DNA of 64,000 nucleotides, from the NCBI GenBank assembly GCA_013822345.1, contig PNKH01000003.1, forward strand, positions 62,001 to 126,000, in the 5' to 3' direction. Source of the stretch: Isosphaera sp. Its GTDB lineage: Bacteria; Planctomycetota; Planctomycetia; Gemmatales; Gemmataceae. Both the position numbers and the translations under genes were made by a program. Below, one piece after another: positions 1 through 64,000 of this stretch. The notes under the pieces were generated by a model. It was not told the DNA's origin. It was given only the letters and a program-made list of their open reading frames with translations, and did no database searches. How positions within the stretch are numbered: position 1 is the first letter of the stretch; every line of letters begins with the position of its first letter.

Positions 1-659
1 CACCTCACCCCGAACTGCGGCGACGCGAGGAGCCGATCGACGACCCGCTCGTAGGCGCCCGGGGCGGTGTCCTTCACGAAGGCGTCGACCTCGGCCGGGG
101 TCGGCGGGAGGCCGGTGAGGTCGAGCGACAGCCGGCGGACGAGCGTCTCGCGCGGGGCCTCCGGCGACGGGGTCAGCCCCGCCCGCTCCAGCCGGGCGAG
201 GACGAACGCGTCGACCGGGGTCGCGGCCGGGTGCCTGGTCTTCGGGGGCTCCGGGCGGCGCGGCGGGACGTACGCCCAGTGCTTGCCGTCGGTCGCGGGC
301 CAGTCCGCGCCGCCGGCGACCCAGTCGCGGAGGAGCCGGACCTGGCCCGCGGTCAGTCGGTCGCCGCGCGGCGGCATCGCGCCTTCGGTCCCCGCCGGCA
401 GCGCGACGCGGCGGAGGAGTTCGCCCGGGTCCGCCTTGCCGGGCGCGACCGCCGGGCCGGCGTCCCCGCCGGCCAGCGCCGCGGCGCGCGAGTCGAGCCG
501 GAGCGACCCGCGCTGCTTCTCCGGGCCGTGGCACTCGACGCACGCCCGCCGCAGCAGGGCGACCGCGTCCCGGGCCGTGGCGGCCTTGTCCGAGGGGTCG
601 GCGGCGGGTGACGGCGCGGCGGCCGCGAGGAGGAGGGCGGCCGCGAGAGCCGGACGCAT
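1..659 (-). CDS. Planctomycete cytochrome c / DUF1549-type secreted protein, partial (C-terminus outside window)
   Basis: Reverse-strand reading from CAT 657-659: MRPALAAALLLAAAAPSPAADPSDKAATARDAVALLRRACVECHGPEKQRGSLRLDSR...PPRGDRLTAGQVRLLRDWVAGGADWP...PVDAFVLARLERAGLTPSPEAPRETLVRRLSLDLTGLPPTPAEVDAFV; CxxCH heme motif and the typical DUF1549 start. Absent from the ORF track because it runs off the edge. Confidence 0.85.
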   Translation of the reverse strand, partial: MRPALAAALLLAAAAPSPAADPSDKAATARDAVALLRRACVECHGPEKQRGSLRLDSRAAALAGGDAGPAVAPGKADPGELLRRVALPAGTEGAMPPRGDRLTAGQVRLLRDWVAGGADWPATDGKHWAYVPPRRPEPPKTRHPAATPVDAFVLARLERAGLTPSPEAPRETLVRRLSLDLTGLPPTPAEVDAFVKDTAPGAYERVVDRLLASPQFGVR

Positions 660-781
660 GAGGGGGGGTCCTGGTCAGGCAGGGCGGGTTGGGAGGTTAT
701 TCTCGGCGAACCCCACACAGGTGTCAAACACCGGCGGGCACCCGGAGTATCTCCGCCGGCGGGTCGAGCGCCGGCGGGCCG

Positions 782-3145
782 TCACTTCGGGCGGAGGGTC
801 AGGCGGTGCCGGGTGACCTCGTCCACCTTCGGCCGGGTGAACGCGAGCGGGAAGTACTCCCCCTTCGCCCAGAGCGGGGCGAGGTCCGCGTAGTGCGGGC
901 TGCCCGGCTGCCCGGACTGCCCCGGGGCGCTGGTCGCGAGCCCCCGGTCCCAGTCGGCCAGGTCGAGCAGGTGGCGGTAGGTCGCCCCGTGGACCTGCCG
1001 GAACCGGTCGTCGTGGCGGGCGTTGTTCGGCGTGTTCCCGTCCCCGGGGCGCTCGAACGGGCCGACGTCGAGCGCCGTCCCGACCCCCGCCCCGAGCCTC
1101 CCGAGCGGGTGCTCGAAGGTCGCGGTGTGCAGCGCCCCCCACCGCCGCTGCTGGCCCTCGGGAAGTTTCTTCAGCTTCCCGACCGCGGCCGCGAACGTCT
1201 CACGCAGGAGCTGGTCGCGGGCGGCCGTCGGGTCGGCGCCGAACCACCGGGCGTCCGGGTTCTCCAGCGCCGCGAGCGCGGTCGGCAGCCCGCCGAGCGA
1301 GACGGCCGACGCCAGCAGCTCCTTCGGGACGTGCGGTCCGTACAGCCCGTGCTGCAACTCGCGCAACCAGATCGCGTAGAGCGGGCCCGCCTCCGCGTCG
1401 ACCCCTAGCCGGCCGTCCCACCCGGTCAGCAACTTGGCGTACGGGGTCAGGTCCTCGTCCTTCAGGTCGACGCCCTTCAGGAGCCTCGCGACGGCCAGCC
1501 CCGGGAGGGACACGTTGTCGTGCTGGACCGCCCGGAAGTCTTCGACCGCCCACTTGTCCTTCGAAGCGAGCCGGTCGCGGATGCGGTGGAACCGGTACGG
1601 GGCGGCGAACTCGTAGCCGATCTGGTGCCGATACCCGTCCGGGATGACGTTGTGGTTGGCGGTCGCCAGCCACCCGGCCTTCGGGTTCCAGCTCTGCGGC
1701 AGGTCGCCGACGGCCAGGTGGCCGGACCACTCGAACCCGCCCGCGCCCGGCACCGGGAGGAGGCCGTCGTGCCTCGGCCGGACCGGGGTGCCGGCCGCCG
1801 CGACCCACCCGACGGTCCCGCCCACGTCCGCGTAGACGAAGTTCAGCCCCGGCACCTTCCACCGGCCGAGGGCGGCGAGGAACTCGTCCCGGTCCTTCGC
1901 CCGACCGACGGAGAGCGACGCGAGGTACGCCGCCCCGCCCGGCTCGTGCCCCACCCACTTCAGCGCGTACGCCCGGTTCCGCGTCTCGTCCCGGAACAGC
2001 ACCGGCCCGTGCCGGGTGTACCGGAGCTCGACCTCCCGCGCCTTCTCCCCCTTCACGGGGATCGTCTCCCTGACCACGGTCATCCGCTCCCGGCCGCCGC
2101 CGGCCGCGTACAGCTCCGGGTCCTTCGGGTCGAGTTCCTCCACGTAGATGTCGGCCTGGTCGACCCCGACGATGGTGAACCCCCACGCGATCGTGTCGTT
2201 GTGGCCGATCGCGACCCCGGGCAGCGCCGGCTCGCCGCTGCCGATCACGTTCCAGCCCGGGGCGTTCAGGTGGACAAGGTAGCGCAGCGACGGCAGCGCG
2301 GTCGCCCGGTGCGGGTCGCTCGCCAGGAGCGGCTTCCCGGACGCCGACCGCCCGCCGGACACCACCCAGTTGTTGCTCTCCGTCTTCGCCGGCGCGAACC
2401 CCATCGCCTTGACCGCCGCCTCGTACCCGGCGAGGACCCGGCCGTCGACCGCCTTCAGGTCCTCCGCCGGCAGGTGGGGGGCGTACGCCCGGGCCGGGTC
2501 GACCGGGGCGAGCCACCGGGCCTTCTCGACCCCGACCGCGGCGACGAGCCGGGCCCGGGCGACCTCGGTCCGGAAGTTCTGCGACATGTACACCCCGGAC
2601 ATCCGCCCGAGCACGTCCTCCGGCTTCCACTTCTTCGGGGCGACCCCGAGGAGTTGGAACTCGACCGGCAACTTATCGCCGAACTGGTCGACGGCGGCGT
2701 TGATCCCGGCGGTGAACGCGGCGGCGATCTCCTTCGCGTCCGGCGCGTAGCTGGCCCACTCCGGTTCCATCGGTCCGCGGTACCTCACGAGCCGGGCGAA
2801 GGCGTCGGCCTCGACGAAGCCCGGGCCGAACGCCTCAGCCATCTCGCCGGCCGCCTGCCGCCGCCAGATGTCGAGCTGGAACAGCCGGTCCTGGGCCGCG
2901 ACGAACCCCTGGGCGAAGAACAGGTCGGGGGTGTTCTTCGCGTAGATGTGCGGGACCCCCCAGCGGTCGCGCAGCACCTCGACCGGCTCCTTCAGCCCCG
3001 CGAGTGTCAGCCCGCCCTCGGTCCGGGCGAGGACCCGCCCGGCCTTCTCCAGCAACCCGTCCGGCGCGGGCGGCTGTGCGGTCGCGCCGGACGGGAGCGA
3101 GCCCGCGAGGGCGAGCGCCGTGAGGCCGCAGGTCCGGAGGCTCAT
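782..3145 (-). CDS. Penicillin acylase (penicillin amidase) family protein, secreted
   Basis: 787 aa; signal peptide; RDRWGVPHIYAKNTPDLFFAQGFVAAQDRLFQLDIWRRQAAGEMAEAFG; Ntn-type nucleophile context ESNNWVVSGGRSASGKPLLASDPH. Confidence 0.9.
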   Translation of the reverse strand: MSLRTCGLTALALAGSLPSGATAQPPAPDGLLEKAGRVLARTEGGLTLAGLKEPVEVLRDRWGVPHIYAKNTPDLFFAQGFVAAQDRLFQLDIWRRQAAGEMAEAFGPGFVEADAFARLVRYRGPMEPEWASYAPDAKEIAAAFTAGINAAVDQFGDKLPVEFQLLGVAPKKWKPEDVLGRMSGVYMSQNFRTEVARARLVAAVGVEKARWLAPVDPARAYAPHLPAEDLKAVDGRVLAGYEAAVKAMGFAPAKTESNNWVVSGGRSASGKPLLASDPHRATALPSLRYLVHLNAPGWNVIGSGEPALPGVAIGHNDTIAWGFTIVGVDQADIYVEELDPKDPELYAAGGGRERMTVVRETIPVKGEKAREVELRYTRHGPVLFRDETRNRAYALKWVGHEPGGAAYLASLSVGRAKDRDEFLAALGRWKVPGLNFVYADVGGTVGWVAAAGTPVRPRHDGLLPVPGAGGFEWSGHLAVGDLPQSWNPKAGWLATANHNVIPDGYRHQIGYEFAAPYRFHRIRDRLASKDKWAVEDFRAVQHDNVSLPGLAVARLLKGVDLKDEDLTPYAKLLTGWDGRLGVDAEAGPLYAIWLRELQHGLYGPHVPKELLASAVSLGGLPTALAALENPDARWFGADPTAARDQLLRETFAAAVGKLKKLPEGQQRRWGALHTATFEHPLGRLGAGVGTALDVGPFERPGDGNTPNNARHDDRFRQVHGATYRHLLDLADWDRGLATSAPGQSGQPGSPHYADLAPLWAKGEYFPLAFTRPKVDEVTRHRLTLRPK

Positions 3146-3176
3146 GGGTCGTTCTCCTGGGGGCGGACCGGGGGGG

Positions 3177-4187
3177 CTACCGCTTGACGGCGAGGACGGC
3201 GTCCAGCGGGGCGTCGGTCGTCCGCCCGTCGACCTCCGCGAACCCCGCCCGCCCCAAGAGGTCCGCGTACTCCCCGAGTGTCCGCTCCTTCCCCTCCGTC
3301 ACCAGCAGCATGTTCAGGTCCTGCATCTGGGCCCAGTCCGGGCCGGCCCGGTCGTCGGCGATCAGCTTCTCGGCCACCAGCACCGCCCCGCCGGCCGGCA
3401 GCCGGTCGTACGCCCGCCGCAGCAGGGTCAGGATCGTGTCCTCCGCCCAGTCGTGCAGGACCCGGCCGAGGGCGTACAGGTCGGCGTCCGGGAGCGGGTC
3501 TGCGAAGAAGTCGCCGGCCGCCACCTCGACCCGGTCGGCGACCTCGGTCGCGGACACCACCTCCCGGGCAAGCGGCACCACCTCCGGCAGGTCGAACACG
3601 ACCGCCCGTAGGTCCGGGTAGCGGCGGCAGGCGGCGACGGCCAGGTGGCCGGTCGCCCCGCCGAGGTCGGCGAGCCGGCGGAACCGGGACAGGTCGAACG
3701 CCTCCACCACCCGCGGGGACGAGATCAGCCCGTACCCGTGCATCCCCATCAGGAACTCGCGCCGCAGCTCCGGGGTGCTGAAGATGCTGGCGAACACCGG
3801 CCCGTCCCACCCGAATGTCCGCCCCCACCCGGGCGTCCCGTCCCGCACCCCGGCGGCCAGGTCGGCCCACAGCTTCCACAGCACCTCGTCGGTGAACCGC
3901 AGGTACCCGGTCAGCCGGCGCGGGCTGTCCCGGGTCAGGTAGGCGTCGGCCGCCCGGGTGTTGGCGTACCCGGCCGGGTCGCGGCGGAGCAGCCGCAGCC
4001 CGACGCAGGCGTCGAGCAGCCGGGCCAGCGCGCCCGGGTGGGCGGCGAGTTCGGCGGCCAGGTCGGGGGCGGCCTTCGGCCCGCCGGCCAGGGCGTCGAA
4101 CACCCCGAGGGAGACGGCCGCGAACATCGCCTTCGACCGGCGGAAGGCGACGAGCAGGTCGAGAACCGGGGCGGGGTCGGCGGTCAC
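3177..4187 (-). CDS. SAM-dependent O-methyltransferase (dimerisation domain + class I methyltransferase)
   Basis: Frame of ORF 3177..5867, trimmed to GTG 4187: (V)TADPAPVLDLLVAFRRSKAMFAAVSLGVFDALAGG...LADLGGATGHLAVAACRRYPDLRAVVFDLPEVV...LYALGRVLHDWAEDTILTLLRRAYDRLPAGGAVLVAE. Confidence 0.85.
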   Translation of the reverse strand: MTADPAPVLDLLVAFRRSKAMFAAVSLGVFDALAGGPKAAPDLAAELAAHPGALARLLDACVGLRLLRRDPAGYANTRAADAYLTRDSPRRLTGYLRFTDEVLWKLWADLAAGVRDGTPGWGRTFGWDGPVFASIFSTPELRREFLMGMHGYGLISSPRVVEAFDLSRFRRLADLGGATGHLAVAACRRYPDLRAVVFDLPEVVPLAREVVSATEVADRVEVAAGDFFADPLPDADLYALGRVLHDWAEDTILTLLRRAYDRLPAGGAVLVAEKLIADDRAGPDWAQMQDLNMLLVTEGKERTLGEYADLLGRAGFAEVDGRTTDAPLDAVLAVKR

Positions 4188-4283
4188 GGCGGAACTCCGG
4201 GAGGGGCGGTCGGGTTGATGTACGAGCCGGGTCGGCCCGGGTACAATCTCGGCCGCGGGCCGTCCGCCGACGGGGGAACGCCG

Positions 4284-5705
4284 ATGCGAACCGGGATCGC
4301 CGCCGCGCTCGTGGCCGTGTGGGCCGGGCCGGCCGCCGCCGACCCGCCGAACGTCGTGCTGGTGATGGCCGACGACCAGGGGTGGGGCGACATGGCGTAC
4401 AACGGCCACCCGCACCTGAAGACCCCGCACTTCGACGCCCTGGCGAAGCAGGCGGTCCGGTTCGACCAGTTCCACGCCGCCGCCCCGGTCTGCTCCCCGA
4501 CCCGGGCCAGCGTCCTGACCGGCCGCACCCCGAACCGGATGGCCGCGTTCAAGTGGGGCCACCCGATCCGCCCCCAGGAGACCACCCTCGCCCAGGTCCT
4601 CAAGGCCGCCGGGTACCGGACCGGGCACTTCGGCAAGTGGCACCTCGGGTCGGTCCAGAAGGACGGGACGTGTACCCCGGGCAAGTGCGGGTTCGACGAC
4701 TGGGTGTCGGCCCCGAACTTCTTCGACCTCGACCCGGTCCTGAGCGACCGCGGCAAGGCAGTCGAGTTCGAGGGGGACAGCTCGGACGTGACCGCCGACC
4801 TCGCCGTCACGTTCCTCCGCGACTGTGCCGGGAAGAAGCAGCGGTTCCTGGCGGTCGTCTGGTTCGGGTCGCCGCACGCCCCGCACCAGGCCCTCCCCGT
4901 CGACCGCGGCCGGTACGCCGACCGGCCGGCGGACGAGCGCGACTTCCTCGGCGAGATCACCGCGATGGACCGGGCCGTCGGTCGCATCCGGGGTGAGATC
5001 AAAACGCTCGGCCTGACCGACAACACCGTGCTGTGGTACTGCTCCGACAACGGGGCGCTGCCGAAGGTCGGGTCGTCCGGCGGCCGCCGCGGGAACAAGG
5101 GGCAGGTGTATGAGGGCGGGCTGCTCGTCCCGGCGCTGGTCGAATGGCCGGCCCGGTTCCCGAAGCCGCGGACGATCTCGACCCCGTGCGTCACGTCCGA
5201 CATCTACCCGACGGTGCTGGAGTGGACCGGGGCTAAGGCCGACCGGCAGCCGCCGCTCGACGGCGTCAACCTCGTCCCGCTCCTCGACGGCAAGGCCGAG
5301 TCGCGGGGCAAGCCGATCGGGTTCTGGGACCACCCTGCGCCCGGGGTCGGCGTCCCGGCGAAGGCGTGGATGGACGAGTTGCTCGCCGAGCAGAAGGCCG
5401 GCCGCGAGCCGGTCGACCCGAAGAAGCTGTTCGCCGACGCCGGCACGATCGCGGCGAAGCACCCGACCGACCGCTTCCCCGGCCACGCAGCCTGGCTCGA
5501 CGGGTCGTGGAAGCTCCACCGGGTCGAGGGCCCGAAGGCCGACGCCGTGCGGTGGGAGCTGTACGACCTCGCCGCCGACCCGAAGGAGGCGCGCGACGTG
5601 CTGGCCGCCGAGCCGAAGCGGGCCGACGCGATGAAGAAGGAACTGACCGCGTGGCTCGGGTCGGTGGTGCGGAGCCTGAACGGCGAAGACTACCCGGCCA
5701 AGTGA
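4284..5705 (+). CDS. Sulfatase (arylsulfatase family), secreted
   Basis: ATG 4284: signal peptide then PPNVVLVMADDQGWGDMAYNGHPHLKTPHFD; formylglycine motif CSPTR; FGKWHLG. Confidence 0.92.
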   Translation: MRTGIAAALVAVWAGPAAADPPNVVLVMADDQGWGDMAYNGHPHLKTPHFDALAKQAVRFDQFHAAAPVCSPTRASVLTGRTPNRMAAFKWGHPIRPQETTLAQVLKAAGYRTGHFGKWHLGSVQKDGTCTPGKCGFDDWVSAPNFFDLDPVLSDRGKAVEFEGDSSDVTADLAVTFLRDCAGKKQRFLAVVWFGSPHAPHQALPVDRGRYADRPADERDFLGEITAMDRAVGRIRGEIKTLGLTDNTVLWYCSDNGALPKVGSSGGRRGNKGQVYEGGLLVPALVEWPARFPKPRTISTPCVTSDIYPTVLEWTGAKADRQPPLDGVNLVPLLDGKAESRGKPIGFWDHPAPGVGVPAKAWMDELLAEQKAGREPVDPKKLFADAGTIAAKHPTDRFPGHAAWLDGSWKLHRVEGPKADAVRWELYDLAADPKEARDVLAAEPKRADAMKKELTAWLGSVVRSLNGEDYPAK

Positions 5706-5727
5706 CGACCCGTCAGGAGGTGTTCCG

Positions 5728-7170
5728 GTGACCCGCTCCCTCTCCGCCCTCGCCGCGCTACTCGCCGCGTCCGCCCCGGCGGCCGCGGCCGACCCGCCGC
5801 GGCCACCGAACGTCCTGTTCTGCATCGCCGACGACGCGTCGTCCCACTTCGGGGCGTACGGGTGCAAGTGGACGAAGACGCCGAACGTCGACCGCGTCGC
5901 GGCCGCCGGGGTCGTGTTCGAGAACGCCTACACCCCGACCGCCAAGTGCGCCCCGTCCCGGGCCGCGATCCTCACCGGCCGGTACCCGTGGCTGCTGGAG
6001 GAGGCGGCCAACCACCAGCCGTACTTCCCGGCGAAGTACAAGGCGTTCACCGAGGCGCTGGCCGAGGCCGGGGTGTCCTGCGGGTCCGCCGGCAAGGTGT
6101 GGGGGCCGGGGTCGGCGACCACCGCCGACGGCAAGGTCCGGACCTGGGGGATGACCCACACCGGCGGGGCGAAGGCCGGCCCGCCCGGCGACCGGTTCAA
6201 ACAGTTCCTCGCCGCCCGGCCGAAGGACAGGCCGTTCTTCTACTGGTACGGCAGCACCAACCCGCACCGCCCGTACACCGCCGACGCCGGCCTCGCCGCC
6301 GGGAAGAAGCCGGCCGACGTCGACCGCGTCCCGGCCATCTGGCCGGACAATGACACGGTCCGCCGGGACATGCTCGACTACGCCACCGAGGTCGAGGCGT
6401 TCGACGCCGAGGTCGGGTCGCTCCTGAAGGCGCTGGCCGACGCCGGCGAGGCCGAGAACACCGTCGTGATCGTCACCTCCGACCACGGCATGCCGTTCCC
6501 GCGGGTGAAGGGGCACAACTACGACGCGTCGAACCGCGTCCCGCTGGTGGTCGGCGGGCCGAAGGCCGTCGTCGCCGGCGGCCGGCGGGTCGCCGACTTC
6601 GTGAACTTCGTCGACCTCGCCCCGACCCTGCTGGAGCTGTACGCGGTGGACGGGGCAAAGGCCGGCCTGGCGGCGCCCTCCGGCCACAGCTTCACCGACC
6701 TGCTCCGCGGCAAGGCGGCCCGCGAGCGGCCGGTCGTGGTCACCGGCCGGGAGCGGAACGACGCCTACGCCCGGCCGGGGACCGAGGCGGGGCTCGGCTA
6801 CCCGGTCCGGGCGGTCCGCGAGGGCGACTTCCTCTACGTCCACAACTTCGCCCCCGACCGGTGGCCGTGCGGCAACCCCGACCTGGGGCTGAAGGACACG
6901 GACGCCGGGCCGACGAAGAAGCTGGTGGAAGACCGTGGGGAGAAGGACGCGTTCTGGCAGCTCTGCTTCGGGAAGCGGCCGGCCGAGGAGCTGTTCGACC
7001 TGGCGAAGGACCCGGACTGCGTAGCGAACCTCGCCGCCGACGCGAGGCACCGCGACCGGGCGGCGGCGCTGAGGGAGAAGCTGTTCGCCGAGCTGAAGCG
7101 GCAGGGCGACCCCCGCGCCCTCGGCAAGGGGGACGTGTTCGACAACTACCCGACGTTCCGCAAGAAGTGA
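5728..7170 (+). CDS. Sulfatase (N-sulfoglucosamine sulfohydrolase-like), secreted
   Basis: 480 aa; PPNVLFCIADDASSHFGAYGCKWTKTPNVDRVA; CAPSRAAILTGR; VIVTSDHGMPFPRVKG. Confidence 0.9.
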   Translation: MTRSLSALAALLAASAPAAAADPPRPPNVLFCIADDASSHFGAYGCKWTKTPNVDRVAAAGVVFENAYTPTAKCAPSRAAILTGRYPWLLEEAANHQPYFPAKYKAFTEALAEAGVSCGSAGKVWGPGSATTADGKVRTWGMTHTGGAKAGPPGDRFKQFLAARPKDRPFFYWYGSTNPHRPYTADAGLAAGKKPADVDRVPAIWPDNDTVRRDMLDYATEVEAFDAEVGSLLKALADAGEAENTVVIVTSDHGMPFPRVKGHNYDASNRVPLVVGGPKAVVAGGRRVADFVNFVDLAPTLLELYAVDGAKAGLAAPSGHSFTDLLRGKAARERPVVVTGRERNDAYARPGTEAGLGYPVRAVREGDFLYVHNFAPDRWPCGNPDLGLKDTDAGPTKKLVEDRGEKDAFWQLCFGKRPAEELFDLAKDPDCVANLAADARHRDRAAALREKLFAELKRQGDPRALGKGDVFDNYPTFRKK

Positions 7171-7197
7171 CCCGGGTCGCCACGGCCGGGCACCCGG

Positions 7198-7599
7198 TCA
7201 CCCGCCGACGACGGCCACCACCTCGATCTCGACCAGCCAGTCCGGGACGACCAGGGCGGCGACCCCGACCAGGGTGCTCGCCGGCGGGCGGTCCGGGTCG
7301 AGGTGCTTCCGCCGCACCTCCCGGACCACCGGGACGTGCTCCGGGGCCAGCCCGACGACGAAGTAGGTGACCTTCACCACGTCCTTGAACGTCGCCCCGG
7401 CGGCCGCCAGGGCGGTCCCGAGGTTCTCGAACGTCCGCTCCACCTGGGCCCGGAAGTCGCCCTTCCCGACCACCTCGCCCCGGGCGTCCACGCTCACCTG
7501 GCCGGACACGTACACCGTCCGCCCGCCGGCCGCGGCGACGGCGTGGGTGAACCCGTTCGGCGGGTTCAGCCCGGGCGGGTTGAAGAACTCCTTCGGCAC
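7198..7599 (-). CDS. RidA / YjgF family protein
   Basis: GTG 7599: (V)PKEFFNPPGLNPPNGFTHAVAAAGGRTVYVSGQVSVDARGEVVGKGDFRAQVERTFENLGTALAAAGATFKDVVKVTYFVVGL...RPPASTLVGVAALVVPDWLVEIEVVAVV. Confidence 0.88.
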   Translation of the reverse strand: MPKEFFNPPGLNPPNGFTHAVAAAGGRTVYVSGQVSVDARGEVVGKGDFRAQVERTFENLGTALAAAGATFKDVVKVTYFVVGLAPEHVPVVREVRRKHLDPDRPPASTLVGVAALVVPDWLVEIEVVAVVGG

Positions 7600-7619
7600 G
7601 GTCGTCCCCCCTCGCGGCG

Positions 7620-8390
7620 CTACCCCTTCCGCAGCTCGCCGAACGCCAGCGCCATCGCGTCCCTCATCATCGAGCTGTCGTTCGAGTAGACCACCAGCCG
7701 GGCCCCCTGGCGGACCGTCCGTAGGGCCTGGTCGGCCTTCCCGAACCAGCACCCGGCGGCGACGTGGTGCTTGTCGGCGGTGTCGATGACCTTCTTCAGT
7801 AGGGCGACCAGGTCCTTGTGGTCGTACTCGTTCGGGATGCCCATGGCGGTGGAGAGGTCGTTCGGCCCGACGAACACCGCGTGCACCCCCGGGATCGAGC
7901 AGATCGCGTCCAGGTTCTCGATCCCGGCCGGCGACTCGATCATCGGAATGAAGACCGTGTCGGCGCACCGGACGGTGGTGACGTACTCCTTCGTCGCCGC
8001 GCTCGGCCACTCGCCCTTGTCGAGCACCCGCTGGAGGGCGCGGCCCTTGAGCGGGCGGTACACGGCGGCCGCCGCCAGGGCCTTGGCGTGCGCCACCTCC
8101 TCGACGTACGGGACCACCACCCCGTCGAACGAGTCGCACACCTTGGACACGTCGTCCGGGTCGCGGCTGTGGGTGCGGGCCAGGCAGGCGATCCCCTTCG
8201 CGTTCAGGGCGTACCTCATCGGCAGGAAGTCGGCGATGTCGAGGGCGTTGTGCTCGGCGGTGACGATGACGAAGTCGAGCGCCCCCGGCGGGAGGAAGTC
8301 GACCACCGCCGGGCAGACCGCGTGCTGGAAGAACGTGCCGAACACCCGGTCGCCCTTGACCAGCTTGTCCTTCAGTGCCTTGCCGCTCAT
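7620..8390 (-). CDS. HpcH/HpaI aldolase family protein
   Basis: ATG 8390: MSGKALKDKLVKGDRVFGTFFQH...DFVIVTAEHNALDIADFLPM...IPMIESPAGIENLDAICSIPGVHAVFVGPNDLSTAMGIP. Confidence 0.9.
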   Translation of the reverse strand: MSGKALKDKLVKGDRVFGTFFQHAVCPAVVDFLPPGALDFVIVTAEHNALDIADFLPMRYALNAKGIACLARTHSRDPDDVSKVCDSFDGVVVPYVEEVAHAKALAAAAVYRPLKGRALQRVLDKGEWPSAATKEYVTTVRCADTVFIPMIESPAGIENLDAICSIPGVHAVFVGPNDLSTAMGIPNEYDHKDLVALLKKVIDTADKHHVAAGCWFGKADQALRTVRQGARLVVYSNDSSMMRDAMALAFGELRKG

Positions 8391-8415
8391 CGCAACCTCC
8401 GCGCGTCTCGGCCCT

Positions 8416-8526
8416 GTAGGGTGCCGTCGAGGGCCGCGCTTCGCGGCCCGACGACGCACCACCCCCACGTCCGCGTGTCCCCGGTGCGTCGTCGCCGGGC
8501 GCTTCGCCCGGCTCGACCGCACCCGA
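8416..8526. repeat. Composite inverted repeat, family R1 copy A (arms 8416-8460 / 8482-8526)
   Basis: gtagggtgccgtcgagggccgcgcttcgcggcccgacgacgcacc ... ggtgcgtcgtcgccgggcgcttcgcccggctcgaccgcacccgac. Confidence 0.93.
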
Positions 8527-8565
8527 CGAGACTGGCCGTCGCTCACGCTTCCGGCTCGGACGGGA

Positions 8566-9675
8566 TCACGGGAGTAGGGTCAGCGGGTTGACGCGGGTCT
8601 TCAGCGGCAGGTCGACCGGCTTCCCGAGCCGGTGCGACTCGAACACCGCCGCGATCATCCCGACGATGGCGGTCGCGTCCCGGGCTGAACACTTCGTCTC
8701 CCGCTCCTTCTCGACCGCCTCGATCAGGTCGGTGATCGCGGCGACGTGCCCGCCCTCGTAGGTGCCGTCGGTCCGCGGCTCCGGCTTGTCGATCCCGGCC
8801 GAGGTGATCTTCTCCCACTTCGCCCCGCTGCGGCCCGGCGACCAGCTGCCGTCGCGGAGCAGGTCGGCCCTCACCAGGTAGCCGCTCTCCAGCTCGATCA
8901 CCCCCTTCGACCCGAACACCTGCACCGCGAACCGGGTCGGCTTCCCGGCCATGCCGCGGCGGCTGGCGAAGTACCCGGTCACCCCCTTCGGCAGGGCGTA
9001 ACTCGCCTGGACGTGGTCCCCGGCGAGCGGCCCGAGCCCCTCCGCCCCCTCCTTCACGTCCGCCTTGGTCACCGGCCGGCCCTGCTCGGTGACGGTGGCG
9101 TAGCACGACGTGGCGTTCCCGCCAGTGATCGTCCGCATCAGGCCGAAGATGTGCGACCCGAGGACCCACAGGTCCTCGCCGCCGCCGCGCTGGTCCTCCT
9201 TGCCGCGACCGCGGACCTCCAGCAACTCGCCGATCACCCCGTCGGCGATCACCTTCTTCACCGTATCGAGGACCGGCGAGTACTGGCTGATGTGGGCGAT
9301 GCCGAGCTTCAGGTGCCGCTTGTCCAGGGCCTCGACGACCGCGTCGCACTCCTTGAGCGTCCGGCAGAACGGCTTCTCCATGTAGACGTGGCAGCCGGCC
9401 TCGGCGGCGGCGATCAGCATGTCGTGGTGCTGGTCGACCCACCGCGGGCAGACGGCGACGATGTCGAGCTTCTCCTTGGCGAGCATGTCCTTGTACGCGG
9501 CGTACGCGGCCTTCGCCCCGGTCCGCTCCTGGGCCTTCGCCCGGCCGGCGTCGTGCGGGTCGGCGACGGCCGCGACCTGCACCGCCTCCACCTTGCGGAA
9601 CGCGGCGTCGACCGCGTGCCCGTAGTCGCCGCGGCCGGTGTGGCCGATGATCCCGACGCGGTACTTCTTCGCCAC
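8566..9675 (-). CDS. Gfo/Idh/MocA family oxidoreductase
   Basis: GTG 9675: (V)AKKYRVGIIGHTGRGDYGHAVDAAFRKVEAVQVAAVADP...DIVAVCPRWVDQHHDMLIAAAEAGCHVYMEKPFCRTLKECDAVVEA. Confidence 0.9.
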   Translation of the reverse strand: MAKKYRVGIIGHTGRGDYGHAVDAAFRKVEAVQVAAVADPHDAGRAKAQERTGAKAAYAAYKDMLAKEKLDIVAVCPRWVDQHHDMLIAAAEAGCHVYMEKPFCRTLKECDAVVEALDKRHLKLGIAHISQYSPVLDTVKKVIADGVIGELLEVRGRGKEDQRGGGEDLWVLGSHIFGLMRTITGGNATSCYATVTEQGRPVTKADVKEGAEGLGPLAGDHVQASYALPKGVTGYFASRRGMAGKPTRFAVQVFGSKGVIELESGYLVRADLLRDGSWSPGRSGAKWEKITSAGIDKPEPRTDGTYEGGHVAAITDLIEAVEKERETKCSARDATAIVGMIAAVFESHRLGKPVDLPLKTRVNPLTLLP

Positions 9676-9824
9676 GGGACGCTCCTCCGCGCTGTTCGGT
9701 GGGGTCACGCCTGGTGCCGGCGGGGCGGGATGGGGAGAGTGTACCCGACGCCCCGGGCGGGGGTGAAGGGGGTCGCGCCGGATCTGGGGGTGTGGTGAAC
9801 GGATGCCCGGGAAGGGAGGTGCGT

Positions 9825-11282
9825 CTACGGCCCCGGGGCCCGACCCGGCCCGGGCACCGCCGGCACGTCGACCGGCTGGCGGACGGCCCCGTCGAGCCCG
9901 CCGAGCGCCGGCTGGCCGATCGCCGCGTGGAGCCGGAACTGGGCCCGGTTGAACTCGACCACCTGCTGCAGGTACTGCACCCGGGCGGCGTTCAGGGCCT
10001 GCACCGCGGTCAGCGGCTCCAGCGCGTCGAACTGGGCCCGCGGGCCGACCATCCCGAACGACGCGGCCCGGAACTTCCGGTACATCTCCTCCGCCTGCCG
10101 GACCGCCTCCTGGGCCGCCCCGAGGGCGTCGAACCGGGCCGCCGCCGTCTCCGCCGCCTCGACCACCTGCGCGGCCACCAGCGCCTCCGCCTCCCGCAGC
10201 CGGAGCACCGCGGCGTCCAGACCGGCCCGCCGGGTGCGGACCACCGCCGCCGTCCCCAGCCCCAGGCTCTCCAGGTTCCAGGTCAGGGCGACGCCGGCGT
10301 TGTACTGGCTGACGAGCGGGCTGGACTGCCGGTCCGGGCTGTCCCGGAACCCGGTCAGCCCGCCGCCGACGAACTCCGCCTGCACCCGCGGCAGGAGCGG
10401 GGCCATCCTCGACTGCCGGACCAGGGCGTCCGCCCCCGCCACCCCGGCGGCCGCGGCCGCCACCTCCGGCCGGGCCCGCAGGGCGGTCTGCGTCAGCTCC
10501 TCCAGGGTCGTCTCCCCCGGCACCACCACCAGCGGGACGACCGCCGGCTCGTGCGGCAGCAACTCGACCACCGGGTCCAGGAGCAGCATCCGGGCGAGCC
10601 GGGCGGACGCCGCCGCCGCCCGCCCGCGCAGGACGATCCCCTCCTCCCGCCGCAGGTTCACCTCCGCCGCCGCCCGGTTCACGTCCGCCGCCGTCTTGTT
10701 CAGCCCGGCCTTCGCCCCCGCCTCCGCGGCCGCCAGGACCTGCTCGGTCCGGTCGAGGATGTCGGCGTTGACCGCCCGCAGCCCGTGCAACTCGACGAGG
10801 TCGAGGTAGGCGACGGCGACATCGAGCTGGACCGCGTTGGCGGTCGCGGCCGCCTGGGCGTTCGCCCCCCGCAGGGCCTGGCGGGCGACGAGCGGCAGGT
10901 ACAGGGCGTCGGCCAGGTCGACCCGCAGGGCGGGGCCGGCCCCGAGGGTGGCGTTCCCGCGGTCGACGACGAACGTGTCGCCCCGGCGGTTCTGGTCGAT
11001 CCCCTCGTGGTAGAAGAACGTCCCGCCGGCGGTCAGGCTCGGGACCCACGCCACCTTCGCCCGGTCGAGCTGGGCCGTCGCCTCCCGCACCCGGGCCCGG
11101 GCCACCCCGACGGTCGGGTTGTTCGCGTCGGCCAGCCGCAGGGCGGTCGGCAGGTCGATCGGGTAGGCGGCGGGGGCCCCCGGCCGGGCGGCCGCCGGGG
11201 CGTACGGCCGCGGCGGCTGGGCGGCCGCGGCCGTCGCCAGGGCTAGGCCGGCGAGGGCGACCAGACGGGATCGGGCAGTCAT
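9825..11282 (-). CDS. TolC family outer membrane efflux protein
   Basis: ATG 11282: signal peptide; YPIDLPTALRLADANNPTVGVARARVREATAQLDRAKVAWVPSLTAGGTFFYHEG; long heptad-like regions; 3' of the adaptor and pump genes. Confidence 0.88.
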   Translation of the reverse strand: MTARSRLVALAGLALATAAAAQPPRPYAPAAARPGAPAAYPIDLPTALRLADANNPTVGVARARVREATAQLDRAKVAWVPSLTAGGTFFYHEGIDQNRRGDTFVVDRGNATLGAGPALRVDLADALYLPLVARQALRGANAQAAATANAVQLDVAVAYLDLVELHGLRAVNADILDRTEQVLAAAEAGAKAGLNKTAADVNRAAAEVNLRREEGIVLRGRAAAASARLARMLLLDPVVELLPHEPAVVPLVVVPGETTLEELTQTALRARPEVAAAAAGVAGADALVRQSRMAPLLPRVQAEFVGGGLTGFRDSPDRQSSPLVSQYNAGVALTWNLESLGLGTAAVVRTRRAGLDAAVLRLREAEALVAAQVVEAAETAAARFDALGAAQEAVRQAEEMYRKFRAASFGMVGPRAQFDALEPLTAVQALNAARVQYLQQVVEFNRAQFRLHAAIGQPALGGLDGAVRQPVDVPAVPGPGRAPGP

Positions 11283-11305
11283 CGCGCCTCCGTGCGGCGG
11301 GCGGG

Positions 11306-12994
11306 TCACCACTTGTCGAAGACCGGCGTCACCCGGGCGTTCTCCCCGACCTCGAGCTGGCGGCTCAGGACGACGACCTCGTCCCCGGTCAACTCCCGGG
11401 TCACCTGCCGGCCGCCCCCGCCCGGGATCACCGCGGCCACCTTCGCCAGCGTCCCGTCGTTCATCTGGACGGCCACCGGGACTTGCCGCGTCAGCCCGTT
11501 CTCGACCACCAGGAGGTAGGACTGGCCGGCCCGCCCGTACACCGCCCCGGACGGCAGCAGGAAGGCGTCGCCGAACTTCTCCAGGTCGAGCCGCATCGTC
11601 GCGGTGGTCCCAGGGACGATGGCCGCGTCCCCGCGCCCGGCCCCGCGGTCCGGGGTCAGCGCCCACCCCTCGTGCCACCCCTTGTGGTCGGCCTTCCCGC
11701 GGTACATCCCCGCCCCGGCCGCGGCGACCGCGGCCAGCGGGTCGAGCGGGACCAGCGGGGAGAGCGTCGACTCGACCGCCGCCTCGGTCAGCATCGCCCG
11801 GTACTCGTCCCGGGTCCCGTTGAACACGTCCACCTCGACCCGCATCGTCTGGTCGGCCGGGTCGATCACCCGGCTGTACCGGGTGATCGGGCCGCGGACC
11901 GTCACCCCCGGGAGTTGGGTGAACTCGACCGTCGCCTCGGTCTCCCAGGAGACGAACGGGGCGGCGTTGTCCGGGACCTTGGCCACCACCGTCACCAGGT
12001 CGGTCCGGGCCACGGTGACGAGCGGGTCGGTCGAGCCCCCGGCCCCGGCGGACACGAACCGCCCGGGGTCGGCCGCCCGGGCCACGATCACCCCGTCGAA
12101 CGGGGCGTACAGCCGGGCGTACCCGACCTGGATGGCGGCCGCGTCCCGGTCCCGCCGGGCGACCTCGACGAACGCGGCCCGCAGTTCGATATCGGCCTGC
12201 GCCTTTTCCAGACTTGCGGCCTTCCCGGCCCGGTCCACCTTCGCCTTCTCGACGTCCGCCTCGGCCGCCTCGACCGCCCGGGCCGCGGCCTGGTAGTCGA
12301 GGGCGGCCGCGTCGACCCGGTTCCGCAGCACCACGGTCGACCCGGCCAGGGCGGTGACCGCGTCCAGGTCGGTCTTCCGGGCGGCCCGCGTGTCCTGCGC
12401 CCGGGCCACGTCGATCACCTTGAACCGGACCGCGACGGCGGCCGCGTCGACCGCCGACCGGGCCACCGCCAGGTCCGCCCGGGCGGCCGCCAGCTCCTTC
12501 TCCCGCTGGAGGACGACCGCCTCCTTCTGCTCGACCGCCTGCCGCAGGTCCGGGACATCGATGTCGACCAGCAGCTCCCCGGCCCGGACCGGCTCCCCGA
12601 TGTCCTTGGTCACCGACCGGACGACCCCGGTCACCCGGGCCCGCAGCCCGGCCTGGTAGTACGGCTCGACGGTCGCGAACTGGCGGGTGGTGATCCGGAA
12701 GTTCGCGTCCCGCCGCGGGCGGACCACCTTGACCGACTGCGGCCCGGTCTCGCGCGGCTCCGCCCGGCCGTTCGCCTTCGGGTCCCCGGCGACGACCGGG
12801 TTCGGGAGGAACCCGGTCAGCACCCCGACCCCGGCCGCCGCCCCGCCCACCCCGAGGGCGACGAGCAACCCGACCACGAGCCGCCGGCGGGCGCGGCCGG
12901 ACGGGCGGCGCGGGTGGTGCCCGGCGTGGTGCGGGGAGTGCATCTCGACCGGCCCGCCCGCGGGGGCGTCGGTGGGAACGGGGGTGTCGCTCAT
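11306..12994 (-). CDS. Efflux RND transporter periplasmic adaptor subunit (HlyD/MFP)
   Basis: ATG 12994: N-terminal TM, QFATVEPYYQAGLRARVTGVVRSVTKDIGEPVRAGELLVDIDVPDLRQAV...YARLYAPFDGVIVARAADPGRFV. Confidence 0.9.
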   Translation of the reverse strand: MSDTPVPTDAPAGGPVEMHSPHHAGHHPRRPSGRARRRLVVGLLVALGVGGAAAGVGVLTGFLPNPVVAGDPKANGRAEPRETGPQSVKVVRPRRDANFRITTRQFATVEPYYQAGLRARVTGVVRSVTKDIGEPVRAGELLVDIDVPDLRQAVEQKEAVVLQREKELAAARADLAVARSAVDAAAVAVRFKVIDVARAQDTRAARKTDLDAVTALAGSTVVLRNRVDAAALDYQAAARAVEAAEADVEKAKVDRAGKAASLEKAQADIELRAAFVEVARRDRDAAAIQVGYARLYAPFDGVIVARAADPGRFVSAGAGGSTDPLVTVARTDLVTVVAKVPDNAAPFVSWETEATVEFTQLPGVTVRGPITRYSRVIDPADQTMRVEVDVFNGTRDEYRAMLTEAAVESTLSPLVPLDPLAAVAAAGAGMYRGKADHKGWHEGWALTPDRGAGRGDAAIVPGTTATMRLDLEKFGDAFLLPSGAVYGRAGQSYLLVVENGLTRQVPVAVQMNDGTLAKVAAVIPGGGGRQVTRELTGDEVVVLSRQLEVGENARVTPVFDKW

Positions 12995-15900
12995 CGGGCC
13001 GGCTCCGTCTGGGGCGCGGGGTCGTGGTGCCCGTGCGGGTGCCGCTTGTCGCGGATCAGCAGGGTGTACAGGACCGGGACGACGAACAGGGTCAGGACGG
13101 TGGACGACACCAGCCCGCCGACCACCGCCCGGGCCAGCGGGGTGAGCGCCTCGCTCCCCCGGCCGAGCCCGATCGCCATCGGCAGGAGGTCGAGGAACGT
13201 CGCCAGGAACGTCATCAGGATCGGCTTGAATCGGATCACCGCCGACTGCACGATCGCCTCGCGGACCGTCCGCCCCTGCTTCCGGAGCTGGTTCGCGAAG
13301 TCCATCAGCAGCACGCCCTGCGACACGATGATCCCGACCAGGAAGATCACCCCCATCTCGGACTGCACGTTCAGGGTGCTCCCGGTCGCCCACAGGATCA
13401 CCAGCACCCCGATCAGCCCGAGCGGGACCGTCGCCATGATGATCAGCGGCATCACGAACGACCGCATCAGCGGGACCATCAGCAGGTAGACCAGGACCGA
13501 CGCCAGGGCCAGCCCGACGGCCAGGCTCCCGAACGACTCCCGCATCCGGGCGTACTCCCCGCGGAGCTCCGCCTTCATCCCCTTCGGCAGCTCCAGCCCC
13601 TTCAGCCGGGCCGCGATGTCCGCGGCCAGGCTCCCGATGTCCCGGTTCTCGGTGTTCACCTGCACGTCCACCACCCGCCGCAGCCCGTCGTGGTTGAACT
13701 CGACCGGCTGGGTGGCGGCGCGGATCGCGACCAGGGCCCCGAGCTGGACCGGGGACTTCTGGTTCGTCCCGGTCGCCACCACCGTCTGCAGGTCCTCGAC
13801 CTTGAAGTACGGGTTGTCCGGGTACTGGACGGCGATGAAGTACTGGTTCCCGCTCTTCGGGTCGATCCAGAAGTTCCGGGTCAGGGCGATCGACGAGTTC
13901 ATCGCCGTCACCACCTGCATCACCACGTCCCGGGCCGACAGCCCGACCGCCTGGGCCTTCTCCCGGTTCACCTCCATGATCAGGTACGGGGAGTCGTTCC
14001 GCTGCAGCACCCGCACGTCCGCCGCCCCGGGCACCTCCGCCACCAGCCTCTTGATCCGCCCGGCCGCCTCGAACTTCTGGTCCGACGTGCCCCCGGTCAC
14101 CTGGATGTCGATCGGCGAGGACGCCCCGAAGTTCAGCGCCGCCGACACCATCCCGCCGGTGTCGAAGCTGAACTCCAGGTCCGAGAACCGCGGGTCCGCG
14201 GCCAGGTGCTTGCGGAGCAGGATCGCGTACTCCTGCGCCGACTTGCTCCGCTCCGGGGTCAGTTGCAAGCGGATCACCGTGTCCTGCTGCCCGGCGTTCT
14301 GCGAGTACGCCGCCGACCAGTCGTTGTTCAGCCCGATCTCGGACACGGTCATCTGCAACTCGTGGGCCGGGATCACCTCGGCGATCGCCGCCTCCACGTC
14401 CACGACCCGCCGCTCGGTGGTGTCCAGGCGCATGTTCGACGGGCCGCGGACCTGGATGGAGATCTGCCCGGCGTCCACGGCGGGGAAGAACTCCTGGCCG
14501 ATGAGCCGGGCCAGCCCGAGGCTGGCGGCGAACAGCACCCCGACGCCGGCGAGGACGAGGAACCGGTTCCTCAGGGCGACCGCCAGCAGCCCGGCGTACC
14601 CCCGGCCGACGAGGTCCAGGGCGGCGCTGATCCGGGCGTACACCCGGTCGAAGAACCCGGGGGCGTGCTCGGGGGCGGAGTGCCCGCCGGGGTTGTGCGC
14701 CCCGTGCCCGTGACCGCGGAGCAGCTTCGAGCAGAGGGCCGGGACGAACGTCCAGGACAGGACGAACGAGGCGATCATGGCGAACGCGACCGCCACCGCC
14801 AGCGGCTGGAACAGGAACCCGCTCACCCCCGGGGTCAGGGCGACCGGGGCGAGCACGATGATGAGCGCCAGGGTGGCGACGACCACCGGCAGGGTCAGCT
14901 CGTTGCACGCGTCGGACGCGGCCTGGGCCGGGGTCTTCCCCATCCCCAGGTGCCGGTGGGTGTTCTCCAGCACCACGATCGCGTTGTCGACCAGCGGGCC
15001 GATCGCCAGGAACAGCCCGCCCAGGGTCATCACGTTGATCGTGTTCCCGGTCGTCTTCAGCCCGATCACCGCCCCGAGGATGGCCAGCGGCAGGGACAGC
15101 GAGGCGATCAGCGTCATCTTCCAGTTGCCGAGGAAGATCAAGATCATGAGCGACACCAGGATCGCCCCGATCACCCCCTCGTGGACCAGGCTCTCGATCG
15201 CCTTGCGGACGTACTCGGACTGGTCGATCACGAACTCCAGCGTGCTCCCCTCGGGCAACTCCGACTCCATCTGCGGGATCGCCTCCCGCACCCCGTCGGT
15301 CACGTCCAGGCTGCTCGCCCCGGCCTGCCGGTAGATCGGGACGAACACCTGCTGCCGGCCGTTCACCCGGACCCGGGACTTCTGGATGACCGCGTCGTCC
15401 ACCGCCTCCCCGACGTCCCGCAGCAGGACCCGGCGGCCGGGCTCGAACACGACCGGCATGTCGTTCAGCTCGTCCACCGTCCGGACCATCATGTTGGTGT
15501 CGAGCGACACCTGGTTGTCCCCGAAATAGGCGGTCCCCGGGGAGATCATCATGTTCCCCTTGTCCAGGGCGTTCACCACGTCCACCGCGGACAGCCGGCG
15601 GGCCTCCAGCTTCTTCGGGTCGAGGTAGATCATCACCCGCCGGTCCTTCCCGCCGACCACCACCGGGGCGACCACCCCGCCGATCGCCCCGAGCCGGTTC
15701 CGGACCTCGACCCGGGCGAGGTCCTTCACCTGCTGCTCGGCCATCGACGGGTTGCTGACGGTGAGGATCCCGAGCGGGAGGGTGCCGGTCGGGTCGAACG
15801 GGAGGACGACCGGCGGGAGGGTGTTGGTCGGGAGGTACGGGCGGGCGGCGTCCGCCAGGGTGCTGGACATGGTGATGGCGGTGGTCGGGTCGATGTCCTC

Positions 15901-16188
15901 CCGGAAGTACACCTTGACCACGCTCACCCCGGACACCGACCGGCTCTCGACGTTCGCCACCCCGGGGGACTGGTTCACCCACCGCTCGACCCGGTCGGTC
16001 AGGGTCCGCTCGATCGACTGGGCCGGCATCCCGTTGTAGTACGTCAGCACCTGGACGGCCGGGACGTTGAACGACGGCAGGATGTCGACCGGGATCGAGA
16101 CGATCGCGACCGACCCGAGGACGCAGATGAACAGGGCGAAGACGATCACGCCGTAGATGTTCCCGAGGGCGAGCTTGACCAGGCCCAT
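12991..16188 (-). CDS. Efflux RND transporter permease subunit (AcrB/CusA superfamily)
   Basis: ATG 16188: MGLVKLALGNIYGVIVFALFICVLGSVAIVSIPVDILPSFNVPAVQVLTYYNGMPAQSIERTLTDRVER...; overlaps the adaptor start by 4 nt. Confidence 0.93.
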   Translation of the reverse strand: MGLVKLALGNIYGVIVFALFICVLGSVAIVSIPVDILPSFNVPAVQVLTYYNGMPAQSIERTLTDRVERWVNQSPGVANVESRSVSGVSVVKVYFREDIDPTTAITMSSTLADAARPYLPTNTLPPVVLPFDPTGTLPLGILTVSNPSMAEQQVKDLARVEVRNRLGAIGGVVAPVVVGGKDRRVMIYLDPKKLEARRLSAVDVVNALDKGNMMISPGTAYFGDNQVSLDTNMMVRTVDELNDMPVVFEPGRRVLLRDVGEAVDDAVIQKSRVRVNGRQQVFVPIYRQAGASSLDVTDGVREAIPQMESELPEGSTLEFVIDQSEYVRKAIESLVHEGVIGAILVSLMILIFLGNWKMTLIASLSLPLAILGAVIGLKTTGNTINVMTLGGLFLAIGPLVDNAIVVLENTHRHLGMGKTPAQAASDACNELTLPVVVATLALIIVLAPVALTPGVSGFLFQPLAVAVAFAMIASFVLSWTFVPALCSKLLRGHGHGAHNPGGHSAPEHAPGFFDRVYARISAALDLVGRGYAGLLAVALRNRFLVLAGVGVLFAASLGLARLIGQEFFPAVDAGQISIQVRGPSNMRLDTTERRVVDVEAAIAEVIPAHELQMTVSEIGLNNDWSAAYSQNAGQQDTVIRLQLTPERSKSAQEYAILLRKHLAADPRFSDLEFSFDTGGMVSAALNFGASSPIDIQVTGGTSDQKFEAAGRIKRLVAEVPGAADVRVLQRNDSPYLIMEVNREKAQAVGLSARDVVMQVVTAMNSSIALTRNFWIDPKSGNQYFIAVQYPDNPYFKVEDLQTVVATGTNQKSPVQLGALVAIRAATQPVEFNHDGLRRVVDVQVNTENRDIGSLAADIAARLKGLELPKGMKAELRGEYARMRESFGSLAVGLALASVLVYLLMVPLMRSFVMPLIIMATVPLGLIGVLVILWATGSTLNVQSEMGVIFLVGIIVSQGVLLMDFANQLRKQGRTVREAIVQSAVIRFKPILMTFLATFLDLLPMAIGLGRGSEALTPLARAVVGGLVSSTVLTLFVVPVLYTLLIRDKRHPHGHHDPAPQTEPAR

Positions 16189-16296
16189 CCGTACTCCTCC
16201 GTGGCCGCGAGCGCCCGGGGCAGTTTCGCTCCGAGTAGGTATGGTAACCGGCACCGGGACCGAAGTCACGCCGCCCGGCCCCCGAAGGGACCCGCC

Positions 16297-17640
16297 ATGA
16301 CCCGCGCCTGCCTGATCGGCCTCGCCCTCGCCGCCGCCACCCCGGCCCCCGCCGCCGACCCCGCCCGGCCGAACGTCGTCGTCATCGTCGCCGACGACCT
16401 GGGATACGCGGACGTCGGATTCCAGGGGTGCAAGGACATCCCGACCCCGCACCTCGACGCCCTCGCCGGGGGCGGGGTGGTCTGCACCGGCGGGTACGTC
16501 TCACACCCGTTCTGTTCCCCGACCCGCGCCGGCCTCATGACCGGCCGGTACCAGCACCGGTTCGGGCACGAGAACAACCCGGCGTGGCTCCCGGACGACA
16601 AGGCCGTCGGCCTGCCGCTCGACCAGGTCACCCTGGCCGACGCCCTGAAGAAGGCCGGGTACCGGACCGGGGCGGTCGGGAAGTGGCACCTCGGGGCGCA
16701 CCCGGCGTTCCACCCGAACCGCCGCGGGTTCGACGACTACTTCGGGCTCCTCGGCGGCGGGCACCAGTACTTCGACCACAACCGGTTCAAGACGGACCCG
16801 GACCGGGCCAGGCAGGAGTACTTCATCCCGCTCGTCCGGAACGAGAAGCCGGTCGAGGAAGCCGCGTACCTGACCGACGCCCTCGGGCGGGAGGCGGCGG
16901 CGTTCGTCGAGGCGCACCGGAAGGGGCCGTTCTTCCTGTACCTGGCGTTCAACGCCCCGCACACCCCGCTGCAGGCCCCGGAGAAATACCTCGCCCGGGT
17001 GAAGGACCTCAAGGACGAAAAGCTCCGCACCTACGCGGCGATGGTGTGCGGGCTGGACGACGCGGTCGGGGCGGTGGCGGCGAAGCTGCGGGAGCACGGC
17101 CTCGACCGGAACACCCTGATCTTCTTCCTGAGCGACAACGGCGGGCCGGTGGCGGTGACGAACTGCCGCAACACCCCGCTCCGCGGGGCGAAGGGGCAGC
17201 TGTACGAGGGGGGCGTCCGGGTGCCGTTCGTGGTATCGTGGCCGGACCGGCTCAAGCCCGGGAGGTTCGACCACCCGGTCAGCTCGCTCGACATCTTCCC
17301 GACCGCGCTGGCGGCCGGCGGGGGCGAGGCCCCGAAGGGGCTCGACGGGGTCGACCTCGTCCCGCACCTCCAGGGGAAGGCGGCCGGGCTCGCCGACCGC
17401 ACCCTGTTCTGGCGGACCGGCGGGGGGCAGAGCTTCGCCGCCCGGAAGGGGCCGCTGAAGTACGTCCGGGTCGGGAAGCAGCCGGCCGAGTTGTACGACC
17501 TGGCGGCGGACGCGGCGGAGGCGGCGGACCTGGCCGGGAAGCGGCCGGAGGCGGTCGCCGCCCTCGGCAAGGAGCTCGACGCGTGGAACGCCGCCCTGGT
17601 CGAGCCGCGGTGGCAGAACCCGACGCCGAAGAAGAAGTAA
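16297..17640 (+). CDS. Sulfatase, secreted
   Basis: ATG 16297: MTRACLIGLALAAATPAPAADPARPNVVVIVADDLGYADVGFQGCKDIPTPHLDAL; CSPTRAGLMTGR; VGKWHLG. Confidence 0.93.
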   Translation: MTRACLIGLALAAATPAPAADPARPNVVVIVADDLGYADVGFQGCKDIPTPHLDALAGGGVVCTGGYVSHPFCSPTRAGLMTGRYQHRFGHENNPAWLPDDKAVGLPLDQVTLADALKKAGYRTGAVGKWHLGAHPAFHPNRRGFDDYFGLLGGGHQYFDHNRFKTDPDRARQEYFIPLVRNEKPVEEAAYLTDALGREAAAFVEAHRKGPFFLYLAFNAPHTPLQAPEKYLARVKDLKDEKLRTYAAMVCGLDDAVGAVAAKLREHGLDRNTLIFFLSDNGGPVAVTNCRNTPLRGAKGQLYEGGVRVPFVVSWPDRLKPGRFDHPVSSLDIFPTALAAGGGEAPKGLDGVDLVPHLQGKAAGLADRTLFWRTGGGQSFAARKGPLKYVRVGKQPAELYDLAADAAEAADLAGKRPEAVAALGKELDAWNAALVEPRWQNPTPKKK

Positions 17641-17657
17641 CCCCACGAGGACCACCC

Positions 17658-19079
17658 GTGCCGCGCCTCCTCCTCGCCCTCCTCGCCGCGGTCCTCGGCC
17701 GTCCGACGGCCGCCGCCGACCCGCCGCGGCCGAACTTCGTCTTCCTGTTCGCCGACGACCAGCGGTACGACGCCCTGGGTGTCGTGCAGAAGGAGCACGG
17801 GGCGAAGGGCCGGTTCCCGTGGTTCAAGACCCCGAACATGGACCGCCTCGCGGCCGACGGGGTGCGGTTCCGGAATGCGTTCGTGGTGAACGCCCTCTGC
17901 TCCCCGAGCCGGGCGTGCTTCCTCTCCGGCCGGTACAGCCACGCGAACGGGATCTGGGACAACCGCACCCCGCTCGACGAGGGGCTGGCCACCCACGCCA
18001 CCCTGCTCCGGGCGGCGGGGTACTCGACCGGGTACGTCGGGAAGTGGCACCAGGGGACGCAGCCGGCCAGGCCGGGGTTCGACTGGTCCGCCAGCTTCAC
18101 CGGCCAGGGGGCCTACTTCGGGGCGAACTTCCTGGTCAACGGGAAGTCGGAGAAGGCGGACGACTGGACCGACGACCGGTCGGCCGCCTACGCCGTCCGG
18201 TTCCTGGAGGCCGACCGGGCGAAGGACAAGCCGTTCCTCCTGGTGGTCGGGTTCAAGGCCCCGCACGGCCCGTTCGACCCGCCGAAGCGGCTGGCCGACG
18301 CGTTCGCCGGGGAGGTCGCCCGGGCGGTCCCGAGCCTCGGGCTCCTGCCGGGGTTCAACCCCGGGGTGGGGAAGCCGAAGGAGGTCGGGGAGACGGTCCC
18401 GGTGAACCTGAACTACTTCCGCTGCGTCGCCGGGGTGGACGAGAACGTCGGCAAGGTGCTGGACGCCCTGGACCGGCTGAAGCTCGCCGGGAACACGGTG
18501 GTCGTGTACTCCAGCGACAACGGGTACTACCACGGCGAGCACGGCCTCGGGGACAAGCGGAGCGCGTACGAGGAGAGCATGCGGATCCCGCTGCTGGTGC
18601 GCGACCCGCGGTCCGGGCCGGGGGGGGTGACCCGGGACGACCTGGTGCTGAACGTCGACCTCGCCCCGACGCTCCTCGACCTCGCCGGGGTGCCGGTCCC
18701 GAAGGAGATGCACGGGAAGAGCTGGCGGCCGCTGCTGGCGAAGGACCCGCCGCGCGGGCCGTTCCGGGCGAGCTTCTTCTACGAGTACTTCCGCGAGGAC
18801 GGCCCGAAGAAGGGCGCGCCGGCCGCCACCCCCGGCGGGTACAACACCCCGACCACGACCGCCGTCCGGACCGCGGCGCACAAGCTGATCCGGTACCGCG
18901 ACCGGCCGGAGTGGACCGAGCTGTTCGACCTCGCCGCCGACCCGTACGAGACGAAGAACCGGTTCGCCGCCCCGGCCCTCGCGGAGGTCCGGGCGGCGCT
19001 GGAGAAGGAGCACGACCGGCTGGCGAAGGAACTCGGGTACGCGGTCCCGGCGGGCGTGCCGGCGGAACCGAAGCGGTAG
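17658..19079 (+). CDS. Sulfatase, secreted
   Basis: GTG 17658: (V)PRLLLALLAAVLGRPTAAADPPRPNFVFLFADDQRYDALG; CSPSRACFLSGR; YVGKWHQG; KSWRPLL. Confidence 0.92.
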   Translation: MPRLLLALLAAVLGRPTAAADPPRPNFVFLFADDQRYDALGVVQKEHGAKGRFPWFKTPNMDRLAADGVRFRNAFVVNALCSPSRACFLSGRYSHANGIWDNRTPLDEGLATHATLLRAAGYSTGYVGKWHQGTQPARPGFDWSASFTGQGAYFGANFLVNGKSEKADDWTDDRSAAYAVRFLEADRAKDKPFLLVVGFKAPHGPFDPPKRLADAFAGEVARAVPSLGLLPGFNPGVGKPKEVGETVPVNLNYFRCVAGVDENVGKVLDALDRLKLAGNTVVVYSSDNGYYHGEHGLGDKRSAYEESMRIPLLVRDPRSGPGGVTRDDLVLNVDLAPTLLDLAGVPVPKEMHGKSWRPLLAKDPPRGPFRASFFYEYFREDGPKKGAPAATPGGYNTPTTTAVRTAAHKLIRYRDRPEWTELFDLAADPYETKNRFAAPALAEVRAALEKEHDRLAKELGYAVPAGVPAEPKR

Positions 19080-19142
19080 GCCGGGTGCCCGGCCGCGAAC
19101 CGGGGCTGGTCCGGCGGGGTCTACCGACCGGAGGGGGGTGAC

Positions 19143-19466
19143 ATGACCGGCCCGGTCCTGGGGAGCCTGGTCACCGACGGCGACCGGCGGCGGGACGCGG
19201 TCCACGTCGCGGTCGCCCCGGTCACCGCCGCCGAGGCCCTCGACCCGGGCCAGCACGTCGGGTTCGCCCCGGCCGGCCAGGCGGAGGTGGTCGGGCCGGC
19301 CGACCCCGGCCGCGGCGTCGGGGTGGTCGACCCGTTCCTGACGGCCCCGGTCCGCCCGGGCGAGCGGTTCTGGCTGTTCCTGTACCCGAACACCGTCACC
19401 TCCCTGCGGCACGTCTGGACCCACCCGGCGTTCGCCCCCAGGGTGCCGGCCGGGAAGGAGGGCTGA
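19143..19466 (+). CDS. Small hypothetical protein (107 aa)
   Basis: [97 protein letters not shown]; coding-like composition; 1-nt spacing to the next ORF. Confidence 0.65.
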
Positions 19467-19467
19467 C

Positions 19468-19887
19468 GTGGACGAGCGCCGGGCGTTCCTCGCCGTGATC
19501 GCGGCCGCCCCGTGGGACGACGAGTTGCCCCGGGCGGTGTTCGCCGACTGGCTGGACGAACAGGGCGAGCACGAGGAGGCCGACCGCCAGCGGAAGTGGG
19601 TGGCGGCCGAGCGGTGGCTGCGGACGTTCGCCAGGGACCACCCGCAGGACTTCTACGGGCACGAGGACGAGGAAGAGCGCGAGGACAACCTCGACTCCGG
19701 GTACGGCCGGCTGATGTACTTCCTGAAGCGGCACGCCGACGGGCGGCACTTCCTGCCGTTCGACACCCCGTACGGGTTCGCCGACTACAGCGAGGACCTG
19801 TGGCGGCACTTCGAGGTGGTGACCGGGCTGAAGGCCCCGGACGGGGAGTACCGGCACCAGATGCCGCCGTTCCGGTGCGCGTGCTGA
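19468..19887 (+). CDS. TIGR02996 domain-containing protein
   Basis: [51 protein letters not shown] matches the recognised FL.AI...P.DD.PR.V.ADWL.E.G pattern. Confidence 0.8.
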
Positions 19888-19894
19888 GCCCGCC

Positions 19895-19957
19895 CGGGCC
19901 GCCACGGAGGGCGGCCCCTACCGGTGGTCGGTAGGGGCCGCCCTCCGTGGCGGCCCG
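19895..19957. repeat. Perfect inverted repeat: 28-bp arms (19895-19922 / 19930-19957), 7-nt spacer, between convergent genes
   Basis: cgggccgccacggagggcggcccctacc / ggtaggggccgccctccgtggcggcccg; each arm also folds on itself (gggccgcc...ggcggccc). Confidence 0.95.
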
Positions 19958-19983
19958 CGACCGCCTGACCGCCCGCCGCCGGG

Positions 19984-21327
19984 TCAGGGGACCGACTTCC
20001 GCCACGCCACCGCGGCGGCGGCCAGCCGGCGGGCGACCTCCGGCTTCGCGCCCGCCAGGTCGGTCGCCTCCTTCGGGTCGGCCGCGAGGTCGTACAGCTC
20101 CGCCCCGCTCCCGTCGGCGTTCACCAGCAGCTTCCAGTCCCCGTCGAGCATCGCCACGTTCGGCGACCGGTCCGCCTTCACCGGCGGGTAGGCGAAGGAT
20201 GTCGCGTTCCGGCCGTACTCCCAGAACAGCGGCTTCGTCCGCCGCGGCGCCTTCCCGAGCAGGGCGGCGCTCAGGTCCTCGCCGTCCGGCTCGTACCCCT
20301 TCGGCCGGTCCGCCCCGCACAGCTTGCACAGCGTCGGGAACAGGTCGACCCCGCCGACGACCGTCGTCTCGTTCGCCGGCCCGGCGGGGACGACGCCGGG
20401 TCCCCAGGCGATCAGCGGCACCCGCACCCCGCCCTCGTACAGGCTCAGCTTGCTCCCGCGGAGGCCGGCGGTCCGCTTCCGGTCGAACGTCGGGAGCGGG
20501 CCGTTGTCGGACAGGAACAGCACCACCGTCGGCCGGCCCTTCCGCCCGCGGACCGCGTCGAGCAGCCGGCCGACCTGGCGGTCCGTCTCGGCCAGCACCT
20601 TCGCCAGCCGCTCCGGGGTGTCGCCCTTCCCCGTTGCCCGCCCGCCCTTCCCCACCTGCTGGTCGTCGGCCGTCGGCACCCACGGGGTGTGCGGGTCGTC
20701 GAGCCACAGGTTGACGAAGCACGGCGCGTCGGCGTCGGCCCTGAGGAAGTCGAGGGTGCGGTCGACCATCCACCCGGTCCGGTCCCACCGCTTGACCTTG
20801 TCGTCGAGCGACCAGATCCAGTCCCGGGCGGTCAGGTCCGGGTGCGGCTCCGGGCTCTCCCAGGTGCCGACGCCGAGGTCGTACCCGTAGGCGGCGAACT
20901 TCGGGGCGTCGGCCACGTCCCGGCCGCCGCCGAGGTGCCACTTCCCGACGTGGGCGGTGCGGTACCCGGCGGCCCTCAGCGCCCGCGGCAGCGTCGGGGC
21001 CTTCGGGTCGAGGAAGTCGGCCATCTCGCACGCCCGGTTCCCGGCCCTGGTCTGGAGGAAGCTGGTGACCCGCCACCGGGCCGGGAACTGGCCGGTGAGG
21101 AGCCCGCACCGGGACGGGGAGCAGATCGGGGCGGCGGCGTAGTACCGGTCGAACCGCACCCCCTCCTTGGCCATCCGGTCGAGGTGCGGGGTAGCGGCGA
21201 CGGTGCCGCCGTAACAGGACAGGTCGCCGCGGCCGAGGTCGTCGGCGAGGACCAGGACGACGTTCGGCTTCTCGGCGGCCGCGGCGGGGGCGGTCAGGAG
21301 TAGGGAGGCGATCAGGGCGCGGGTCAC
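19984..21327 (-). CDS. Sulfatase, secreted
   Basis: GTG 21327: (V)TRALIASLLLTAPAAAAEKPNVVLVLADDLGRGDLSCYGGTVAATPHLDRMAKEGVRFDRYYAAAPICSPSRCGLLTGQ; VGKWHLGGG. Confidence 0.92.
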   Translation of the reverse strand: MTRALIASLLLTAPAAAAEKPNVVLVLADDLGRGDLSCYGGTVAATPHLDRMAKEGVRFDRYYAAAPICSPSRCGLLTGQFPARWRVTSFLQTRAGNRACEMADFLDPKAPTLPRALRAAGYRTAHVGKWHLGGGRDVADAPKFAAYGYDLGVGTWESPEPHPDLTARDWIWSLDDKVKRWDRTGWMVDRTLDFLRADADAPCFVNLWLDDPHTPWVPTADDQQVGKGGRATGKGDTPERLAKVLAETDRQVGRLLDAVRGRKGRPTVVLFLSDNGPLPTFDRKRTAGLRGSKLSLYEGGVRVPLIAWGPGVVPAGPANETTVVGGVDLFPTLCKLCGADRPKGYEPDGEDLSAALLGKAPRRTKPLFWEYGRNATSFAYPPVKADRSPNVAMLDGDWKLLVNADGSGAELYDLAADPKEATDLAGAKPEVARRLAAAAVAWRKSVP

Positions 21328-21348
21328 GTCGTCATCTCCACGGGCCGC

Positions 21349-21459
21349 GTCGGGTGCCGTCGAGGGTCGCGCTCGCGACCCGACGACGCACCGGGGCGGC
21401 CGGCGAGGTGGAATGGTGCGTCGTCGCCGGGCGAAGCGCCCGGCTCGACCGCACCCTAC
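21349..21459. repeat. Composite inverted repeat, family R1 copy B (arms 21349-21392 / 21415-21459)
   Basis: gtcgggtgccgtcgagggtcgcgctcgcgacccgacgacgcacc ... ggtgcgtcgtcgccgggcgaagcgcccggctcgaccgcaccctac; the right end contains the stop codon of the 21456 gene. Confidence 0.93.
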
Positions 21460-24389
21460 TTCTTCCCCGGCGGGTACGGCAACACGTTGGTCCGCCCCGC
21501 CCACTCGTCCCACCGGGCGGCCAGGTCCTTCACCTTCTCGGGCATCTTCGCGGCGAGGTCGGTCGACTCGGTCGGGTCGGCGGCCAGGTCGTACAGCTCC
21601 CACGGCTTGCCGCGGAGGGCGACGAGTTTCCAGTTGCCGGCCCGGACCGCCCGGTTCCGCTCGTGCTCCCAGCCGAGGAGGTCCCGATCGACCGGCTTGC
21701 CGGCGAACGCCGGGACGAGGCTCTTCCCCTCCGTCGGCGTCACCGCCCGGTCGCCGACCTTCTCCGGGTACCTCGCCCCGGCCAACTCGACGCACGTCGC
21801 CATCACGTCGACGACGTGCCCGACCTGGTGGCGGAGCTCGCCCCGCGCCGCGATCCCGGCCGGCCAGTGGGCGACGAGCGGGGTGCGGATCCCGCCCTCG
21901 TGGGCGTAGTGCTTGTACCACCGGAACGGCGTGTTCGACGCGTTCGCCCACCCGCTCCCGGTGCTGTGGTACGTCCCCGGCCCGCCCATCCTGTCCAGGT
22001 CGGCCCCCGCGTGCAGCACGTTCTTCGGCCCGGACCCGCCGTCGAACCCGAACGAGTCCCACTCGGCACACGCCCCGTTGTCCGACAGGAACAGGATCAG
22101 CGTGTTCTCGAGCTGGCCGTTCTTCCGCAGGTCGTCGACCACCCGGCCGACGTTCCGGTCCATCCGGTCGACCATCGCGGCGTACACCGCCATCCGCCGG
22201 GCGAGGTCGGCCCGCCGGTCCTCCGGGAGCGTGTCCCACGCCGGGTTCTCCCCGGCGCGGAAGAAGTCGCTGCGGGTCTCGAACGGCGACCGCGGCGGGA
22301 GGGCGGTCGTGGCGCCGAACAGCCCGAGCTTGACCTGCCGGGCGAGCCGCTCCTCGCGGAGCTTGTCCCAGCCCTTCGTGTACGTGTCCTTGTACTTCGC
22401 GATGTCTTCCGTGCGGGCGTGGAGCGGGAAGTGCGGGGCGGTGTACGCCAGGTACAGGAAGAACGGCTTCTCCGGCGCCTTCCGGGCGTCGGCCAGGAAG
22501 TCGAGGGCGTGGTCGGTGAACGCGTCGGTGGCGTAGAACCCGCCGGCCGGGTACTCGCGGGCCGGCCGCCCGGCCGGGAGCCGGACGTACGCCTTCGCGT
22601 CCCGGAAGTCGCGGAACCCCTCGACCAGCCCGTAGTACTCGTCGAACCCGCCGCGGGCCACCGGGCCGCGGCCGGCCCCGCCGCCGAGGTGCCACTTCCC
22701 GGCCATCAGGGTGCGGTACCCGGCGGCCTTCAACACCTCGGCGACGGTGACGGCGTTCGGCTGGAGCGCCCCGCGGTACCCGGGGGCGCCCTGGTCGGCC
22801 AGCATGTCCCCGACCCCGGCCTGGTGCGGGTACAGCCCGGTCATCAGGCTGGCCCGGGTCGGGCAGCAGCGGGTGCAGTTGTAGAACTGGGTGAACCGCA
22901 CCCCGCCGGCGGCCAGGGCGTCCAGGTTCGGGGTGGCGATCTCCCCGCCGTAGCACCCGAGGTCCGAGAACCCGAGGTCGTCGGCCAGGATCAGCACGAC
23001 GTTCGGCTTCTTGGCCGGCGGCGGGTCCTTCTTCTTGGGCCGCGGGTCGGGGAGCGCCCGCTCGGTCTTCAGCCCCTCGTCGCCCTGGTCCTTCATCCAC
23101 GCGTCGAGGTCGGCGCGGAGGGCCTTGAGGGTGTCGGCGTGGGCCGGGTCGGCGGCCAGGTTCCTCAGCTCGTGCGGGTCGGCCGCCAGGTCGTACAGCT
23201 CCTCCGCCGGGCGGGTGTGGTACCGGCGGACGACCGCCGCCGCGGCCGGGTCGGTCTTCGCCTTCGCCACCCACGAGCGGAAGTAGTTCGGCCCGTCGGC
23301 GTCCGGGTTCGCCCCCTTGTCGACGTGGGTGTGGTGCTCGGCCCCCGGGTCGAGGTTGCGGACGTACTTCCGGTCCCGAATGCGGACCGCCCGGAGCGGG
23401 TACCGGTTCATGTCCCCGTCCCCGCTGTGGGTGACGAAGACCTTGTCCCGGTGGGCCGCCTTCTCCCCGCGCAGGACGCCGAGGAACGACCTGCCGCTCA
23501 GCGTCTCCGGCGGCTTCCCGCCGGCGGCTTCGAGGCACGTCGGGAGGAGGTCGGTCCAGCTCACCAGCGCGTCCGACGCTGACCCCGGCTTGATCTTGTC
23601 CGGCCATGCGGCGAGGAGCGGAGTGCGGACACCGGCGTCGTAGGCGTTCCACTTGCCGAACGGGAACTGGGCCCCGTGGTCGCTGGTGAACACGAACAGG
23701 ACGTCCGGGCCGAGGTGCTTCCGGGCCGCGTCGTACACCAACCCGAGGTCGCGGTCGGCGTTCGCCACGGCGGCCAGGTAGCGGGCCCGGGCCTGCCGCG
23801 TCTCCGGGGTGTCGACCAGGGTCGGCGGGAGGGTCAGCTTGGCCGGGTCGAGGGTCGTCTCCTTCGGCCACGGGACGTGCGGCCAGTTCGTGCCGACGAG
23901 CAGGCACAGCGGCTTCCCCGGCTTCCGGCCGGCGAGCCACTTCACCGCCGCGTCGACGCAGTCGTCCTGGTGGTAGTTGAAGTGGCTGGCGTGGTCGAAC
24001 CCGTAGTCGGTGACCTGGCCGTAGTGGGCGGTCTTGCCGACCGCCGCGGTCTCGTACCCGAGGTCCTTGAAGTACGCCGGCCACCGCTTCACGTCGGCCC
24101 GCGGGCGGCTGTGGTTCAGCATCGCCCCGTTCCGCATCGGGTCGAGGCCGGTGAGGAGGGCGGCCCGGCTCGGGGCGCAGCTCGGGGAGGCGACGAAGGC
24201 ATGGGTCAGGGTGACCCCATCCTTCGCCAGCCGGGCCATGTTCGGGGTCGGCACGTCCTTCCCGCCGTAGGGCGAGCAGTCCGCCCAGCCGAGGTCGTCG
24301 GCGAGGAAGACGACGACGTGGGGCGGGTCGGCGGCCGCGGCCGGGCCGGCCGCGGCGGTGAGGAGGAAGGCAACGTGCAGGCGGGTCAC
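21456..24389 (-). CDS. Two-domain sulfatase (tandem sulfatase-sulfatase fusion, 977 aa)
   Basis: Domain 1: PPHVVVFLADDLGWADCSPYGGKDVPTPN...SPSCAPSRAALLTGL. Linker LPDPRPKKKDPPPAKK near 22990-23050. Domain 2: PNVVLILADDLGFSDLGCYGGEIATPNLDALAAGGVRFTQFYNCTRCCPTRASLMTGLYPHQAGVG. One uninterrupted frame. Confidence 0.93.
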   Translation of the reverse strand: MTRLHVAFLLTAAAGPAAAADPPHVVVFLADDLGWADCSPYGGKDVPTPNMARLAKDGVTLTHAFVASPSCAPSRAALLTGLDPMRNGAMLNHSRPRADVKRWPAYFKDLGYETAAVGKTAHYGQVTDYGFDHASHFNYHQDDCVDAAVKWLAGRKPGKPLCLLVGTNWPHVPWPKETTLDPAKLTLPPTLVDTPETRQARARYLAAVANADRDLGLVYDAARKHLGPDVLFVFTSDHGAQFPFGKWNAYDAGVRTPLLAAWPDKIKPGSASDALVSWTDLLPTCLEAAGGKPPETLSGRSFLGVLRGEKAAHRDKVFVTHSGDGDMNRYPLRAVRIRDRKYVRNLDPGAEHHTHVDKGANPDADGPNYFRSWVAKAKTDPAAAAVVRRYHTRPAEELYDLAADPHELRNLAADPAHADTLKALRADLDAWMKDQGDEGLKTERALPDPRPKKKDPPPAKKPNVVLILADDLGFSDLGCYGGEIATPNLDALAAGGVRFTQFYNCTRCCPTRASLMTGLYPHQAGVGDMLADQGAPGYRGALQPNAVTVAEVLKAAGYRTLMAGKWHLGGGAGRGPVARGGFDEYYGLVEGFRDFRDAKAYVRLPAGRPAREYPAGGFYATDAFTDHALDFLADARKAPEKPFFLYLAYTAPHFPLHARTEDIAKYKDTYTKGWDKLREERLARQVKLGLFGATTALPPRSPFETRSDFFRAGENPAWDTLPEDRRADLARRMAVYAAMVDRMDRNVGRVVDDLRKNGQLENTLILFLSDNGACAEWDSFGFDGGSGPKNVLHAGADLDRMGGPGTYHSTGSGWANASNTPFRWYKHYAHEGGIRTPLVAHWPAGIAARGELRHQVGHVVDVMATCVELAGARYPEKVGDRAVTPTEGKSLVPAFAGKPVDRDLLGWEHERNRAVRAGNWKLVALRGKPWELYDLAADPTESTDLAAKMPEKVKDLAARWDEWAGRTNVLPYPPGKK

Positions 24390-24405
24390 GACGGCCTCCG
24401 GGGTG

Positions 24406-26085
24406 TCACGGCTTCGGGGGCATGACCGGCCACGGCCGCACCCCGACCCGGGCCGCCCAGGCGTCCCACGCGGCGGCCATCTCCTTCACCCGCCCGGGCT
24501 GGGCGGCCGCGAGGTCGCGCCCCTCCACCCGGTCGGCCGGCAGGTCGTACAGCTCCCACGGATGGTTGTGCTTCGCCACCAACTTCCACCGCCCGTCGCG
24601 GACCGCCCGGTTCCCCTCGTGCTCCCAGAACAGCGGGGCCGACCGGGCCAGCGGCTTGCCGGCCAGCGCCGGCCGCAGGCTGACGCCCTCCGGGGCCGGG
24701 GTCCCGGCCGGGGGCTTCGCCCCGGCCAGGTCGAGGCAGGTGGCCATCACGTCGACGAGGTGGCCGGGGTCGGTGACCAGCCCGCCGCGGCGGGCGGCCG
24801 GGACGCCGTTCGGCCAGTGGGCGACCAGCGGGGTGGAGATGCCGCCCTCGTGGACCCAGTGCTTGTACTCCCGGAGCGGGGTGTTCGACACGTTCGCCCA
24901 CCCCTCCCCGTAGGCGACGTAGGTGTCGGCCGGCCCGGGCACCACCCCCGGCCCCTGCCGGACCGGGTACCCGTCCCGGGTCTGGACCGGGATGATGCTC
25001 TGGGTCGTCCACTCCGGCGGCCGGGCCGGGAACGTCGGCTTGTCCGGCCGCGGGCCGTCGACCCGGTCCTTGGTCTTCCCCCGCCCGACCGTCTCGGCGC
25101 ACCCGCCGTTGTCCTGGAGGTACAGGACCAGGGTGTCGTCGAGCCGGCCGGTCCGCTTCAGTTCGGCGGCGATCGCCCCGACCCCGCGGTCCATCCGGGT
25201 GACCATCGCCGCGTACACCTCCATGCACGCCGCCTCCCGCCGCTTGTCGGCGACCTTGTCCCAGTCCCCGGCCTGCGGGCACATCCCCTGCTTCGGGTCG
25301 ACCAGGCCGAGCGCCCCGGCCCGCTCCAGCCGGGCCTTCCGGACCGGCCCGTACCCGCCGTCGTACTTCCCCGTGTACTTCGCCACCTCGTCGTCCGGGG
25401 CCTGCATCGGCCAGTGGGCGGCGGTGTACGCGACGTACAGGAAGAACGGCTTGGCCGGGTGGTCCTTGGCGTGGTCGGCGAGGAACCGGACGGCGTGGTC
25501 GGTGATCGCGTCGGTGTAGTAGTACGCCGCCGGCTTGTACCCGGGGTCGGCGTGCGGGGAGACCGGGGTGTCGTCCCGGACGAGGCCGAACGGGTCGTAG
25601 AAGTTCCCGGCCCCGGAGATCGTCCCGTAGAACCGGTCGAACCCGCGGCGGAGCGGCCAGTTGTCCTTCGGCCCGGCGGTCACCGCCTTGGTGACGTGCC
25701 ACTTCCCGACCGCGTAGCTGCGGTACCCGGCCGGCTTCAGCGCCTCGGCGAGGGTGGCGGTGCGGCGGCCCAGGTCGCCGCGGTAGCCGTCGTGCCCCTT
25801 GTCGTCCATCATGTGCCCGACCCCGGCCTGGTGCGGGTACAGGCCGGTGAGGAAGCTGGCCCGGGTCGGGCAGCAGCGGGCGCAGTTGTAGAACTGGGTG
25901 AACCGCAGGCCGTTCCTGGCCAGGGCGTCGATGCTCGGGGTGGCGATCTCCCCTCCGTAGCACCCGAGGTCGGAGAACCCCATGTCGTCGGCCAGGACGA
26001 CGACCACGTTCGGCTTCGCCGGCGGGTCGGCGGCCGCCGCCGAACCGGCGGCGGCCGCGACCGTCGCCACGATCAGGTGTCGCAT
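24406..26085 (-). CDS. Arylsulfatase, secreted; paralog of domain 2 of the upstream fusion
   Basis: 559 aa; PNVVVVLADDMGFSDLGCYGGEIATPSIDALARNGLRFTQFYNCARCCPTRASFLTGLYPHQAGVGHM. Confidence 0.93.
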   Translation of the reverse strand: MRHLIVATVAAAAGSAAAADPPAKPNVVVVLADDMGFSDLGCYGGEIATPSIDALARNGLRFTQFYNCARCCPTRASFLTGLYPHQAGVGHMMDDKGHDGYRGDLGRRTATLAEALKPAGYRSYAVGKWHVTKAVTAGPKDNWPLRRGFDRFYGTISGAGNFYDPFGLVRDDTPVSPHADPGYKPAAYYYTDAITDHAVRFLADHAKDHPAKPFFLYVAYTAAHWPMQAPDDEVAKYTGKYDGGYGPVRKARLERAGALGLVDPKQGMCPQAGDWDKVADKRREAACMEVYAAMVTRMDRGVGAIAAELKRTGRLDDTLVLYLQDNGGCAETVGRGKTKDRVDGPRPDKPTFPARPPEWTTQSIIPVQTRDGYPVRQGPGVVPGPADTYVAYGEGWANVSNTPLREYKHWVHEGGISTPLVAHWPNGVPAARRGGLVTDPGHLVDVMATCLDLAGAKPPAGTPAPEGVSLRPALAGKPLARSAPLFWEHEGNRAVRDGRWKLVAKHNHPWELYDLPADRVEGRDLAAAQPGRVKEMAAAWDAWAARVGVRPWPVMPPKP

Positions 26086-26097
26086 GCCCGCCTCCGG

Positions 26098-27489
26098 TTA
26101 CGCGATCAGTTCCTTGATGACCTGCCCGCCGAACTGGGACAGTTGCTTGAAGCGGCCGCCGTGGAAGTACGTCAGCTTCGCGTCCTCCAGGCCCATCAGC
26201 CGGAGGACGGTGACGTGCAGGTCGCGGACGTGGTGGACGCACTCCACCGCCTCCGCCCCGGTCTCGTCCGTCGCCCCGACCGTGTGCCCCGCCTTCACCC
26301 CGCCGCCGGCGAACCAGACGGTCATCCCCTTCGGGTTGTGGTCCCGGCCGAACGCCGTCCCCATCCGCACCCCGTTGTCCGGACTCCGGCCGAACTCGCC
26401 GCACCAGACGACGAGGGTGGTGTCGAGCAGCCCGGTCCGCTTCAGGTCGGCGATCAAGGCAGCGATCGGCTTGTCGACCTGCCGGACCAGGTTGCCGTGC
26501 GCCTTCTCGATATAGTCGTGGCTGTCCCAGGTGCCGGCGTACAGCTGCACGAACCGGACGCCCTGCTGGACGAGCCGGCGGGCGAGCAGGCACCGCCGGC
26601 CGAACGCGTCGGTCGGCTCCTCGCCGACCCCGTACAGGGCCCGCGTCTTCGCGTCCTCCTTCGACAGGTCGAGCAGCCCCGGCACCTCGGCCTGCATCCG
26701 GAACGCCAGCTCGTAGCTCTCCATCCGGGCGGCGAGGTCGTCGCGGCCGGGGCGGGCGGCGGCGTAGCCGGTGTTCAGGGCGGCGAGGAGGTCGAGGTTC
26801 GCCCGCTGGTGGGCGGGGGCCTCGCCCCAGGCCGGGGCGAGGTCGAGCACGGGGGCGCCCTTCGGCCGGAGCGGGGTCCCCTGGAAGTCGGCCGGGAGGA
26901 ACCCGTTCCCCCAGTTCGCGGCCCCGCCCTGCGGGTGGCTCACCTCCGGCAGCACCACGAACCCGGGCAGGTTGGCGTTCGCGCTGCCGAGGCCGTAGGT
27001 GACCCAACTCCCGACCGCCGGGTCGCCGCCGAACCGGTTCCCGGTGTTCATCTGGTACATCGCGGTCGGGTGGTTGACCGAGTCGACCTGGCAGCCGCGG
27101 TAGAAGCACAGGTCGTCGGCGACCCCGGCGAGGTGCTCCCAGTTCGCGGCCATGTCCGCCCCGCACGTCCCGGCCTTGACGAACTTGAACGGCGAGGCGA
27201 CGTAGTACCGCTTGCCGCCGGACATCGCCGACTGCATCTTGTCGGACCGCTGGAACTCCTTCAGGTGGAGGTCGGCGAGCTTCGGCTTCGGGTCGAACGT
27301 GTCGATGTGGCTCGGCCCGCCCTCCATCATCAGGAAGATGCACGCGGTGGCCTTCGCCGGGGCGTGCGGCTTCTTCGGTGACAACGGCTTGTCACCGGCG
27401 CGCTTCTCCTCGGCGGCGAGCAGCGCGGAGAAGGCGACGCTCCCGAGAGAGGTGCCGAGGCCGTAGAGCGCGTCGCGGCGGGTCGGCAT
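26098..27489 (-). CDS. DUF1501 domain-containing protein
   Basis: 463 aa; MPTRRDALYGLGTSLGSVAFSALL (Tat-like); FLMMEGGPSHIDTFDPKPKLADLH; DTTLVVWCGEFGRSPDNG...GRDHNPKG. Confidence 0.93.
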   Translation of the reverse strand: MPTRRDALYGLGTSLGSVAFSALLAAEEKRAGDKPLSPKKPHAPAKATACIFLMMEGGPSHIDTFDPKPKLADLHLKEFQRSDKMQSAMSGGKRYYVASPFKFVKAGTCGADMAANWEHLAGVADDLCFYRGCQVDSVNHPTAMYQMNTGNRFGGDPAVGSWVTYGLGSANANLPGFVVLPEVSHPQGGAANWGNGFLPADFQGTPLRPKGAPVLDLAPAWGEAPAHQRANLDLLAALNTGYAAARPGRDDLAARMESYELAFRMQAEVPGLLDLSKEDAKTRALYGVGEEPTDAFGRRCLLARRLVQQGVRFVQLYAGTWDSHDYIEKAHGNLVRQVDKPIAALIADLKRTGLLDTTLVVWCGEFGRSPDNGVRMGTAFGRDHNPKGMTVWFAGGGVKAGHTVGATDETGAEAVECVHHVRDLHVTVLRLMGLEDAKLTYFHGGRFKQLSQFGGQVIKELIA

Positions 27490-27521
27490 CGTCGGCCCTC
27501 TCGACGGAACCGGGCGGGGGG

Positions 27522-27569
27522 CCCGTTTAGCCGCGCCCCGGAGTCCTCGGAGGGGCGCGGCTCAACGGG
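27522..27569. repeat. Inverted repeat, 18-bp arms with 1 mismatch
   Basis: cccgtttagccgcgcccc (27522-27539) / ggggcgcggctcaacggg (27552-27569) in the 27490-27577 spacer. Confidence 0.85.
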
Positions 27570-27577
27570 TGGCGTGG

Positions 27578-30268
27578 TCAGTCTAGGTAACAGAACTCGT
27601 TCGCGTTGAACAGCACCAGGCACACCTCCATCAGCCCGCGGACCTCGGGTGTCGCGTCGGCCGGGTGGAGGTCCGGGACGAAGTCCTTCGCCGCTGGCAG
27701 CACCTCGGTGAACGTGAACTTCTCCCCGGTGTTCTCCTCCACCGCCTCGCGCGTCACCTCGGCCGGCCGCTTCGGCTTCGCGAACCCCAGCCCCTTGTGC
27801 CGCTCGGCCATCGCCGCCCAGTGCTTCAGGCACGCCTCCGATTCCGCTGCGGTCGGCGCCCGGCCGAGGGTGCGGCGGAAGGCGAGCGCGACCGCCTCCT
27901 CACGCGACTTCGCCTCCTTCGACACCCGCGCCGCCAGGGCCAGCGCCCGGGCGCGGGTCGCCTCGCCGTTGAACAGCGCGAACGCCTGCGGGGCGACGGT
28001 GGATACTTCACGGGCCTCGCACGGCAGGTCCGGGGTCGGGGCGTTGAACACCTCCAGCAGTGGGTCGCGGACGCCACGCAGCTTCAGGGCGTACAGCGTC
28101 CGCCGGTGCCGCTGCGCCGGCGTCGGCGACGGCTCCCACGCCGGGGCGAATGTGCCCATCACCTGCCGCGGCTGTAGGGCCACGTCCGGGTTGATCTCCG
28201 GCCGCACCGGGATGCCGCCGACCGCAAGGTTCAACTCGCCGGACGCCGCCAGCATCGCGTCGCGCAGCTCCTCCGCGGCCAGGCGGCGCGGCTTGATCAC
28301 GGCGTAGTTCGTCCCGGCCGGGTCCTTCGCCGCGACCGCCTTCGGGTCCGGGTGCCGCGACGAGCGGCGGTACACGTCCGACGTGAGGATGAGCCGCTGC
28401 AGGTGCCGCACCGACCACCCGTGCTCGACGAACTCGGCGGCCAAGAAGTCGAGCAACTCGGGGTGCGTCGGCTTCTTCCCGGTCGCCCCGAAGTTGTTCG
28501 GGTTGCCGGCCAGCGGGGTGCCGACCGTCCACTGCCAGACGCGGTTCGCCATCACCCGGGCGGTGAGCGGGTTCTTCGCGCCCACGACCCAGTCGGCGAG
28601 CGCCGCCCGCCGGCCACCGACTGCCGGCGGGATCACCGCGTTGCCGGCGGCGCTCACCACGCCGGGCGCCACCTTCTCCTTCGGGCTGAACGGGTCGCCG
28701 CCGGCCAGGATGTGCGACGCCTCCAGCTCGCCGGCGTCGGGGTTTCCCGGGACGCGGAACGGGGCGTAGATCGCCTTCACGTCCGGCGTCCGCCCGGTGT
28801 ACACCGACAGGGCGAACGGCTCGTACCGGTCAGCCTCCCACTTCAGCCGCTCCAACCCCTTCCGAGCGATCCGCTCCATCCCGAGGTCGGCGGCCGACAG
28901 GAACTCGTGCCGCGGCGGCTTCTGCCCCTTCTTGTCCGGGTTCGCCGCCTCCCACTTCGCCCGCCCGGCGGCCTCGGCCTTCTGCACCTTCTGCAGGTCG
29001 GCGTTGAGAACGGCCCGGCGGGCGTCGAGGTATTTCTTCTCGTCGAACCCGACGGTGTTCTCGGCTTTCAGGAACGGGGCGGCCCGCTCGGCGACCTGCG
29101 TCGTGGCGAACGCCGCCTGGACGCGGTAGTAATCACGGGTCGGGACCGGGTCGAACTTGTGGTCGTGGCACCGGGCGCACTGGAGCATGTGGGCGAGGAA
29201 CACCTGCCCGACCTGGTCGGTCACGTCGTCCAGGAACCGCTGCCGGGCGACCTTCGCCACCTCCATCCCGGTCAGCTCCCACGCCCCCATCCGCAGGAAC
29301 CCGACGGCGACGAGCATCTCCGGGTCGGCAGGGTCGATCTCGTCGCCGGCGAGTTGCTCGCGGACGAACCGGTCGTAGGGCTTGTCCGCGTTGAAGCTGC
29401 GGACGACGTAGTCCCGATACCGCCACGCGCTGCCGCGCTCGTAGTCGTTGGCGAACCCGCTGCTGTCGGCGTACCGGGTGACATCGAGCCAGTGGCGGGC
29501 CAGCTGCTCGCCGCGGTGCGGGGACGCGAGGAGCCGGTCGACCACCGTGCCGAACGCCTTCGCGTCCGGGTCGGGGTCGGCGACGAACGCCTCGACTTCG
29601 GCCGGGGTCGGCGGCAGGCCGGTGAGGTCGAAGGTGACGCGACGGATCAGCGCCGGGCGGTCCGCCGGCGGGGCCGGTGACAGCCCGACGTCACGCAACT
29701 TCGCGCCGACGAACGCGTCGACCGGGTGGGCCGCGCCCGCCGGCACGGCCGGCTTCCGGAGCGGCTGATAGGCCCACAGGTCGGCGGGGTTGTAGGTGCG
29801 GTCCGTCCAGTCCGGCGACAGCCCGCCGCTCGTCTTCACCGCCACCCCGGCCGGCTTCGCCGCCTTCACGATCGCCGCGACCGCCTCGGCCGACGGCCAG
29901 GGGGCGCCGGCGTCGACCCAGTCGCGGACCGCCCTCACCTCGGCGTCGGTGAGGGCGTCGTTCTCCTTCGGCGGCATCGCCGAGAAGTCGTCGTCGGTCC
30001 GGAGGACCGCCTTGACGATCGGACTGTCGGCGGCCTTGCCGGGGACGACGCCGGGCCCGCTGTCGCCGCCCTTGAGGAGCTTGTCGCGGGTGGTGAGGTC
30101 GAGGCCGCCCTTCACCTTGGCCGCGTCGCCGCCGTGGCAGGCGAAGCACTTCGCCTTCAGGACCGGGAGGACGCGGCTGGCGAACCCCACCTCGGCCGCG
30201 GTCGGGTCGGCGGCGCCGGCAGGCCCGGCGGCGAAGAGCACGGCGGCAACCGCGAACAGGCGCGTCAT
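27578..30268 (-). CDS. PSD1 / planctomycete cytochrome c (PSCyt1-DUF1549-DUF1553) protein
   Basis: 896 aa; CFACHGGDAAKVKGGLDLTTRDKLLKGGDSGPGVVPGK; DAFVGAKLRDVGLSPAPPADRPALIRRVTFDLTGLPPTPAEVEAF; CARCHDHKFDP. Confidence 0.94.
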   Translation of the reverse strand: MTRLFAVAAVLFAAGPAGAADPTAAEVGFASRVLPVLKAKCFACHGGDAAKVKGGLDLTTRDKLLKGGDSGPGVVPGKAADSPIVKAVLRTDDDFSAMPPKENDALTDAEVRAVRDWVDAGAPWPSAEAVAAIVKAAKPAGVAVKTSGGLSPDWTDRTYNPADLWAYQPLRKPAVPAGAAHPVDAFVGAKLRDVGLSPAPPADRPALIRRVTFDLTGLPPTPAEVEAFVADPDPDAKAFGTVVDRLLASPHRGEQLARHWLDVTRYADSSGFANDYERGSAWRYRDYVVRSFNADKPYDRFVREQLAGDEIDPADPEMLVAVGFLRMGAWELTGMEVAKVARQRFLDDVTDQVGQVFLAHMLQCARCHDHKFDPVPTRDYYRVQAAFATTQVAERAAPFLKAENTVGFDEKKYLDARRAVLNADLQKVQKAEAAGRAKWEAANPDKKGQKPPRHEFLSAADLGMERIARKGLERLKWEADRYEPFALSVYTGRTPDVKAIYAPFRVPGNPDAGELEASHILAGGDPFSPKEKVAPGVVSAAGNAVIPPAVGGRRAALADWVVGAKNPLTARVMANRVWQWTVGTPLAGNPNNFGATGKKPTHPELLDFLAAEFVEHGWSVRHLQRLILTSDVYRRSSRHPDPKAVAAKDPAGTNYAVIKPRRLAAEELRDAMLAASGELNLAVGGIPVRPEINPDVALQPRQVMGTFAPAWEPSPTPAQRHRRTLYALKLRGVRDPLLEVFNAPTPDLPCEAREVSTVAPQAFALFNGEATRARALALAARVSKEAKSREEAVALAFRRTLGRAPTAAESEACLKHWAAMAERHKGLGFAKPKRPAEVTREAVEENTGEKFTFTEVLPAAKDFVPDLHPADATPEVRGLMEVCLVLFNANEFCYLD

Positions 30269-30290
30269 CGGTCGAGCCTCCCGGGACGGG

Positions 30291-31667
30291 TCACTTCACC
30301 GCGGCGTGCTTCCGGGCCAGGGCCGCCAACTCGTCCCGCACCTTCGCGAACGCCGGGTCGGCCGCCAGGTTCTTCGACTCGGTCGGGTCGGCCGCCGCGT
30401 CGAACAGCATCGCCCCGCCCTTCCCGTCTTCGTACTCGGCGTACCGGTACTTGTCCGTCCGGACCGCCACCCCGAGGTTCTTCCGGTTCCCCGCGACGGT
30501 GTACGCCGGGTGGGCCCACGCCGCCGACGGGTCGTCCAGGAGCGGCTTCAGGCTGTGCCCCTCCAGCCCAGGTGGCGGCTTCAGCCCGCACAGCTCGCAC
30601 AGCGTCGGGTAGAGGTCCACCGACTGCACCGGCCTCGGGGCGACCTTCCCGTTCCCCTTCGCCCCGGGGGCGACGACGATCAGCGGGACGCGGGTCCCGA
30701 CCTCGTACAGCGACCCGTGCTTCGACCACTTCCCCTTCTCCCCGAGGTGGTACCCGTGGTCGCCCCAGAACACGACCACCGTGCTCTCGCGCAGCCCGAG
30801 CTTGTCCAACTCGGCCACCACCCGGCCGACGTTCCAGTCGGTCCACGACACCGACGCCCAGTACGCCCGGGTCATCTCCTTGGCCTCGGCCTCGGAGGCG
30901 TCGCGGCCGATGAACAGGTCGCCGTTCTGCGTCAGGGACCTGGCCGGGAAGCCCTCCGGGATGGTCGGCTTCGGGGCGAAGTCCTTCGGCAACGCGACCG
31001 TGTCGGCGGCGTACCGGTCGAGGAACGTCTTCGGGGCGGTCGGCGGGCTGTGCGGCTTGGTGAACCCGCACGCCAGGAAGAACGGCTTGTCCTTGTGCGC
31101 CCGGAGGTACTCGACGGCCTTGTCGGCGGTCTTGAAGTCCCCGTGCGCCTCCCCGTCGCCGTCCAGCACCACGACGCGGTCGGACAGCCTGGCCCGCTCC
31201 TTCGGGTCGACCTTCGCGGCCGGCTTCTTCTTCGGCTCGCCGCCCTCGGTCCACGCCTCCGGGTCGTCGATCCCGCCGTGGAAGATCTTGCCGGTCCGCA
31301 GCGCCGCGTACCCGTTCGCCTTGAAGTGCTGCGGCAGCGACACCCAGTCCGGATGGGCGTCGCGGAACGCGACGGTGTTGTCCAGCACCCCGGTGGTGGT
31401 CGGGTGCCGGCCGGTGAGCATCGAGGTGCGGGACGGGTTGCACAGCGGGTACTGGCAATACGCCCGGTCGAACCGCACCCCGGCCTTGGCCAGGGCGTCG
31501 AGGTTCGGGGACTTCACGACGGGGTGGCCGTAGCACCCGAGTTCCGGCCGCATGTCGTCGGACAGGATGAAGAGGACGTTGAGCTTCTTCGGCGGGTCGG
31601 CGGCCGGGGCGGGCGGGGCCGCGGCGAGGGCGACCGCGGCGAGGGCCAGGCGGGAGAGCGAGGGCAT
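30291..31667 (-). CDS. Sulfatase (iduronate-2-sulfatase-like), secreted
   Basis: 458 aa; KKLNVLFILSDDMRPELGCYGHPVVKSPNLDALAKAGVRFDRAYCQYPLCNPSRTSMLTGRHPTTTGVLDN; FWGDHGYHLGEKGKWSKHGSLYE. Confidence 0.93.
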   Translation of the reverse strand: MPSLSRLALAAVALAAAPPAPAADPPKKLNVLFILSDDMRPELGCYGHPVVKSPNLDALAKAGVRFDRAYCQYPLCNPSRTSMLTGRHPTTTGVLDNTVAFRDAHPDWVSLPQHFKANGYAALRTGKIFHGGIDDPEAWTEGGEPKKKPAAKVDPKERARLSDRVVVLDGDGEAHGDFKTADKAVEYLRAHKDKPFFLACGFTKPHSPPTAPKTFLDRYAADTVALPKDFAPKPTIPEGFPARSLTQNGDLFIGRDASEAEAKEMTRAYWASVSWTDWNVGRVVAELDKLGLRESTVVVFWGDHGYHLGEKGKWSKHGSLYEVGTRVPLIVVAPGAKGNGKVAPRPVQSVDLYPTLCELCGLKPPPGLEGHSLKPLLDDPSAAWAHPAYTVAGNRKNLGVAVRTDKYRYAEYEDGKGGAMLFDAAADPTESKNLAADPAFAKVRDELAALARKHAAVK

Positions 31668-31791
31668 GCGGGGTCCTCCGGGGCGTGCGCGCGTCGTCCC
31701 GGGTGGAATACCCCGACCGGCCGCCGGACCTAAACCCGGAACCCCTGGCGGCGGCCCGGGGTTCGGTTAAACTTGGGAGATCGGCGTTGAT

Positions 31792-32430
31792 GTGCCTCCC
31801 TCTCCCGGGGTAATCCCTGTGGGGCACGCACACGTCCCCCCGACCAGCCCGTCCCTGCTCGGCCGCCTCCGCCTGTCCCCGACGGACGAGCAGGCGTGGG
31901 GCGACTTCGTCCGCCGGTACGCCGCCGCCATCTACGCCTGGGGCCGGGAGTGGGGGCTCCAGGACGCGGACGCCCAGGACGTGTGCCAGACGGTCCTGGC
32001 CAAGCTCGCGGTCCGGCTGACCGCCTTCCAGTACGACCCCCGGCGGTCGTTCCGGCGGTGGCTGTGGACGGTCACCCGGCACGCCTGGGCGGACCTCCAC
32101 GCGGACCGCGACCCGGGCTCGTCCGGGAGCGGGTCGGACGAGGCCGTCGGCCGGCTCGGCACCGTCGCCGCCCGGGACGACCTGCTCACCCGCCTCGCCG
32201 GGGCGTTCGACCTGGAGCTGCTGGAGGAGGCGTACGCCCGGGTGCAGGTGCGGGTCGCCCCGAACACCTGGGAGGCGTTCCGCCTGACCGCCCTCGACGG
32301 CCGGCCGGGGGCCGAGGCCGCAGCCCGGCTCGGGATGACCGTGGCGGCGGTGTTCATGGCGAAGAGCAACGTCCAGAAGATGCTCCGGGAGGAGGTCCGG
32401 CGGCTCGACCCGGACGCCGCGACGGGTTGA
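31792..32430 (+). CDS. RNA polymerase sigma factor, sigma-70 / ECF-like
   Basis: LSPTDEQAWGDFVRRYAAAIYAWGREWGLQDADAQDVCQTVLAKLAVRLTAFQYDPRRSFRRWLWTVTRHAWADLH and region-4-like WEAFRLTALDGRPGAEAAARLGMTVAAVFMAKSNVQKMLREE. GTG 31819 is an alternative start. Confidence 0.88.
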   Translation: MPPSPGVIPVGHAHVPPTSPSLLGRLRLSPTDEQAWGDFVRRYAAAIYAWGREWGLQDADAQDVCQTVLAKLAVRLTAFQYDPRRSFRRWLWTVTRHAWADLHADRDPGSSGSGSDEAVGRLGTVAARDDLLTRLAGAFDLELLEEAYARVQVRVAPNTWEAFRLTALDGRPGAEAAARLGMTVAAVFMAKSNVQKMLREEVRRLDPDAATG

Positions 32431-32451
32431 CCGCCCGGAGGGCGGGTCCTG

Positions 32452-32643
32452 GTCTTCACCTCTCCCCGCTGGGGAGAGGTCGCCGCCGCGCCTCGCGGCG
32501 GCGGGTGAGGGGCGCCACCCACCAGACCCCCGGTCGCGTCGCCCCGGGGCGGGGGGTCGCCGCCGGGTTTCTCCGGAGGTGGTGCCCCTCACCCGGCCGG
32601 CGAAGCGCCGGCCGACCTCTCCCCGGCGGGGAGAGGTGAAGAC
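32452..32643. repeat. Nested inverted repeat (about 192 bp), outer 30-bp arms with 1 mismatch, between sigma and kinase genes
   Basis: gtcttcacctctccccgctggggagaggtc (32452-32481) / gacctctccccggcggggagaggtgaagac (32614-32643); internal pair gggtgaggggc / gcccctcaccc; further hairpins ccgccgcgcctcgcggcgg and ggccggcgaagcgccggcc. Confidence 0.95.
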
Positions 32644-32686
32644 ACTGGCCTGTTCGCGTGACCCCGAGTAAGGGGGAGGCCGACCG

Positions 32687-35600
32687 ATGACCCGGTGCCC
32701 GACCGGCGACGACCTCCGCCGGATGCTCGACGGGCGGGAGCCCGACCCGCACCTCGCCGGCCACGTCCAGCACTGCCCGGCCTGCCAGGCGAGCCTCGAC
32801 ACCCTCACCGCCGACCCGGCGGTGGTGCCCGGCCCCGCCCGCCCCGGCCCCGACCGGTTCCGCCCCCCGCCCGCGTTCTTCGCCCGCCTCCTCGACACCC
32901 CGCCCGTCGCCACTCAGCGACCCGCAGACGCCGACCCGTTCGAACTGCCGGTCCTCCCCGGGCTCACCGTCCGCCGGGTCCTCGGCCGCGGCGGCATGGG
33001 CGTCGTGTACGAGGCGGTGCAGGAGTCGCTGCACCGGGTCGTCGCGGTCAAGATGACGCACGCCGGCCGGGACGTGACGGCGGCCGAGCGGGACCGGTTT
33101 CGCCGCGAGGCGGAGGCGGTCGCCCGGCTCCACCACCCGAACGTCATCCCGGTCCACGAGGTCGGCGAGGCGGACGGCCGGCTGTACCTGGTGATGGAGT
33201 ACGCCGGCGGGCCGAGCCTCGCCGACCAGCTGCTCGGCGACCCGTGGCCGGCGCGGGAGGCGGCCGCCTTGGTCGCCGTCCTCGCCGCCGCGGCGCAAGC
33301 GGCCCACGACCACGGCGTCGTCCACCGGGACCTGAAGCCGGGGAACATCCTGTTCACCGCCGACGGGGTGCCGAAGATCGCCGACTTCGGGCTGGCGAAG
33401 GTGCTCGACGCCCCGCCGGACGGGGCGACGGTCGGCGACCAGGTGCTCGGCACCCCGAGCTACGCCGCCCCTGAGCAGTTGGCGACCACCGCCGCCGCTG
33501 GACCGCCAGCCAGGACCGCCCCTGCCGCCGACATCTACTCCCTCGGGGCGGTGCTGTACGAGCTGCTGACCGGCCGCCCGCCGTTCCGGTCCGCCCGCCC
33601 GGTCGACACCCTGCTCCAGGCGCTGCACCAGGACCCGATCCCGCCGACCCGGCTCGAGCCGCGCGTCCCGCGCGACCTGGAGACGGTCTGCCTGAAGTGC
33701 CTGCGGAAGGAGCCCGGGCGGCGGTACGCCACCGCGGGGCGGCTGGCCGACGACCTGCAGCGGTTCCTCGACGGCCGGCCGATCCTGGCCCGCCCGGTGC
33801 CGTGGCACGAGCGAGTGTGGAAGTGGTGCCGGCGGAACCCGCTCCCGGCCGCCACCCTCCTCGGCTTGGCGGCGGCGGCGGGGGTCGCGGCCGTGTCCCT
33901 GTTCTGGATGTGGCGGGAGGCGGAGGCCCGGGCCGCGTTGGAGACCGAGGCCCGGCGGGAGACGGAGCTGCGGGCCGACGCCGAGGCCCGGGCCCTCCGC
34001 GACACGACCCGGCGGAACGCCGAGCTGCGGATCGACCAGCTCCTGGCGATGTGCGAGCAGGGCGAGGTGGCCCGCGGGATGCAGGGGCTGGCCCAGGTCC
34101 ACGACGAGCTGCCGGACGACCCGGACCTGCGGCGGCTGGTCCGGCTGAACCTGTCGGCGTGGCGGTACCGCCTGGCGGTCCTGGCCCACTCCCTCCCGCA
34201 CCCAAGCGTCGTCCGCCACCTCGCGTTCACTCCCGACGGGCAGACCCTGGTGACCGCCGCCCAGAAGCAGGTCCGGGCGTGGGACACCCTCACCGGCCGG
34301 CCGCTGTTCGACCCGATCGCCCACGACCGGGCGGTCCGCGGGGTGGCGGTCAGCCCGAACGGTGCGGTCGCCGCGAGCTGGGCCGACGACGGCCCGGCCC
34401 GGCTGTGGGACCCGCTGACCGGCCGGCCGGTCGGCCCCGACCCGCGGCCCGGCGAGACGGTCACCGCCCTGGCGTTCGCCCCGGACGGGCGGTTCGTCGT
34501 GACCGGGTCGCCGGACGGGACGGTCCGGCTCGCCCCGGCCCCGGGCCGCGACGGCCGCGGGTGGGGCGCGGCCGCCGGCGGGCCGGTCCGGTCGGTGGCC
34601 GTCAGCCCGGACGGGAAGCGGGTGCTGACCGGGCGGGCGGACGGGACGTGCCGCTTGTGGGACGCCGGGACCGGGGCCGCGGCGTACGAGCCGTTCGAGG
34701 CCGGGCCGGACCTGCACTCGGTCCGGTTCGACCCGACCGGGCGGTACGCGGCGGTCGGGACGGCGGCCGGGGACACCCACCTGCTCCGGCTGGACGACGG
34801 GCTGCTCCCGCACCGGGTGCTGAACCCCCGGCTCCCGTTCCGGACGCTGGCGTTCGCGGCCCGGTCCCCGGTCCTGGCGGTCGGGTACGGGGAGGACAAG
34901 CCGAACCGCCCGGGCGGGTGCGTCCTGTGGGACGCGGGGTCCGGGCGGCGGCTCTGCACCCTCGACTTCGACGGCCCGGTGTCGGCCGTGGCCCTCACAC
35001 CGGACGCCGACCGGGCACTGGTCGGCGGCGGGCACCGGCGGTCGAGCCTGTGGTTCGGGCTGCCGGACCGCCCGACCCAGGTGCGGCTCGGGAACGCCGG
35101 GCTGGCCCGGGCCCTGGCCCTGAGCCCGGACGGGCGGGTGGCGGCGGTCGGGCGGGACGACACCGGGTGGGCGAAGGACGCGGCCGAGCGGGTCACCCAG
35201 GTGTGGGCGCTCCCCCCGGACCAGCGGACCGGGCCGGCCCTGCCGCACCCGGCCGCCACCGCCGTCGCGGCCGACCCGGCCGGGGCGGTGGCGGTGACCG
35301 GGGACCGGGACGGCCTGGTCCGGGTCTGGGACCTCCGCACGGGTCTGCCGGTCGGCGAGGGCCACGCCCTGCCGGCCGCGGTCGAGGCGGTCGCGTTCCG
35401 CCCGGACGGCCGCCGGGCCCTGGTCGCCGCCGGGCCGGCCGTCTACCCGCTCGACCCGGCGACCGGGGAGGTCGACCGGGCCGCCGCCTTGCGGTTCCCG
35501 CTCCAGGTCCGGTGCGTCCGGTACGGCCCGGACGGCCGGCGGTTCGCGGTCGGCGGGAACTGGAAGGGGGTCGAGGTGTGGGACGCGGCCGCCGGGCGGC

Positions 35601-36163
35601 GGGTCGGCGACCCGATCGAGTTCCCCGAGCAAGTGGTCGAGGTCGGGTTCACCGCCGTCGGGTCCGGGCTGGTGGTCGTCGGGGCCGGCGGGACGGTGCA
35701 GGAGCGGGACCTCGGCACCGGCGCCGTGGTCTGGTCGCGACGGCTGCCGCAGGGGGTGAACTCGGCGGCGGTCGGCCCGGACGGGCGGGCGCTGGCGGTC
35801 GGCCGGCAGGACCGGACGGTGCGGGTGGTGCCGCTCGGGCCGCGCGGCCCGGAGGGGCCGGTGCACGTCATGCCGGACACGGTCAGCCGGGTGGCGTGGT
35901 GCCCGGACGGGCGGGCGGTGCTGGCGGTGGCGATGGACGGGACGGCCCGGGTGTTGGACGTGGCGACCGGCAAGCCGGTCGGGCCGCCGCTGCCGCAGCG
36001 GGTGTCGGCGGTGGCGGTGCTGCCGGACGGCCGGTCGGTGCTGGCCGGCGGGCCGGTCCGGCCGGTGACCGGGTGGGCGGTGCCGGCCGCCGTCCCCGAC
36101 GAGGTGGCCGACCTGCCCGCCTGGTACCGCGCGCTGAACCGCATCGGACACGACGGCGGGTGA
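32687..36163 (+). CDS. Serine/threonine protein kinase with WD40 repeats and N-terminal zinc anti-sigma-like motif
   Basis: 1158 aa; N-term CPTGDDLRRMLDG...HLAGHVQHCPACQASLDTL (Hx3Cx2C); GRGGMGVVYEA, VAVKM, HRDLKPGNILF, DFGLAK; TM AATLLGLAAAAGVAAVSLFWMW; C-terminal WD40-like repeats. Confidence 0.95.
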   Translation: MTRCPTGDDLRRMLDGREPDPHLAGHVQHCPACQASLDTLTADPAVVPGPARPGPDRFRPPPAFFARLLDTPPVATQRPADADPFELPVLPGLTVRRVLGRGGMGVVYEAVQESLHRVVAVKMTHAGRDVTAAERDRFRREAEAVARLHHPNVIPVHEVGEADGRLYLVMEYAGGPSLADQLLGDPWPAREAAALVAVLAAAAQAAHDHGVVHRDLKPGNILFTADGVPKIADFGLAKVLDAPPDGATVGDQVLGTPSYAAPEQLATTAAAGPPARTAPAADIYSLGAVLYELLTGRPPFRSARPVDTLLQALHQDPIPPTRLEPRVPRDLETVCLKCLRKEPGRRYATAGRLADDLQRFLDGRPILARPVPWHERVWKWCRRNPLPAATLLGLAAAAGVAAVSLFWMWREAEARAALETEARRETELRADAEARALRDTTRRNAELRIDQLLAMCEQGEVARGMQGLAQVHDELPDDPDLRRLVRLNLSAWRYRLAVLAHSLPHPSVVRHLAFTPDGQTLVTAAQKQVRAWDTLTGRPLFDPIAHDRAVRGVAVSPNGAVAASWADDGPARLWDPLTGRPVGPDPRPGETVTALAFAPDGRFVVTGSPDGTVRLAPAPGRDGRGWGAAAGGPVRSVAVSPDGKRVLTGRADGTCRLWDAGTGAAAYEPFEAGPDLHSVRFDPTGRYAAVGTAAGDTHLLRLDDGLLPHRVLNPRLPFRTLAFAARSPVLAVGYGEDKPNRPGGCVLWDAGSGRRLCTLDFDGPVSAVALTPDADRALVGGGHRRSSLWFGLPDRPTQVRLGNAGLARALALSPDGRVAAVGRDDTGWAKDAAERVTQVWALPPDQRTGPALPHPAATAVAADPAGAVAVTGDRDGLVRVWDLRTGLPVGEGHALPAAVEAVAFRPDGRRALVAAGPAVYPLDPATGEVDRAAALRFPLQVRCVRYGPDGRRFAVGGNWKGVEVWDAAAGRRVGDPIEFPEQVVEVGFTAVGSGLVVVGAGGTVQERDLGTGAVVWSRRLPQGVNSAAVGPDGRALAVGRQDRTVRVVPLGPRGPEGPVHVMPDTVSRVAWCPDGRAVLAVAMDGTARVLDVATGKPVGPPLPQRVSAVAVLPDGRSVLAGGPVRPVTGWAVPAAVPDEVADLPAWYRALNRIGHDGG

Positions 36164-36191
36164 CCCCGGTCTACACGCGAGGCACACCCCG

Positions 36192-36668
36192 ATGAGCGGC
36201 ATCACCTACCTGAAGGGCGACGCCACCTGCCCCCAAGCGAAGGGGGTAAAGATCGTCTGCCACGTCTGCAACGACATCGGCGGGTGGGGCAAGGGGTTCG
36301 TCCTGGCCCTCTCGAAGCGGTGGGAGGAGCCGGAGGCCGAGTACCGGAAGTGGTACGCGGCCGGGCGGGACGGCGGGTTCGCCCTCGGTGCCGTGCAGTT
36401 CGTGGAGGTCGAGCCGTACGTCTGGGTGGCGAACATGGTCGGCCAGCGCGGCACCAAGACGGGCAGCTCCGGCCCCCCGGTCCGGTACGACGCGATCGCC
36501 GCCTGCCTGGAGCAGGTCGCGGCCAAGGCGCGGGAGTTGGGGGCGTCGGTCCACATGCCGCGGATCGGGTGCGGGCTGGCCGGAGGGGAGTGGGCGAAGG
36601 TCGAACCGCTCGTCGCGGAGCACCTGGTGGCGGCCGGCGTCGCCGTGACCGTCTACGACTTCGAGTAG
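36192..36668 (+). CDS. Macro domain protein (Appr-1''-p processing / TARG1-like fold)
   Basis: 158 aa; ITYLKGDATCP...KIVCHVCNDIGGWGKGFVLALSKRW...VANMVGQRGTKTGSSGPPVRYDAI...SVHMPRIGCGLAGGEWAKVEPLV...VAVTVYDFE. Confidence 0.88.
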   Translation: MSGITYLKGDATCPQAKGVKIVCHVCNDIGGWGKGFVLALSKRWEEPEAEYRKWYAAGRDGGFALGAVQFVEVEPYVWVANMVGQRGTKTGSSGPPVRYDAIAACLEQVAAKARELGASVHMPRIGCGLAGGEWAKVEPLVAEHLVAAGVAVTVYDFE

Positions 36669-36685
36669 CCCCGGCCGCCGCGGCC

Positions 36686-38869
36686 TCACTTCACGACCTC
36701 GACCTTCGCCTCGGCGGTGACCAGCGTGCCGGGCGCCTGCACCGTGGCGCGGACGACCAGCGGGGCGTTGAACGGGCCGCAGTCCTTCGCGAACCGCAGC
36801 ACCAACTCGCCGGCGTCGGCGCCGGCCGGGATCACGACCGGGGCCGCCGTCATACCCCTCCAGTGCTCGGGGGGCACCGCCTCGACCGTCGCTTCCCCGG
36901 TCAGGCCCTTCGCGCGGGTCACCGTCACGGCCAGCCGCACCTCGCCACCCGGCGCCGCCAGGACGCTCGTCTTGCCGACGGCCAGGTCGAGCCGGCCCGG
37001 CCCGACGACCACGATCATCTGTTGGTTCTGCTCCACCGACCCGAAGCTGACGACGTGCTCCCGGCCGTCGACCGGGTCCTTCACGGTCGCGGTCGCCATC
37101 ACGCACACCCGGCACGTCCGGCCGAGTTCCATCCACGGCGGGAGGAACGCCGGGTACTCGAACTCCGTCTCGCCGGGCTTGAGGGTGAGGACCGGGCCGG
37201 TCACCCCTTGGAGGTGCCGAGCTTGCTTCTCCGCGAGGGCGACCTCGATCGGGCCGTCGAACCCGCCGCGGTCGACCGTGTACTTCCGCCGGTAGACCTC
37301 GCCGCGCGGGGCCGAGGTCATGACGTACCGGTCGACGATCTTGAACGGCGTCGGCAGGGCGACCGCGAGCCGGAGGTCGGTCGCGTCCGGGACGAGCCGC
37401 GCGCCCGGGACGACGGCCGCCGCGCGGAGGACCTCGCGGAAGCCGTTGAGGCCGGTGCCGGTGACCCGCAGCGGGTGGTGGGCGATCGCGGCGTCCGCCG
37501 CGGCGGTCAGTGTCAGGTCGGCGGCGGCCTGGTTCGCGGCGATCACCACCGCGGGCGCGGTCACGCCCTTCGGCAGGTCTTCGACCCCGACCACGATCGC
37601 GCCGGCGTACCCGCCGAACCGCTCGGCCGTCACCTTCAGCTTGACGGTCCCGCCGCGCGCGACGGTGACCACCTCGGACGCGACCGTCAGCCGGAACCCG
37701 GGGGCGTCGGCCGTGCCGTCCGACACGCGGAGGCGGTAGACGAAGTTCGGGCCGCCGCGGCGGCGGAACTTCTCCGACACGCGGACCGTGTACGTCCCGT
37801 CGGCCGGCGGGGCGAGTGGGAGCGGCGCCGGGTCGGCGGTCTCGGTCGCCTCCGCCCGCGCGACCTCTTTCCCCGCCACGTCGGTGACCGTGACGACCCC
37901 GCACAGCGGCGACTCATACCGCCGCGCCTGGAGGTCGAGCGCGTACCGCGTGCCCTTCTTCAGCTCGACCTTCCACTCGTCGGCGTCGCCGGGCTTCGCG
38001 ACCCGGCCGTTCAGCGCGGCCGGGGCGGCCACCACCGCCTGCGGGTCGGTCACGTCCGCGAGGCCGTCGGGCCTCGCCCGGATCGGGAAGTGGAACGCCG
38101 GCACGTCGGCGGTCGTGACGGTGAGGCGGTAGACGTAGGCCGGGCCGCCGAGGGCACGGGCGTCGGTCACCCGGACGCGGTACTTGCCCGCGGCCTTCGG
38201 AGTGAACCGGACGCTCGCGTCGGTGCCGACGCACGGGTGGGGCGTCGGCTCGGCGACGACGTTCCCGGCGGCGTCGAGGATGTCGAGGCGCGGGACGAGC
38301 GGGGAGTTGAGCGCCGCGGCGTGGGCGAACGCGGTCACCGGCTTGCCGGCCTCCGCGTCGAACTCCCACAGGTCCACGTCCTCGCGCGGGAAGACGCGGC
38401 CGTTCGCCGTGACCGGCAGCTTGATCCGCTCCGGGATCGCCTCACCGTCAACTTCGTTCTCGACCACCTCCGGCAGCTCGCCGACGACGAACACCAGGCC
38501 GCCGGCCCCGCCCTGCGCCGTGAACACCCGGCCGCGGACCGCCCCGGGCTTCGCGTCCCGGTCGACGGCCACCGTGCCGAGCATGTCGGCGGGGTAGTCT
38601 TCTTGCTGCTGCGACTCCGGCAGCGGCAGCACGGGCCCCTCGAACCACACCCGCTTGCCGTGGACCAGTTCCGGCGACGACCGCACCCCCGGGCCGGTGA
38701 CATCGAACTGACACTTGCCGTGGAGGAACAGCCCGCCGACGCGGACCGGGACCGTGGTACCGCGCTGCCCGCCGGCCGGGAACACGTAGCTCGCCGTCGG
38801 CGGGTTGGCGAAGACGGGATGAACCAGCGGGCCGCAGAGGGCGACAAGAGGAAGGGCGGCCCGGTTCAT
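36686..38869 (-). CDS. Secreted planctomycete protein with PPC-like (pre-peptidase C-terminal) beta domains
   Basis: 727 aa; signal peptide; PTASYVFPAGGQRGTTVPVRVGGLFLHGKCQFDVTGPGV; repeated segments such as FTPKAAGKYRVRVTDARALGGPAYVYRLTV and LAPPADGTYTVRVSEKFRRRGGPNFVYRLRVSD. Confidence 0.75.
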   Translation of the reverse strand: MNRAALPLVALCGPLVHPVFANPPTASYVFPAGGQRGTTVPVRVGGLFLHGKCQFDVTGPGVRSSPELVHGKRVWFEGPVLPLPESQQQEDYPADMLGTVAVDRDAKPGAVRGRVFTAQGGAGGLVFVVGELPEVVENEVDGEAIPERIKLPVTANGRVFPREDVDLWEFDAEAGKPVTAFAHAAALNSPLVPRLDILDAAGNVVAEPTPHPCVGTDASVRFTPKAAGKYRVRVTDARALGGPAYVYRLTVTTADVPAFHFPIRARPDGLADVTDPQAVVAAPAALNGRVAKPGDADEWKVELKKGTRYALDLQARRYESPLCGVVTVTDVAGKEVARAEATETADPAPLPLAPPADGTYTVRVSEKFRRRGGPNFVYRLRVSDGTADAPGFRLTVASEVVTVARGGTVKLKVTAERFGGYAGAIVVGVEDLPKGVTAPAVVIAANQAAADLTLTAAADAAIAHHPLRVTGTGLNGFREVLRAAAVVPGARLVPDATDLRLAVALPTPFKIVDRYVMTSAPRGEVYRRKYTVDRGGFDGPIEVALAEKQARHLQGVTGPVLTLKPGETEFEYPAFLPPWMELGRTCRVCVMATATVKDPVDGREHVVSFGSVEQNQQMIVVVGPGRLDLAVGKTSVLAAPGGEVRLAVTVTRAKGLTGEATVEAVPPEHWRGMTAAPVVIPAGADAGELVLRFAKDCGPFNAPLVVRATVQAPGTLVTAEAKVEVVK

Positions 38870-38904
38870 GATTTGTCCTGCCTGGCCTGGAGCCCGGGCC
38901 GGTG

Positions 38905-39009
38905 GAACCCAGGCCGTTGGCCTGGGCTGAGGGAGGCCGCCCCTTCAGGGCTTTCCGTCTGAGGGCCGAAGGCCCGCCCTCCCTCAGCCCAGGCCAACGG
39001 CCTGGGTTC
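38905..39009. repeat. Inverted repeat, family R2 copy 1: perfect 32-bp arms (38905-38936 / 38978-39009)
   Basis: gaacccaggccgttggcctgggctgagggagg / cctccctcagcccaggccaacggcctgggttc; arm self-hairpin cccaggcc-gtt-ggcctggg. Confidence 0.96.
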
Positions 39010-39043
39010 GGGGACGGGGGCCTGGGGTACCGCGGTCGCGACG

Positions 39044-40375
39044 TCACACCAACTCGGCCATCACCCGGCCGTTGTTGACCGCCGCCGTCGGGCGGCCGTC
39101 CGGGGTGTGGAACTCGCCCCTCGGGTCGACCCCCATCAGGGTGAACATCGTCGCGAACAGGTCTTCCGGGCCGTACGGGTCGCTCGCCGGCCGCTCCGCC
39201 CGGGCGTCCGTCTTCCCGACCACCACCCCGCCCTTCACCCCGCCGCCGCCGAGCAGCACCGTGAACGCCGGCCCCCAGTGGTCGCGGCCCGCGTTCTTGT
39301 TGACCCGCGGCGTCCGCCCGAACTCGCCGGTCACCACCACGAGGGTGGTGTCGAGCAGGCCGCGGTCGGCCAGGTCGCGGAACAGGGTGCTGATGGCGGA
39401 GTCGTACACCGGCAGTAGCGAGTTCTTCAGCGTCGCGAAGTTGCCGTCGTGCGTGTCCCAGTTGCTGTGGTCGATGGTCACGCACCGCACCCCGCCCTCG
39501 ACCAGCCGCCGCGCCATCAGGCACGACTGCCCGAGCGAGTGCCGGCCGTACTCGTCCCGGAGCTTCTCCGGCTCGGCGTGGATGTCGAACGCCTTCTTCG
39601 CGGCCCGCGATGTCATCAGGTCGAACGCCTGGTCGCGGAACGTGGCGACCGCCCCGGCGTGGGCGTTCGCCTTTGCCTCGGCACTGCGGTGAAAGCGGTC
39701 CACGGTTTCCAGCAAAGCGCGGCGGTCGCCGAGGCGGTCGGCGGCGACGGCCGGCGGCGGGACGAGGTCGGGGACCGAGAAGTTCGGGGCGCTCGGGTCG
39801 GCGTCGATGACGAACGGGGCGTGACCGGCCCCGAGGAACGCCGGCCCGCCGCTCGGGTGCAGCTTCGGCAGGGCGACGTACGCCGGCACCGACCCGCGCG
39901 GCCCGAGCGCCTTCGACACCGCCGACCCGACGCTCGGCCGCTGGTTGTTCGGGGTGACGGTCGGGTTGAACCCGGCGGCCGGGAAGAACCCGGTCAGGAT
40001 GTAGTGGTCGGCCGGGCCGTGGTCGGAGTTGTGGTGGCGGAACGACCGGACCAGGGAGAACTTGTCGACCTGCCCGGCGACCCTCGGCAGCAGGTCGCAC
40101 ATGACCAGGCCGGGGACCTTCGTCTTCGCCGGGTTGAACTCGCCGCGGAACTCGGCGGGGGCGTCCGGCTTGAGGTCGAACGTGTCGAGGTGGCTCTGCC
40201 CGCCGTGGAGGAAGACGAAGATCAGCGACACGTCCCTCTTCGGCCGGGCGGTGTCGGACGCCCGGAGGAGGTCCGGCAGCCCGAGGGCGGAGCCGAACAG
40301 GGCCGCGGTGCCGAGGCGGAGCGCGTCCCGCCGGGTGGCGCCGTCGCAGAAGGTGGGCATCAGCGTCCTCCGCAC
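39044..40375 (-). CDS. DUF1501 domain-containing protein
   Basis: 443 aa; ATRRDALRLGTAALFGSALG; FVFLHGGQSHLDTFDLKPDAPAEFRGEFNPAKTKVPGLVMCDLLP; LVVVTGEFGRTPRVNKNAGRDHWG. An internal Met (MPTFCDG...) is a plausible alternative start. Confidence 0.94.
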   Translation of the reverse strand: MRRTLMPTFCDGATRRDALRLGTAALFGSALGLPDLLRASDTARPKRDVSLIFVFLHGGQSHLDTFDLKPDAPAEFRGEFNPAKTKVPGLVMCDLLPRVAGQVDKFSLVRSFRHHNSDHGPADHYILTGFFPAAGFNPTVTPNNQRPSVGSAVSKALGPRGSVPAYVALPKLHPSGGPAFLGAGHAPFVIDADPSAPNFSVPDLVPPPAVAADRLGDRRALLETVDRFHRSAEAKANAHAGAVATFRDQAFDLMTSRAAKKAFDIHAEPEKLRDEYGRHSLGQSCLMARRLVEGGVRCVTIDHSNWDTHDGNFATLKNSLLPVYDSAISTLFRDLADRGLLDTTLVVVTGEFGRTPRVNKNAGRDHWGPAFTVLLGGGGVKGGVVVGKTDARAERPASDPYGPEDLFATMFTLMGVDPRGEFHTPDGRPTAAVNNGRVMAELV

Positions 40376-40377
40376 AT

Positions 40378-40429
40378 AGCCCGGGGCTTGCCCCGGGTCC
40401 GAGCTTCGACCCGGGGCAAGCCCCGGGCT
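40378..40429. repeat. Perfect inverted repeat, 22-bp arms, 8-nt spacer
   Basis: agcccggggcttgccccgggtc / gacccggggcaagccccgggct; arm self-hairpin cccgggg-cttg-ccccggg. Confidence 0.95.
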
Positions 40430-40436
40430 GTATGAA

Positions 40437-41804
40437 CTACGCGAACAGGGCCGCCACCGGCGTGCCGTCGCACAGCCGGTGCGGTCGGTTCTCGCGGTCC
40501 GGAATCATCGCCGCCGGGTCCACGCCCATCGCGTGGTAGACCGTCGCCAGCCAGTCCTCCGGTGACACCGGGCTGTCGGTCGGGTACGCGGCGATCCTGT
40601 CCGTCTTGCCGTACACCTGCCCGCCGCGGACCCCGCCGCCGGCGAGCAGCGCCGACTGCGCCGCCCCCCAGTGGTCCCGGCCGGCGGTCGCGTTGATCTT
40701 CGGCGTCCGCCCGAACTCGCCGGCCACGGCGACCAGGGTGCGGTCGAGCAGCCCGCGGTCCGCCAGGTCGCCGAGCAGGGCGGACAGGCCGCGGTCGAGC
40801 GGCGGCAGGCAGTACTTCTCCTTCAGCATCGCGTACCCGGTGATGCCGCCGAGGCCGGCCGTGCCGCCGTGGTTGTCCCAGACGTTCGCCACCCCGCCGT
40901 TCGGCATGATGTACAGCCAGATGACGGACACCACCTTCACCCCGCGCTCGATCAGCCGGCGGGCGAGCAGGAAGCTCTCGCCGTACTCGTTCCGGCCGTA
41001 GTGGTCGCGCAGCCGCTCCGGCTCGCGGTCCAGGTCGAACGCCTCGCGGACCCGCGGCGACGCGATCATCCGCAGGGCCTGGTCGCGGAACGTGTCGAGG
41101 TCGGCGCCGCCCGACTGCTGCAGCGCCGCGTCCTGCCGCTCCAACTGCTTCAGCAGGCCGGTGCGGGCGACCAGCCGCGTCTCGGGGACGTCCGGCGGGA
41201 GGACCGTCGGGTGCGCCGCCGGCTCGCTCGACTTGTTCGCGGCGAGCTTCTCCAGCGGGTCGTACTTCGGGCCGAGGAACCCGGCGTGGGTGCCGGCGTA
41301 GGTCACCCCGTCGTGCCCGACCGGGCGCGGCACGGTGACGGCGGCCGGCATGTCGGACGGCGGGGCGAAGTAGGCGAGGGCGGAGGCGAAGTTCGGCGGG
41401 TGCGACCGCTTCCGCGGGTTGCGGGGCGAGACGAGCGTCGGGTCCTTGTGACCCGTCATCATGTGGTAGACGCTCGGCTCGTGGTTGTTGTCCCGGTGGG
41501 ACAGCGACCGCACCACCGCGACCTTGTCGGTGTGCCGGGCGAACAGCGGCATCTGGTCGCAGACGCGGATCCCCGGGACGGCGGTGTCGATGGTGCCGAA
41601 CGGCGACCGGATCCCGTCGGGGGCGTCCGGCTTCATGTCCCAGGTGTCCTGCTGCGGCGGCCCGCCCCACAGGAACACGAAGATGCACGCGTCGGCCGAG
41701 GCCGCGCGGGGGGCGGCCGCGCGGGCGCGGAGGAGCGTCGGCAGCGTGAGCGCGCCGGTCCCGAGTTGCCCGAGGCGGATCATCGCGTCGCGGCGGTGGA
41801 GCAT
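40437..41804 (-). CDS. DUF1501 domain-containing protein
   Basis: 455 aa; MLHRRDAMIRLGQLGTGALTLPTLLRA; IFVFLWGGPPQQDTWDMKPDAPDGIRSPFGTIDTAVPGIRVCDQMP; LVAVAGEFGRTPKINATAGRDHWG. Confidence 0.94.
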   Translation of the reverse strand: MLHRRDAMIRLGQLGTGALTLPTLLRARAAAPRAASADACIFVFLWGGPPQQDTWDMKPDAPDGIRSPFGTIDTAVPGIRVCDQMPLFARHTDKVAVVRSLSHRDNNHEPSVYHMMTGHKDPTLVSPRNPRKRSHPPNFASALAYFAPPSDMPAAVTVPRPVGHDGVTYAGTHAGFLGPKYDPLEKLAANKSSEPAAHPTVLPPDVPETRLVARTGLLKQLERQDAALQQSGGADLDTFRDQALRMIASPRVREAFDLDREPERLRDHYGRNEYGESFLLARRLIERGVKVVSVIWLYIMPNGGVANVWDNHGGTAGLGGITGYAMLKEKYCLPPLDRGLSALLGDLADRGLLDRTLVAVAGEFGRTPKINATAGRDHWGAAQSALLAGGGVRGGQVYGKTDRIAAYPTDSPVSPEDWLATVYHAMGVDPAAMIPDRENRPHRLCDGTPVAALFA

Positions 41805-41817
41805 CGGCCACCGGGGG

Positions 41818-43902
41818 TCAGTGGTTGAACAGGAACTCGGTGCTGTTGAGCAGCGCCCACGCCAGGTCCTCGGCCGCCGCCCGGCGGTCCGCGGCGTGCT
41901 TCCGCAGGTGCTTGCCCGCGGCGTCGGCCTCCGCAGCCGTCGGGTACCGCGCGAAGAACGTCAGGTACAGCTCCTCGACCAGCTTCGCGTCGTCCTTGTG
42001 GGCGCGAACGAGGCGGGCGACGCTGCCGGCCTCGTGGGTCAGCTTCGCCTGCAACTCCGGCGAGTTGAGCAGGTTCAGCACCTGGCCGACGCTCGGCTCG
42101 CGCGTCCGCTCGCAGTCGCACGCCGTCACCCGGCTCGGCCGGCCGAACAGCTTCAGGAAGTCGCTCCGGGCCTTGCTGTCCCACAGCTGCACCGCCCGCC
42201 CCACCCCGGGCGACCCGGGGAACTTCTCCGGCACCCCCAGCGCCTGCCCGATGATGTCGAGCAGCACCTCGGCGTCCGGCCGCTTGAAGTACGCCCGGGA
42301 GAAGTTCCGGTCGTCCTTCTCGTTCGTCGCGTTCGGCGCCGCGGACGACTGGTAGACGCGCGACGAGGTGATGAGGACGATCAGCTTCCGCACGTCGTAC
42401 CCGTTCTCGACGGTAAACTTCGCCAGCGCGTCGAGGAGTTCCGGGTTCGACGGCGGGTTGGTGGCCCGCACGTCATCGACGGGTTCGACCAGCCCGCGGC
42501 CGAGGAGCCACGCCCAGGTGCGGTTCGCCAGGTTGCGGGCGAAGTACGGGTTATCCGGTTTGGTCATCCAGTCCGCGAGCGGCAAGCGGCGGTCGCCGGC
42601 CGGGTTCGCGGCCGGCATGTCCATGCCGAGGGCGTGGGCGAAGACCGGCTTGCCGGTCCGCGGGTGGGCGACCGGACCGAGGGCGAAGAACGCCGCCATG
42701 CCGTGGTAGTCACTCTGCTTCCAGCGGTCGAACGGGTGGTGGTGGCACTCGGCGCACGCGATCCGCACCCCGAGGAACACCTGCGACACCGTCCCGGCCA
42801 GCTCGCCCGGCCTGGTCACCACCTTGAAGAAGTTCGCCGGCCCGACCTCGGTCGGCGGCCCCTCCGCGGTCACCAGTTCGCGGGCGAACTCGTCGAACGG
42901 CTTGTTGGCGGCGACCGCGTCGCGGACCCACGTGTAGTAGAGGTGCGCCCGCTGGTGCCCGAGCACCTGGCGGTCGACGCGGAGGAGGTCGGCCCACCGC
43001 AGCGCCCACAAGTCCGCGAACCCCGGCCGGGCGAGCAGCGCCTCGACCAACTTCGCCCGCTTGTCCTTCGCCTGGTCCGCAAGGAAGGCGCGGGCCTCGT
43101 CCGCGGTCGGCAGCGAGCCGGTGAGGTCGAGGAAGACGCGGCGGAGGAAGTCGGCGTCGTCACACACTGCCGACGGCGCCACGTTCAGCCGGGCGAGTTT
43201 CGCGTCCACCAGCGCGTCGATGACGTTGAACTGCGGCAGTGCGTTCTTCACCGCCTCGCCGGGCCGCGGGACGACGACGCGGAACACCCCGACCTCGCCG
43301 AGGTACGCGGCCATCACCGCCGCCTCCCCCGGCACGTCGCGGGTGGTCACCACCCCGGCCGCCGACACCCCGGCCACCGCCTCCGCGTTCGACTGGAACC
43401 GGGCGTGCCGGGTCACGTCCTTCTCGCTGCCGTCGCTGTACCGGGCGGTCACCGTCAGCCGCTGCTCGGCCTTCTGCCCCATGACGCGCTCGGCCGGCTC
43501 GACCCGCAGCCCGACCACCCGCGGGGCGTCGGCGGGGCCGAACGGCATCCCGGCGGCGACCCACGCCCGCAGGGTGCGGTAGTCGTCGCCGCCGACCGGG
43601 AGCCTGGTGCCGCCGCCGTGGGCGGCCCGGCCGGTGCCTTTTCGGAGCAGCAGGCTGTCGTCCGGGGCGGTCGGGCTGAGCCGCCGGCCGCGCCCCTCCT
43701 TCACCAGTGCCGCGTAGTCCGCCTCCGGGTCGGACGCGAACACCGACAGCTTGAACCCGCCCTGCCCCTCGGCCTTGCCGTGGCAGCCGGACGCGCTGCA
43801 CCCGTGCCGCCCGAGGATCGGCAGGACGTCGTTCTCGAAGTGGAGCGCGTCCGCGGCGGACGCCGGCGACGCGAACAGCAGGAGCAGCAGGCTGAACCGC
43901 AT
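41818..43902 (-). CDS. DUF1549/DUF1553 domain-containing protein with N-terminal CX4CH cytochrome-like motif
   Basis: ATG 43902: MRFSLLLLLFASPASAADALHFENDVLPILGRHGCSASGCHGKAEGQGGFKLSVFASDPEADYAALV...FLRRVFLDLTGSLPTADEARAFL...CAECHHHPFDRWKQSDYHGMAAFF. Confidence 0.93.
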   Translation of the reverse strand: MRFSLLLLLFASPASAADALHFENDVLPILGRHGCSASGCHGKAEGQGGFKLSVFASDPEADYAALVKEGRGRRLSPTAPDDSLLLRKGTGRAAHGGGTRLPVGGDDYRTLRAWVAAGMPFGPADAPRVVGLRVEPAERVMGQKAEQRLTVTARYSDGSEKDVTRHARFQSNAEAVAGVSAAGVVTTRDVPGEAAVMAAYLGEVGVFRVVVPRPGEAVKNALPQFNVIDALVDAKLARLNVAPSAVCDDADFLRRVFLDLTGSLPTADEARAFLADQAKDKRAKLVEALLARPGFADLWALRWADLLRVDRQVLGHQRAHLYYTWVRDAVAANKPFDEFARELVTAEGPPTEVGPANFFKVVTRPGELAGTVSQVFLGVRIACAECHHHPFDRWKQSDYHGMAAFFALGPVAHPRTGKPVFAHALGMDMPAANPAGDRRLPLADWMTKPDNPYFARNLANRTWAWLLGRGLVEPVDDVRATNPPSNPELLDALAKFTVENGYDVRKLIVLITSSRVYQSSAAPNATNEKDDRNFSRAYFKRPDAEVLLDIIGQALGVPEKFPGSPGVGRAVQLWDSKARSDFLKLFGRPSRVTACDCERTREPSVGQVLNLLNSPELQAKLTHEAGSVARLVRAHKDDAKLVEELYLTFFARYPTAAEADAAGKHLRKHAADRRAAAEDLAWALLNSTEFLFNH

Positions 43903-43928
43903 GAGGCGGGTCCGGGCGGGAGGCTGGA

Positions 43929-44013
43929 AGAGAAGGGGTGAGGGGGTGAAGGGGTGACAGAACCGGGGGTGTCTTGTCACCCCTTCACCCCCTCACCCGT
44001 TCACCCCTTCTCT
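43929..44013. repeat. Imperfect inverted repeat built from tcacccc-like units, in a divergent intergenic region
   Basis: agagaaggggtgagggggtgaaggggtgaca (43929-43959) / tgtcaccccttcaccccctcacccgttcaccccttctct. Confidence 0.85.
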
Positions 44014-44112
44014 TATGGAGCGGCGGGGTCCAACACCCGCTTGTACCACGCCGGCGGGCCGGGGGCAACGACCGAGTTGCTTTCCGCCGGGTCTCCGGGC
44101 AGCATGGGCGCC

Positions 44113-45393
44113 ATGAGCACCGCCCCGCACACGACCGTCGCCCGGGTCGTCGCCGCCAGCTTCGTCGGCACCGCGATCGAATGGTACGACTTCTTCCTCT
44201 ACGGCACCGCCGCCGCCCTCGTCTTCAACCGCCTGTTCTTCCCGACCGCCGACCCGGTCGTCGGGACGATGGCCGCGTTCGGCACCTACGCCGTCGGGTT
44301 CGTCGCCCGGCCGGTCGGCGGGGTGCTGTTCGGCCACTACGGCGACCGGCACGGGCGGAAGTCGGCCCTCGTCGCCACCCTCGTGCTCGTCGGCCTGTCC
44401 ACCTTCGCCATCGGGCTCTTGCCGACCTACGACGCGGCGGGTGTGCTCGCCCCGGTGCTGCTGGTCGCGCTGCGGTTCGTGCAGGGCCTCGGGGTCGGCG
44501 GGGAGTGGGCCGGGGCGGTGCTGATGGTGGCCGAGCGCGGCGACCCGCGGTGGCGCGGGTTCTCGGCGAGCTGGGTGCAGGCCGGGGCGCCGGTCGGGCT
44601 GCTGCTGGCGACCGGGGCGTTCGGCCTGGCGTCGCTCCTGCCGGAAGCCGACTTCCTGTCGTGGGGATGGCGGGTTCCGTTCCTGCTCGGGGTGGTGCTC
44701 ACCGGCGTCGGCCTCTTCCTCCGGCTGAAGGTGCTGGAAAGTCCGCTGTTCGAGAAGGCGGAGAAGCCGGCCGGATTGCCGCTCGTGGAAGTGCTCCGCC
44801 GACACCCGCGGAACGTCGTTCTGGCGATGGGGGCGCGGGTGGCCGAGAACGGCTACTACTACTTCTTCACCGTGTTCGTGCTGAGCTACGGCACGCTGCA
44901 ACTCGAAATGCCGCGCGAGTTGCTGCTGAACGGGGTGATGGTCGCGGCGGTCGCCCACCTGGTCGCGACGCCGCTGTTCGGGGCGCTGTCGGACCGGGTC
45001 GGCCGCCGGCCGGTGTACCTCGGCGGGGCGGTGTTCCTGGCCGCGTTCGCGTTCCCGTTCTTCCGGATGGTCGGAACGCGCGACCCGGACTGGGTGTACC
45101 TGGCGATGACGGTCGGCATGGTCGGGCACGCGGCGATGTACGGCCCGCAGGCGGCGTTCCTGTCGGAGCTGTTCGGCACCCGGGTGCGGTACACCGGGGC
45201 GTCGCTCGGGTATCAGCTCGCGGCGCCGCTGTCAGGCGGCCTCGCCCCGCTGGTGGCGACGGCCCTGCTCGAGTGGTCCGAGGGCGATCCGTGGCCGGTC
45301 GGCGTGTACCTGGTGCTGATGGCGCTGGTCACGGTCGTCGCGGTGACGCAGGCCGCCGAGACCCGCCGCCGCGACTTGGGCGACAACCCCTGA
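44113..45393 (+). CDS. MFS transporter, metabolite:H+ symporter-like
   Basis: MSTAPHTTVARVVAASFVGTAIEWYDFFLYGTAAALVFNRLFFP...FGTYAVGFVARPVGGVLFGHYGDRHGRKSALVATL. Confidence 0.92.
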   Translation: MSTAPHTTVARVVAASFVGTAIEWYDFFLYGTAAALVFNRLFFPTADPVVGTMAAFGTYAVGFVARPVGGVLFGHYGDRHGRKSALVATLVLVGLSTFAIGLLPTYDAAGVLAPVLLVALRFVQGLGVGGEWAGAVLMVAERGDPRWRGFSASWVQAGAPVGLLLATGAFGLASLLPEADFLSWGWRVPFLLGVVLTGVGLFLRLKVLESPLFEKAEKPAGLPLVEVLRRHPRNVVLAMGARVAENGYYYFFTVFVLSYGTLQLEMPRELLLNGVMVAAVAHLVATPLFGALSDRVGRRPVYLGGAVFLAAFAFPFFRMVGTRDPDWVYLAMTVGMVGHAAMYGPQAAFLSELFGTRVRYTGASLGYQLAAPLSGGLAPLVATALLEWSEGDPWPVGVYLVLMALVTVVAVTQAAETRRRDLGDNP

Positions 45394-45427
45394 GGGGCAG
45401 CCCGGAAGGACCTGGGGAGCGATGATC

Positions 45428-45487
45428 GGGAGGGCGAGGCTCCCGCCGAGCCGTGGACGCCCGGCTCGGCGGGAGCCTCGCCCTCCC
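45428..45487. repeat. Perfect inverted repeat, 25-bp arms, 10-nt spacer, between convergent genes
   Basis: gggagggcgaggctcccgccgagcc (45428-45452) / ggctcggcgggagcctcgccctccc (45463-45487). Confidence 0.96.
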
Positions 45488-45496
45488 CCGAGCTGC

Positions 45497-46498
45497 TCAC
45501 GGCTTGCGGGGGGTGAGTGCGGTCAGCGGGACGCGGAGGAAGAACACCCCGGGGCCGCCGGGCTGCTTCGCGTCCACGTCGTAGAAGACGGTCCCGAGGG
45601 TGTCCTTGTCGAGTCGCACGGTGCGCGGACACGCCCGCCCGCCGATCGCCCGGCCGGGGTCGTAGTACACCACCGCCCCGTCGAGGTCCCACGTCTTGCC
45701 GTCGTCGCGGGACACAACGAACCGCCACCGCTCCCCGCCGACGCCCGGCCCGGTCACCTCGCTCGCCACCAGCCAGCCGTTATCCAACGCGACCATCTCG
45801 AACCGCCACCCGTTCGCCCCGATCGCCGGGAACGGCGCCACCTTGTCCCACGTCTTCCCGCCGTCGGCCGACCGCAGCCCCGCCCCGCTCACCAGCGTCC
45901 CCTTCGGCGTCCGGACGACCGGGACGAGGCCGTGGTTGCGGCCGTCCCCGAACGGCTTCACGTCGCCGGTCTTGGGGCTGTAAACTAACATCCGGTCCAT
46001 GAGCGGGAACAGCCAGGCGTCGTCGGCCAGCTCCACGAGCGGGTGGCGGACGACGCTCTGGGCGGCCGGGTTCTTCGGCAGGTCCTTCGGCTCGGACCAC
46101 GTCTTCCCGTCGTCGGAACTGACCGACAGCCGGACGTGCCGCGACTTCTCGCCCTTGTCGTTCTGGTACCAAACGTTCCAGGCGTGGACGACGCGGCCGT
46201 CGCGCAGGGTGGTGAGCGCCCCGGGGTAGATGTCTGTCTTCTCGGCCCCGGGGAACGCGACCGGGTCGGCCCACGTCTTCCCGCCGTCGGCCGACCGGGT
46301 CAGGCGGAGGTCCTTGAAGTCGGCCCGGCTGAACACGACCAGGACGGTCCCGGCTTTGGTGACGCAGGCCGCCGGGTGGATGTGACCGCTGACCCCGCTC
46401 GCGACGCGGACCGGTTTCGGCGGCCAGTCGTCCGCGGCGGGCGAGCCAACGGACAGAACGACGAGCGCGGCGGGCAGCAGGAGCGTGCGGCGGGGCAT
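45497..46498 (-). CDS. Sialidase/BNR-repeat family secreted protein
   Basis: ATG 46498: signal peptide; repeated Asp-box-like motifs RSADGGKTWADP, SSDDGKTWSEP, RSADGGKTWDKV, SRDDGKTWDLD. Confidence 0.9.
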   Translation of the reverse strand: MPRRTLLLPAALVVLSVGSPAADDWPPKPVRVASGVSGHIHPAACVTKAGTVLVVFSRADFKDLRLTRSADGGKTWADPVAFPGAEKTDIYPGALTTLRDGRVVHAWNVWYQNDKGEKSRHVRLSVSSDDGKTWSEPKDLPKNPAAQSVVRHPLVELADDAWLFPLMDRMLVYSPKTGDVKPFGDGRNHGLVPVVRTPKGTLVSGAGLRSADGGKTWDKVAPFPAIGANGWRFEMVALDNGWLVASEVTGPGVGGERWRFVVSRDDGKTWDLDGAVVYYDPGRAIGGRACPRTVRLDKDTLGTVFYDVDAKQPGGPGVFFLRVPLTALTPRKP

Positions 46499-46652
46499 GG
46501 CGACCTCGGGGTGGTGTGTCGGCCCAGCGTACCCCGGCGGCGGGGCGGAAGGAAGGGCCAAGCCGAACCCCGGCCGGGCCGCCGGTGTCGGGTCGGCAGC
46601 GTCACATCGACCGTCCCGAACAACCCAACCACCCCTTACCAGGAGCGCGGCC

Positions 46653-49073
46653 ATGTTCAACCCTCGTGCCTTCCTCAACTCGCGTCCCGACGGGTTCGGC
46701 GTCCTCGAACTCGCGGACGCGCCCCGGCGGTTCGCCCCCCTCCGCCGGACCGACCTCGCCGGTGAGATCGTCGGACCGCTCGCGGCGCTACGGCTCGCCC
46801 AGACGTTCGCCCTCGACGGCGACCCCGACGGCCCGGCCGTCGAGGCGCTGTACCGCTTCCCCCTGCCGGGCGACGCGGCCGTCACCGCCGTCCGGGTGCG
46901 GTTCGGCCAGGTCGAGATCCGGACCGCCCTGAAGGAGCGGGCCGCCGCCGAGGCCGAGTACGCCGACGCGAAGCGGACCGGCCGGCAGGCGGCTCTCGTC
47001 ACCCGCGAGTCGCCGGACGTGTTCACCCTCGCCGTCTCCGGCGTCCGCCCCGGCGAGCCGATCGTCGTGGAGACGGAGTATGTGCAGCTCGCCCGGCCGG
47101 GCCGCGGCGGGTGGTCGCTCCGCGTCCCGCTGACCACCGCCCCGCGATACGTCCGGGCCGACGAGGCGGGGTCGCGCCCCGCCGCCGGGCAGCCGCTCGC
47201 GGTGCTGCGCGACCCCGGCCACCGCTTCGCCCTCGACCTGGCCGTCCGCGGGGCGGCGGGCGTCACCAGCCCGACGCACCGGCTCGCCGTCACCCGCGAG
47301 GCCGACCGCGACCGCGTCCGGCTGCTCGACGGCGACGTGATCCCGGACCGCGACTGCGTCGTCGAGTGGCAGGCCGCGGCGGCCGACCGCCCGGCGCTGT
47401 CGGTCTGGCTCCAGCCCGACCCGGCCGCCGGCCGCGGGTACTTCCTCGCCCTCTGCACCCCGCCCGCCGCGGCCGCGCCGGTCGCCCGGGAGGTGGTCCT
47501 GCTCGTCGACCACTCCGGGTCGATGCAGGGGCCGAAGTGGGAGGCCGCGGACTGGGCCGTCGAGCGGTTCCTGGCCGGGCTCGGCGAGCGCGACGCGTTC
47601 GCCCTCGGGGTGTTCCACAACACCACGCGCTGGTTCGCGCCGGGGCCGCGGCCGGCCACCCGGAAGGCGGTGGGGGAGGCGGTCGCGTTCCTGAAGGCGA
47701 GCCGCGACGACGGCGGGACGGAACTCGGGGTCGCGCTGGAGCAGGCGCTCGGCTTGCCGCGGGCGGACGGCACCCCGGCCCGGCACGTCCTGGTCATCAC
47801 CGACGCCCAGGTGACCGACGCCGGTCGGCTGCTGCGGCTGGCCGACGCCGAGGCCGGCCGGCCGGACCGCCGGCGGGTGAGCGTCCTGTGCGTCGACGCG
47901 GCCCCGAACTCCGGCCTGGCTGACGAGTTGGCGGCCCGCGGCGGCGGGGTCGCCCGGTATCTGACCAGCGACCCGGCCGAGGACGATGTGACGACCGCCC
48001 TCGACGAGGTGCTGGGCGACTGGGCCGCCCCGGCGCTCGCCGGGCTGGCGCTGGAGGTCGACCGCCCCGGTGCCGAGGCCGCCGGCCGGGCGGTGTCGCT
48101 GGTGGTGCCGGGGCCGGGCTCCGCGGTCGACCTCGGCGACCCGCCGGCCGGTCAGCCGGTGTGGGTGGTCGGCCGCGTCCCGCTCGGCGACGGCCCGCCG
48201 CGCTTCGGCCTGCGGGCGGCCGGGGCGGGGACGGTCGCGGAGTGCCGGGCGGTCGCCGCCGACGTGCCCGGTGTGAAGGCGCTGTTCGGCGCCGACCGCC
48301 TCCGCCGGCTGGAGTACCTGGCGCACTCCGGGCTGACCGGCGACGAGCTGACCGGCGAACTCGCCCGCCTCGGGATCGGCCCGGTCCCGGCCGTGTATGT
48401 GGAGAACGCCGCGAAGTCGGTCCGCGGCGTCCTGGTGCGCGAATCGCTCGACAGCGGGCTGCCCTGTTCGGAGACGGCATTCGTCGCCGCGCGGAGCGAG
48501 TCGGGGAAGCCGGTCGCGGAGACGGTCGTCGTGGCGAACGCCCTGCCGGCCGGGTGGGACGCGGGGTTCGCGGGCGCCGCCGGGATGACCCTGTCGGGCG
48601 CGGCGTTCGGCGGCGCCCTGTTCCGCATGGCGTCTCCGGCCGCAGGGGTAAGGGGGCTGCGGGCGGCGTCCGCCCGCCGCGCCCACGCCGCTCCTCCGCC
48701 CCCGGCGCCTCCCCAGCCCGAGGTGCGGTTCGCCGTCCCCGCCGGGCGGCACCCGGCCGCGGACGGGGCGGTGCTGTTCGACGCGGCGGCCGACGCCGGC
48801 CTGCCGGACGCGTGCCGGCTCACCGGGCTGTCGGTGGCGTTCGCCGGCGCGGCGGACGCGGTCGACCCCGGGCTGACCCTCTTCGTGTTCGTCGGCGACA
48901 CGACAACGCCGCGGGCGCGGGTGCGGCTGGCCGACGTGCTGGGCGGCGGCCGGCGGCCGCTCAACCTCCGGCGCGACGCCGGGCAGGCGGTCCGGCTGAT
49001 GCTGGCGGACCCGGCGGGGGCGTGGGCCGGCGGCGTCCCGCCGCTGGACATCGCCCTCGCCTGGGAGACGTGA
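46653..49073 (+). CDS. VIT and VWA domain-containing protein
   Basis: 807-codon frame from ATG 46653; VIT-like AQTFALDGDPDGPAVEALYRFPLPGDAAVTAVRVRFGQVEIRTALKERAAAEAEYADAKRTGRQAALVTRESPDVFTLAVSGVRPGE; MIDAS-like REVVLLVDHSGSMQGPKWEAADWAVERFL. Confidence 0.9.
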   Translation: MFNPRAFLNSRPDGFGVLELADAPRRFAPLRRTDLAGEIVGPLAALRLAQTFALDGDPDGPAVEALYRFPLPGDAAVTAVRVRFGQVEIRTALKERAAAEAEYADAKRTGRQAALVTRESPDVFTLAVSGVRPGEPIVVETEYVQLARPGRGGWSLRVPLTTAPRYVRADEAGSRPAAGQPLAVLRDPGHRFALDLAVRGAAGVTSPTHRLAVTREADRDRVRLLDGDVIPDRDCVVEWQAAAADRPALSVWLQPDPAAGRGYFLALCTPPAAAAPVAREVVLLVDHSGSMQGPKWEAADWAVERFLAGLGERDAFALGVFHNTTRWFAPGPRPATRKAVGEAVAFLKASRDDGGTELGVALEQALGLPRADGTPARHVLVITDAQVTDAGRLLRLADAEAGRPDRRRVSVLCVDAAPNSGLADELAARGGGVARYLTSDPAEDDVTTALDEVLGDWAAPALAGLALEVDRPGAEAAGRAVSLVVPGPGSAVDLGDPPAGQPVWVVGRVPLGDGPPRFGLRAAGAGTVAECRAVAADVPGVKALFGADRLRRLEYLAHSGLTGDELTGELARLGIGPVPAVYVENAAKSVRGVLVRESLDSGLPCSETAFVAARSESGKPVAETVVVANALPAGWDAGFAGAAGMTLSGAAFGGALFRMASPAAGVRGLRAASARRAHAAPPPPAPPQPEVRFAVPAGRHPAADGAVLFDAAADAGLPDACRLTGLSVAFAGAADAVDPGLTLFVFVGDTTTPRARVRLADVLGGGRRPLNLRRDAGQAVRLMLADPAGAWAGGVPPLDIALAWET

Positions 49074-49125
49074 CCAGCACCGGCCGTCGGCTTGCCGAGT
49101 TAGTACACTTTGCCGTGACAAGTAT

Positions 49126-49222
49126 CCAGGCCGTTGGCCTGGGCTGAGGGAGGGCGGCCCTTCGGGCCTCAGACCCAAAGCCCCGAAGGGGCGTACTCCC
49201 TCAGCTCAGGCCAACGCCCTGG
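49126..49222. repeat. Inverted repeat, family R2 copy 2: 27-bp arms with 2 mismatches
   Basis: ccaggccgttggcctgggctgagggag (49126-49152) / ctccctcagctcaggccaacgccctgg (49196-49222); same sequence family as 38905-39009. Confidence 0.93.
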
Positions 49223-49254
49223 GTCGCCCGAATGTTCCGGCCAGGGGGTGTCGC

Positions 49255-50043
49255 ATGGGCGGGTTGCGGGAACTCGACCGGGTCCTGCGGGGCGAGGCGA
49301 CCGACCGGCCGGCGCTGGCGCGCGACGGGCTCGCGGTCCCGGTCGGGCCGCTCCTCCGGGTGTCCGCCCTGCTCGCCGCCGGGTACGGCGTCTGCATGGG
49401 CGTCTACGGGCTGGCGGCACGGGCCGAGCCGGAGGTCCGCCAGCTCCTCGCCGACGCGGTCAAGGTGCCGGCCCTGTTCCTCCTCACCCTCGTCGTCACC
49501 TTCCCGTCGCTGTACGTGTTCAACGCCCTGGTCGGGTCGCGGCTCGGCGCCCGCGAGCTGGCCCGGCTGATGGCCGCGGCGGTGGCGGTCACCGTCGCCG
49601 TCCTCGCCGGCCTCGGCCCGATCGTCGCGTTCTTCTCCCTCACCACCACCAGCTACGCGTTCGTCGTCCTGCTGAACGTGGCCGTGTTCGCGGTCGCCGG
49701 CGGGTTCGGCCTGGCGTTCCTCCTCCGCACCCTGGAGAAGCTGACCGCCCGCCCGGCGCCGACCCCCGCCCCGGCCGCCGAGACCGAGTTGGTGCCGGCG
49801 GGGGAAGACGAAGCCCCGGCCGCGCCGCCGACGCCGCCTCCGGCCCCGCCCGCCACCGACGTGGGCGTCACGGCCGTGTTCCGGGTGTGGGTGGTGCTGT
49901 TCGCGGTGGTCGGGGCGCAGATGAGCTGGGTGCTCCGGCCGTTCATCGGGTCGCCGACCGAGCCGTTCACCTGGTTCCGGCCGCGCGAGTCGTCGTTCGT
50001 CGAGGCGGTGCTGCGGTCGTTCCGGGCGCTGTTCGCGGGGTGA
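49255..50043 (+). CDS. Membrane protein of unknown function (paralog of the next gene)
   Basis: 262 aa; several hydrophobic segments; VKVPALFLLTLVVTFPSLYVFNALVG; GAQMSWVLRPFIGSPTEPFTWFRPRESSF. Confidence 0.8.
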   Translation: MGGLRELDRVLRGEATDRPALARDGLAVPVGPLLRVSALLAAGYGVCMGVYGLAARAEPEVRQLLADAVKVPALFLLTLVVTFPSLYVFNALVGSRLGARELARLMAAAVAVTVAVLAGLGPIVAFFSLTTTSYAFVVLLNVAVFAVAGGFGLAFLLRTLEKLTARPAPTPAPAAETELVPAGEDEAPAAPPTPPPAPPATDVGVTAVFRVWVVLFAVVGAQMSWVLRPFIGSPTEPFTWFRPRESSFVEAVLRSFRALFAG

Positions 50044-50048
50044 CCCCG

Positions 50049-50726
50049 ATGACCACCCTGGCGTTCCGGCTCGTGGACGGGCTGTTGCGCGGCGCCCCGG
50101 CCGCGGGCGGCTGGGGCGCGGGGCTGGCCGTCGTCGTGCTCGGCGGGATGGCCTACGGGGCGGTGATGGGGGCGTCGGCCGGGCTCGGCGGCGACCGCCC
50201 GCTGCAGGTCCTGTTCTCGGCGGTGAAGGTGCCGCTGCTGCTCCTGGTCACCACCGCCCTGGCCCTGCCGAGCTTCTTCGTGATGAACTCGCTCCTCGGG
50301 CTGCGGGCCGACTTCCCGGAGGCGGCCCGGGCGGTGGCGGCCGCCCAGGCGGCGGTCGCGGTCGTGCTCGCGGCCCTGGCCCCGTACACCGCCCTGTGGT
50401 ACGCCACGTCGGCCGACTACCACGAGGCGATCCTGTTCAACGTCGCGATGTTCGCGGCGGCGAGCGCGGCGGCGCAGTGGGTGCTGCGGCGGCGGTACGC
50501 GGCGCTCGTGGCCCGGGACCCGCGGCACCGGGCGATGCTCCGGGCGTGGCTCGGGGTGTACGCGTTCGTCGGCGTCCAGATGGGGTGGGTGCTCCGGCCG
50601 TTCGTCGGCCGGCCGGACCGCCCGGTCACGTTCTTCCGCGACGACGCTTGGGGCAACGCCTACGTCGTCGTCCTCGACCTCGCCTGGCAGGCGCTGACGC
50701 GATGGCCCGGGTGGTCTTTCCCGTAG
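50049..50726 (+). CDS. Membrane protein of unknown function (paralog of the previous gene)
   Basis: 225 aa; VKVPLLLLVTTALALPSFFVMNSLLG; VQMGWVLRPFVGRPDRPVTFFRDDAWGN. Stop TAG 50724-50726 lies in the repeat at 50723. Confidence 0.8.
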   Translation: MTTLAFRLVDGLLRGAPAAGGWGAGLAVVVLGGMAYGAVMGASAGLGGDRPLQVLFSAVKVPLLLLVTTALALPSFFVMNSLLGLRADFPEAARAVAAAQAAVAVVLAALAPYTALWYATSADYHEAILFNVAMFAAASAAAQWVLRRRYAALVARDPRHRAMLRAWLGVYAFVGVQMGWVLRPFVGRPDRPVTFFRDDAWGNAYVVVLDLAWQALTRWPGWSFP

Positions 50727-50783
50727 CACAAGCGTCCTCGCTTGTGCCGCGCCGGGGGGCACAAGCGAGGACGCTTGTGCTAC
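50723..50783. repeat. Perfect inverted repeat, 26-bp arms, 9-nt spacer, at the junction of convergent genes
   Basis: gtagcacaagcgtcctcgcttgtgcc (50723-50748) / ggcacaagcgaggacgcttgtgctac (50758-50783); each arm is itself a hairpin (gcacaagcg-tcct-cgcttgtgc). Confidence 0.97.
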
Positions 50784-51733
50784 GGGGAGACGCCCACGCC
50801 CGGCGGGGGCGGCTCGTCGAGCCGCATTTCCGCCACCTCGTCGACGTGCCCCGGCGAGCCGAAGCCGACGATCGCCGACGACACCGCCGGGTGCGCCAGG
50901 GCGAAGCGCACGGCTAGTTCCGACACCGGGAGCCGGCCCGCGACTCGGTCGCGGAGCCGGCGGGCGCGGGCCAGGTCGCGCTCGTACAGGGCGAGCGGGA
51001 AGAACGGCGTCTTCAGCGTGTGGGCGCTCGGCGGCCGATCGAGCAGGGCCCCGCCGGCGAACACGCGGATCGCGAACACGCCCATCCCGACGGCCGCGCA
51101 GTCGGCGATCACGTTCCCGTAGTCCGCCTCGCCGTCCGCCGACCACGGCACCCCGGCGCTCGGGTTCAGGACGTTGAACGGCACCTGCACCGTGTCGAAC
51201 GCGCCGGACCGGATCACCTCGCGCATCGCGTCCGCCCGGCCGGTGCCGGTCAGCCCGACGAAGTCCGCCAAGCCCTCCGCGCACACCAGGCGGAACGCCT
51301 CAACGACACCCCCGAGCACGTCGCCGGGGGTGAGCGAAGACAGCTCGTCGCCGCGGTGCGCGGTGACGCCGTTGTGCAACTGCAGGAGCGTGACCCGCGG
51401 CAGCCGCAACCGGGCCAGGCTCGCCTCGACCGACCGGCGGACGTAGCCCGCGGCGTCCGTCAGCGCCTCCGGCGGGAGCCGCACCTTCGTGGCGACGTGG
51501 ACGCCGTCCGCGACGCCGAGTCCCGCCAGGACTCGTCCGAGGTTCGCTTCGGACGACCCGTCGCCGTACCCGGCCGCGGTGTCGAACCAGTTGACGCCGA
51601 CCTCGACCGCTCGGCGGACGGTGGCGAGTTGGGCGGCGTGGTCGGCGCCGGTCATCAGCCCGGACACCGGCCCGGCCCCGAACGACACGGCGGACACACG
51701 GAGTTTCGTCCCACCGAGGGTGCGGTACATCAT
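50780..51733 (-). CDS. Aldo/keto reductase family protein
   Basis: MMYRTLGGTKLRVSAVSFGAGPVSGLM...VGVNWFDTAAGYGDGSSEANLGRVL...ATKVRLPPEAL; ATGA overlap with the upstream gene at 51730-51733. Confidence 0.9.
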   Translation of the reverse strand: MMYRTLGGTKLRVSAVSFGAGPVSGLMTGADHAAQLATVRRAVEVGVNWFDTAAGYGDGSSEANLGRVLAGLGVADGVHVATKVRLPPEALTDAAGYVRRSVEASLARLRLPRVTLLQLHNGVTAHRGDELSSLTPGDVLGGVVEAFRLVCAEGLADFVGLTGTGRADAMREVIRSGAFDTVQVPFNVLNPSAGVPWSADGEADYGNVIADCAAVGMGVFAIRVFAGGALLDRPPSAHTLKTPFFPLALYERDLARARRLRDRVAGRLPVSELAVRFALAHPAVSSAIVGFGSPGHVDEVAEMRLDEPPPPGVGVSP

Positions 51734-52590
51734 CCCGCGTCCTCGTCGAAGGCCCGGACCACGGCGCTGTTGTCGAGGTCGCCGAGCCCGCGGGCCACCA
51801 ACCCGGCAAGCAACCCCTCGTGCAGGCGGCTGACCGGCAGGCTCGCCCCGGCCCGGGCCCCGTACTCCAGGATCAGCCGCACGTCCTTCAGGTGCTGGGC
51901 CAGCTTCGCCTCGGGGGCGAAGTCGCCGTCGATCATCTTGCGGCCCTTCGCGTCCATCGCCCGGGAGTACGCCGCCCCGCCGCGGAGGATGTCGAGCATC
52001 TCGCGGACGTCCAGCCCGCACCGCCGGGCGAACTCCAACCCCTCCGCAAGCACCAGCCGGTTCAGCCCGAGCACCAGGTTGACGGCCAGCTTCGCCCGCG
52101 CCCCGGCGCCCCACGGGCCGACGTGGTACCACGCCTTCGCGAACAGCCGGAACAGCGGCTCCGCCCGCGCGAACACCGCCGCCGGCCCGCCCGCGGTCAC
52201 CACCACCTCGCCGGCCGCCGCGACCGCGCTCGACCCGGTCAGCGTCGCGTCGAGGTAGTCGGCCCCGCGGTCCGCGAGTCGCTTGCCGGTTTCCGCCGTC
52301 TCGTCCGGGTCGCCGGTCGTGGTGTCGACCACGGTTGCGCCCGCGACCGCTTCCCCGACCTCGTCGAGCACCGCGGCGACGACCGTGCTGTTCGGCAGGC
52401 TCAGGACGACCGTCCGCGCCGCGGCGAACACGCCGGCCACCGAACCCGCCGCTTCGCCGCCGAGGTCCGCCAGCCGCTGCCGACACTCCGGGCGCGGGTC
52501 GAACCCGACGACGCGCCGGCGGCCGGCGCGGAACCGCCCGGCGAGCGCCCCGCCCATCAGCCCCAGCCCGACCACCCCGACCGGTTCCAC
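51730..52590 (-). CDS. NAD(P)-dependent beta-hydroxyacid dehydrogenase (3-hydroxyisobutyrate dehydrogenase-like)
   Basis: GTG 52590: (V)EPVGVVGLGLMGGALAGRFRAGRRRVVGFDPRPE...DYLDATLTGSSAVAAAGEVVVTAGG...GAGARAKLAVNLVLGLNRLVLAEGLEFA. Confidence 0.9.
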   Translation of the reverse strand: MEPVGVVGLGLMGGALAGRFRAGRRRVVGFDPRPECRQRLADLGGEAAGSVAGVFAAARTVVLSLPNSTVVAAVLDEVGEAVAGATVVDTTTGDPDETAETGKRLADRGADYLDATLTGSSAVAAAGEVVVTAGGPAAVFARAEPLFRLFAKAWYHVGPWGAGARAKLAVNLVLGLNRLVLAEGLEFARRCGLDVREMLDILRGGAAYSRAMDAKGRKMIDGDFAPEAKLAQHLKDVRLILEYGARAGASLPVSRLHEGLLAGLVARGLGDLDNSAVVRAFDEDAG

Positions 52591-52592
52591 CG

Positions 52593-53879
52593 TCAGTCCT
52601 CCAGCTTCCCGGCGGCCGTCGCCGGCACGAACCAGATGACGACCAGGCCGGCGGCGTACACCGCCCCGCTCCACAGCCCGACCCGGGCGTAGTCGCCGGA
52701 GAACTGGTCGAGCAGGAACCCGGCCGACAGCACCACCGCCGCCGCCACCACCCGCCCGGTGTTGAACGAGATCCCGGCCCCGGTCGACCGCACCCGCGTC
52801 GGGAACAGTTCCGGCAGGAACAGCGGCAGCCACCCGAAGTAGGCGATGCCGACGAACCCGAGGAGGAAGGTGAAGAGCTGGAACTGCGGGTGGAACGGGT
52901 CGAGGACCGCGAACAGCCAGGTGCTGACGGCGAGCGCCGCCAGGCTGATCAGGAAGTAGCTCCGCCGCCGCCCCAGGGCACTCGCCACCACCCCTCCGAG
53001 CAGGCTCCCGAACACCGCCCCGCCGGACCGTGTGATCTGCGTCTCCGCCTTCTTCCGCGGGTCCGGGTCCTTCCGCTGCGCCCCGGCTTGCGCCGCCGCG
53101 TGATCCGCCCACGGCACCACCCAATTCGCGTTCGCCGCCGACCCGACCACCGGGATCGCCCCGAGCATGACCCCGAGAACGGTCCGCGACAAGAGCGGCG
53201 GCCGCAAGACCTCGCGGAGCGGCGACGCGGCCGCCGGCCCGACCCGCCGGGCGGCCCGGTTGGCGAGCCACCGCGGCGACTCGGCGACGAGTACGAGGAT
53301 CACGACCCCGAGCACGGCCGGGGACGCGGCGACGAGGAAGGTCCACCGCCACCCGTCGGCGGTGATCGGGTGGTAGTACCCGACGGCGCCGAGGAGGACG
53401 AACCCGACGTTCGCGGCCGCCCCGAGCAGCCCGGCGAGGAGCGGGCGGGAGGCGTCCGGCCACGCCTCGGCGACGAGCGCGACGGCGTTCGGCCACACCC
53501 CGCCGACCCCGAGGCACGCCAGCGCCCGCAGGGCGAGCATCTCTCCGGCGGAGGTGGCGAAGTAGCACGCCAGGGTAAGGAGGGAGTAGCAGAGGACGGC
53601 CCCGCCCATCGCCCGGGTGCGGCCGGCCCGGTCCCCGAGCCACCCGAACAGCCACCCGCCGGCGGCCGCCCCGAACAGGAACGCCGCCTGGTACCACGCG
53701 AACCACCGGGCGACCACCGCCTCCGGCGTGTCCGGCCCGAGCAGCCCGAGCGCCATCTGCCGGTGGACGAGGACGAACAGCGAGATCTCGAGGCCGGCGA
53801 ACATCCACGCCAGGAACGCCGCGACCAGGACGCCGGCGCGCTGGTGGCGGGAGAGCGGCGGGGGCGGAGGCGCGGTCAC
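52593..53879 (-). CDS. MFS transporter
   Basis: 428 aa; WYQAAFLFGAAAGGWLFGWLGDRAGRTRAMGGAVLCYSLLTL...LPLFLPELFPTRVRSTGAGISFNTGR. Confidence 0.9.
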   Translation of the reverse strand: MTAPPPPPLSRHQRAGVLVAAFLAWMFAGLEISLFVLVHRQMALGLLGPDTPEAVVARWFAWYQAAFLFGAAAGGWLFGWLGDRAGRTRAMGGAVLCYSLLTLACYFATSAGEMLALRALACLGVGGVWPNAVALVAEAWPDASRPLLAGLLGAAANVGFVLLGAVGYYHPITADGWRWTFLVAASPAVLGVVILVLVAESPRWLANRAARRVGPAAASPLREVLRPPLLSRTVLGVMLGAIPVVGSAANANWVVPWADHAAAQAGAQRKDPDPRKKAETQITRSGGAVFGSLLGGVVASALGRRRSYFLISLAALAVSTWLFAVLDPFHPQFQLFTFLLGFVGIAYFGWLPLFLPELFPTRVRSTGAGISFNTGRVVAAAVVLSAGFLLDQFSGDYARVGLWSGAVYAAGLVVIWFVPATAAGKLED

Positions 53880-53968
53880 GGCGCCCAGCGTAGCCGGGCG
53901 CCCGGCGATGTCCAGCGGTCGCGGAGCGGTTCAAGTAACCGACCTCCGATGTCGATAGAGGACAGGAG

Positions 53969-53974
53969 TATACT
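53969..53974 (+). promoter_or_regulatory. Possible -10-like element (TATACT) upstream of the 54023 gene
   Basis: gacaggagTATACTtccccaccgtggggg in an AT-richer patch 48 nt before ATG 54023; no convincing -35. Confidence 0.25.
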
Positions 53975-54022
53975 TCCCCACCGTGGGGGGCGTACTCGGT
54001 TCCACACCGACGGGAGAACGAC

Positions 54023-54553
54023 ATGACGCGACGGATGCTGGCCGGCGGCCTGGTGATGGTCGCCCTTTCGGCCGGGGCTTCCGCGGGCGACAAGCCCGCG
54101 CCCGCCTCGCCCCCGCACCCGCAGCTGGAGCGGCTGAAGAAGCTCGCCGGCACCTGGGTCGCGGCCGACAAGGACGGGAAGCCGACCGACCAGGTGGTGT
54201 CGGTCGTCCGGGTGACGGCGGCCGGCAGCGCCGTCCACGAGACGCTGTTCCCCGGCCAGCCGCACGAGATGGTGTCGGTCTACCACCTGGACAAGGGCGA
54301 GCTGGTGATGACCCACTACTGCGCCCTCGGGAACCAGCCGCGGATGAAGGCGGACCCGAAGTCCGGCCCGAACCAGCTCAAGTTCCTATTCGCCGGCGGG
54401 ACGAACTTCGACCCGGCCAAGGACATGCACATGCACGAGGCGACCCTCACCTTCGTCGACGACGACCACCTCGAGTTCAGCGGGGTCGCGTGGGTCAACG
54501 GGAAGCCGGCGGAGGACCACTGCCCGACGTTCAAGCTGGTCCGCAAGAAGTGA
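54023..54553 (+). CDS. Small secreted protein of unknown function
   Basis: 176 aa; signal peptide; HPQLERLKKLAGTWVAADKDGKPTDQVVSVVRVTAAGSAVHETLFPGQPHEMVSVYHLDKGELVMTHYCALGNQPRM. Confidence 0.82.
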   Translation: MTRRMLAGGLVMVALSAGASAGDKPAPASPPHPQLERLKKLAGTWVAADKDGKPTDQVVSVVRVTAAGSAVHETLFPGQPHEMVSVYHLDKGELVMTHYCALGNQPRMKADPKSGPNQLKFLFAGGTNFDPAKDMHMHEATLTFVDDDHLEFSGVAWVNGKPAEDHCPTFKLVRKK

Positions 54554-54609
54554 CGGCGGACGCCGGGATTCGGCGCGTACAGTAGGGGTAACTCCGGCAC
54601 CAGGCCGCT

Positions 54610-54642
54610 GGTTAGCGACGCGTCTGCGACGCGCCGCTAACC
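54610..54642. repeat. Short hairpin (ggttagcg...cgctaacc)
   Basis: ggttagcgacgcgtctgcgacgcgccgctaacc with inner stem cgcgtc-tgc-gacgcg. Confidence 0.8.
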
Positions 54643-54674
54643 GGGACCGGAACCACTTCTCGCGGGCGTGACCC

Positions 54675-56180
54675 ATGAACCACCCAGACTCCTCCCGGCG
54701 CGACTTCCTCCGCGGCGCCTCCGGGGCCGCCCTCGCCGCCGCGCTCCCGGCCGGGGCCGACCCGGCCGAGCCGGTGGTGACGGTCGCGCCGGACCCGCTC
54801 TTCGAACTGTCGCCGTACCTGTACATGCAGTTCATGGAGCCGCTCGGCGCCACCGACGGGTCGGTCGAGGCGTCGTGGGACCACCTCAGCGCCCGTTGGC
54901 GGCCGGACCTGGTCGAGGCGACGAAGGCCCTCGCCCCGCCGATGCTCCGGTGGGGCGGGCTGTTCAGCGCGTACTACCGGTGGCGCGAGGGCGTCGGCCC
55001 GCGGGACCGCCGCAAGCCGATGCACAACCTCGTCTGGGGCGGGGTCGAGTCGAACCAGGTCGGCACCCTGGAGTTCCTCGACTTCTGCGAACAGGTCAAG
55101 GCCGAGCCCCTGATGTGCGTCAACTTCGAGGCCGAGGGCTACCCGCCCTGGGCGAAGAACGCGCTCGGCGAGGTCCGGGCCGGCGACGCCCGGGAGGCCG
55201 CGGACTGGGTCCGGTACTGCAACGACCCGAAGGACCGCGACCGCATCGCCCACGGCCGGCGCGAGCCGGCGCAGGTCAAGTTCTGGCAGATCGGGAACGA
55301 GACGTCGTACTCGGCGGAGCGGTTCAAGAAGGCCGACGCGGTCGCCAGGACGCTCGAGTTCGCCCACGAGATGCGGAAAGCCGACCCGGCGGTCAAGCTG
55401 ATCGCCTGGGGGGACAGCGGGTGGGCCGCGGACATGGTCAAGGAGGCCGGCGGGCGGGTCGACTACCTCGCCTTCCACAACCTCTTCGACCCCGGCCCGC
55501 CGTGCAGCGACCGCGAGTTCCGCAAGGACCCCGACAAGACCTGGGACGTGCTGATGGCGGCGGTGGGCCGGCAGGAGAAGAAGATCGTCGAGGTCCGGCA
55601 GCAGGCCGGGAAGTTCCCGCTGGCGCTGACCGAGAGCCACTTCGCGATGCGCGGCCGGGACCGGTGCGACCTGAACTCGGCGTGGGCCGTCGGGGTGGCG
55701 TACGCCCGGTTCCAGAACCTGCACCAGCGGCACGGGGACGTGCTGAAGATCGCCAACCTCGGCGACTTCTGCGGCACCCGGTGGCAGACGAACGTGGTCA
55801 TGATCCCGACCCCGGGCGGGAAGGCGTACCTGATGCCGGTCGGCAAGGTCGCGGCCCTGTACCGCCGCCACACCGGTACCCACGCCGCCCGGGTCGGCGG
55901 CGCCCCCGCCGGGTTGGACGTGGTCGCCAGCCGGGCCGGCGACGCGTTCTTCGTCCACGTCGTGAACACCAGCCGGACGAAGTCGCAGACCTGCCGCCTG
56001 GCCGTGACGGGGGTGCCGATGAAGACCGGGAAGGCGTTCGAGATCACGGCCGGCGACCCGTTCGCGGAGGTCACCTCGGCCCAGGACGACCCGGCGGCGT
56101 TGAAGACGCGGGACGTGGACCCGGGGAAGGCGATCACGTTCCCGCCGGCGTCGGTCACGGCGGTGGAGCTGCGGGGGTAG
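54675..56180 (+). CDS. Tat-exported glycoside hydrolase, alpha-L-arabinofuranosidase (GH51-like) / clan GH-A
   Basis: 501 aa; MNHPDSSRRDFLRGASGAALAAALPAG; LYMQFMEPLG; PPMLRWGGLFSAYYRW; FWQIGNETSYSAE (acid/base-like); LALTESHFAM (candidate nucleophile). Confidence 0.72.
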   Translation: MNHPDSSRRDFLRGASGAALAAALPAGADPAEPVVTVAPDPLFELSPYLYMQFMEPLGATDGSVEASWDHLSARWRPDLVEATKALAPPMLRWGGLFSAYYRWREGVGPRDRRKPMHNLVWGGVESNQVGTLEFLDFCEQVKAEPLMCVNFEAEGYPPWAKNALGEVRAGDAREAADWVRYCNDPKDRDRIAHGRREPAQVKFWQIGNETSYSAERFKKADAVARTLEFAHEMRKADPAVKLIAWGDSGWAADMVKEAGGRVDYLAFHNLFDPGPPCSDREFRKDPDKTWDVLMAAVGRQEKKIVEVRQQAGKFPLALTESHFAMRGRDRCDLNSAWAVGVAYARFQNLHQRHGDVLKIANLGDFCGTRWQTNVVMIPTPGGKAYLMPVGKVAALYRRHTGTHAARVGGAPAGLDVVASRAGDAFFVHVVNTSRTKSQTCRLAVTGVPMKTGKAFEITAGDPFAEVTSAQDDPAALKTRDVDPGKAITFPPASVTAVELRG

Positions 56181-56185
56181 TCTTC

Positions 56186-56291
56186 GTAGGGTGCGGTCGA
56201 GCCGGGCGCTTCGTCCGGCGACGACGCACCGCGCCACGCGAACGTGGTGGTGCGTCGTCGGCCGCGAAGCGCGGCCTCGACGGCACCCTAC
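56186..56291. repeat. Composite inverted repeat, family R1 copy C (arms 56186-56230 / 56249-56291)
   Basis: gtagggtgcggtcgagccgggcgcttcgtccggcgacgacgcacc ... ggtgcgtcgtcggccgcgaagcgcggcctcgacggcaccctac; contains the stop codon (56288-56290) of the minus-strand gene. Confidence 0.93.
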
Positions 56292-57715
56292 TCGAACAGG
56301 CCCCGGACCTCGCGGCTGACCGTCTCGATCACCGTCTCCAGCGCCCCCGGGGCGACGGCCGCGATCACCTCCTGGTAGATGCCGTACCCGTAGCTGCCGG
56401 CGGCCGGCAGGTAGCCCGGCTGCCAGTCGTTCGCCACGGTCGCGACCACGACTGCGAGGTGCGGGAACCGTGCCCGGAGCGTCGTCTGGAAGACCTGGTA
56501 CAGCTCGCCGGGGCAGAACACCCAGACCGAATCCCCGAGCCGCACCACCGCCACCCGGTACGGGTACGCCGGGCCGGGCGGCATCGCCGCGAGCCGGGCA
56601 AGTTGCCGCGTCATCCGCTCCGACCGGGCCCGGCACTCCGACACCCGGGCCGTGTCGCCGGCGGCCCGCGCGGCCGATTCCTCCGCCTCCCACTTCGCCA
56701 ACTCGGCTTTGGTGTCGTCCGCCGTCGGCAGGTCGAGCCGGTACGGGAGCGGCACGACCGCCTGCCGGGTGCCCCACGCCGCGAACCGCTCCCGGTCCGC
56801 GTCCCCGGCCGGGACGTGCTTCCACGTCCCGAGGGTCGCCCCCGACACGACCGCCCCGGCGTACTCGAACCGGGTGCCCGGGGGCGGCAGCCCCTCCAGC
56901 GCCGCCAGCGCCGCGTACCCGAGCCGCCGGCCGTTCCGGTCCGCGACCGCCGGGTCGCCGACGAACCCGTCGGCCGGGCCGAGGTCGCCGGACGCTCCCT
57001 GGAGGAACAGGCACGGCGCCCCGGTCGCCCCCTCGACCACCTCCCGCGTCGCCCCGACGTAGTCCGGGCTCAGCAGCGTGTTCTCCCACGCCAGGGTGGT
57101 CGGGTGGCACGCGTAGTTCACCACCGTCCCGAGTGTCACCCCGCTGTCACTCACCGCCCGGGCGACGAGCACCGCGTCGTCCGCCGGGCCGTCCGGGTGG
57201 AACCCGCACACGATCCGGCCCGACCCGGACTCGGGGAAGTCGCGGTGCCGGGCCAGGTCGCACCGGCCGGTCCCGAACACGAGCGTCGCCGGGCGGGCGG
57301 CGGCCGCGGCCTCCCGGGCGATCCGGCCGCAGGCGTCGGCGAGCGCGTCGAGGTACGGGCCGATCAGGTCGCCACCGGGGAGGTCGGCCCGGGCCCGCGA
57401 CATCCACCCCGACCCGTGCGTGTGCGACAGGGCCACCGCCACCTCGTCAACCGCGCACCCGGCCCGGCCGCGGATGCGGTCCTGCTCGGCCCCTTCGAGG
57501 ATGCAGTGGTCGAGGCCGAGGACGAGCTGCCGGCCGCGGCCGTCGAGGGCTTCGAGGTACAGGGCCGTCGCCGTCAGCGGGCGGTGGACGCCGGTCGCCC
57601 GGTCGTGCAGGGCGGCGCCCCACATCCGGTGGTAAATGCCGACCGGCGGGGTGACGTCGGCCCGGGCGAACCCGGCCCGGCACCGGGCCTGCGGCGCATC
57701 GACGCGGGCGGTCAT
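56288..57715 (-). CDS. Neutral/alkaline non-lysosomal ceramidase-like hydrolase
   Basis: ATG 57715: CRAGFARADVTPPVGIYHRMWGAALHDRATGVHRPLTATALYLEALDGRGRQLVLGLDHC...VALSHTHGSGWMSR...VVNYACHPTTLAWENTLLSPDYVGATREVVEGATGAPCLFLQGASGDLGP. Confidence 0.82.
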   Translation of the reverse strand: MTARVDAPQARCRAGFARADVTPPVGIYHRMWGAALHDRATGVHRPLTATALYLEALDGRGRQLVLGLDHCILEGAEQDRIRGRAGCAVDEVAVALSHTHGSGWMSRARADLPGGDLIGPYLDALADACGRIAREAAAAARPATLVFGTGRCDLARHRDFPESGSGRIVCGFHPDGPADDAVLVARAVSDSGVTLGTVVNYACHPTTLAWENTLLSPDYVGATREVVEGATGAPCLFLQGASGDLGPADGFVGDPAVADRNGRRLGYAALAALEGLPPPGTRFEYAGAVVSGATLGTWKHVPAGDADRERFAAWGTRQAVVPLPYRLDLPTADDTKAELAKWEAEESAARAAGDTARVSECRARSERMTRQLARLAAMPPGPAYPYRVAVVRLGDSVWVFCPGELYQVFQTTLRARFPHLAVVVATVANDWQPGYLPAAGSYGYGIYQEVIAAVAPGALETVIETVSREVRGLFE

Positions 57716-58914
57716 GCGTCCTCCTCGAACAGCTTCGCGGCCGGGTCGAGCAGCGCCCAGCAGACGGCCGTCCCGGCGAACAGCGCCGCGAACAGCAGGA
57801 TGGCGGCGTTCCAGTCCCCGGTCGCCCCGACCAGCTGGCCGACGGCGAACGGGAAGAACCCGGCCCCGACGTTCCCGGCCATGTTCATCGTGGCGAACAC
57901 CGGGGTCGACCGCGTGCCGCCCATCGACAGCGCGACGGCGTAGGCCGACGGGCCGGCGACGTAGGCACAGAACGCGGCGACGCTCACCATCGCCACCACC
58001 GCCGTTGCGGTGTCGGCCCAGTACGCGGCGAACGAGATCCCCGCGGCCAGCACCATCGCCCCGGCCGGCAGCCCGGCCCGGCTCACCCACTCGCGGCCGG
58101 TCCGCCGCAGCACCCAGTCGGAGACCACGCCGCCGAGCAACCCACCGGGGATGCCGGCGAGCAGCGGCCACGAGGCGTAGCTACCGGACTCGGCCGGGGT
58201 GAGGTGCTTCGTCTCCTGGAGGAACCGCGGCAGCCAGGTGAACAGGAACGCGGTCGCCGCCGCCCGCTGGAACTGCTGGGCGCAAAGCAACACCATGTTC
58301 CGGTCCCTCAGCAGCCGCGCCCAGTCGGTGCGCGGGCGAGGGCCCTCCGGGTTGCGGGGCGCGTCCGGCCGCGGGACGAGCAGCCCGAACGCCACCGCCC
58401 AGACCAACCCGGGCAGGGCGTACACGGCCAGGACCTGCTGCCAGGTGAGCGGGCCGAACAGCCGGCCGGTCACCTCCTGCGACAGCGCCGCCCCGCCGGA
58501 CATGCAGCACGCGAGCAGCCCGGACGCCACCGCCTGCTCGGTCCGCGGGAACGTCGCCCCGATCGCCTTCGTCGCGCACGGGAACACGCCCGCCTGCGCC
58601 GCCCCCATCAGCCCCCACAGCAGCGCCAGCCCGACGAACCCGGCGGCCAGCCCGACGACGGCCGTGAGGCCGGACCACGCGACGGCGAACACGACCAGGG
58701 CCGGCTTGCTCCCGAGCTGGTCGGCGACCCAGCCGGACGGCAGCTGCATCGCCGCGTACCCGGCGTACCACGCCAGCCAGACGAGCCCCATCGCCTGCGG
58801 GGTGAGGCCGAGCTCGCCCTCGATCGCCTTCGACGGCACCCCGAGCGCCGACCGCTGGAGGTAGGCGACGAGGGTGACCAGGCAGAGGAACGCGAGGAGG
58901 GTGTAGCGGGTCAC
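57712..58914 (-). CDS. MFS transporter (anion:cation symporter / hexuronate transporter-like)
   Basis: GTG 58914: (V)TRYTLLAFLCLVTLVAYLQRSALGVPSKAIEGELGLTPQAMGLVWLAWYAGYAAMQLPSGWVADQLG; 4-nt overlaps with both neighbours. Confidence 0.9.
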   Translation of the reverse strand: MTRYTLLAFLCLVTLVAYLQRSALGVPSKAIEGELGLTPQAMGLVWLAWYAGYAAMQLPSGWVADQLGSKPALVVFAVAWSGLTAVVGLAAGFVGLALLWGLMGAAQAGVFPCATKAIGATFPRTEQAVASGLLACCMSGGAALSQEVTGRLFGPLTWQQVLAVYALPGLVWAVAFGLLVPRPDAPRNPEGPRPRTDWARLLRDRNMVLLCAQQFQRAAATAFLFTWLPRFLQETKHLTPAESGSYASWPLLAGIPGGLLGGVVSDWVLRRTGREWVSRAGLPAGAMVLAAGISFAAYWADTATAVVAMVSVAAFCAYVAGPSAYAVALSMGGTRSTPVFATMNMAGNVGAGFFPFAVGQLVGATGDWNAAILLFAALFAGTAVCWALLDPAAKLFEEDA

Positions 58915-59831
58915 CGCGGCGGCCCGTGGAGGGTGTCCTGGAGGCGGGCGAACAGGCGGTCCACCTCGGCCGCGGTTTCGGGGTCGAGCTCCCACCCGAC
59001 CGGGCCGCGGCGGCGGGCGGTCGGGAACAGCCCGCGCCGCACCATCAGGTACTTCTCGACCGCCAGGAACCCGTCGAGCCCGGCCTGGAGTTGCAGGGCG
59101 ACCAGGGCGCACACCGGGAAGTACACCCGGTACGCGGCCGCCTCGTCGCCGGCCCGCAGCGCCCGCCACACCGCCACCACCCCGTCGAGCAGGTCCATGC
59201 CGGGCATCGTGCCAGCGATCCCGCGGCGGAAGCTGTCGACGAGGAAGATGCCGCCGGACCCCTCGAACATCACCGCCCGGCCGCCGGTCGCGTCCCGCAG
59301 GGCGGACAGCGTCGGCCCGTTCGGCGCCGCCTCCGGCTTGAACAGGATCTTGTCCGGCCCGTACCGGTCGAGCAGCTCGACGCACGCCGGGATCGGGATC
59401 GCCTGGCCGACGTACCCGGACGCGTCCTGGACGATCACCGGCAGGGCGGTGGCGTCGGCGACCGCCCGGAAGTGGCAGACCAGGTGGGCGGCGGTGACCC
59501 GCCCGGCGAGCGGCGGGGCGGCCATCACCGCGTCGCACCCGGCCCGCTCCGCGGCGGCCGCGAGCGCCACCGCCTGCCGGGTGCCCTCCGCCCCGACCGC
59601 CGCGAACACCGGCCCCCGGCCGGCGGCGAACTCGACCAGCATCCCCGCCAGTGACACCCGTTCGTCACTGGTGAGCTTCGCCGACTCGGACACCATCCCG
59701 GTGCCGACCCCGTCCGCTCCGACCGCGAACGCCCAGTCGACCGCCCGCCGGAGCGCGGCCGGGTCGATCTCGTCGGCGTCGGTGAACGGCGTGTGCGCGA
59801 CCGCCAGCACGCCGCGGAGGGGCTTGGGCAT
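58911..59831 (-). CDS. Dihydrodipicolinate synthase / N-acetylneuraminate lyase family protein
   Basis: 306 aa; MPKPLRGVLAVAHTPFTDADEIDPAALRRAVDWAFAVGADGVGTGMVSESAKLTSDERVSL...VIVQDASGYVGQAIP...ILFKPEAAPNGPTLSALRDAT. Confidence 0.9.
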   Translation of the reverse strand: MPKPLRGVLAVAHTPFTDADEIDPAALRRAVDWAFAVGADGVGTGMVSESAKLTSDERVSLAGMLVEFAAGRGPVFAAVGAEGTRQAVALAAAAERAGCDAVMAAPPLAGRVTAAHLVCHFRAVADATALPVIVQDASGYVGQAIPIPACVELLDRYGPDKILFKPEAAPNGPTLSALRDATGGRAVMFEGSGGIFLVDSFRRGIAGTMPGMDLLDGVVAVWRALRAGDEAAAYRVYFPVCALVALQLQAGLDGFLAVEKYLMVRRGLFPTARRRGPVGWELDPETAAEVDRLFARLQDTLHGPPR

Positions 59832-59845
59832 GTCGGCTTTCTCCT

Positions 59846-59950
59846 GGGACCGCGGGCGTCCCGCCCGCTGCGTCGACGCGCGTGCCGGTTCCGGACTGAA
59901 CCGTGAGGCATCGGCACCTGGGCCGCAGCGGGCGGGACGCCCGCGGTCCC
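59846..59950. repeat. Perfect inverted repeat, 27-bp arms (59846-59872 / 59924-59950)
   Basis: gggaccgcgggcgtcccgcccgctgcg / cgcagcgggcgggacgcccgcggtccc; arm self-hairpin gcgggcg-tcc-cgcccgc. Confidence 0.95.
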
Positions 59951-59954
59951 GGGT

Positions 59955-61133
59955 TCACCAATCCCCCACGCTGCCGTCGGTGTAGAACACGCGCTGCGGC
60001 AACTCCTGCTGGAACGGGTGCTTCCGCACCTCCGCCTCGTCGATGTCGACGCCGAGCCCCGGCCGGGTGTTCGGCCGCACCACCCGACCCTTCGGGTCGA
60101 CGGTGAACCCTTCCCGGACCACGTCCGCCCGCCACGGCACGTCGGCGTGGACGGTCTCGCAGATGACGTAGCTCGGCTGGGAGAAGCCGAACTCCAGGCT
60201 GGCGGCGGTGCTGACCGGCCCCTGCGGGTTGTGCGGGGCGAGCGCGATCCGGTGCGCCTCGGCCAGGGCGGCGACCCGCCGGGCCTCGGTCAGCCCGCCG
60301 CAGTGGGTGATGTCCACCTGGCACACCTCGCACGCCCGGGTCGCGAACAGGTCGCGGAACGCCGCGAGGTTCGTCACCCGCTCCCCTGTGGCCACCGGAG
60401 TGCTGACCGCCTTATTGATCATCGCCAGCCCGTCGACGCTCTCCGGCCAGCACGGCTCCTCGAGGAAGTACAGGCCGTACGGCTCCAGCGCCTTCGCGAA
60501 CTGCAGCCCCATCGCCGGCGACGGCCGGGCGTGGCAGTCGACCATGATGTCGACCCCCTCCCCGACCGCCTCGCGCATCGCCGCGACGCACCGCTCGGCC
60601 GCCCGGACCGGCTTCAGCCCTTCGAGCGGCAGGGTCGGCGGGACGGCCATGCACTTGAACGCGGTGAACCCGTCGGCGACGGCCTGCCGGGCGAGGTCGG
60701 CGAACCGCTTCGCGTCGTCGGCCGCGGTCTCGTAGAAGTCCTCCATCCGCCCACCGCCGAGGTGGCAGTAGGTGCGGACGTGGTCCCGGACCGGCCCGCC
60801 CCAGAGCTTCGAGCACGGCACCCCGCACACCTTGCCGAGGATGTCCCACAGGGCCAGGTCGATGCCGGCGATGGCGGTCGCCCGGACGATCCCGTGCCCG
60901 TGCCAGAAGTGCTGCCGGTGCATCATCTGCCACAGGTGTTCGACCCGGGTCGGGTCCTCCCCGACGACCAGCTCGGCGCAGTCCTCCACCGCCCCGACGA
61001 CCGCCCGGGTGTGCCACTCGAGGGTCGCCTCGCCCCACCCGAACAGCCCGTCCCGGTCGGTCACGACCTTGACGAACACCCAGTTCCGCATCCGGGCGTG
61101 GCAGACGTGCGTCTCGACGCGGGTGATCTTCAT
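59955..61133 (-). CDS. Mandelate racemase/muconate lactonizing enzyme family (galactonate dehydratase-like)
   Basis: ATG 61133: [61 protein letters not shown]...[44 protein letters not shown]...[18 protein letters not shown]. Confidence 0.9.
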
Positions 61134-61192
61134 CGCCGCCCATTGTGCCGGGTGCGCCCGGGGAACGCTAGCGCCGAGTCGGTCCGGACGGG

Positions 61193-61296
61193 TCGTCGGG
61201 TGCCGTCGAGGGTCGCGCTTCGCGACCCGACGACGCACCGGCGCCGCATGGTGCGTCGTCGGGTCGCGAAGCGCGACCCTCGACGGCACCCGACGA
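61193..61296. repeat. Perfect inverted repeat, 47-bp arms, 10-nt spacer (family R1 copy D)
   Basis: tcgtcgggtgccgtcgagggtcgcgcttcgcgacccgacgacgcacc (61193-61239) / exact reverse complement (61250-61296). Confidence 0.97.
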
Positions 61297-61316
61297 GCTT
61301 CTCCCGATCACGCCGG

Positions 61317-62435
61317 TTACACCGCCCCGAACCGCTTCAGCGCATCCCGGTTCAGCTCGATGCCGAGTCCCGGCGCGTCCGGGATGGTGAGCAGGCCGTC
61401 GGCGTCCGGGCGGAACGGGACGGTGACCAGGTCGTCGACGTACGGCGACGGGGTGAGGAACTCGACGTACCGGGCGACCGGCATCGCGGCGGCGAGTTGC
61501 AGGTCGGCCGCCAGCCCGACGGCCGTGTTCCACCCGTGCGGCACCCACCCGACGTGGTGCTCGTGCGCCATCCACGCGACCCGCCACGCCTCGGTCAGCC
61601 CGCCGCACTTGGTGCAGTCCGGCTGGACGATGTCGACGCACTTCTGCTCGAACAGCGGCCGGAAGCTCTGCCGGCGGGTGAGCACCTCGCCGGTCGCGAT
61701 CGGCAGCGGGGCGTGCCGCCGCAGCTCGGCGAAGCCGGCCAGGTCGTCCGGGGACAGCGGCTCCTCGAACCACGTCACGCCGTACCCGGCGAGCATGTGG
61801 GCGGTCCGCAGCGCCCACTTGTACCCGTGCGGCCAGTGGGCGTCGCTGCCGCCGGCGTCGACCATCAACTCCACGTCCGGGCCGACCGCGTCCCGGGCGG
61901 TCCGGACGAGCAACTCGTCCGTCTTCGCGTCCCGCCGGCCGAACGGCCGCCACCCGAGCTTGATCGCCCGGAACCCCCGCGCCACCGCGGTCCGCAGCTT
62001 CTCGCGGAGCGGGTCGGGCTCGTCGAACAGGAGCGACCCGTACGGCTTGATCCGGGTGCGGTAGTTCCCGCCGAGGAGCCGGGACACCGGCTGGTTCGTG
62101 AGCTTGCCGAACAGGTCCCAGAGGGCGATGTCGATGCCGCTGATGGCGTGCTCGACGCTCCCGCCGCGGCCCTGCCAGAAGGTGTTCTGCCGCAGCTTCT
62201 CGCTGACCCGGGCCGGCTCGTCGGCCCGCTCGCCGATCAGGAGCGGGCGGAGCAGCCGGACCGCGGCGGCGACCAGGTGGCTGCTCGTGAACGTGCTGCC
62301 GACGCCGACCAGGCCCTCGTCGGTGAGCACCTCGACGACGGTGTGGACGTCGTCCTCGGGGGTGAGCTCCGCGGCCCACCCGCCCTCGACCGTCCCGCCG
62401 GTCAGCCCGGTCAGCCGCACGTCGGCGATCTTCAC
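61317..62435 (-). CDS. Mandelate racemase/muconate lactonizing enzyme family protein
   Basis: GTG 62435: (V)KIADVRLTGLTGGTVEGGWAAELTPEDDVHTVVEVLTDEGLVGVGSTFTSS...GIDIALWDLFGKLTNQPVSRLLGG...AIKLGWRPFGRRDAK...LMVDAGGSDAHW...WFEEPLSPDDLAGFAELRR. Confidence 0.9.
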   Translation of the reverse strand: MKIADVRLTGLTGGTVEGGWAAELTPEDDVHTVVEVLTDEGLVGVGSTFTSSHLVAAAVRLLRPLLIGERADEPARVSEKLRQNTFWQGRGGSVEHAISGIDIALWDLFGKLTNQPVSRLLGGNYRTRIKPYGSLLFDEPDPLREKLRTAVARGFRAIKLGWRPFGRRDAKTDELLVRTARDAVGPDVELMVDAGGSDAHWPHGYKWALRTAHMLAGYGVTWFEEPLSPDDLAGFAELRRHAPLPIATGEVLTRRQSFRPLFEQKCVDIVQPDCTKCGGLTEAWRVAWMAHEHHVGWVPHGWNTAVGLAADLQLAAAMPVARYVEFLTPSPYVDDLVTVPFRPDADGLLTIPDAPGLGIELNRDALKRFGAV

Positions 62436-63313
62436 GCCCCACCCCCGATCGGCCGCTGCCCCCACGGGATCGGCATCGTCGGCGGCTTCCGGTGCCGGTC
62501 CTTGCGGACGTCCTTCGGCCGGTCCTTCCACCACGTCACGAACCGGACGAGCTGCTTCACCGCCTCCTCGTAGACCTCCCGCCCCTTCTCCGCGGTCGCC
62601 AACTCCGCGTCGCCGAGAACGCCGGTGTCCGAGTAACTGCTCGTCCACGAGACGACCGTCGCCGGCCCGGCCGCGAACAGGTCGACCCAGTTGAACGGGC
62701 TGTCTTCGTTGTTGAAGCTGATGGTGTCGCTCTTGATGAGATCCTTCCGGACGTTGTCGCCGTCGAGGTAGAGGTACAGGCTCGTCTCCAGCTCACACGC
62801 GTGTGAGCACCCGCCGGGGAACTTGCTCTGCCGCCACCGCGGCATGAAGGTCTTGTCCACGGACAGCAGGTTCCACCACGCGACGACGCAGCACTCGGCG
62901 TCCGTCTCCAGGTTCGTCCGCCGGGCCACGAGGTCCAGGTTCGGCATGTTCGAGCCGTGGCCGTTCAGCAGGACGATCTTCTTGAACCCGTGGTACGCGA
63001 GGCTCTTGGTGATGTCGAGCACCTGGTGCATGAAGTGCTCGAAGTCGGTGTTGATGGTCCCGGGGAAGTCCATCACGTGCCCGGTGTACCCGTAGGCGAC
63101 CACCGGCAGCACCAGCATCTTCTCCGCGATTTCCCGGCCCGCCCCCGACGCGACCCCGCACGGGCAGACGAGGTCCACGTCGAGCGGGAGGTGGGGGCCG
63201 TGCTGCTCGACCGCCCCGCACGGCACGACACACACTTTGCCCATCTCGACCGCGTCGTTGATCTCGGGCCACGTCAACTTCTCGTAACGATACTCAGTCT
63301 TCGCACGACTCAT
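62432..63313 (-). CDS. Creatininase family protein
   Basis: ATG 63313: EYRYEKLTWPEINDAVEMGKVCVVPCGAVEQHGPHLPLDVDLVCPCGVASGAGREIAEKMLVLPVVAYGYTGHVMDFPGTINTDFEHFMHQVLDITKSLAYHGFKKIVLLNGHGSN. Confidence 0.92.
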   Translation of the reverse strand: MSRAKTEYRYEKLTWPEINDAVEMGKVCVVPCGAVEQHGPHLPLDVDLVCPCGVASGAGREIAEKMLVLPVVAYGYTGHVMDFPGTINTDFEHFMHQVLDITKSLAYHGFKKIVLLNGHGSNMPNLDLVARRTNLETDAECCVVAWWNLLSVDKTFMPRWRQSKFPGGCSHACELETSLYLYLDGDNVRKDLIKSDTISFNNEDSPFNWVDLFAAGPATVVSWTSSYSDTGVLGDAELATAEKGREVYEEAVKQLVRFVTWWKDRPKDVRKDRHRKPPTMPIPWGQRPIGGGA

Positions 63314-63321
63314 GGCGGCCC

Positions 63322-64000
63322 TCACTTTGATTCCGCGACGAGGTACTTCTTCACGAACGCCTCGTCGATGGTGACGCCGAGGCCGGGGCGGTCCGGCACC
63401 TCCATCCACCCGCCCACCGACTGCACCTTCTCGTGCGTCAACTCGTGGCGGAGCGGCGAGTCCTCGACGCAGTCCTCGAACAGGAACGCGTCCCGGCACG
63501 TCGACAGCCAGTGGATGCTCGCGGCGACGGTCAGCGGGCTGGTGTAGCAGTGGTTGCACAGCCGGCCGCCGCCCTCCTCCACCCGGCCCCGGATGTACGC
63601 GGCGTCGGTGAACCCGCACCGGGAGATGTCGACCTGGTACACGTCGAGGGCCCGGCGGTCGATGAGCGGGCGGAACGACTCCCGCCCGCACTCCCCCTCC
63701 CCGGCCGCGATCGGGACCGGCGACCGGTCGCGGAGCCACACGTACCCGTCGATGTCGTCCTGCCGGAGCGGTTCCTCGAACCACTCGGGCCGGTACTCGG
63801 CGAACGCGTGCGCCCGCCGCAGGGCGGTCCGGGCGTCGTACACGCACCCGGCGTCGATCAACAGCGTCGCGTTGCCGAGTCCCTCCCGGGCGCCCCGCAC
63901 CAGGTCGATGTCGACCGCCTCGGACGTGCCCATCGGCTCCCACCCGAACTTCACCGCCGCGTAGCCGGCGGCAACCCACCGCCGGGCGATGTCGGCGGTC
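63322..64000 (-). CDS. Mandelate racemase/muconate lactonizing enzyme family protein, partial (N-terminus outside window)
   Basis: ...AVKFGWEPMGTSEAVDIDLVRGAREGLGNATLLIDAGCVYDARTALRRAHAFAEYRPEWFEEPLRQDDIDGYVWLRDRSPVPIAAGEGECGRESFRPLIDRRALDVYQVDISRCGF...; frame stays open to the window edge. Confidence 0.88.
   Translation of the reverse strand, partial: TADIARRWVAAGYAAVKFGWEPMGTSEAVDIDLVRGAREGLGNATLLIDAGCVYDARTALRRAHAFAEYRPEWFEEPLRQDDIDGYVWLRDRSPVPIAAGEGECGRESFRPLIDRRALDVYQVDISRCGFTDAAYIRGRVEEGGGRLCNHCYTSPLTVAASIHWLSTCRDAFLFEDCVEDSPLRHELTHEKVQSVGGWMEVPDRPGLGVTIDEAFVKKYLVAESK

Follow-up and report, generated by a model that had tools for sequence, protein, structure and literature searches.

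The spacers of the window, the whole 64,000-nt stretch of DNA analyzed here, carry inverted repeats that are very probably REPINs, non-autonomous inverted pairs of REP hairpins of a known kind mobilized by Y1 HUH transposases. This assignment draws on dispersed copies, paired arms, covariation in one family (family D), Y1 genes flanked by palindrome families, gene–family pairings recurring across species, and orthologous junctions that are empty in some relatives and filled in others. An apparently new variant is found here, in which families are tied to a transposase type, subclass-1.2-like, that previously had no known REP link.

Palindromes Are Abundant and Intergenic

The genome sampled, a member of the Gemmataceae, comprises 7.47 Mb; statistics were taken from 1.26 Mb of stretches and supplemented by whole-genome searches. 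In a smaller sample of 864 kb, 88% of it coding, inverted repeats with arms of at least 20 nt and at least 90% identity lay mostly in spacers in 207 of 224 cases, bearing out the intergenic placement claimed in a preliminary description of the window, and five dinucleotide-shuffled sets of spacers yielded 0, 1, 0, 0, and 0. A gapped palindrome score (cut-off ≥16, spacers of 25 to 900 nt, 1.26-Mb sample) revealed a significant palindrome in 341 of 760 spacers and none in shuffles. Palindromes made up ∼25% of the intergenic DNA, and some elements extended into the stop codons on their flanks. When all gapped palindromes were clustered by single linkage, unrelated families chained together (a cluster of 121), and family counts were therefore taken from stricter ungapped clustering. 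The 1.26-Mb sample contains roughly 20 multi-copy, mutually unrelated families, in line with the several unrelated families first described.

Arms that fold into self-hairpins (score ≥7) accounted for 41% of real arms versus 10% of shuffled arms. The proposal that all families share this architecture thus holds as an enrichment but not universally, as the arms of the long palindromes F0, F2 (window position 45428), F6, and F8 (window position 43928) hardly self-fold. The arms of some palindromes consist of 7- to 8-nt tandem units with no REP hairpin, and no transposase was found alongside them.

Element Families in the Window

Hairpin-armed inverted repeats had been reported in at least eleven spacers, and repeat search, arm folding, and unit search together confirmed all eleven listed. 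The repeat search recovered the elements at 8416, 19895, 32452, 38905, 40373, 49126, 50720, 56166/56186, 59843, and 61193; the ungapped search missed that at 21349, which nevertheless contains a full inverted pair of family A units. Two further palindromes lie outside these eleven. The elements are as follows (window positions; palindromes have no strand assigned):

8416..8527, family A REPIN: hairpin GTAGGGTGC.., spacer, inverted hairpin with foot GTCGGGTGC.. (repeat search, folding, unit search)
21349..21459, family A REPIN: units GTCGGGTGCCGTCGAG at 21349-21364(+) and GTAGGGTGCGGTCGAG at 21444-21459(-)
56186..56291, family A REPIN, convergent spacer (folding, unit search)
61193..61296, family A REPIN: perfect 47-nt arms, GTCG foot (repeat search, unit search)
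38905..39009, family B REPIN, CCCAGGCCGTTGGCCTGGGCTGAGGGAGG.. (repeat search, unit search)
49126..49222, family B REPIN, second copy (repeat search, unit search)
40373..40434, family C REPIN, AGCCCGGGGCTTGCCCCGGG, with no second exact copy in the genome
50720..50786, family D REPIN: GTAGCACAAGCGTCCTCGCTTGTGC and its inverted copy on either side of a spacer; genome total 57 units, control 0
32452..32643, family E palindrome CACCTCTCCCCGCTGGGGAGAGGT, nested hairpins, tandem spacer (repeat search, folding)
19895..19957, family F palindrome CGGGCCGCCACGGAGGGCGGCCC, convergent spacer (repeat search, folding)
59843..59953, family G REPIN GGACCGCGGGCGTCCCGCCCGC (the F1 family, 20 copies in 864 kb)
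43928..44014, family H palindrome, divergent spacer, outside the eleven (repeat search, clustering)
45428..45487, family I palindrome GGGAGGGCGAGGCTCCCGCCGAGCCG, convergent spacer, outside the eleven (F2, 14 copies in 864 kb)

Families A and D carry the GT[AG]G foot of REPs, as GTAG in most of their units, and in families A, B, and D the plus and minus units are paired genome-wide at near-constant spacing, as in REPINs. Some feet also form stop codons: the CTAC foot at 21456-21459 (family A) supplies the TAG stop of the gene at 21456-24389(-), and both GTAG feet of the family D REPIN provide the TAG stops of the convergent genes 50040-50726+ and 50780-51733-.

The compensatory changes that the preliminary description proposed to look for in paired arms are present in family D. 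At pair 10-19, 12 distinct units have G-C, 9 have C-G, and none is unpaired, and 94.6% of cells in the family D arms are paired, a value reached by 0 of 500 shuffles. Family D is a lineage-specific expansion: among 58 relatives it was found in 0 of 18 genus mates, with five matches in one family mate (G049) and one in another. None of the Y1 loci of G049 carries family D. The family resembles, in resemblance only, the GTAGCACAGGGC hairpins adjoining Y1 genes L240 and L244.

Family B comprises 62 units in the genome, mostly in plus/minus pairs, and none in a reversed-pattern control. Family C did not behave as a multi-copy family: at two to three mismatches, the reversed control gave roughly the same frequency of matches. 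With its single REPIN in the genome, it is also the one window family to which the initial caveat, that each element might occur only once, applies. Families B and C have a CCC[AG]GG hairpin, a class also seen beside subclass-1.2-like Y1 genes in relatives, and by this hairpin they are predicted to belong to the 1.2 type.

Family G consists of two inverted hairpins in many dispersed copies, as expected of a REPIN. The family E element has a sigma-70 region-2 gene on one side and a kinase/WD40 gene on the other, and the family occurs at 24 places in the 864-kb sample; family F forms a cluster of four in the 1.26-Mb sample. No cognate transposase for families E and F was found among the Y1 genes of this genome and those of its relatives. 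The GT[AG]G foot is absent from families B, G, E, and F, whose outer bases differ; these families are REPIN-like in working but are not GTAG REPs. The family H arms are GGGGTGA-type 8-nt tandem units without a self-hairpin.

Y1 Transposase Genes Are Flanked by Palindrome Families

The absence of a RAYT gene noted at the outset is correct for the window, but not for the genome. An alignment-based search found seven Y1 genes, none on the window's contig, and three of them (C14a, C14b, and C49) exceed NCBI's RAYT cut-off (NF047646) and carry the HUH motif, WQ, and Y(3)NP of RAYT/TnpA-REP proteins. The top match of the profile of these proteins was Escherichia coli TnpA-REP (PDB 4er8, E 6e-20). 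Six of the seven genes have a single palindrome family on both flanks, and C28 has its family on one side only, weakly; against this, similar sequences also occurred on both flanks of 42 of 250 ordinary control genes of this REPIN-rich genome.

Genes of class 2 RAYT type pair with families A, G, I, and F5, the class 3 gene with F0, and the subclass-1.2-like gene with F14. C14b has a complete family A REPIN on either side, C49 is bracketed by two family G arms, and family I flanks the RAYT-like gene C40. Several pairings recur in other species: family G is carried by the nearest relatives of C49 (L182, L186, and L233), family I by the nearest relative of C40 (L188), and F0 by relatives of C35 (L237, L197, and L198). 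Among the nearest relatives of C14b are L174, L176, and L234, which carry the GTAGGGTG family. C14b and C40 are frameshifted in this assembly, and families A and I may therefore have lost their mobility in this genome.

With its dispersed copies, paired arms, and palindrome-flanked Y1 genes, the system vindicates the REPIN/BIME parallel drawn initially. That parallel invoked RAYT transposases; since some families pair with class 3 and subclass-1.2-like Y1 proteins, not all are RAYT elements.

We propose that single-copy Y1 HUH transposases copy the palindromes in trans, in which case the protein would recognize foot plus hairpin in single-stranded DNA. About 20 families may coexist because several different Y1 genes are, or once were, present in the genome, and the surviving copies would be those located past stop codons, insertions into genes or promoters having been purged.

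Subclass-1.2-like Proteins Are Associated with Repeats

C75 and its relatives have the DH[IV]H, WQ, and Y(3)Q(2)HH motifs given in Table 1 of Quentin et al. 2018 (PMC6006769), and by motif they are assigned, putatively, to subclass 1.2 TnpA-Y1. Their profile is closest to ISDra2- and IS608-type TnpA structures. That 2018 survey lists no REP for the subclass, and a search for later literature linking subclass 1.2 with REPs returned nothing relevant. In the Planctomycetia, in contrast, a shared repeat was present on both flanks of 22 of 28 1.2-type genes, compared with the control level of 42 of 250. If confirmed, the link between subclass 1.2 and REPs gives these proteins a likely function.

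Orthologous Junctions Are Empty or Filled

The comparison across relatives covered a convergent pair and three junctions of a single operon. Junction 59955|58911, the one that holds the family G REPIN in the window, is near-empty in L080-L083 (2 to 11 nt) and in L086-L088 (8 nt); in L074, L075, L076, L078, L079, L084, L085, L102, and L107 it spans 72 to 362 nt and contains a palindrome. The palindromes filling it are mostly unrelated in sequence, and the adjoining junctions are mostly empty. The junction following the aldo-keto gene gives a second example, filled in L205 and near-empty in L206 and L207. The contrast between empty and filled junctions supports insertion as the probable origin. 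Mobility is read here from comparisons between species and not between near-identical strains.

Placement and Alternative Explanations

Elements lie a median of 8 nt past the upstream stop codon, and in tandem spacers they are closer to the stop than to the next start in 198 of 222 cases. They are scarcer before promoters, and 41 of 151 divergent spacers hold one; like REPINs, they are intergenic and away from promoters. It is conceivable, if rather unlikely, that the palindromes are kept because any strong post-stop hairpin helps the cell, by blocking 3′-5′ exonucleases or by marking RNA 3′ ends after Rho-dependent termination, with mobility supplying raw material only, so that unrelated families swap. 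Such a benefit would fit the post-stop position, the repeated filling of one orthologous junction by unrelated palindromes between mostly empty neighbors, and the description of E. coli REPs as stabilizers of 3′ ends that do not terminate transcription (PMC13289151). However, at least seven relatives have just 2 to 11 nt at that same junction, divergent spacers hold elements too, and spacers from which the element is subtracted are no longer than element-free ones. REPs of other genomes are placed likewise (PMC3733652), and both the post-stop position and the scarcity before promoters can be explained because insertion plus purifying selection, with loss from promoters and genes, predicts them. 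A selected RNA or structural role is possible but not required, and any role at RNA 3′ ends would be secondary.

Inverted pairs might instead arise and spread without a transposase, through template switching during replication and gene conversion. This would suit, at best, the class with tandem-unit arms; the flanking of Y1 genes family by family, recurring across species, makes it very unlikely for the elements at large. Ordinary intrinsic terminators would likewise be GC-rich hairpins located after stop codons, but only 5 of 341 elements have a run of four Ts no more than 12 nt from an end, and near-identical, dispersed families that occupy divergent spacers and flank transposase genes are not what terminators predict. 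Given the missing T-tracts, we rejected this highly improbable reading. Chance self-complementarity has in its favor the high GC content of the spacers (73%) and has virtually no probability of being correct: 0 to 1 repeats are expected where hundreds are observed, and the shuffled-spacer comparisons (0 to 1 versus 207; 0 versus 341) refute it. The equal density in shuffled spacers initially named as a possible counterindication is therefore not found. REPINs mobilized by Y1 transposases thus remain the preferred explanation.

Relation to Known Systems

Most described hosts of REPINs carry one to a few families per genome, whereas about 20 are present in this one planctomycete, several without a cognate gene in the genome. 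Otherwise the elements share with REPINs/BIMEs and their RAYTs (Bertels and Rainey 2011; Nunvar et al. 2010; Ton-Hoang et al. 2012) the inverted pairs of GTAG-foot hairpins between genes, a RAYT flanked by its own family, the post-stop placement, and GTAG feet that give TAG stops. They also resemble, by description and not letter by letter, the GTAG REPs of Rhodopirellula baltica and other PVC bacteria (Di Nocera et al. 2013, PMC3733652) in foot, dimers, phylum, and intergenic placement; Gemmata is not mentioned in that study. The class 3 TnpA-Y1 system of Planctomycetes, with its CnGA foot (Quentin et al. 2018, PMC6006769), is matched by C35, which has NHVH, WT, and Y(4)Q, and by F0, which has a CCGA foot, and includes none of the eleven elements first described. 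With subclass 1.2 TnpA-Y1 as surveyed in the same study, C75 and its relatives share the DHVH, WQ, and YIxNQxxHH motifs and low copy number, but not the lack of a REP. IS200/IS605 insertion sequences have the Y1 HUH transposase in common with this system; they are multi-copy coding elements, whereas here the genes are low-copy and the many copies are non-coding.

A broader and quite speculative reading, which we think improbable, is that planctomycete spacers hold a store of exchangeable mobile palindromes derived from three or more transposase lineages, among them a subclass-1.2 REPIN system, and that the cell uses any post-stop palindrome as a sequence-independent RNA 3′-end element. The three kinds of Y1 protein and the roughly 20 families form a natural matched set for asking how foot and hairpin are recognized, and the same set bears on the fate of a family once its transposase decays and on the co-option of mobile palindromes at gene ends.

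Abundance and Families of the Palindromes

An independent search recovered inverted repeats at the positions of the preliminary description, with arms that fold as hairpins; the 21349 element also forms a full inverted pair, provided that indels are permitted. The intergenic placement claimed for these elements held, as each falls in a spacer by our gene calls (custom codon-usage gene caller; palindromes were likewise scored with custom scripts), some overlapping flanking stop codons. The window (contig 3, bases 62001-126000 of a 7.47-Mb draft genome in 226 contigs) carries DUF1501, PSCyt2, PSD1, and sulfatase genes, and the best matches of one of its proteins come from planctomycete assemblies, among them Gemmataceae and Zavarzinella formosa. 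Both lines of evidence assign the window to the Gemmataceae.

A genome sample of 864 kb yielded 207 mostly intergenic inverted repeats, compared to none or one in shuffled spacers. At the thresholds used, these formed 22 clusters of at least two copies plus 15 singletons. In a 1.26-Mb sample, 341 of 760 spacers of 25 to 900 nt contained gapped palindromes (0 in shuffles), accounting for 25% of intergenic DNA and 2.4% of the whole sample; extrapolation from this sample gives ∼2000 elements in the whole genome. Nine families, A to I, occur in the window.

Palindrome families by window position
Family A: 8416, 21349, 56186, 61193; GTAGGGTGC foot
Family B: 38905, 49126
Family C: 40373
Family D: 50720
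Family E: 32452
Family F: 19895
Family G: 59843
Family H: 43928; absent from the preliminary description
Family I: 45428; absent from the preliminary description

Pattern counts gave 57 units of family D and 62 of family B genome-wide, with 0 in each reversed-pattern control. Family A has 64 exact units, or 126 at two mismatches versus 23 in the control, and family C is one single REPIN (inverted pair of REP hairpins). Plus/minus pairing of units predominates, at a nearly constant distance within the pair. Compensatory change, proposed earlier as a check, was found in the family D arm hairpin, where, at one pair, 12 distinct units have G-C, 9 have C-G, and none is unpaired; in sampled stretches both units of each pair carry the same version.

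A different architecture was also observed, with arms of 7- to 8-nt tandem units (GGGGTGA, AGTGGGC, ATTTCAG, GTCCTTG) and no REP hairpin (window 43928-44014, L027:7373-7470, L018:10973-11070, L065:8779-8904, and others). Tandem-like arms occur in 19 of 341 palindromes, versus 2.4 expected from shuffled arms; three of the 19 are of the F0 type, with a 6-nt lag. No transposase was found adjoining the tandem-unit palindromes.

Transposase Genes and Their Flanking Families

That no RAYT (TnpA-REP transposase) is visible was correct for the window; however, seven Y1 genes, all on other contigs, were detected when whole-genome searches based on the Pfam Y1 family, on the NCBI RAYT family, and on the aligned hits were combined. 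C14b, C14a, and C49 passed the NCBI RAYT cut-off, and the profile's top solved structure was E. coli TnpA-REP (4er8).

Y1 genes and flanking palindrome families (F numbers, clusters from the wider genome sample)
C14a: F5
C14b: A (F17), a complete REPIN on either side
C49: G (F1), left arm and right arm enclosing the gene
C28: F4, one side only
C40: I (F2)
C35: F0
C75: F14

C35 fits class 3 of Quentin et al. 2018 (PMC6006769), and the foot of its family, CCGA, agrees with the CnGA of that class. C49, at L023:9741-10434 between family G arms, resembles a REPIN enclosing its own transposase gene. As assembled, C14b and C40 are each broken by one frameshift, either real or an assembly error; the palindromes of the frameshifted family A RAYT and family I RAYT-like gene (L054:10532-10980, L055:15907-16268) are still numerous. 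No transposase was found for families E and F.

The same pairing recurs in relatives, many of them metagenome assemblies. Family G occurs at the other Gemmataceae Y1 loci closest to C49 (L186, L182, and L233; 64 to 68% identity), the GTAGGGTG family at L174, L176, and L234 (59% identity to C14b), and family I at L188, nearest to C40 (63%). F0 is carried by L237, nearest to C35, and by the more distant L197 and L198. Palindrome family and transposase lineage travel together. Profile search found no Y1 gene in one genus mate (G008; one contig, 10.1 Mb); other genus mates have several.

Junction Occupancy and Placement

Family G lies at the junction of genes 59955-61133 and 58911-59831. The orthologous junction is 2 to 11 nt in at least seven relatives and 72 to 362 nt in others, filled with mostly mutually unrelated palindromes, and the operon's next two junctions are nearly always empty. 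Downstream of the aldo-keto gene, which adjoins family D in the window, the spacer is nearly absent in two genus mates, and a third carries a perfect palindrome of unrelated sequence; family D was found in 0 of 18 genus mates. Such empty or differently filled junctions, together with the missing family D, are what insertion and turnover would give. In L146, from a distant planctomycete, the orthologous junction downstream of the MR_MLE gene is occupied by a palindrome resembling family I (GGAGGGCGAGGCTCCTGCCGA).

Within tandem spacers, the median distance from the upstream stop to the start of the element is 8 nt, with 198 of 222 elements lying closer to that stop than to the following start codon. 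An element is present at half of the convergent junctions, versus a quarter of the divergent ones. Both neighbors of the family D element take their stop codons from it; the same placement and stop-codon effect are described for REPs (Di Nocera et al. 2013, PMC3733652). A T-tract is present in just 5 of 341, which sets the elements apart from ordinary intrinsic terminators. The placement would be explained if insertions into genes and promoters were purged. By analogy with E. coli REPs, reported to protect RNA 3′ ends (PMC13289151), the palindromes may also do so.

Subclass 1.2-Type Genes

C75 contains the motifs DHVH, WQ, and YIANQEEHH. Such motifs mark TnpA-Y1 subclass 1.2, a group listed without any REP (Quentin et al. 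2018, PMC6006769), and by motif, rather than by tree, C75 and similar genes would belong to this subclass. Of 119 Planctomycetia genomes, 42 have C75-like genes (1 to 5 each). A similar repeat is present on both flanks of 22 of the 28 C75-like loci with enough flank, versus 42 of 250 ordinary genes, all from the window's own REPIN-rich genome and with slightly wider flanks. A CCC[AG]GG hairpin occurs at 11 of 33 C75-like loci, 0 of 29 class 2 RAYT-search loci, and 0 of 29 control loci; within the window it is restricted to families B and C. Family D at most resembles hairpins that adjoin 1.2-type genes. Because the CCC[AG]GG hairpin is shared and B-like units flank the 1.2-type gene L246 of a genus mate, families B and C probably belong, by resemblance, to the subclass 1.2 type, which would be a transposase type new to REPs.
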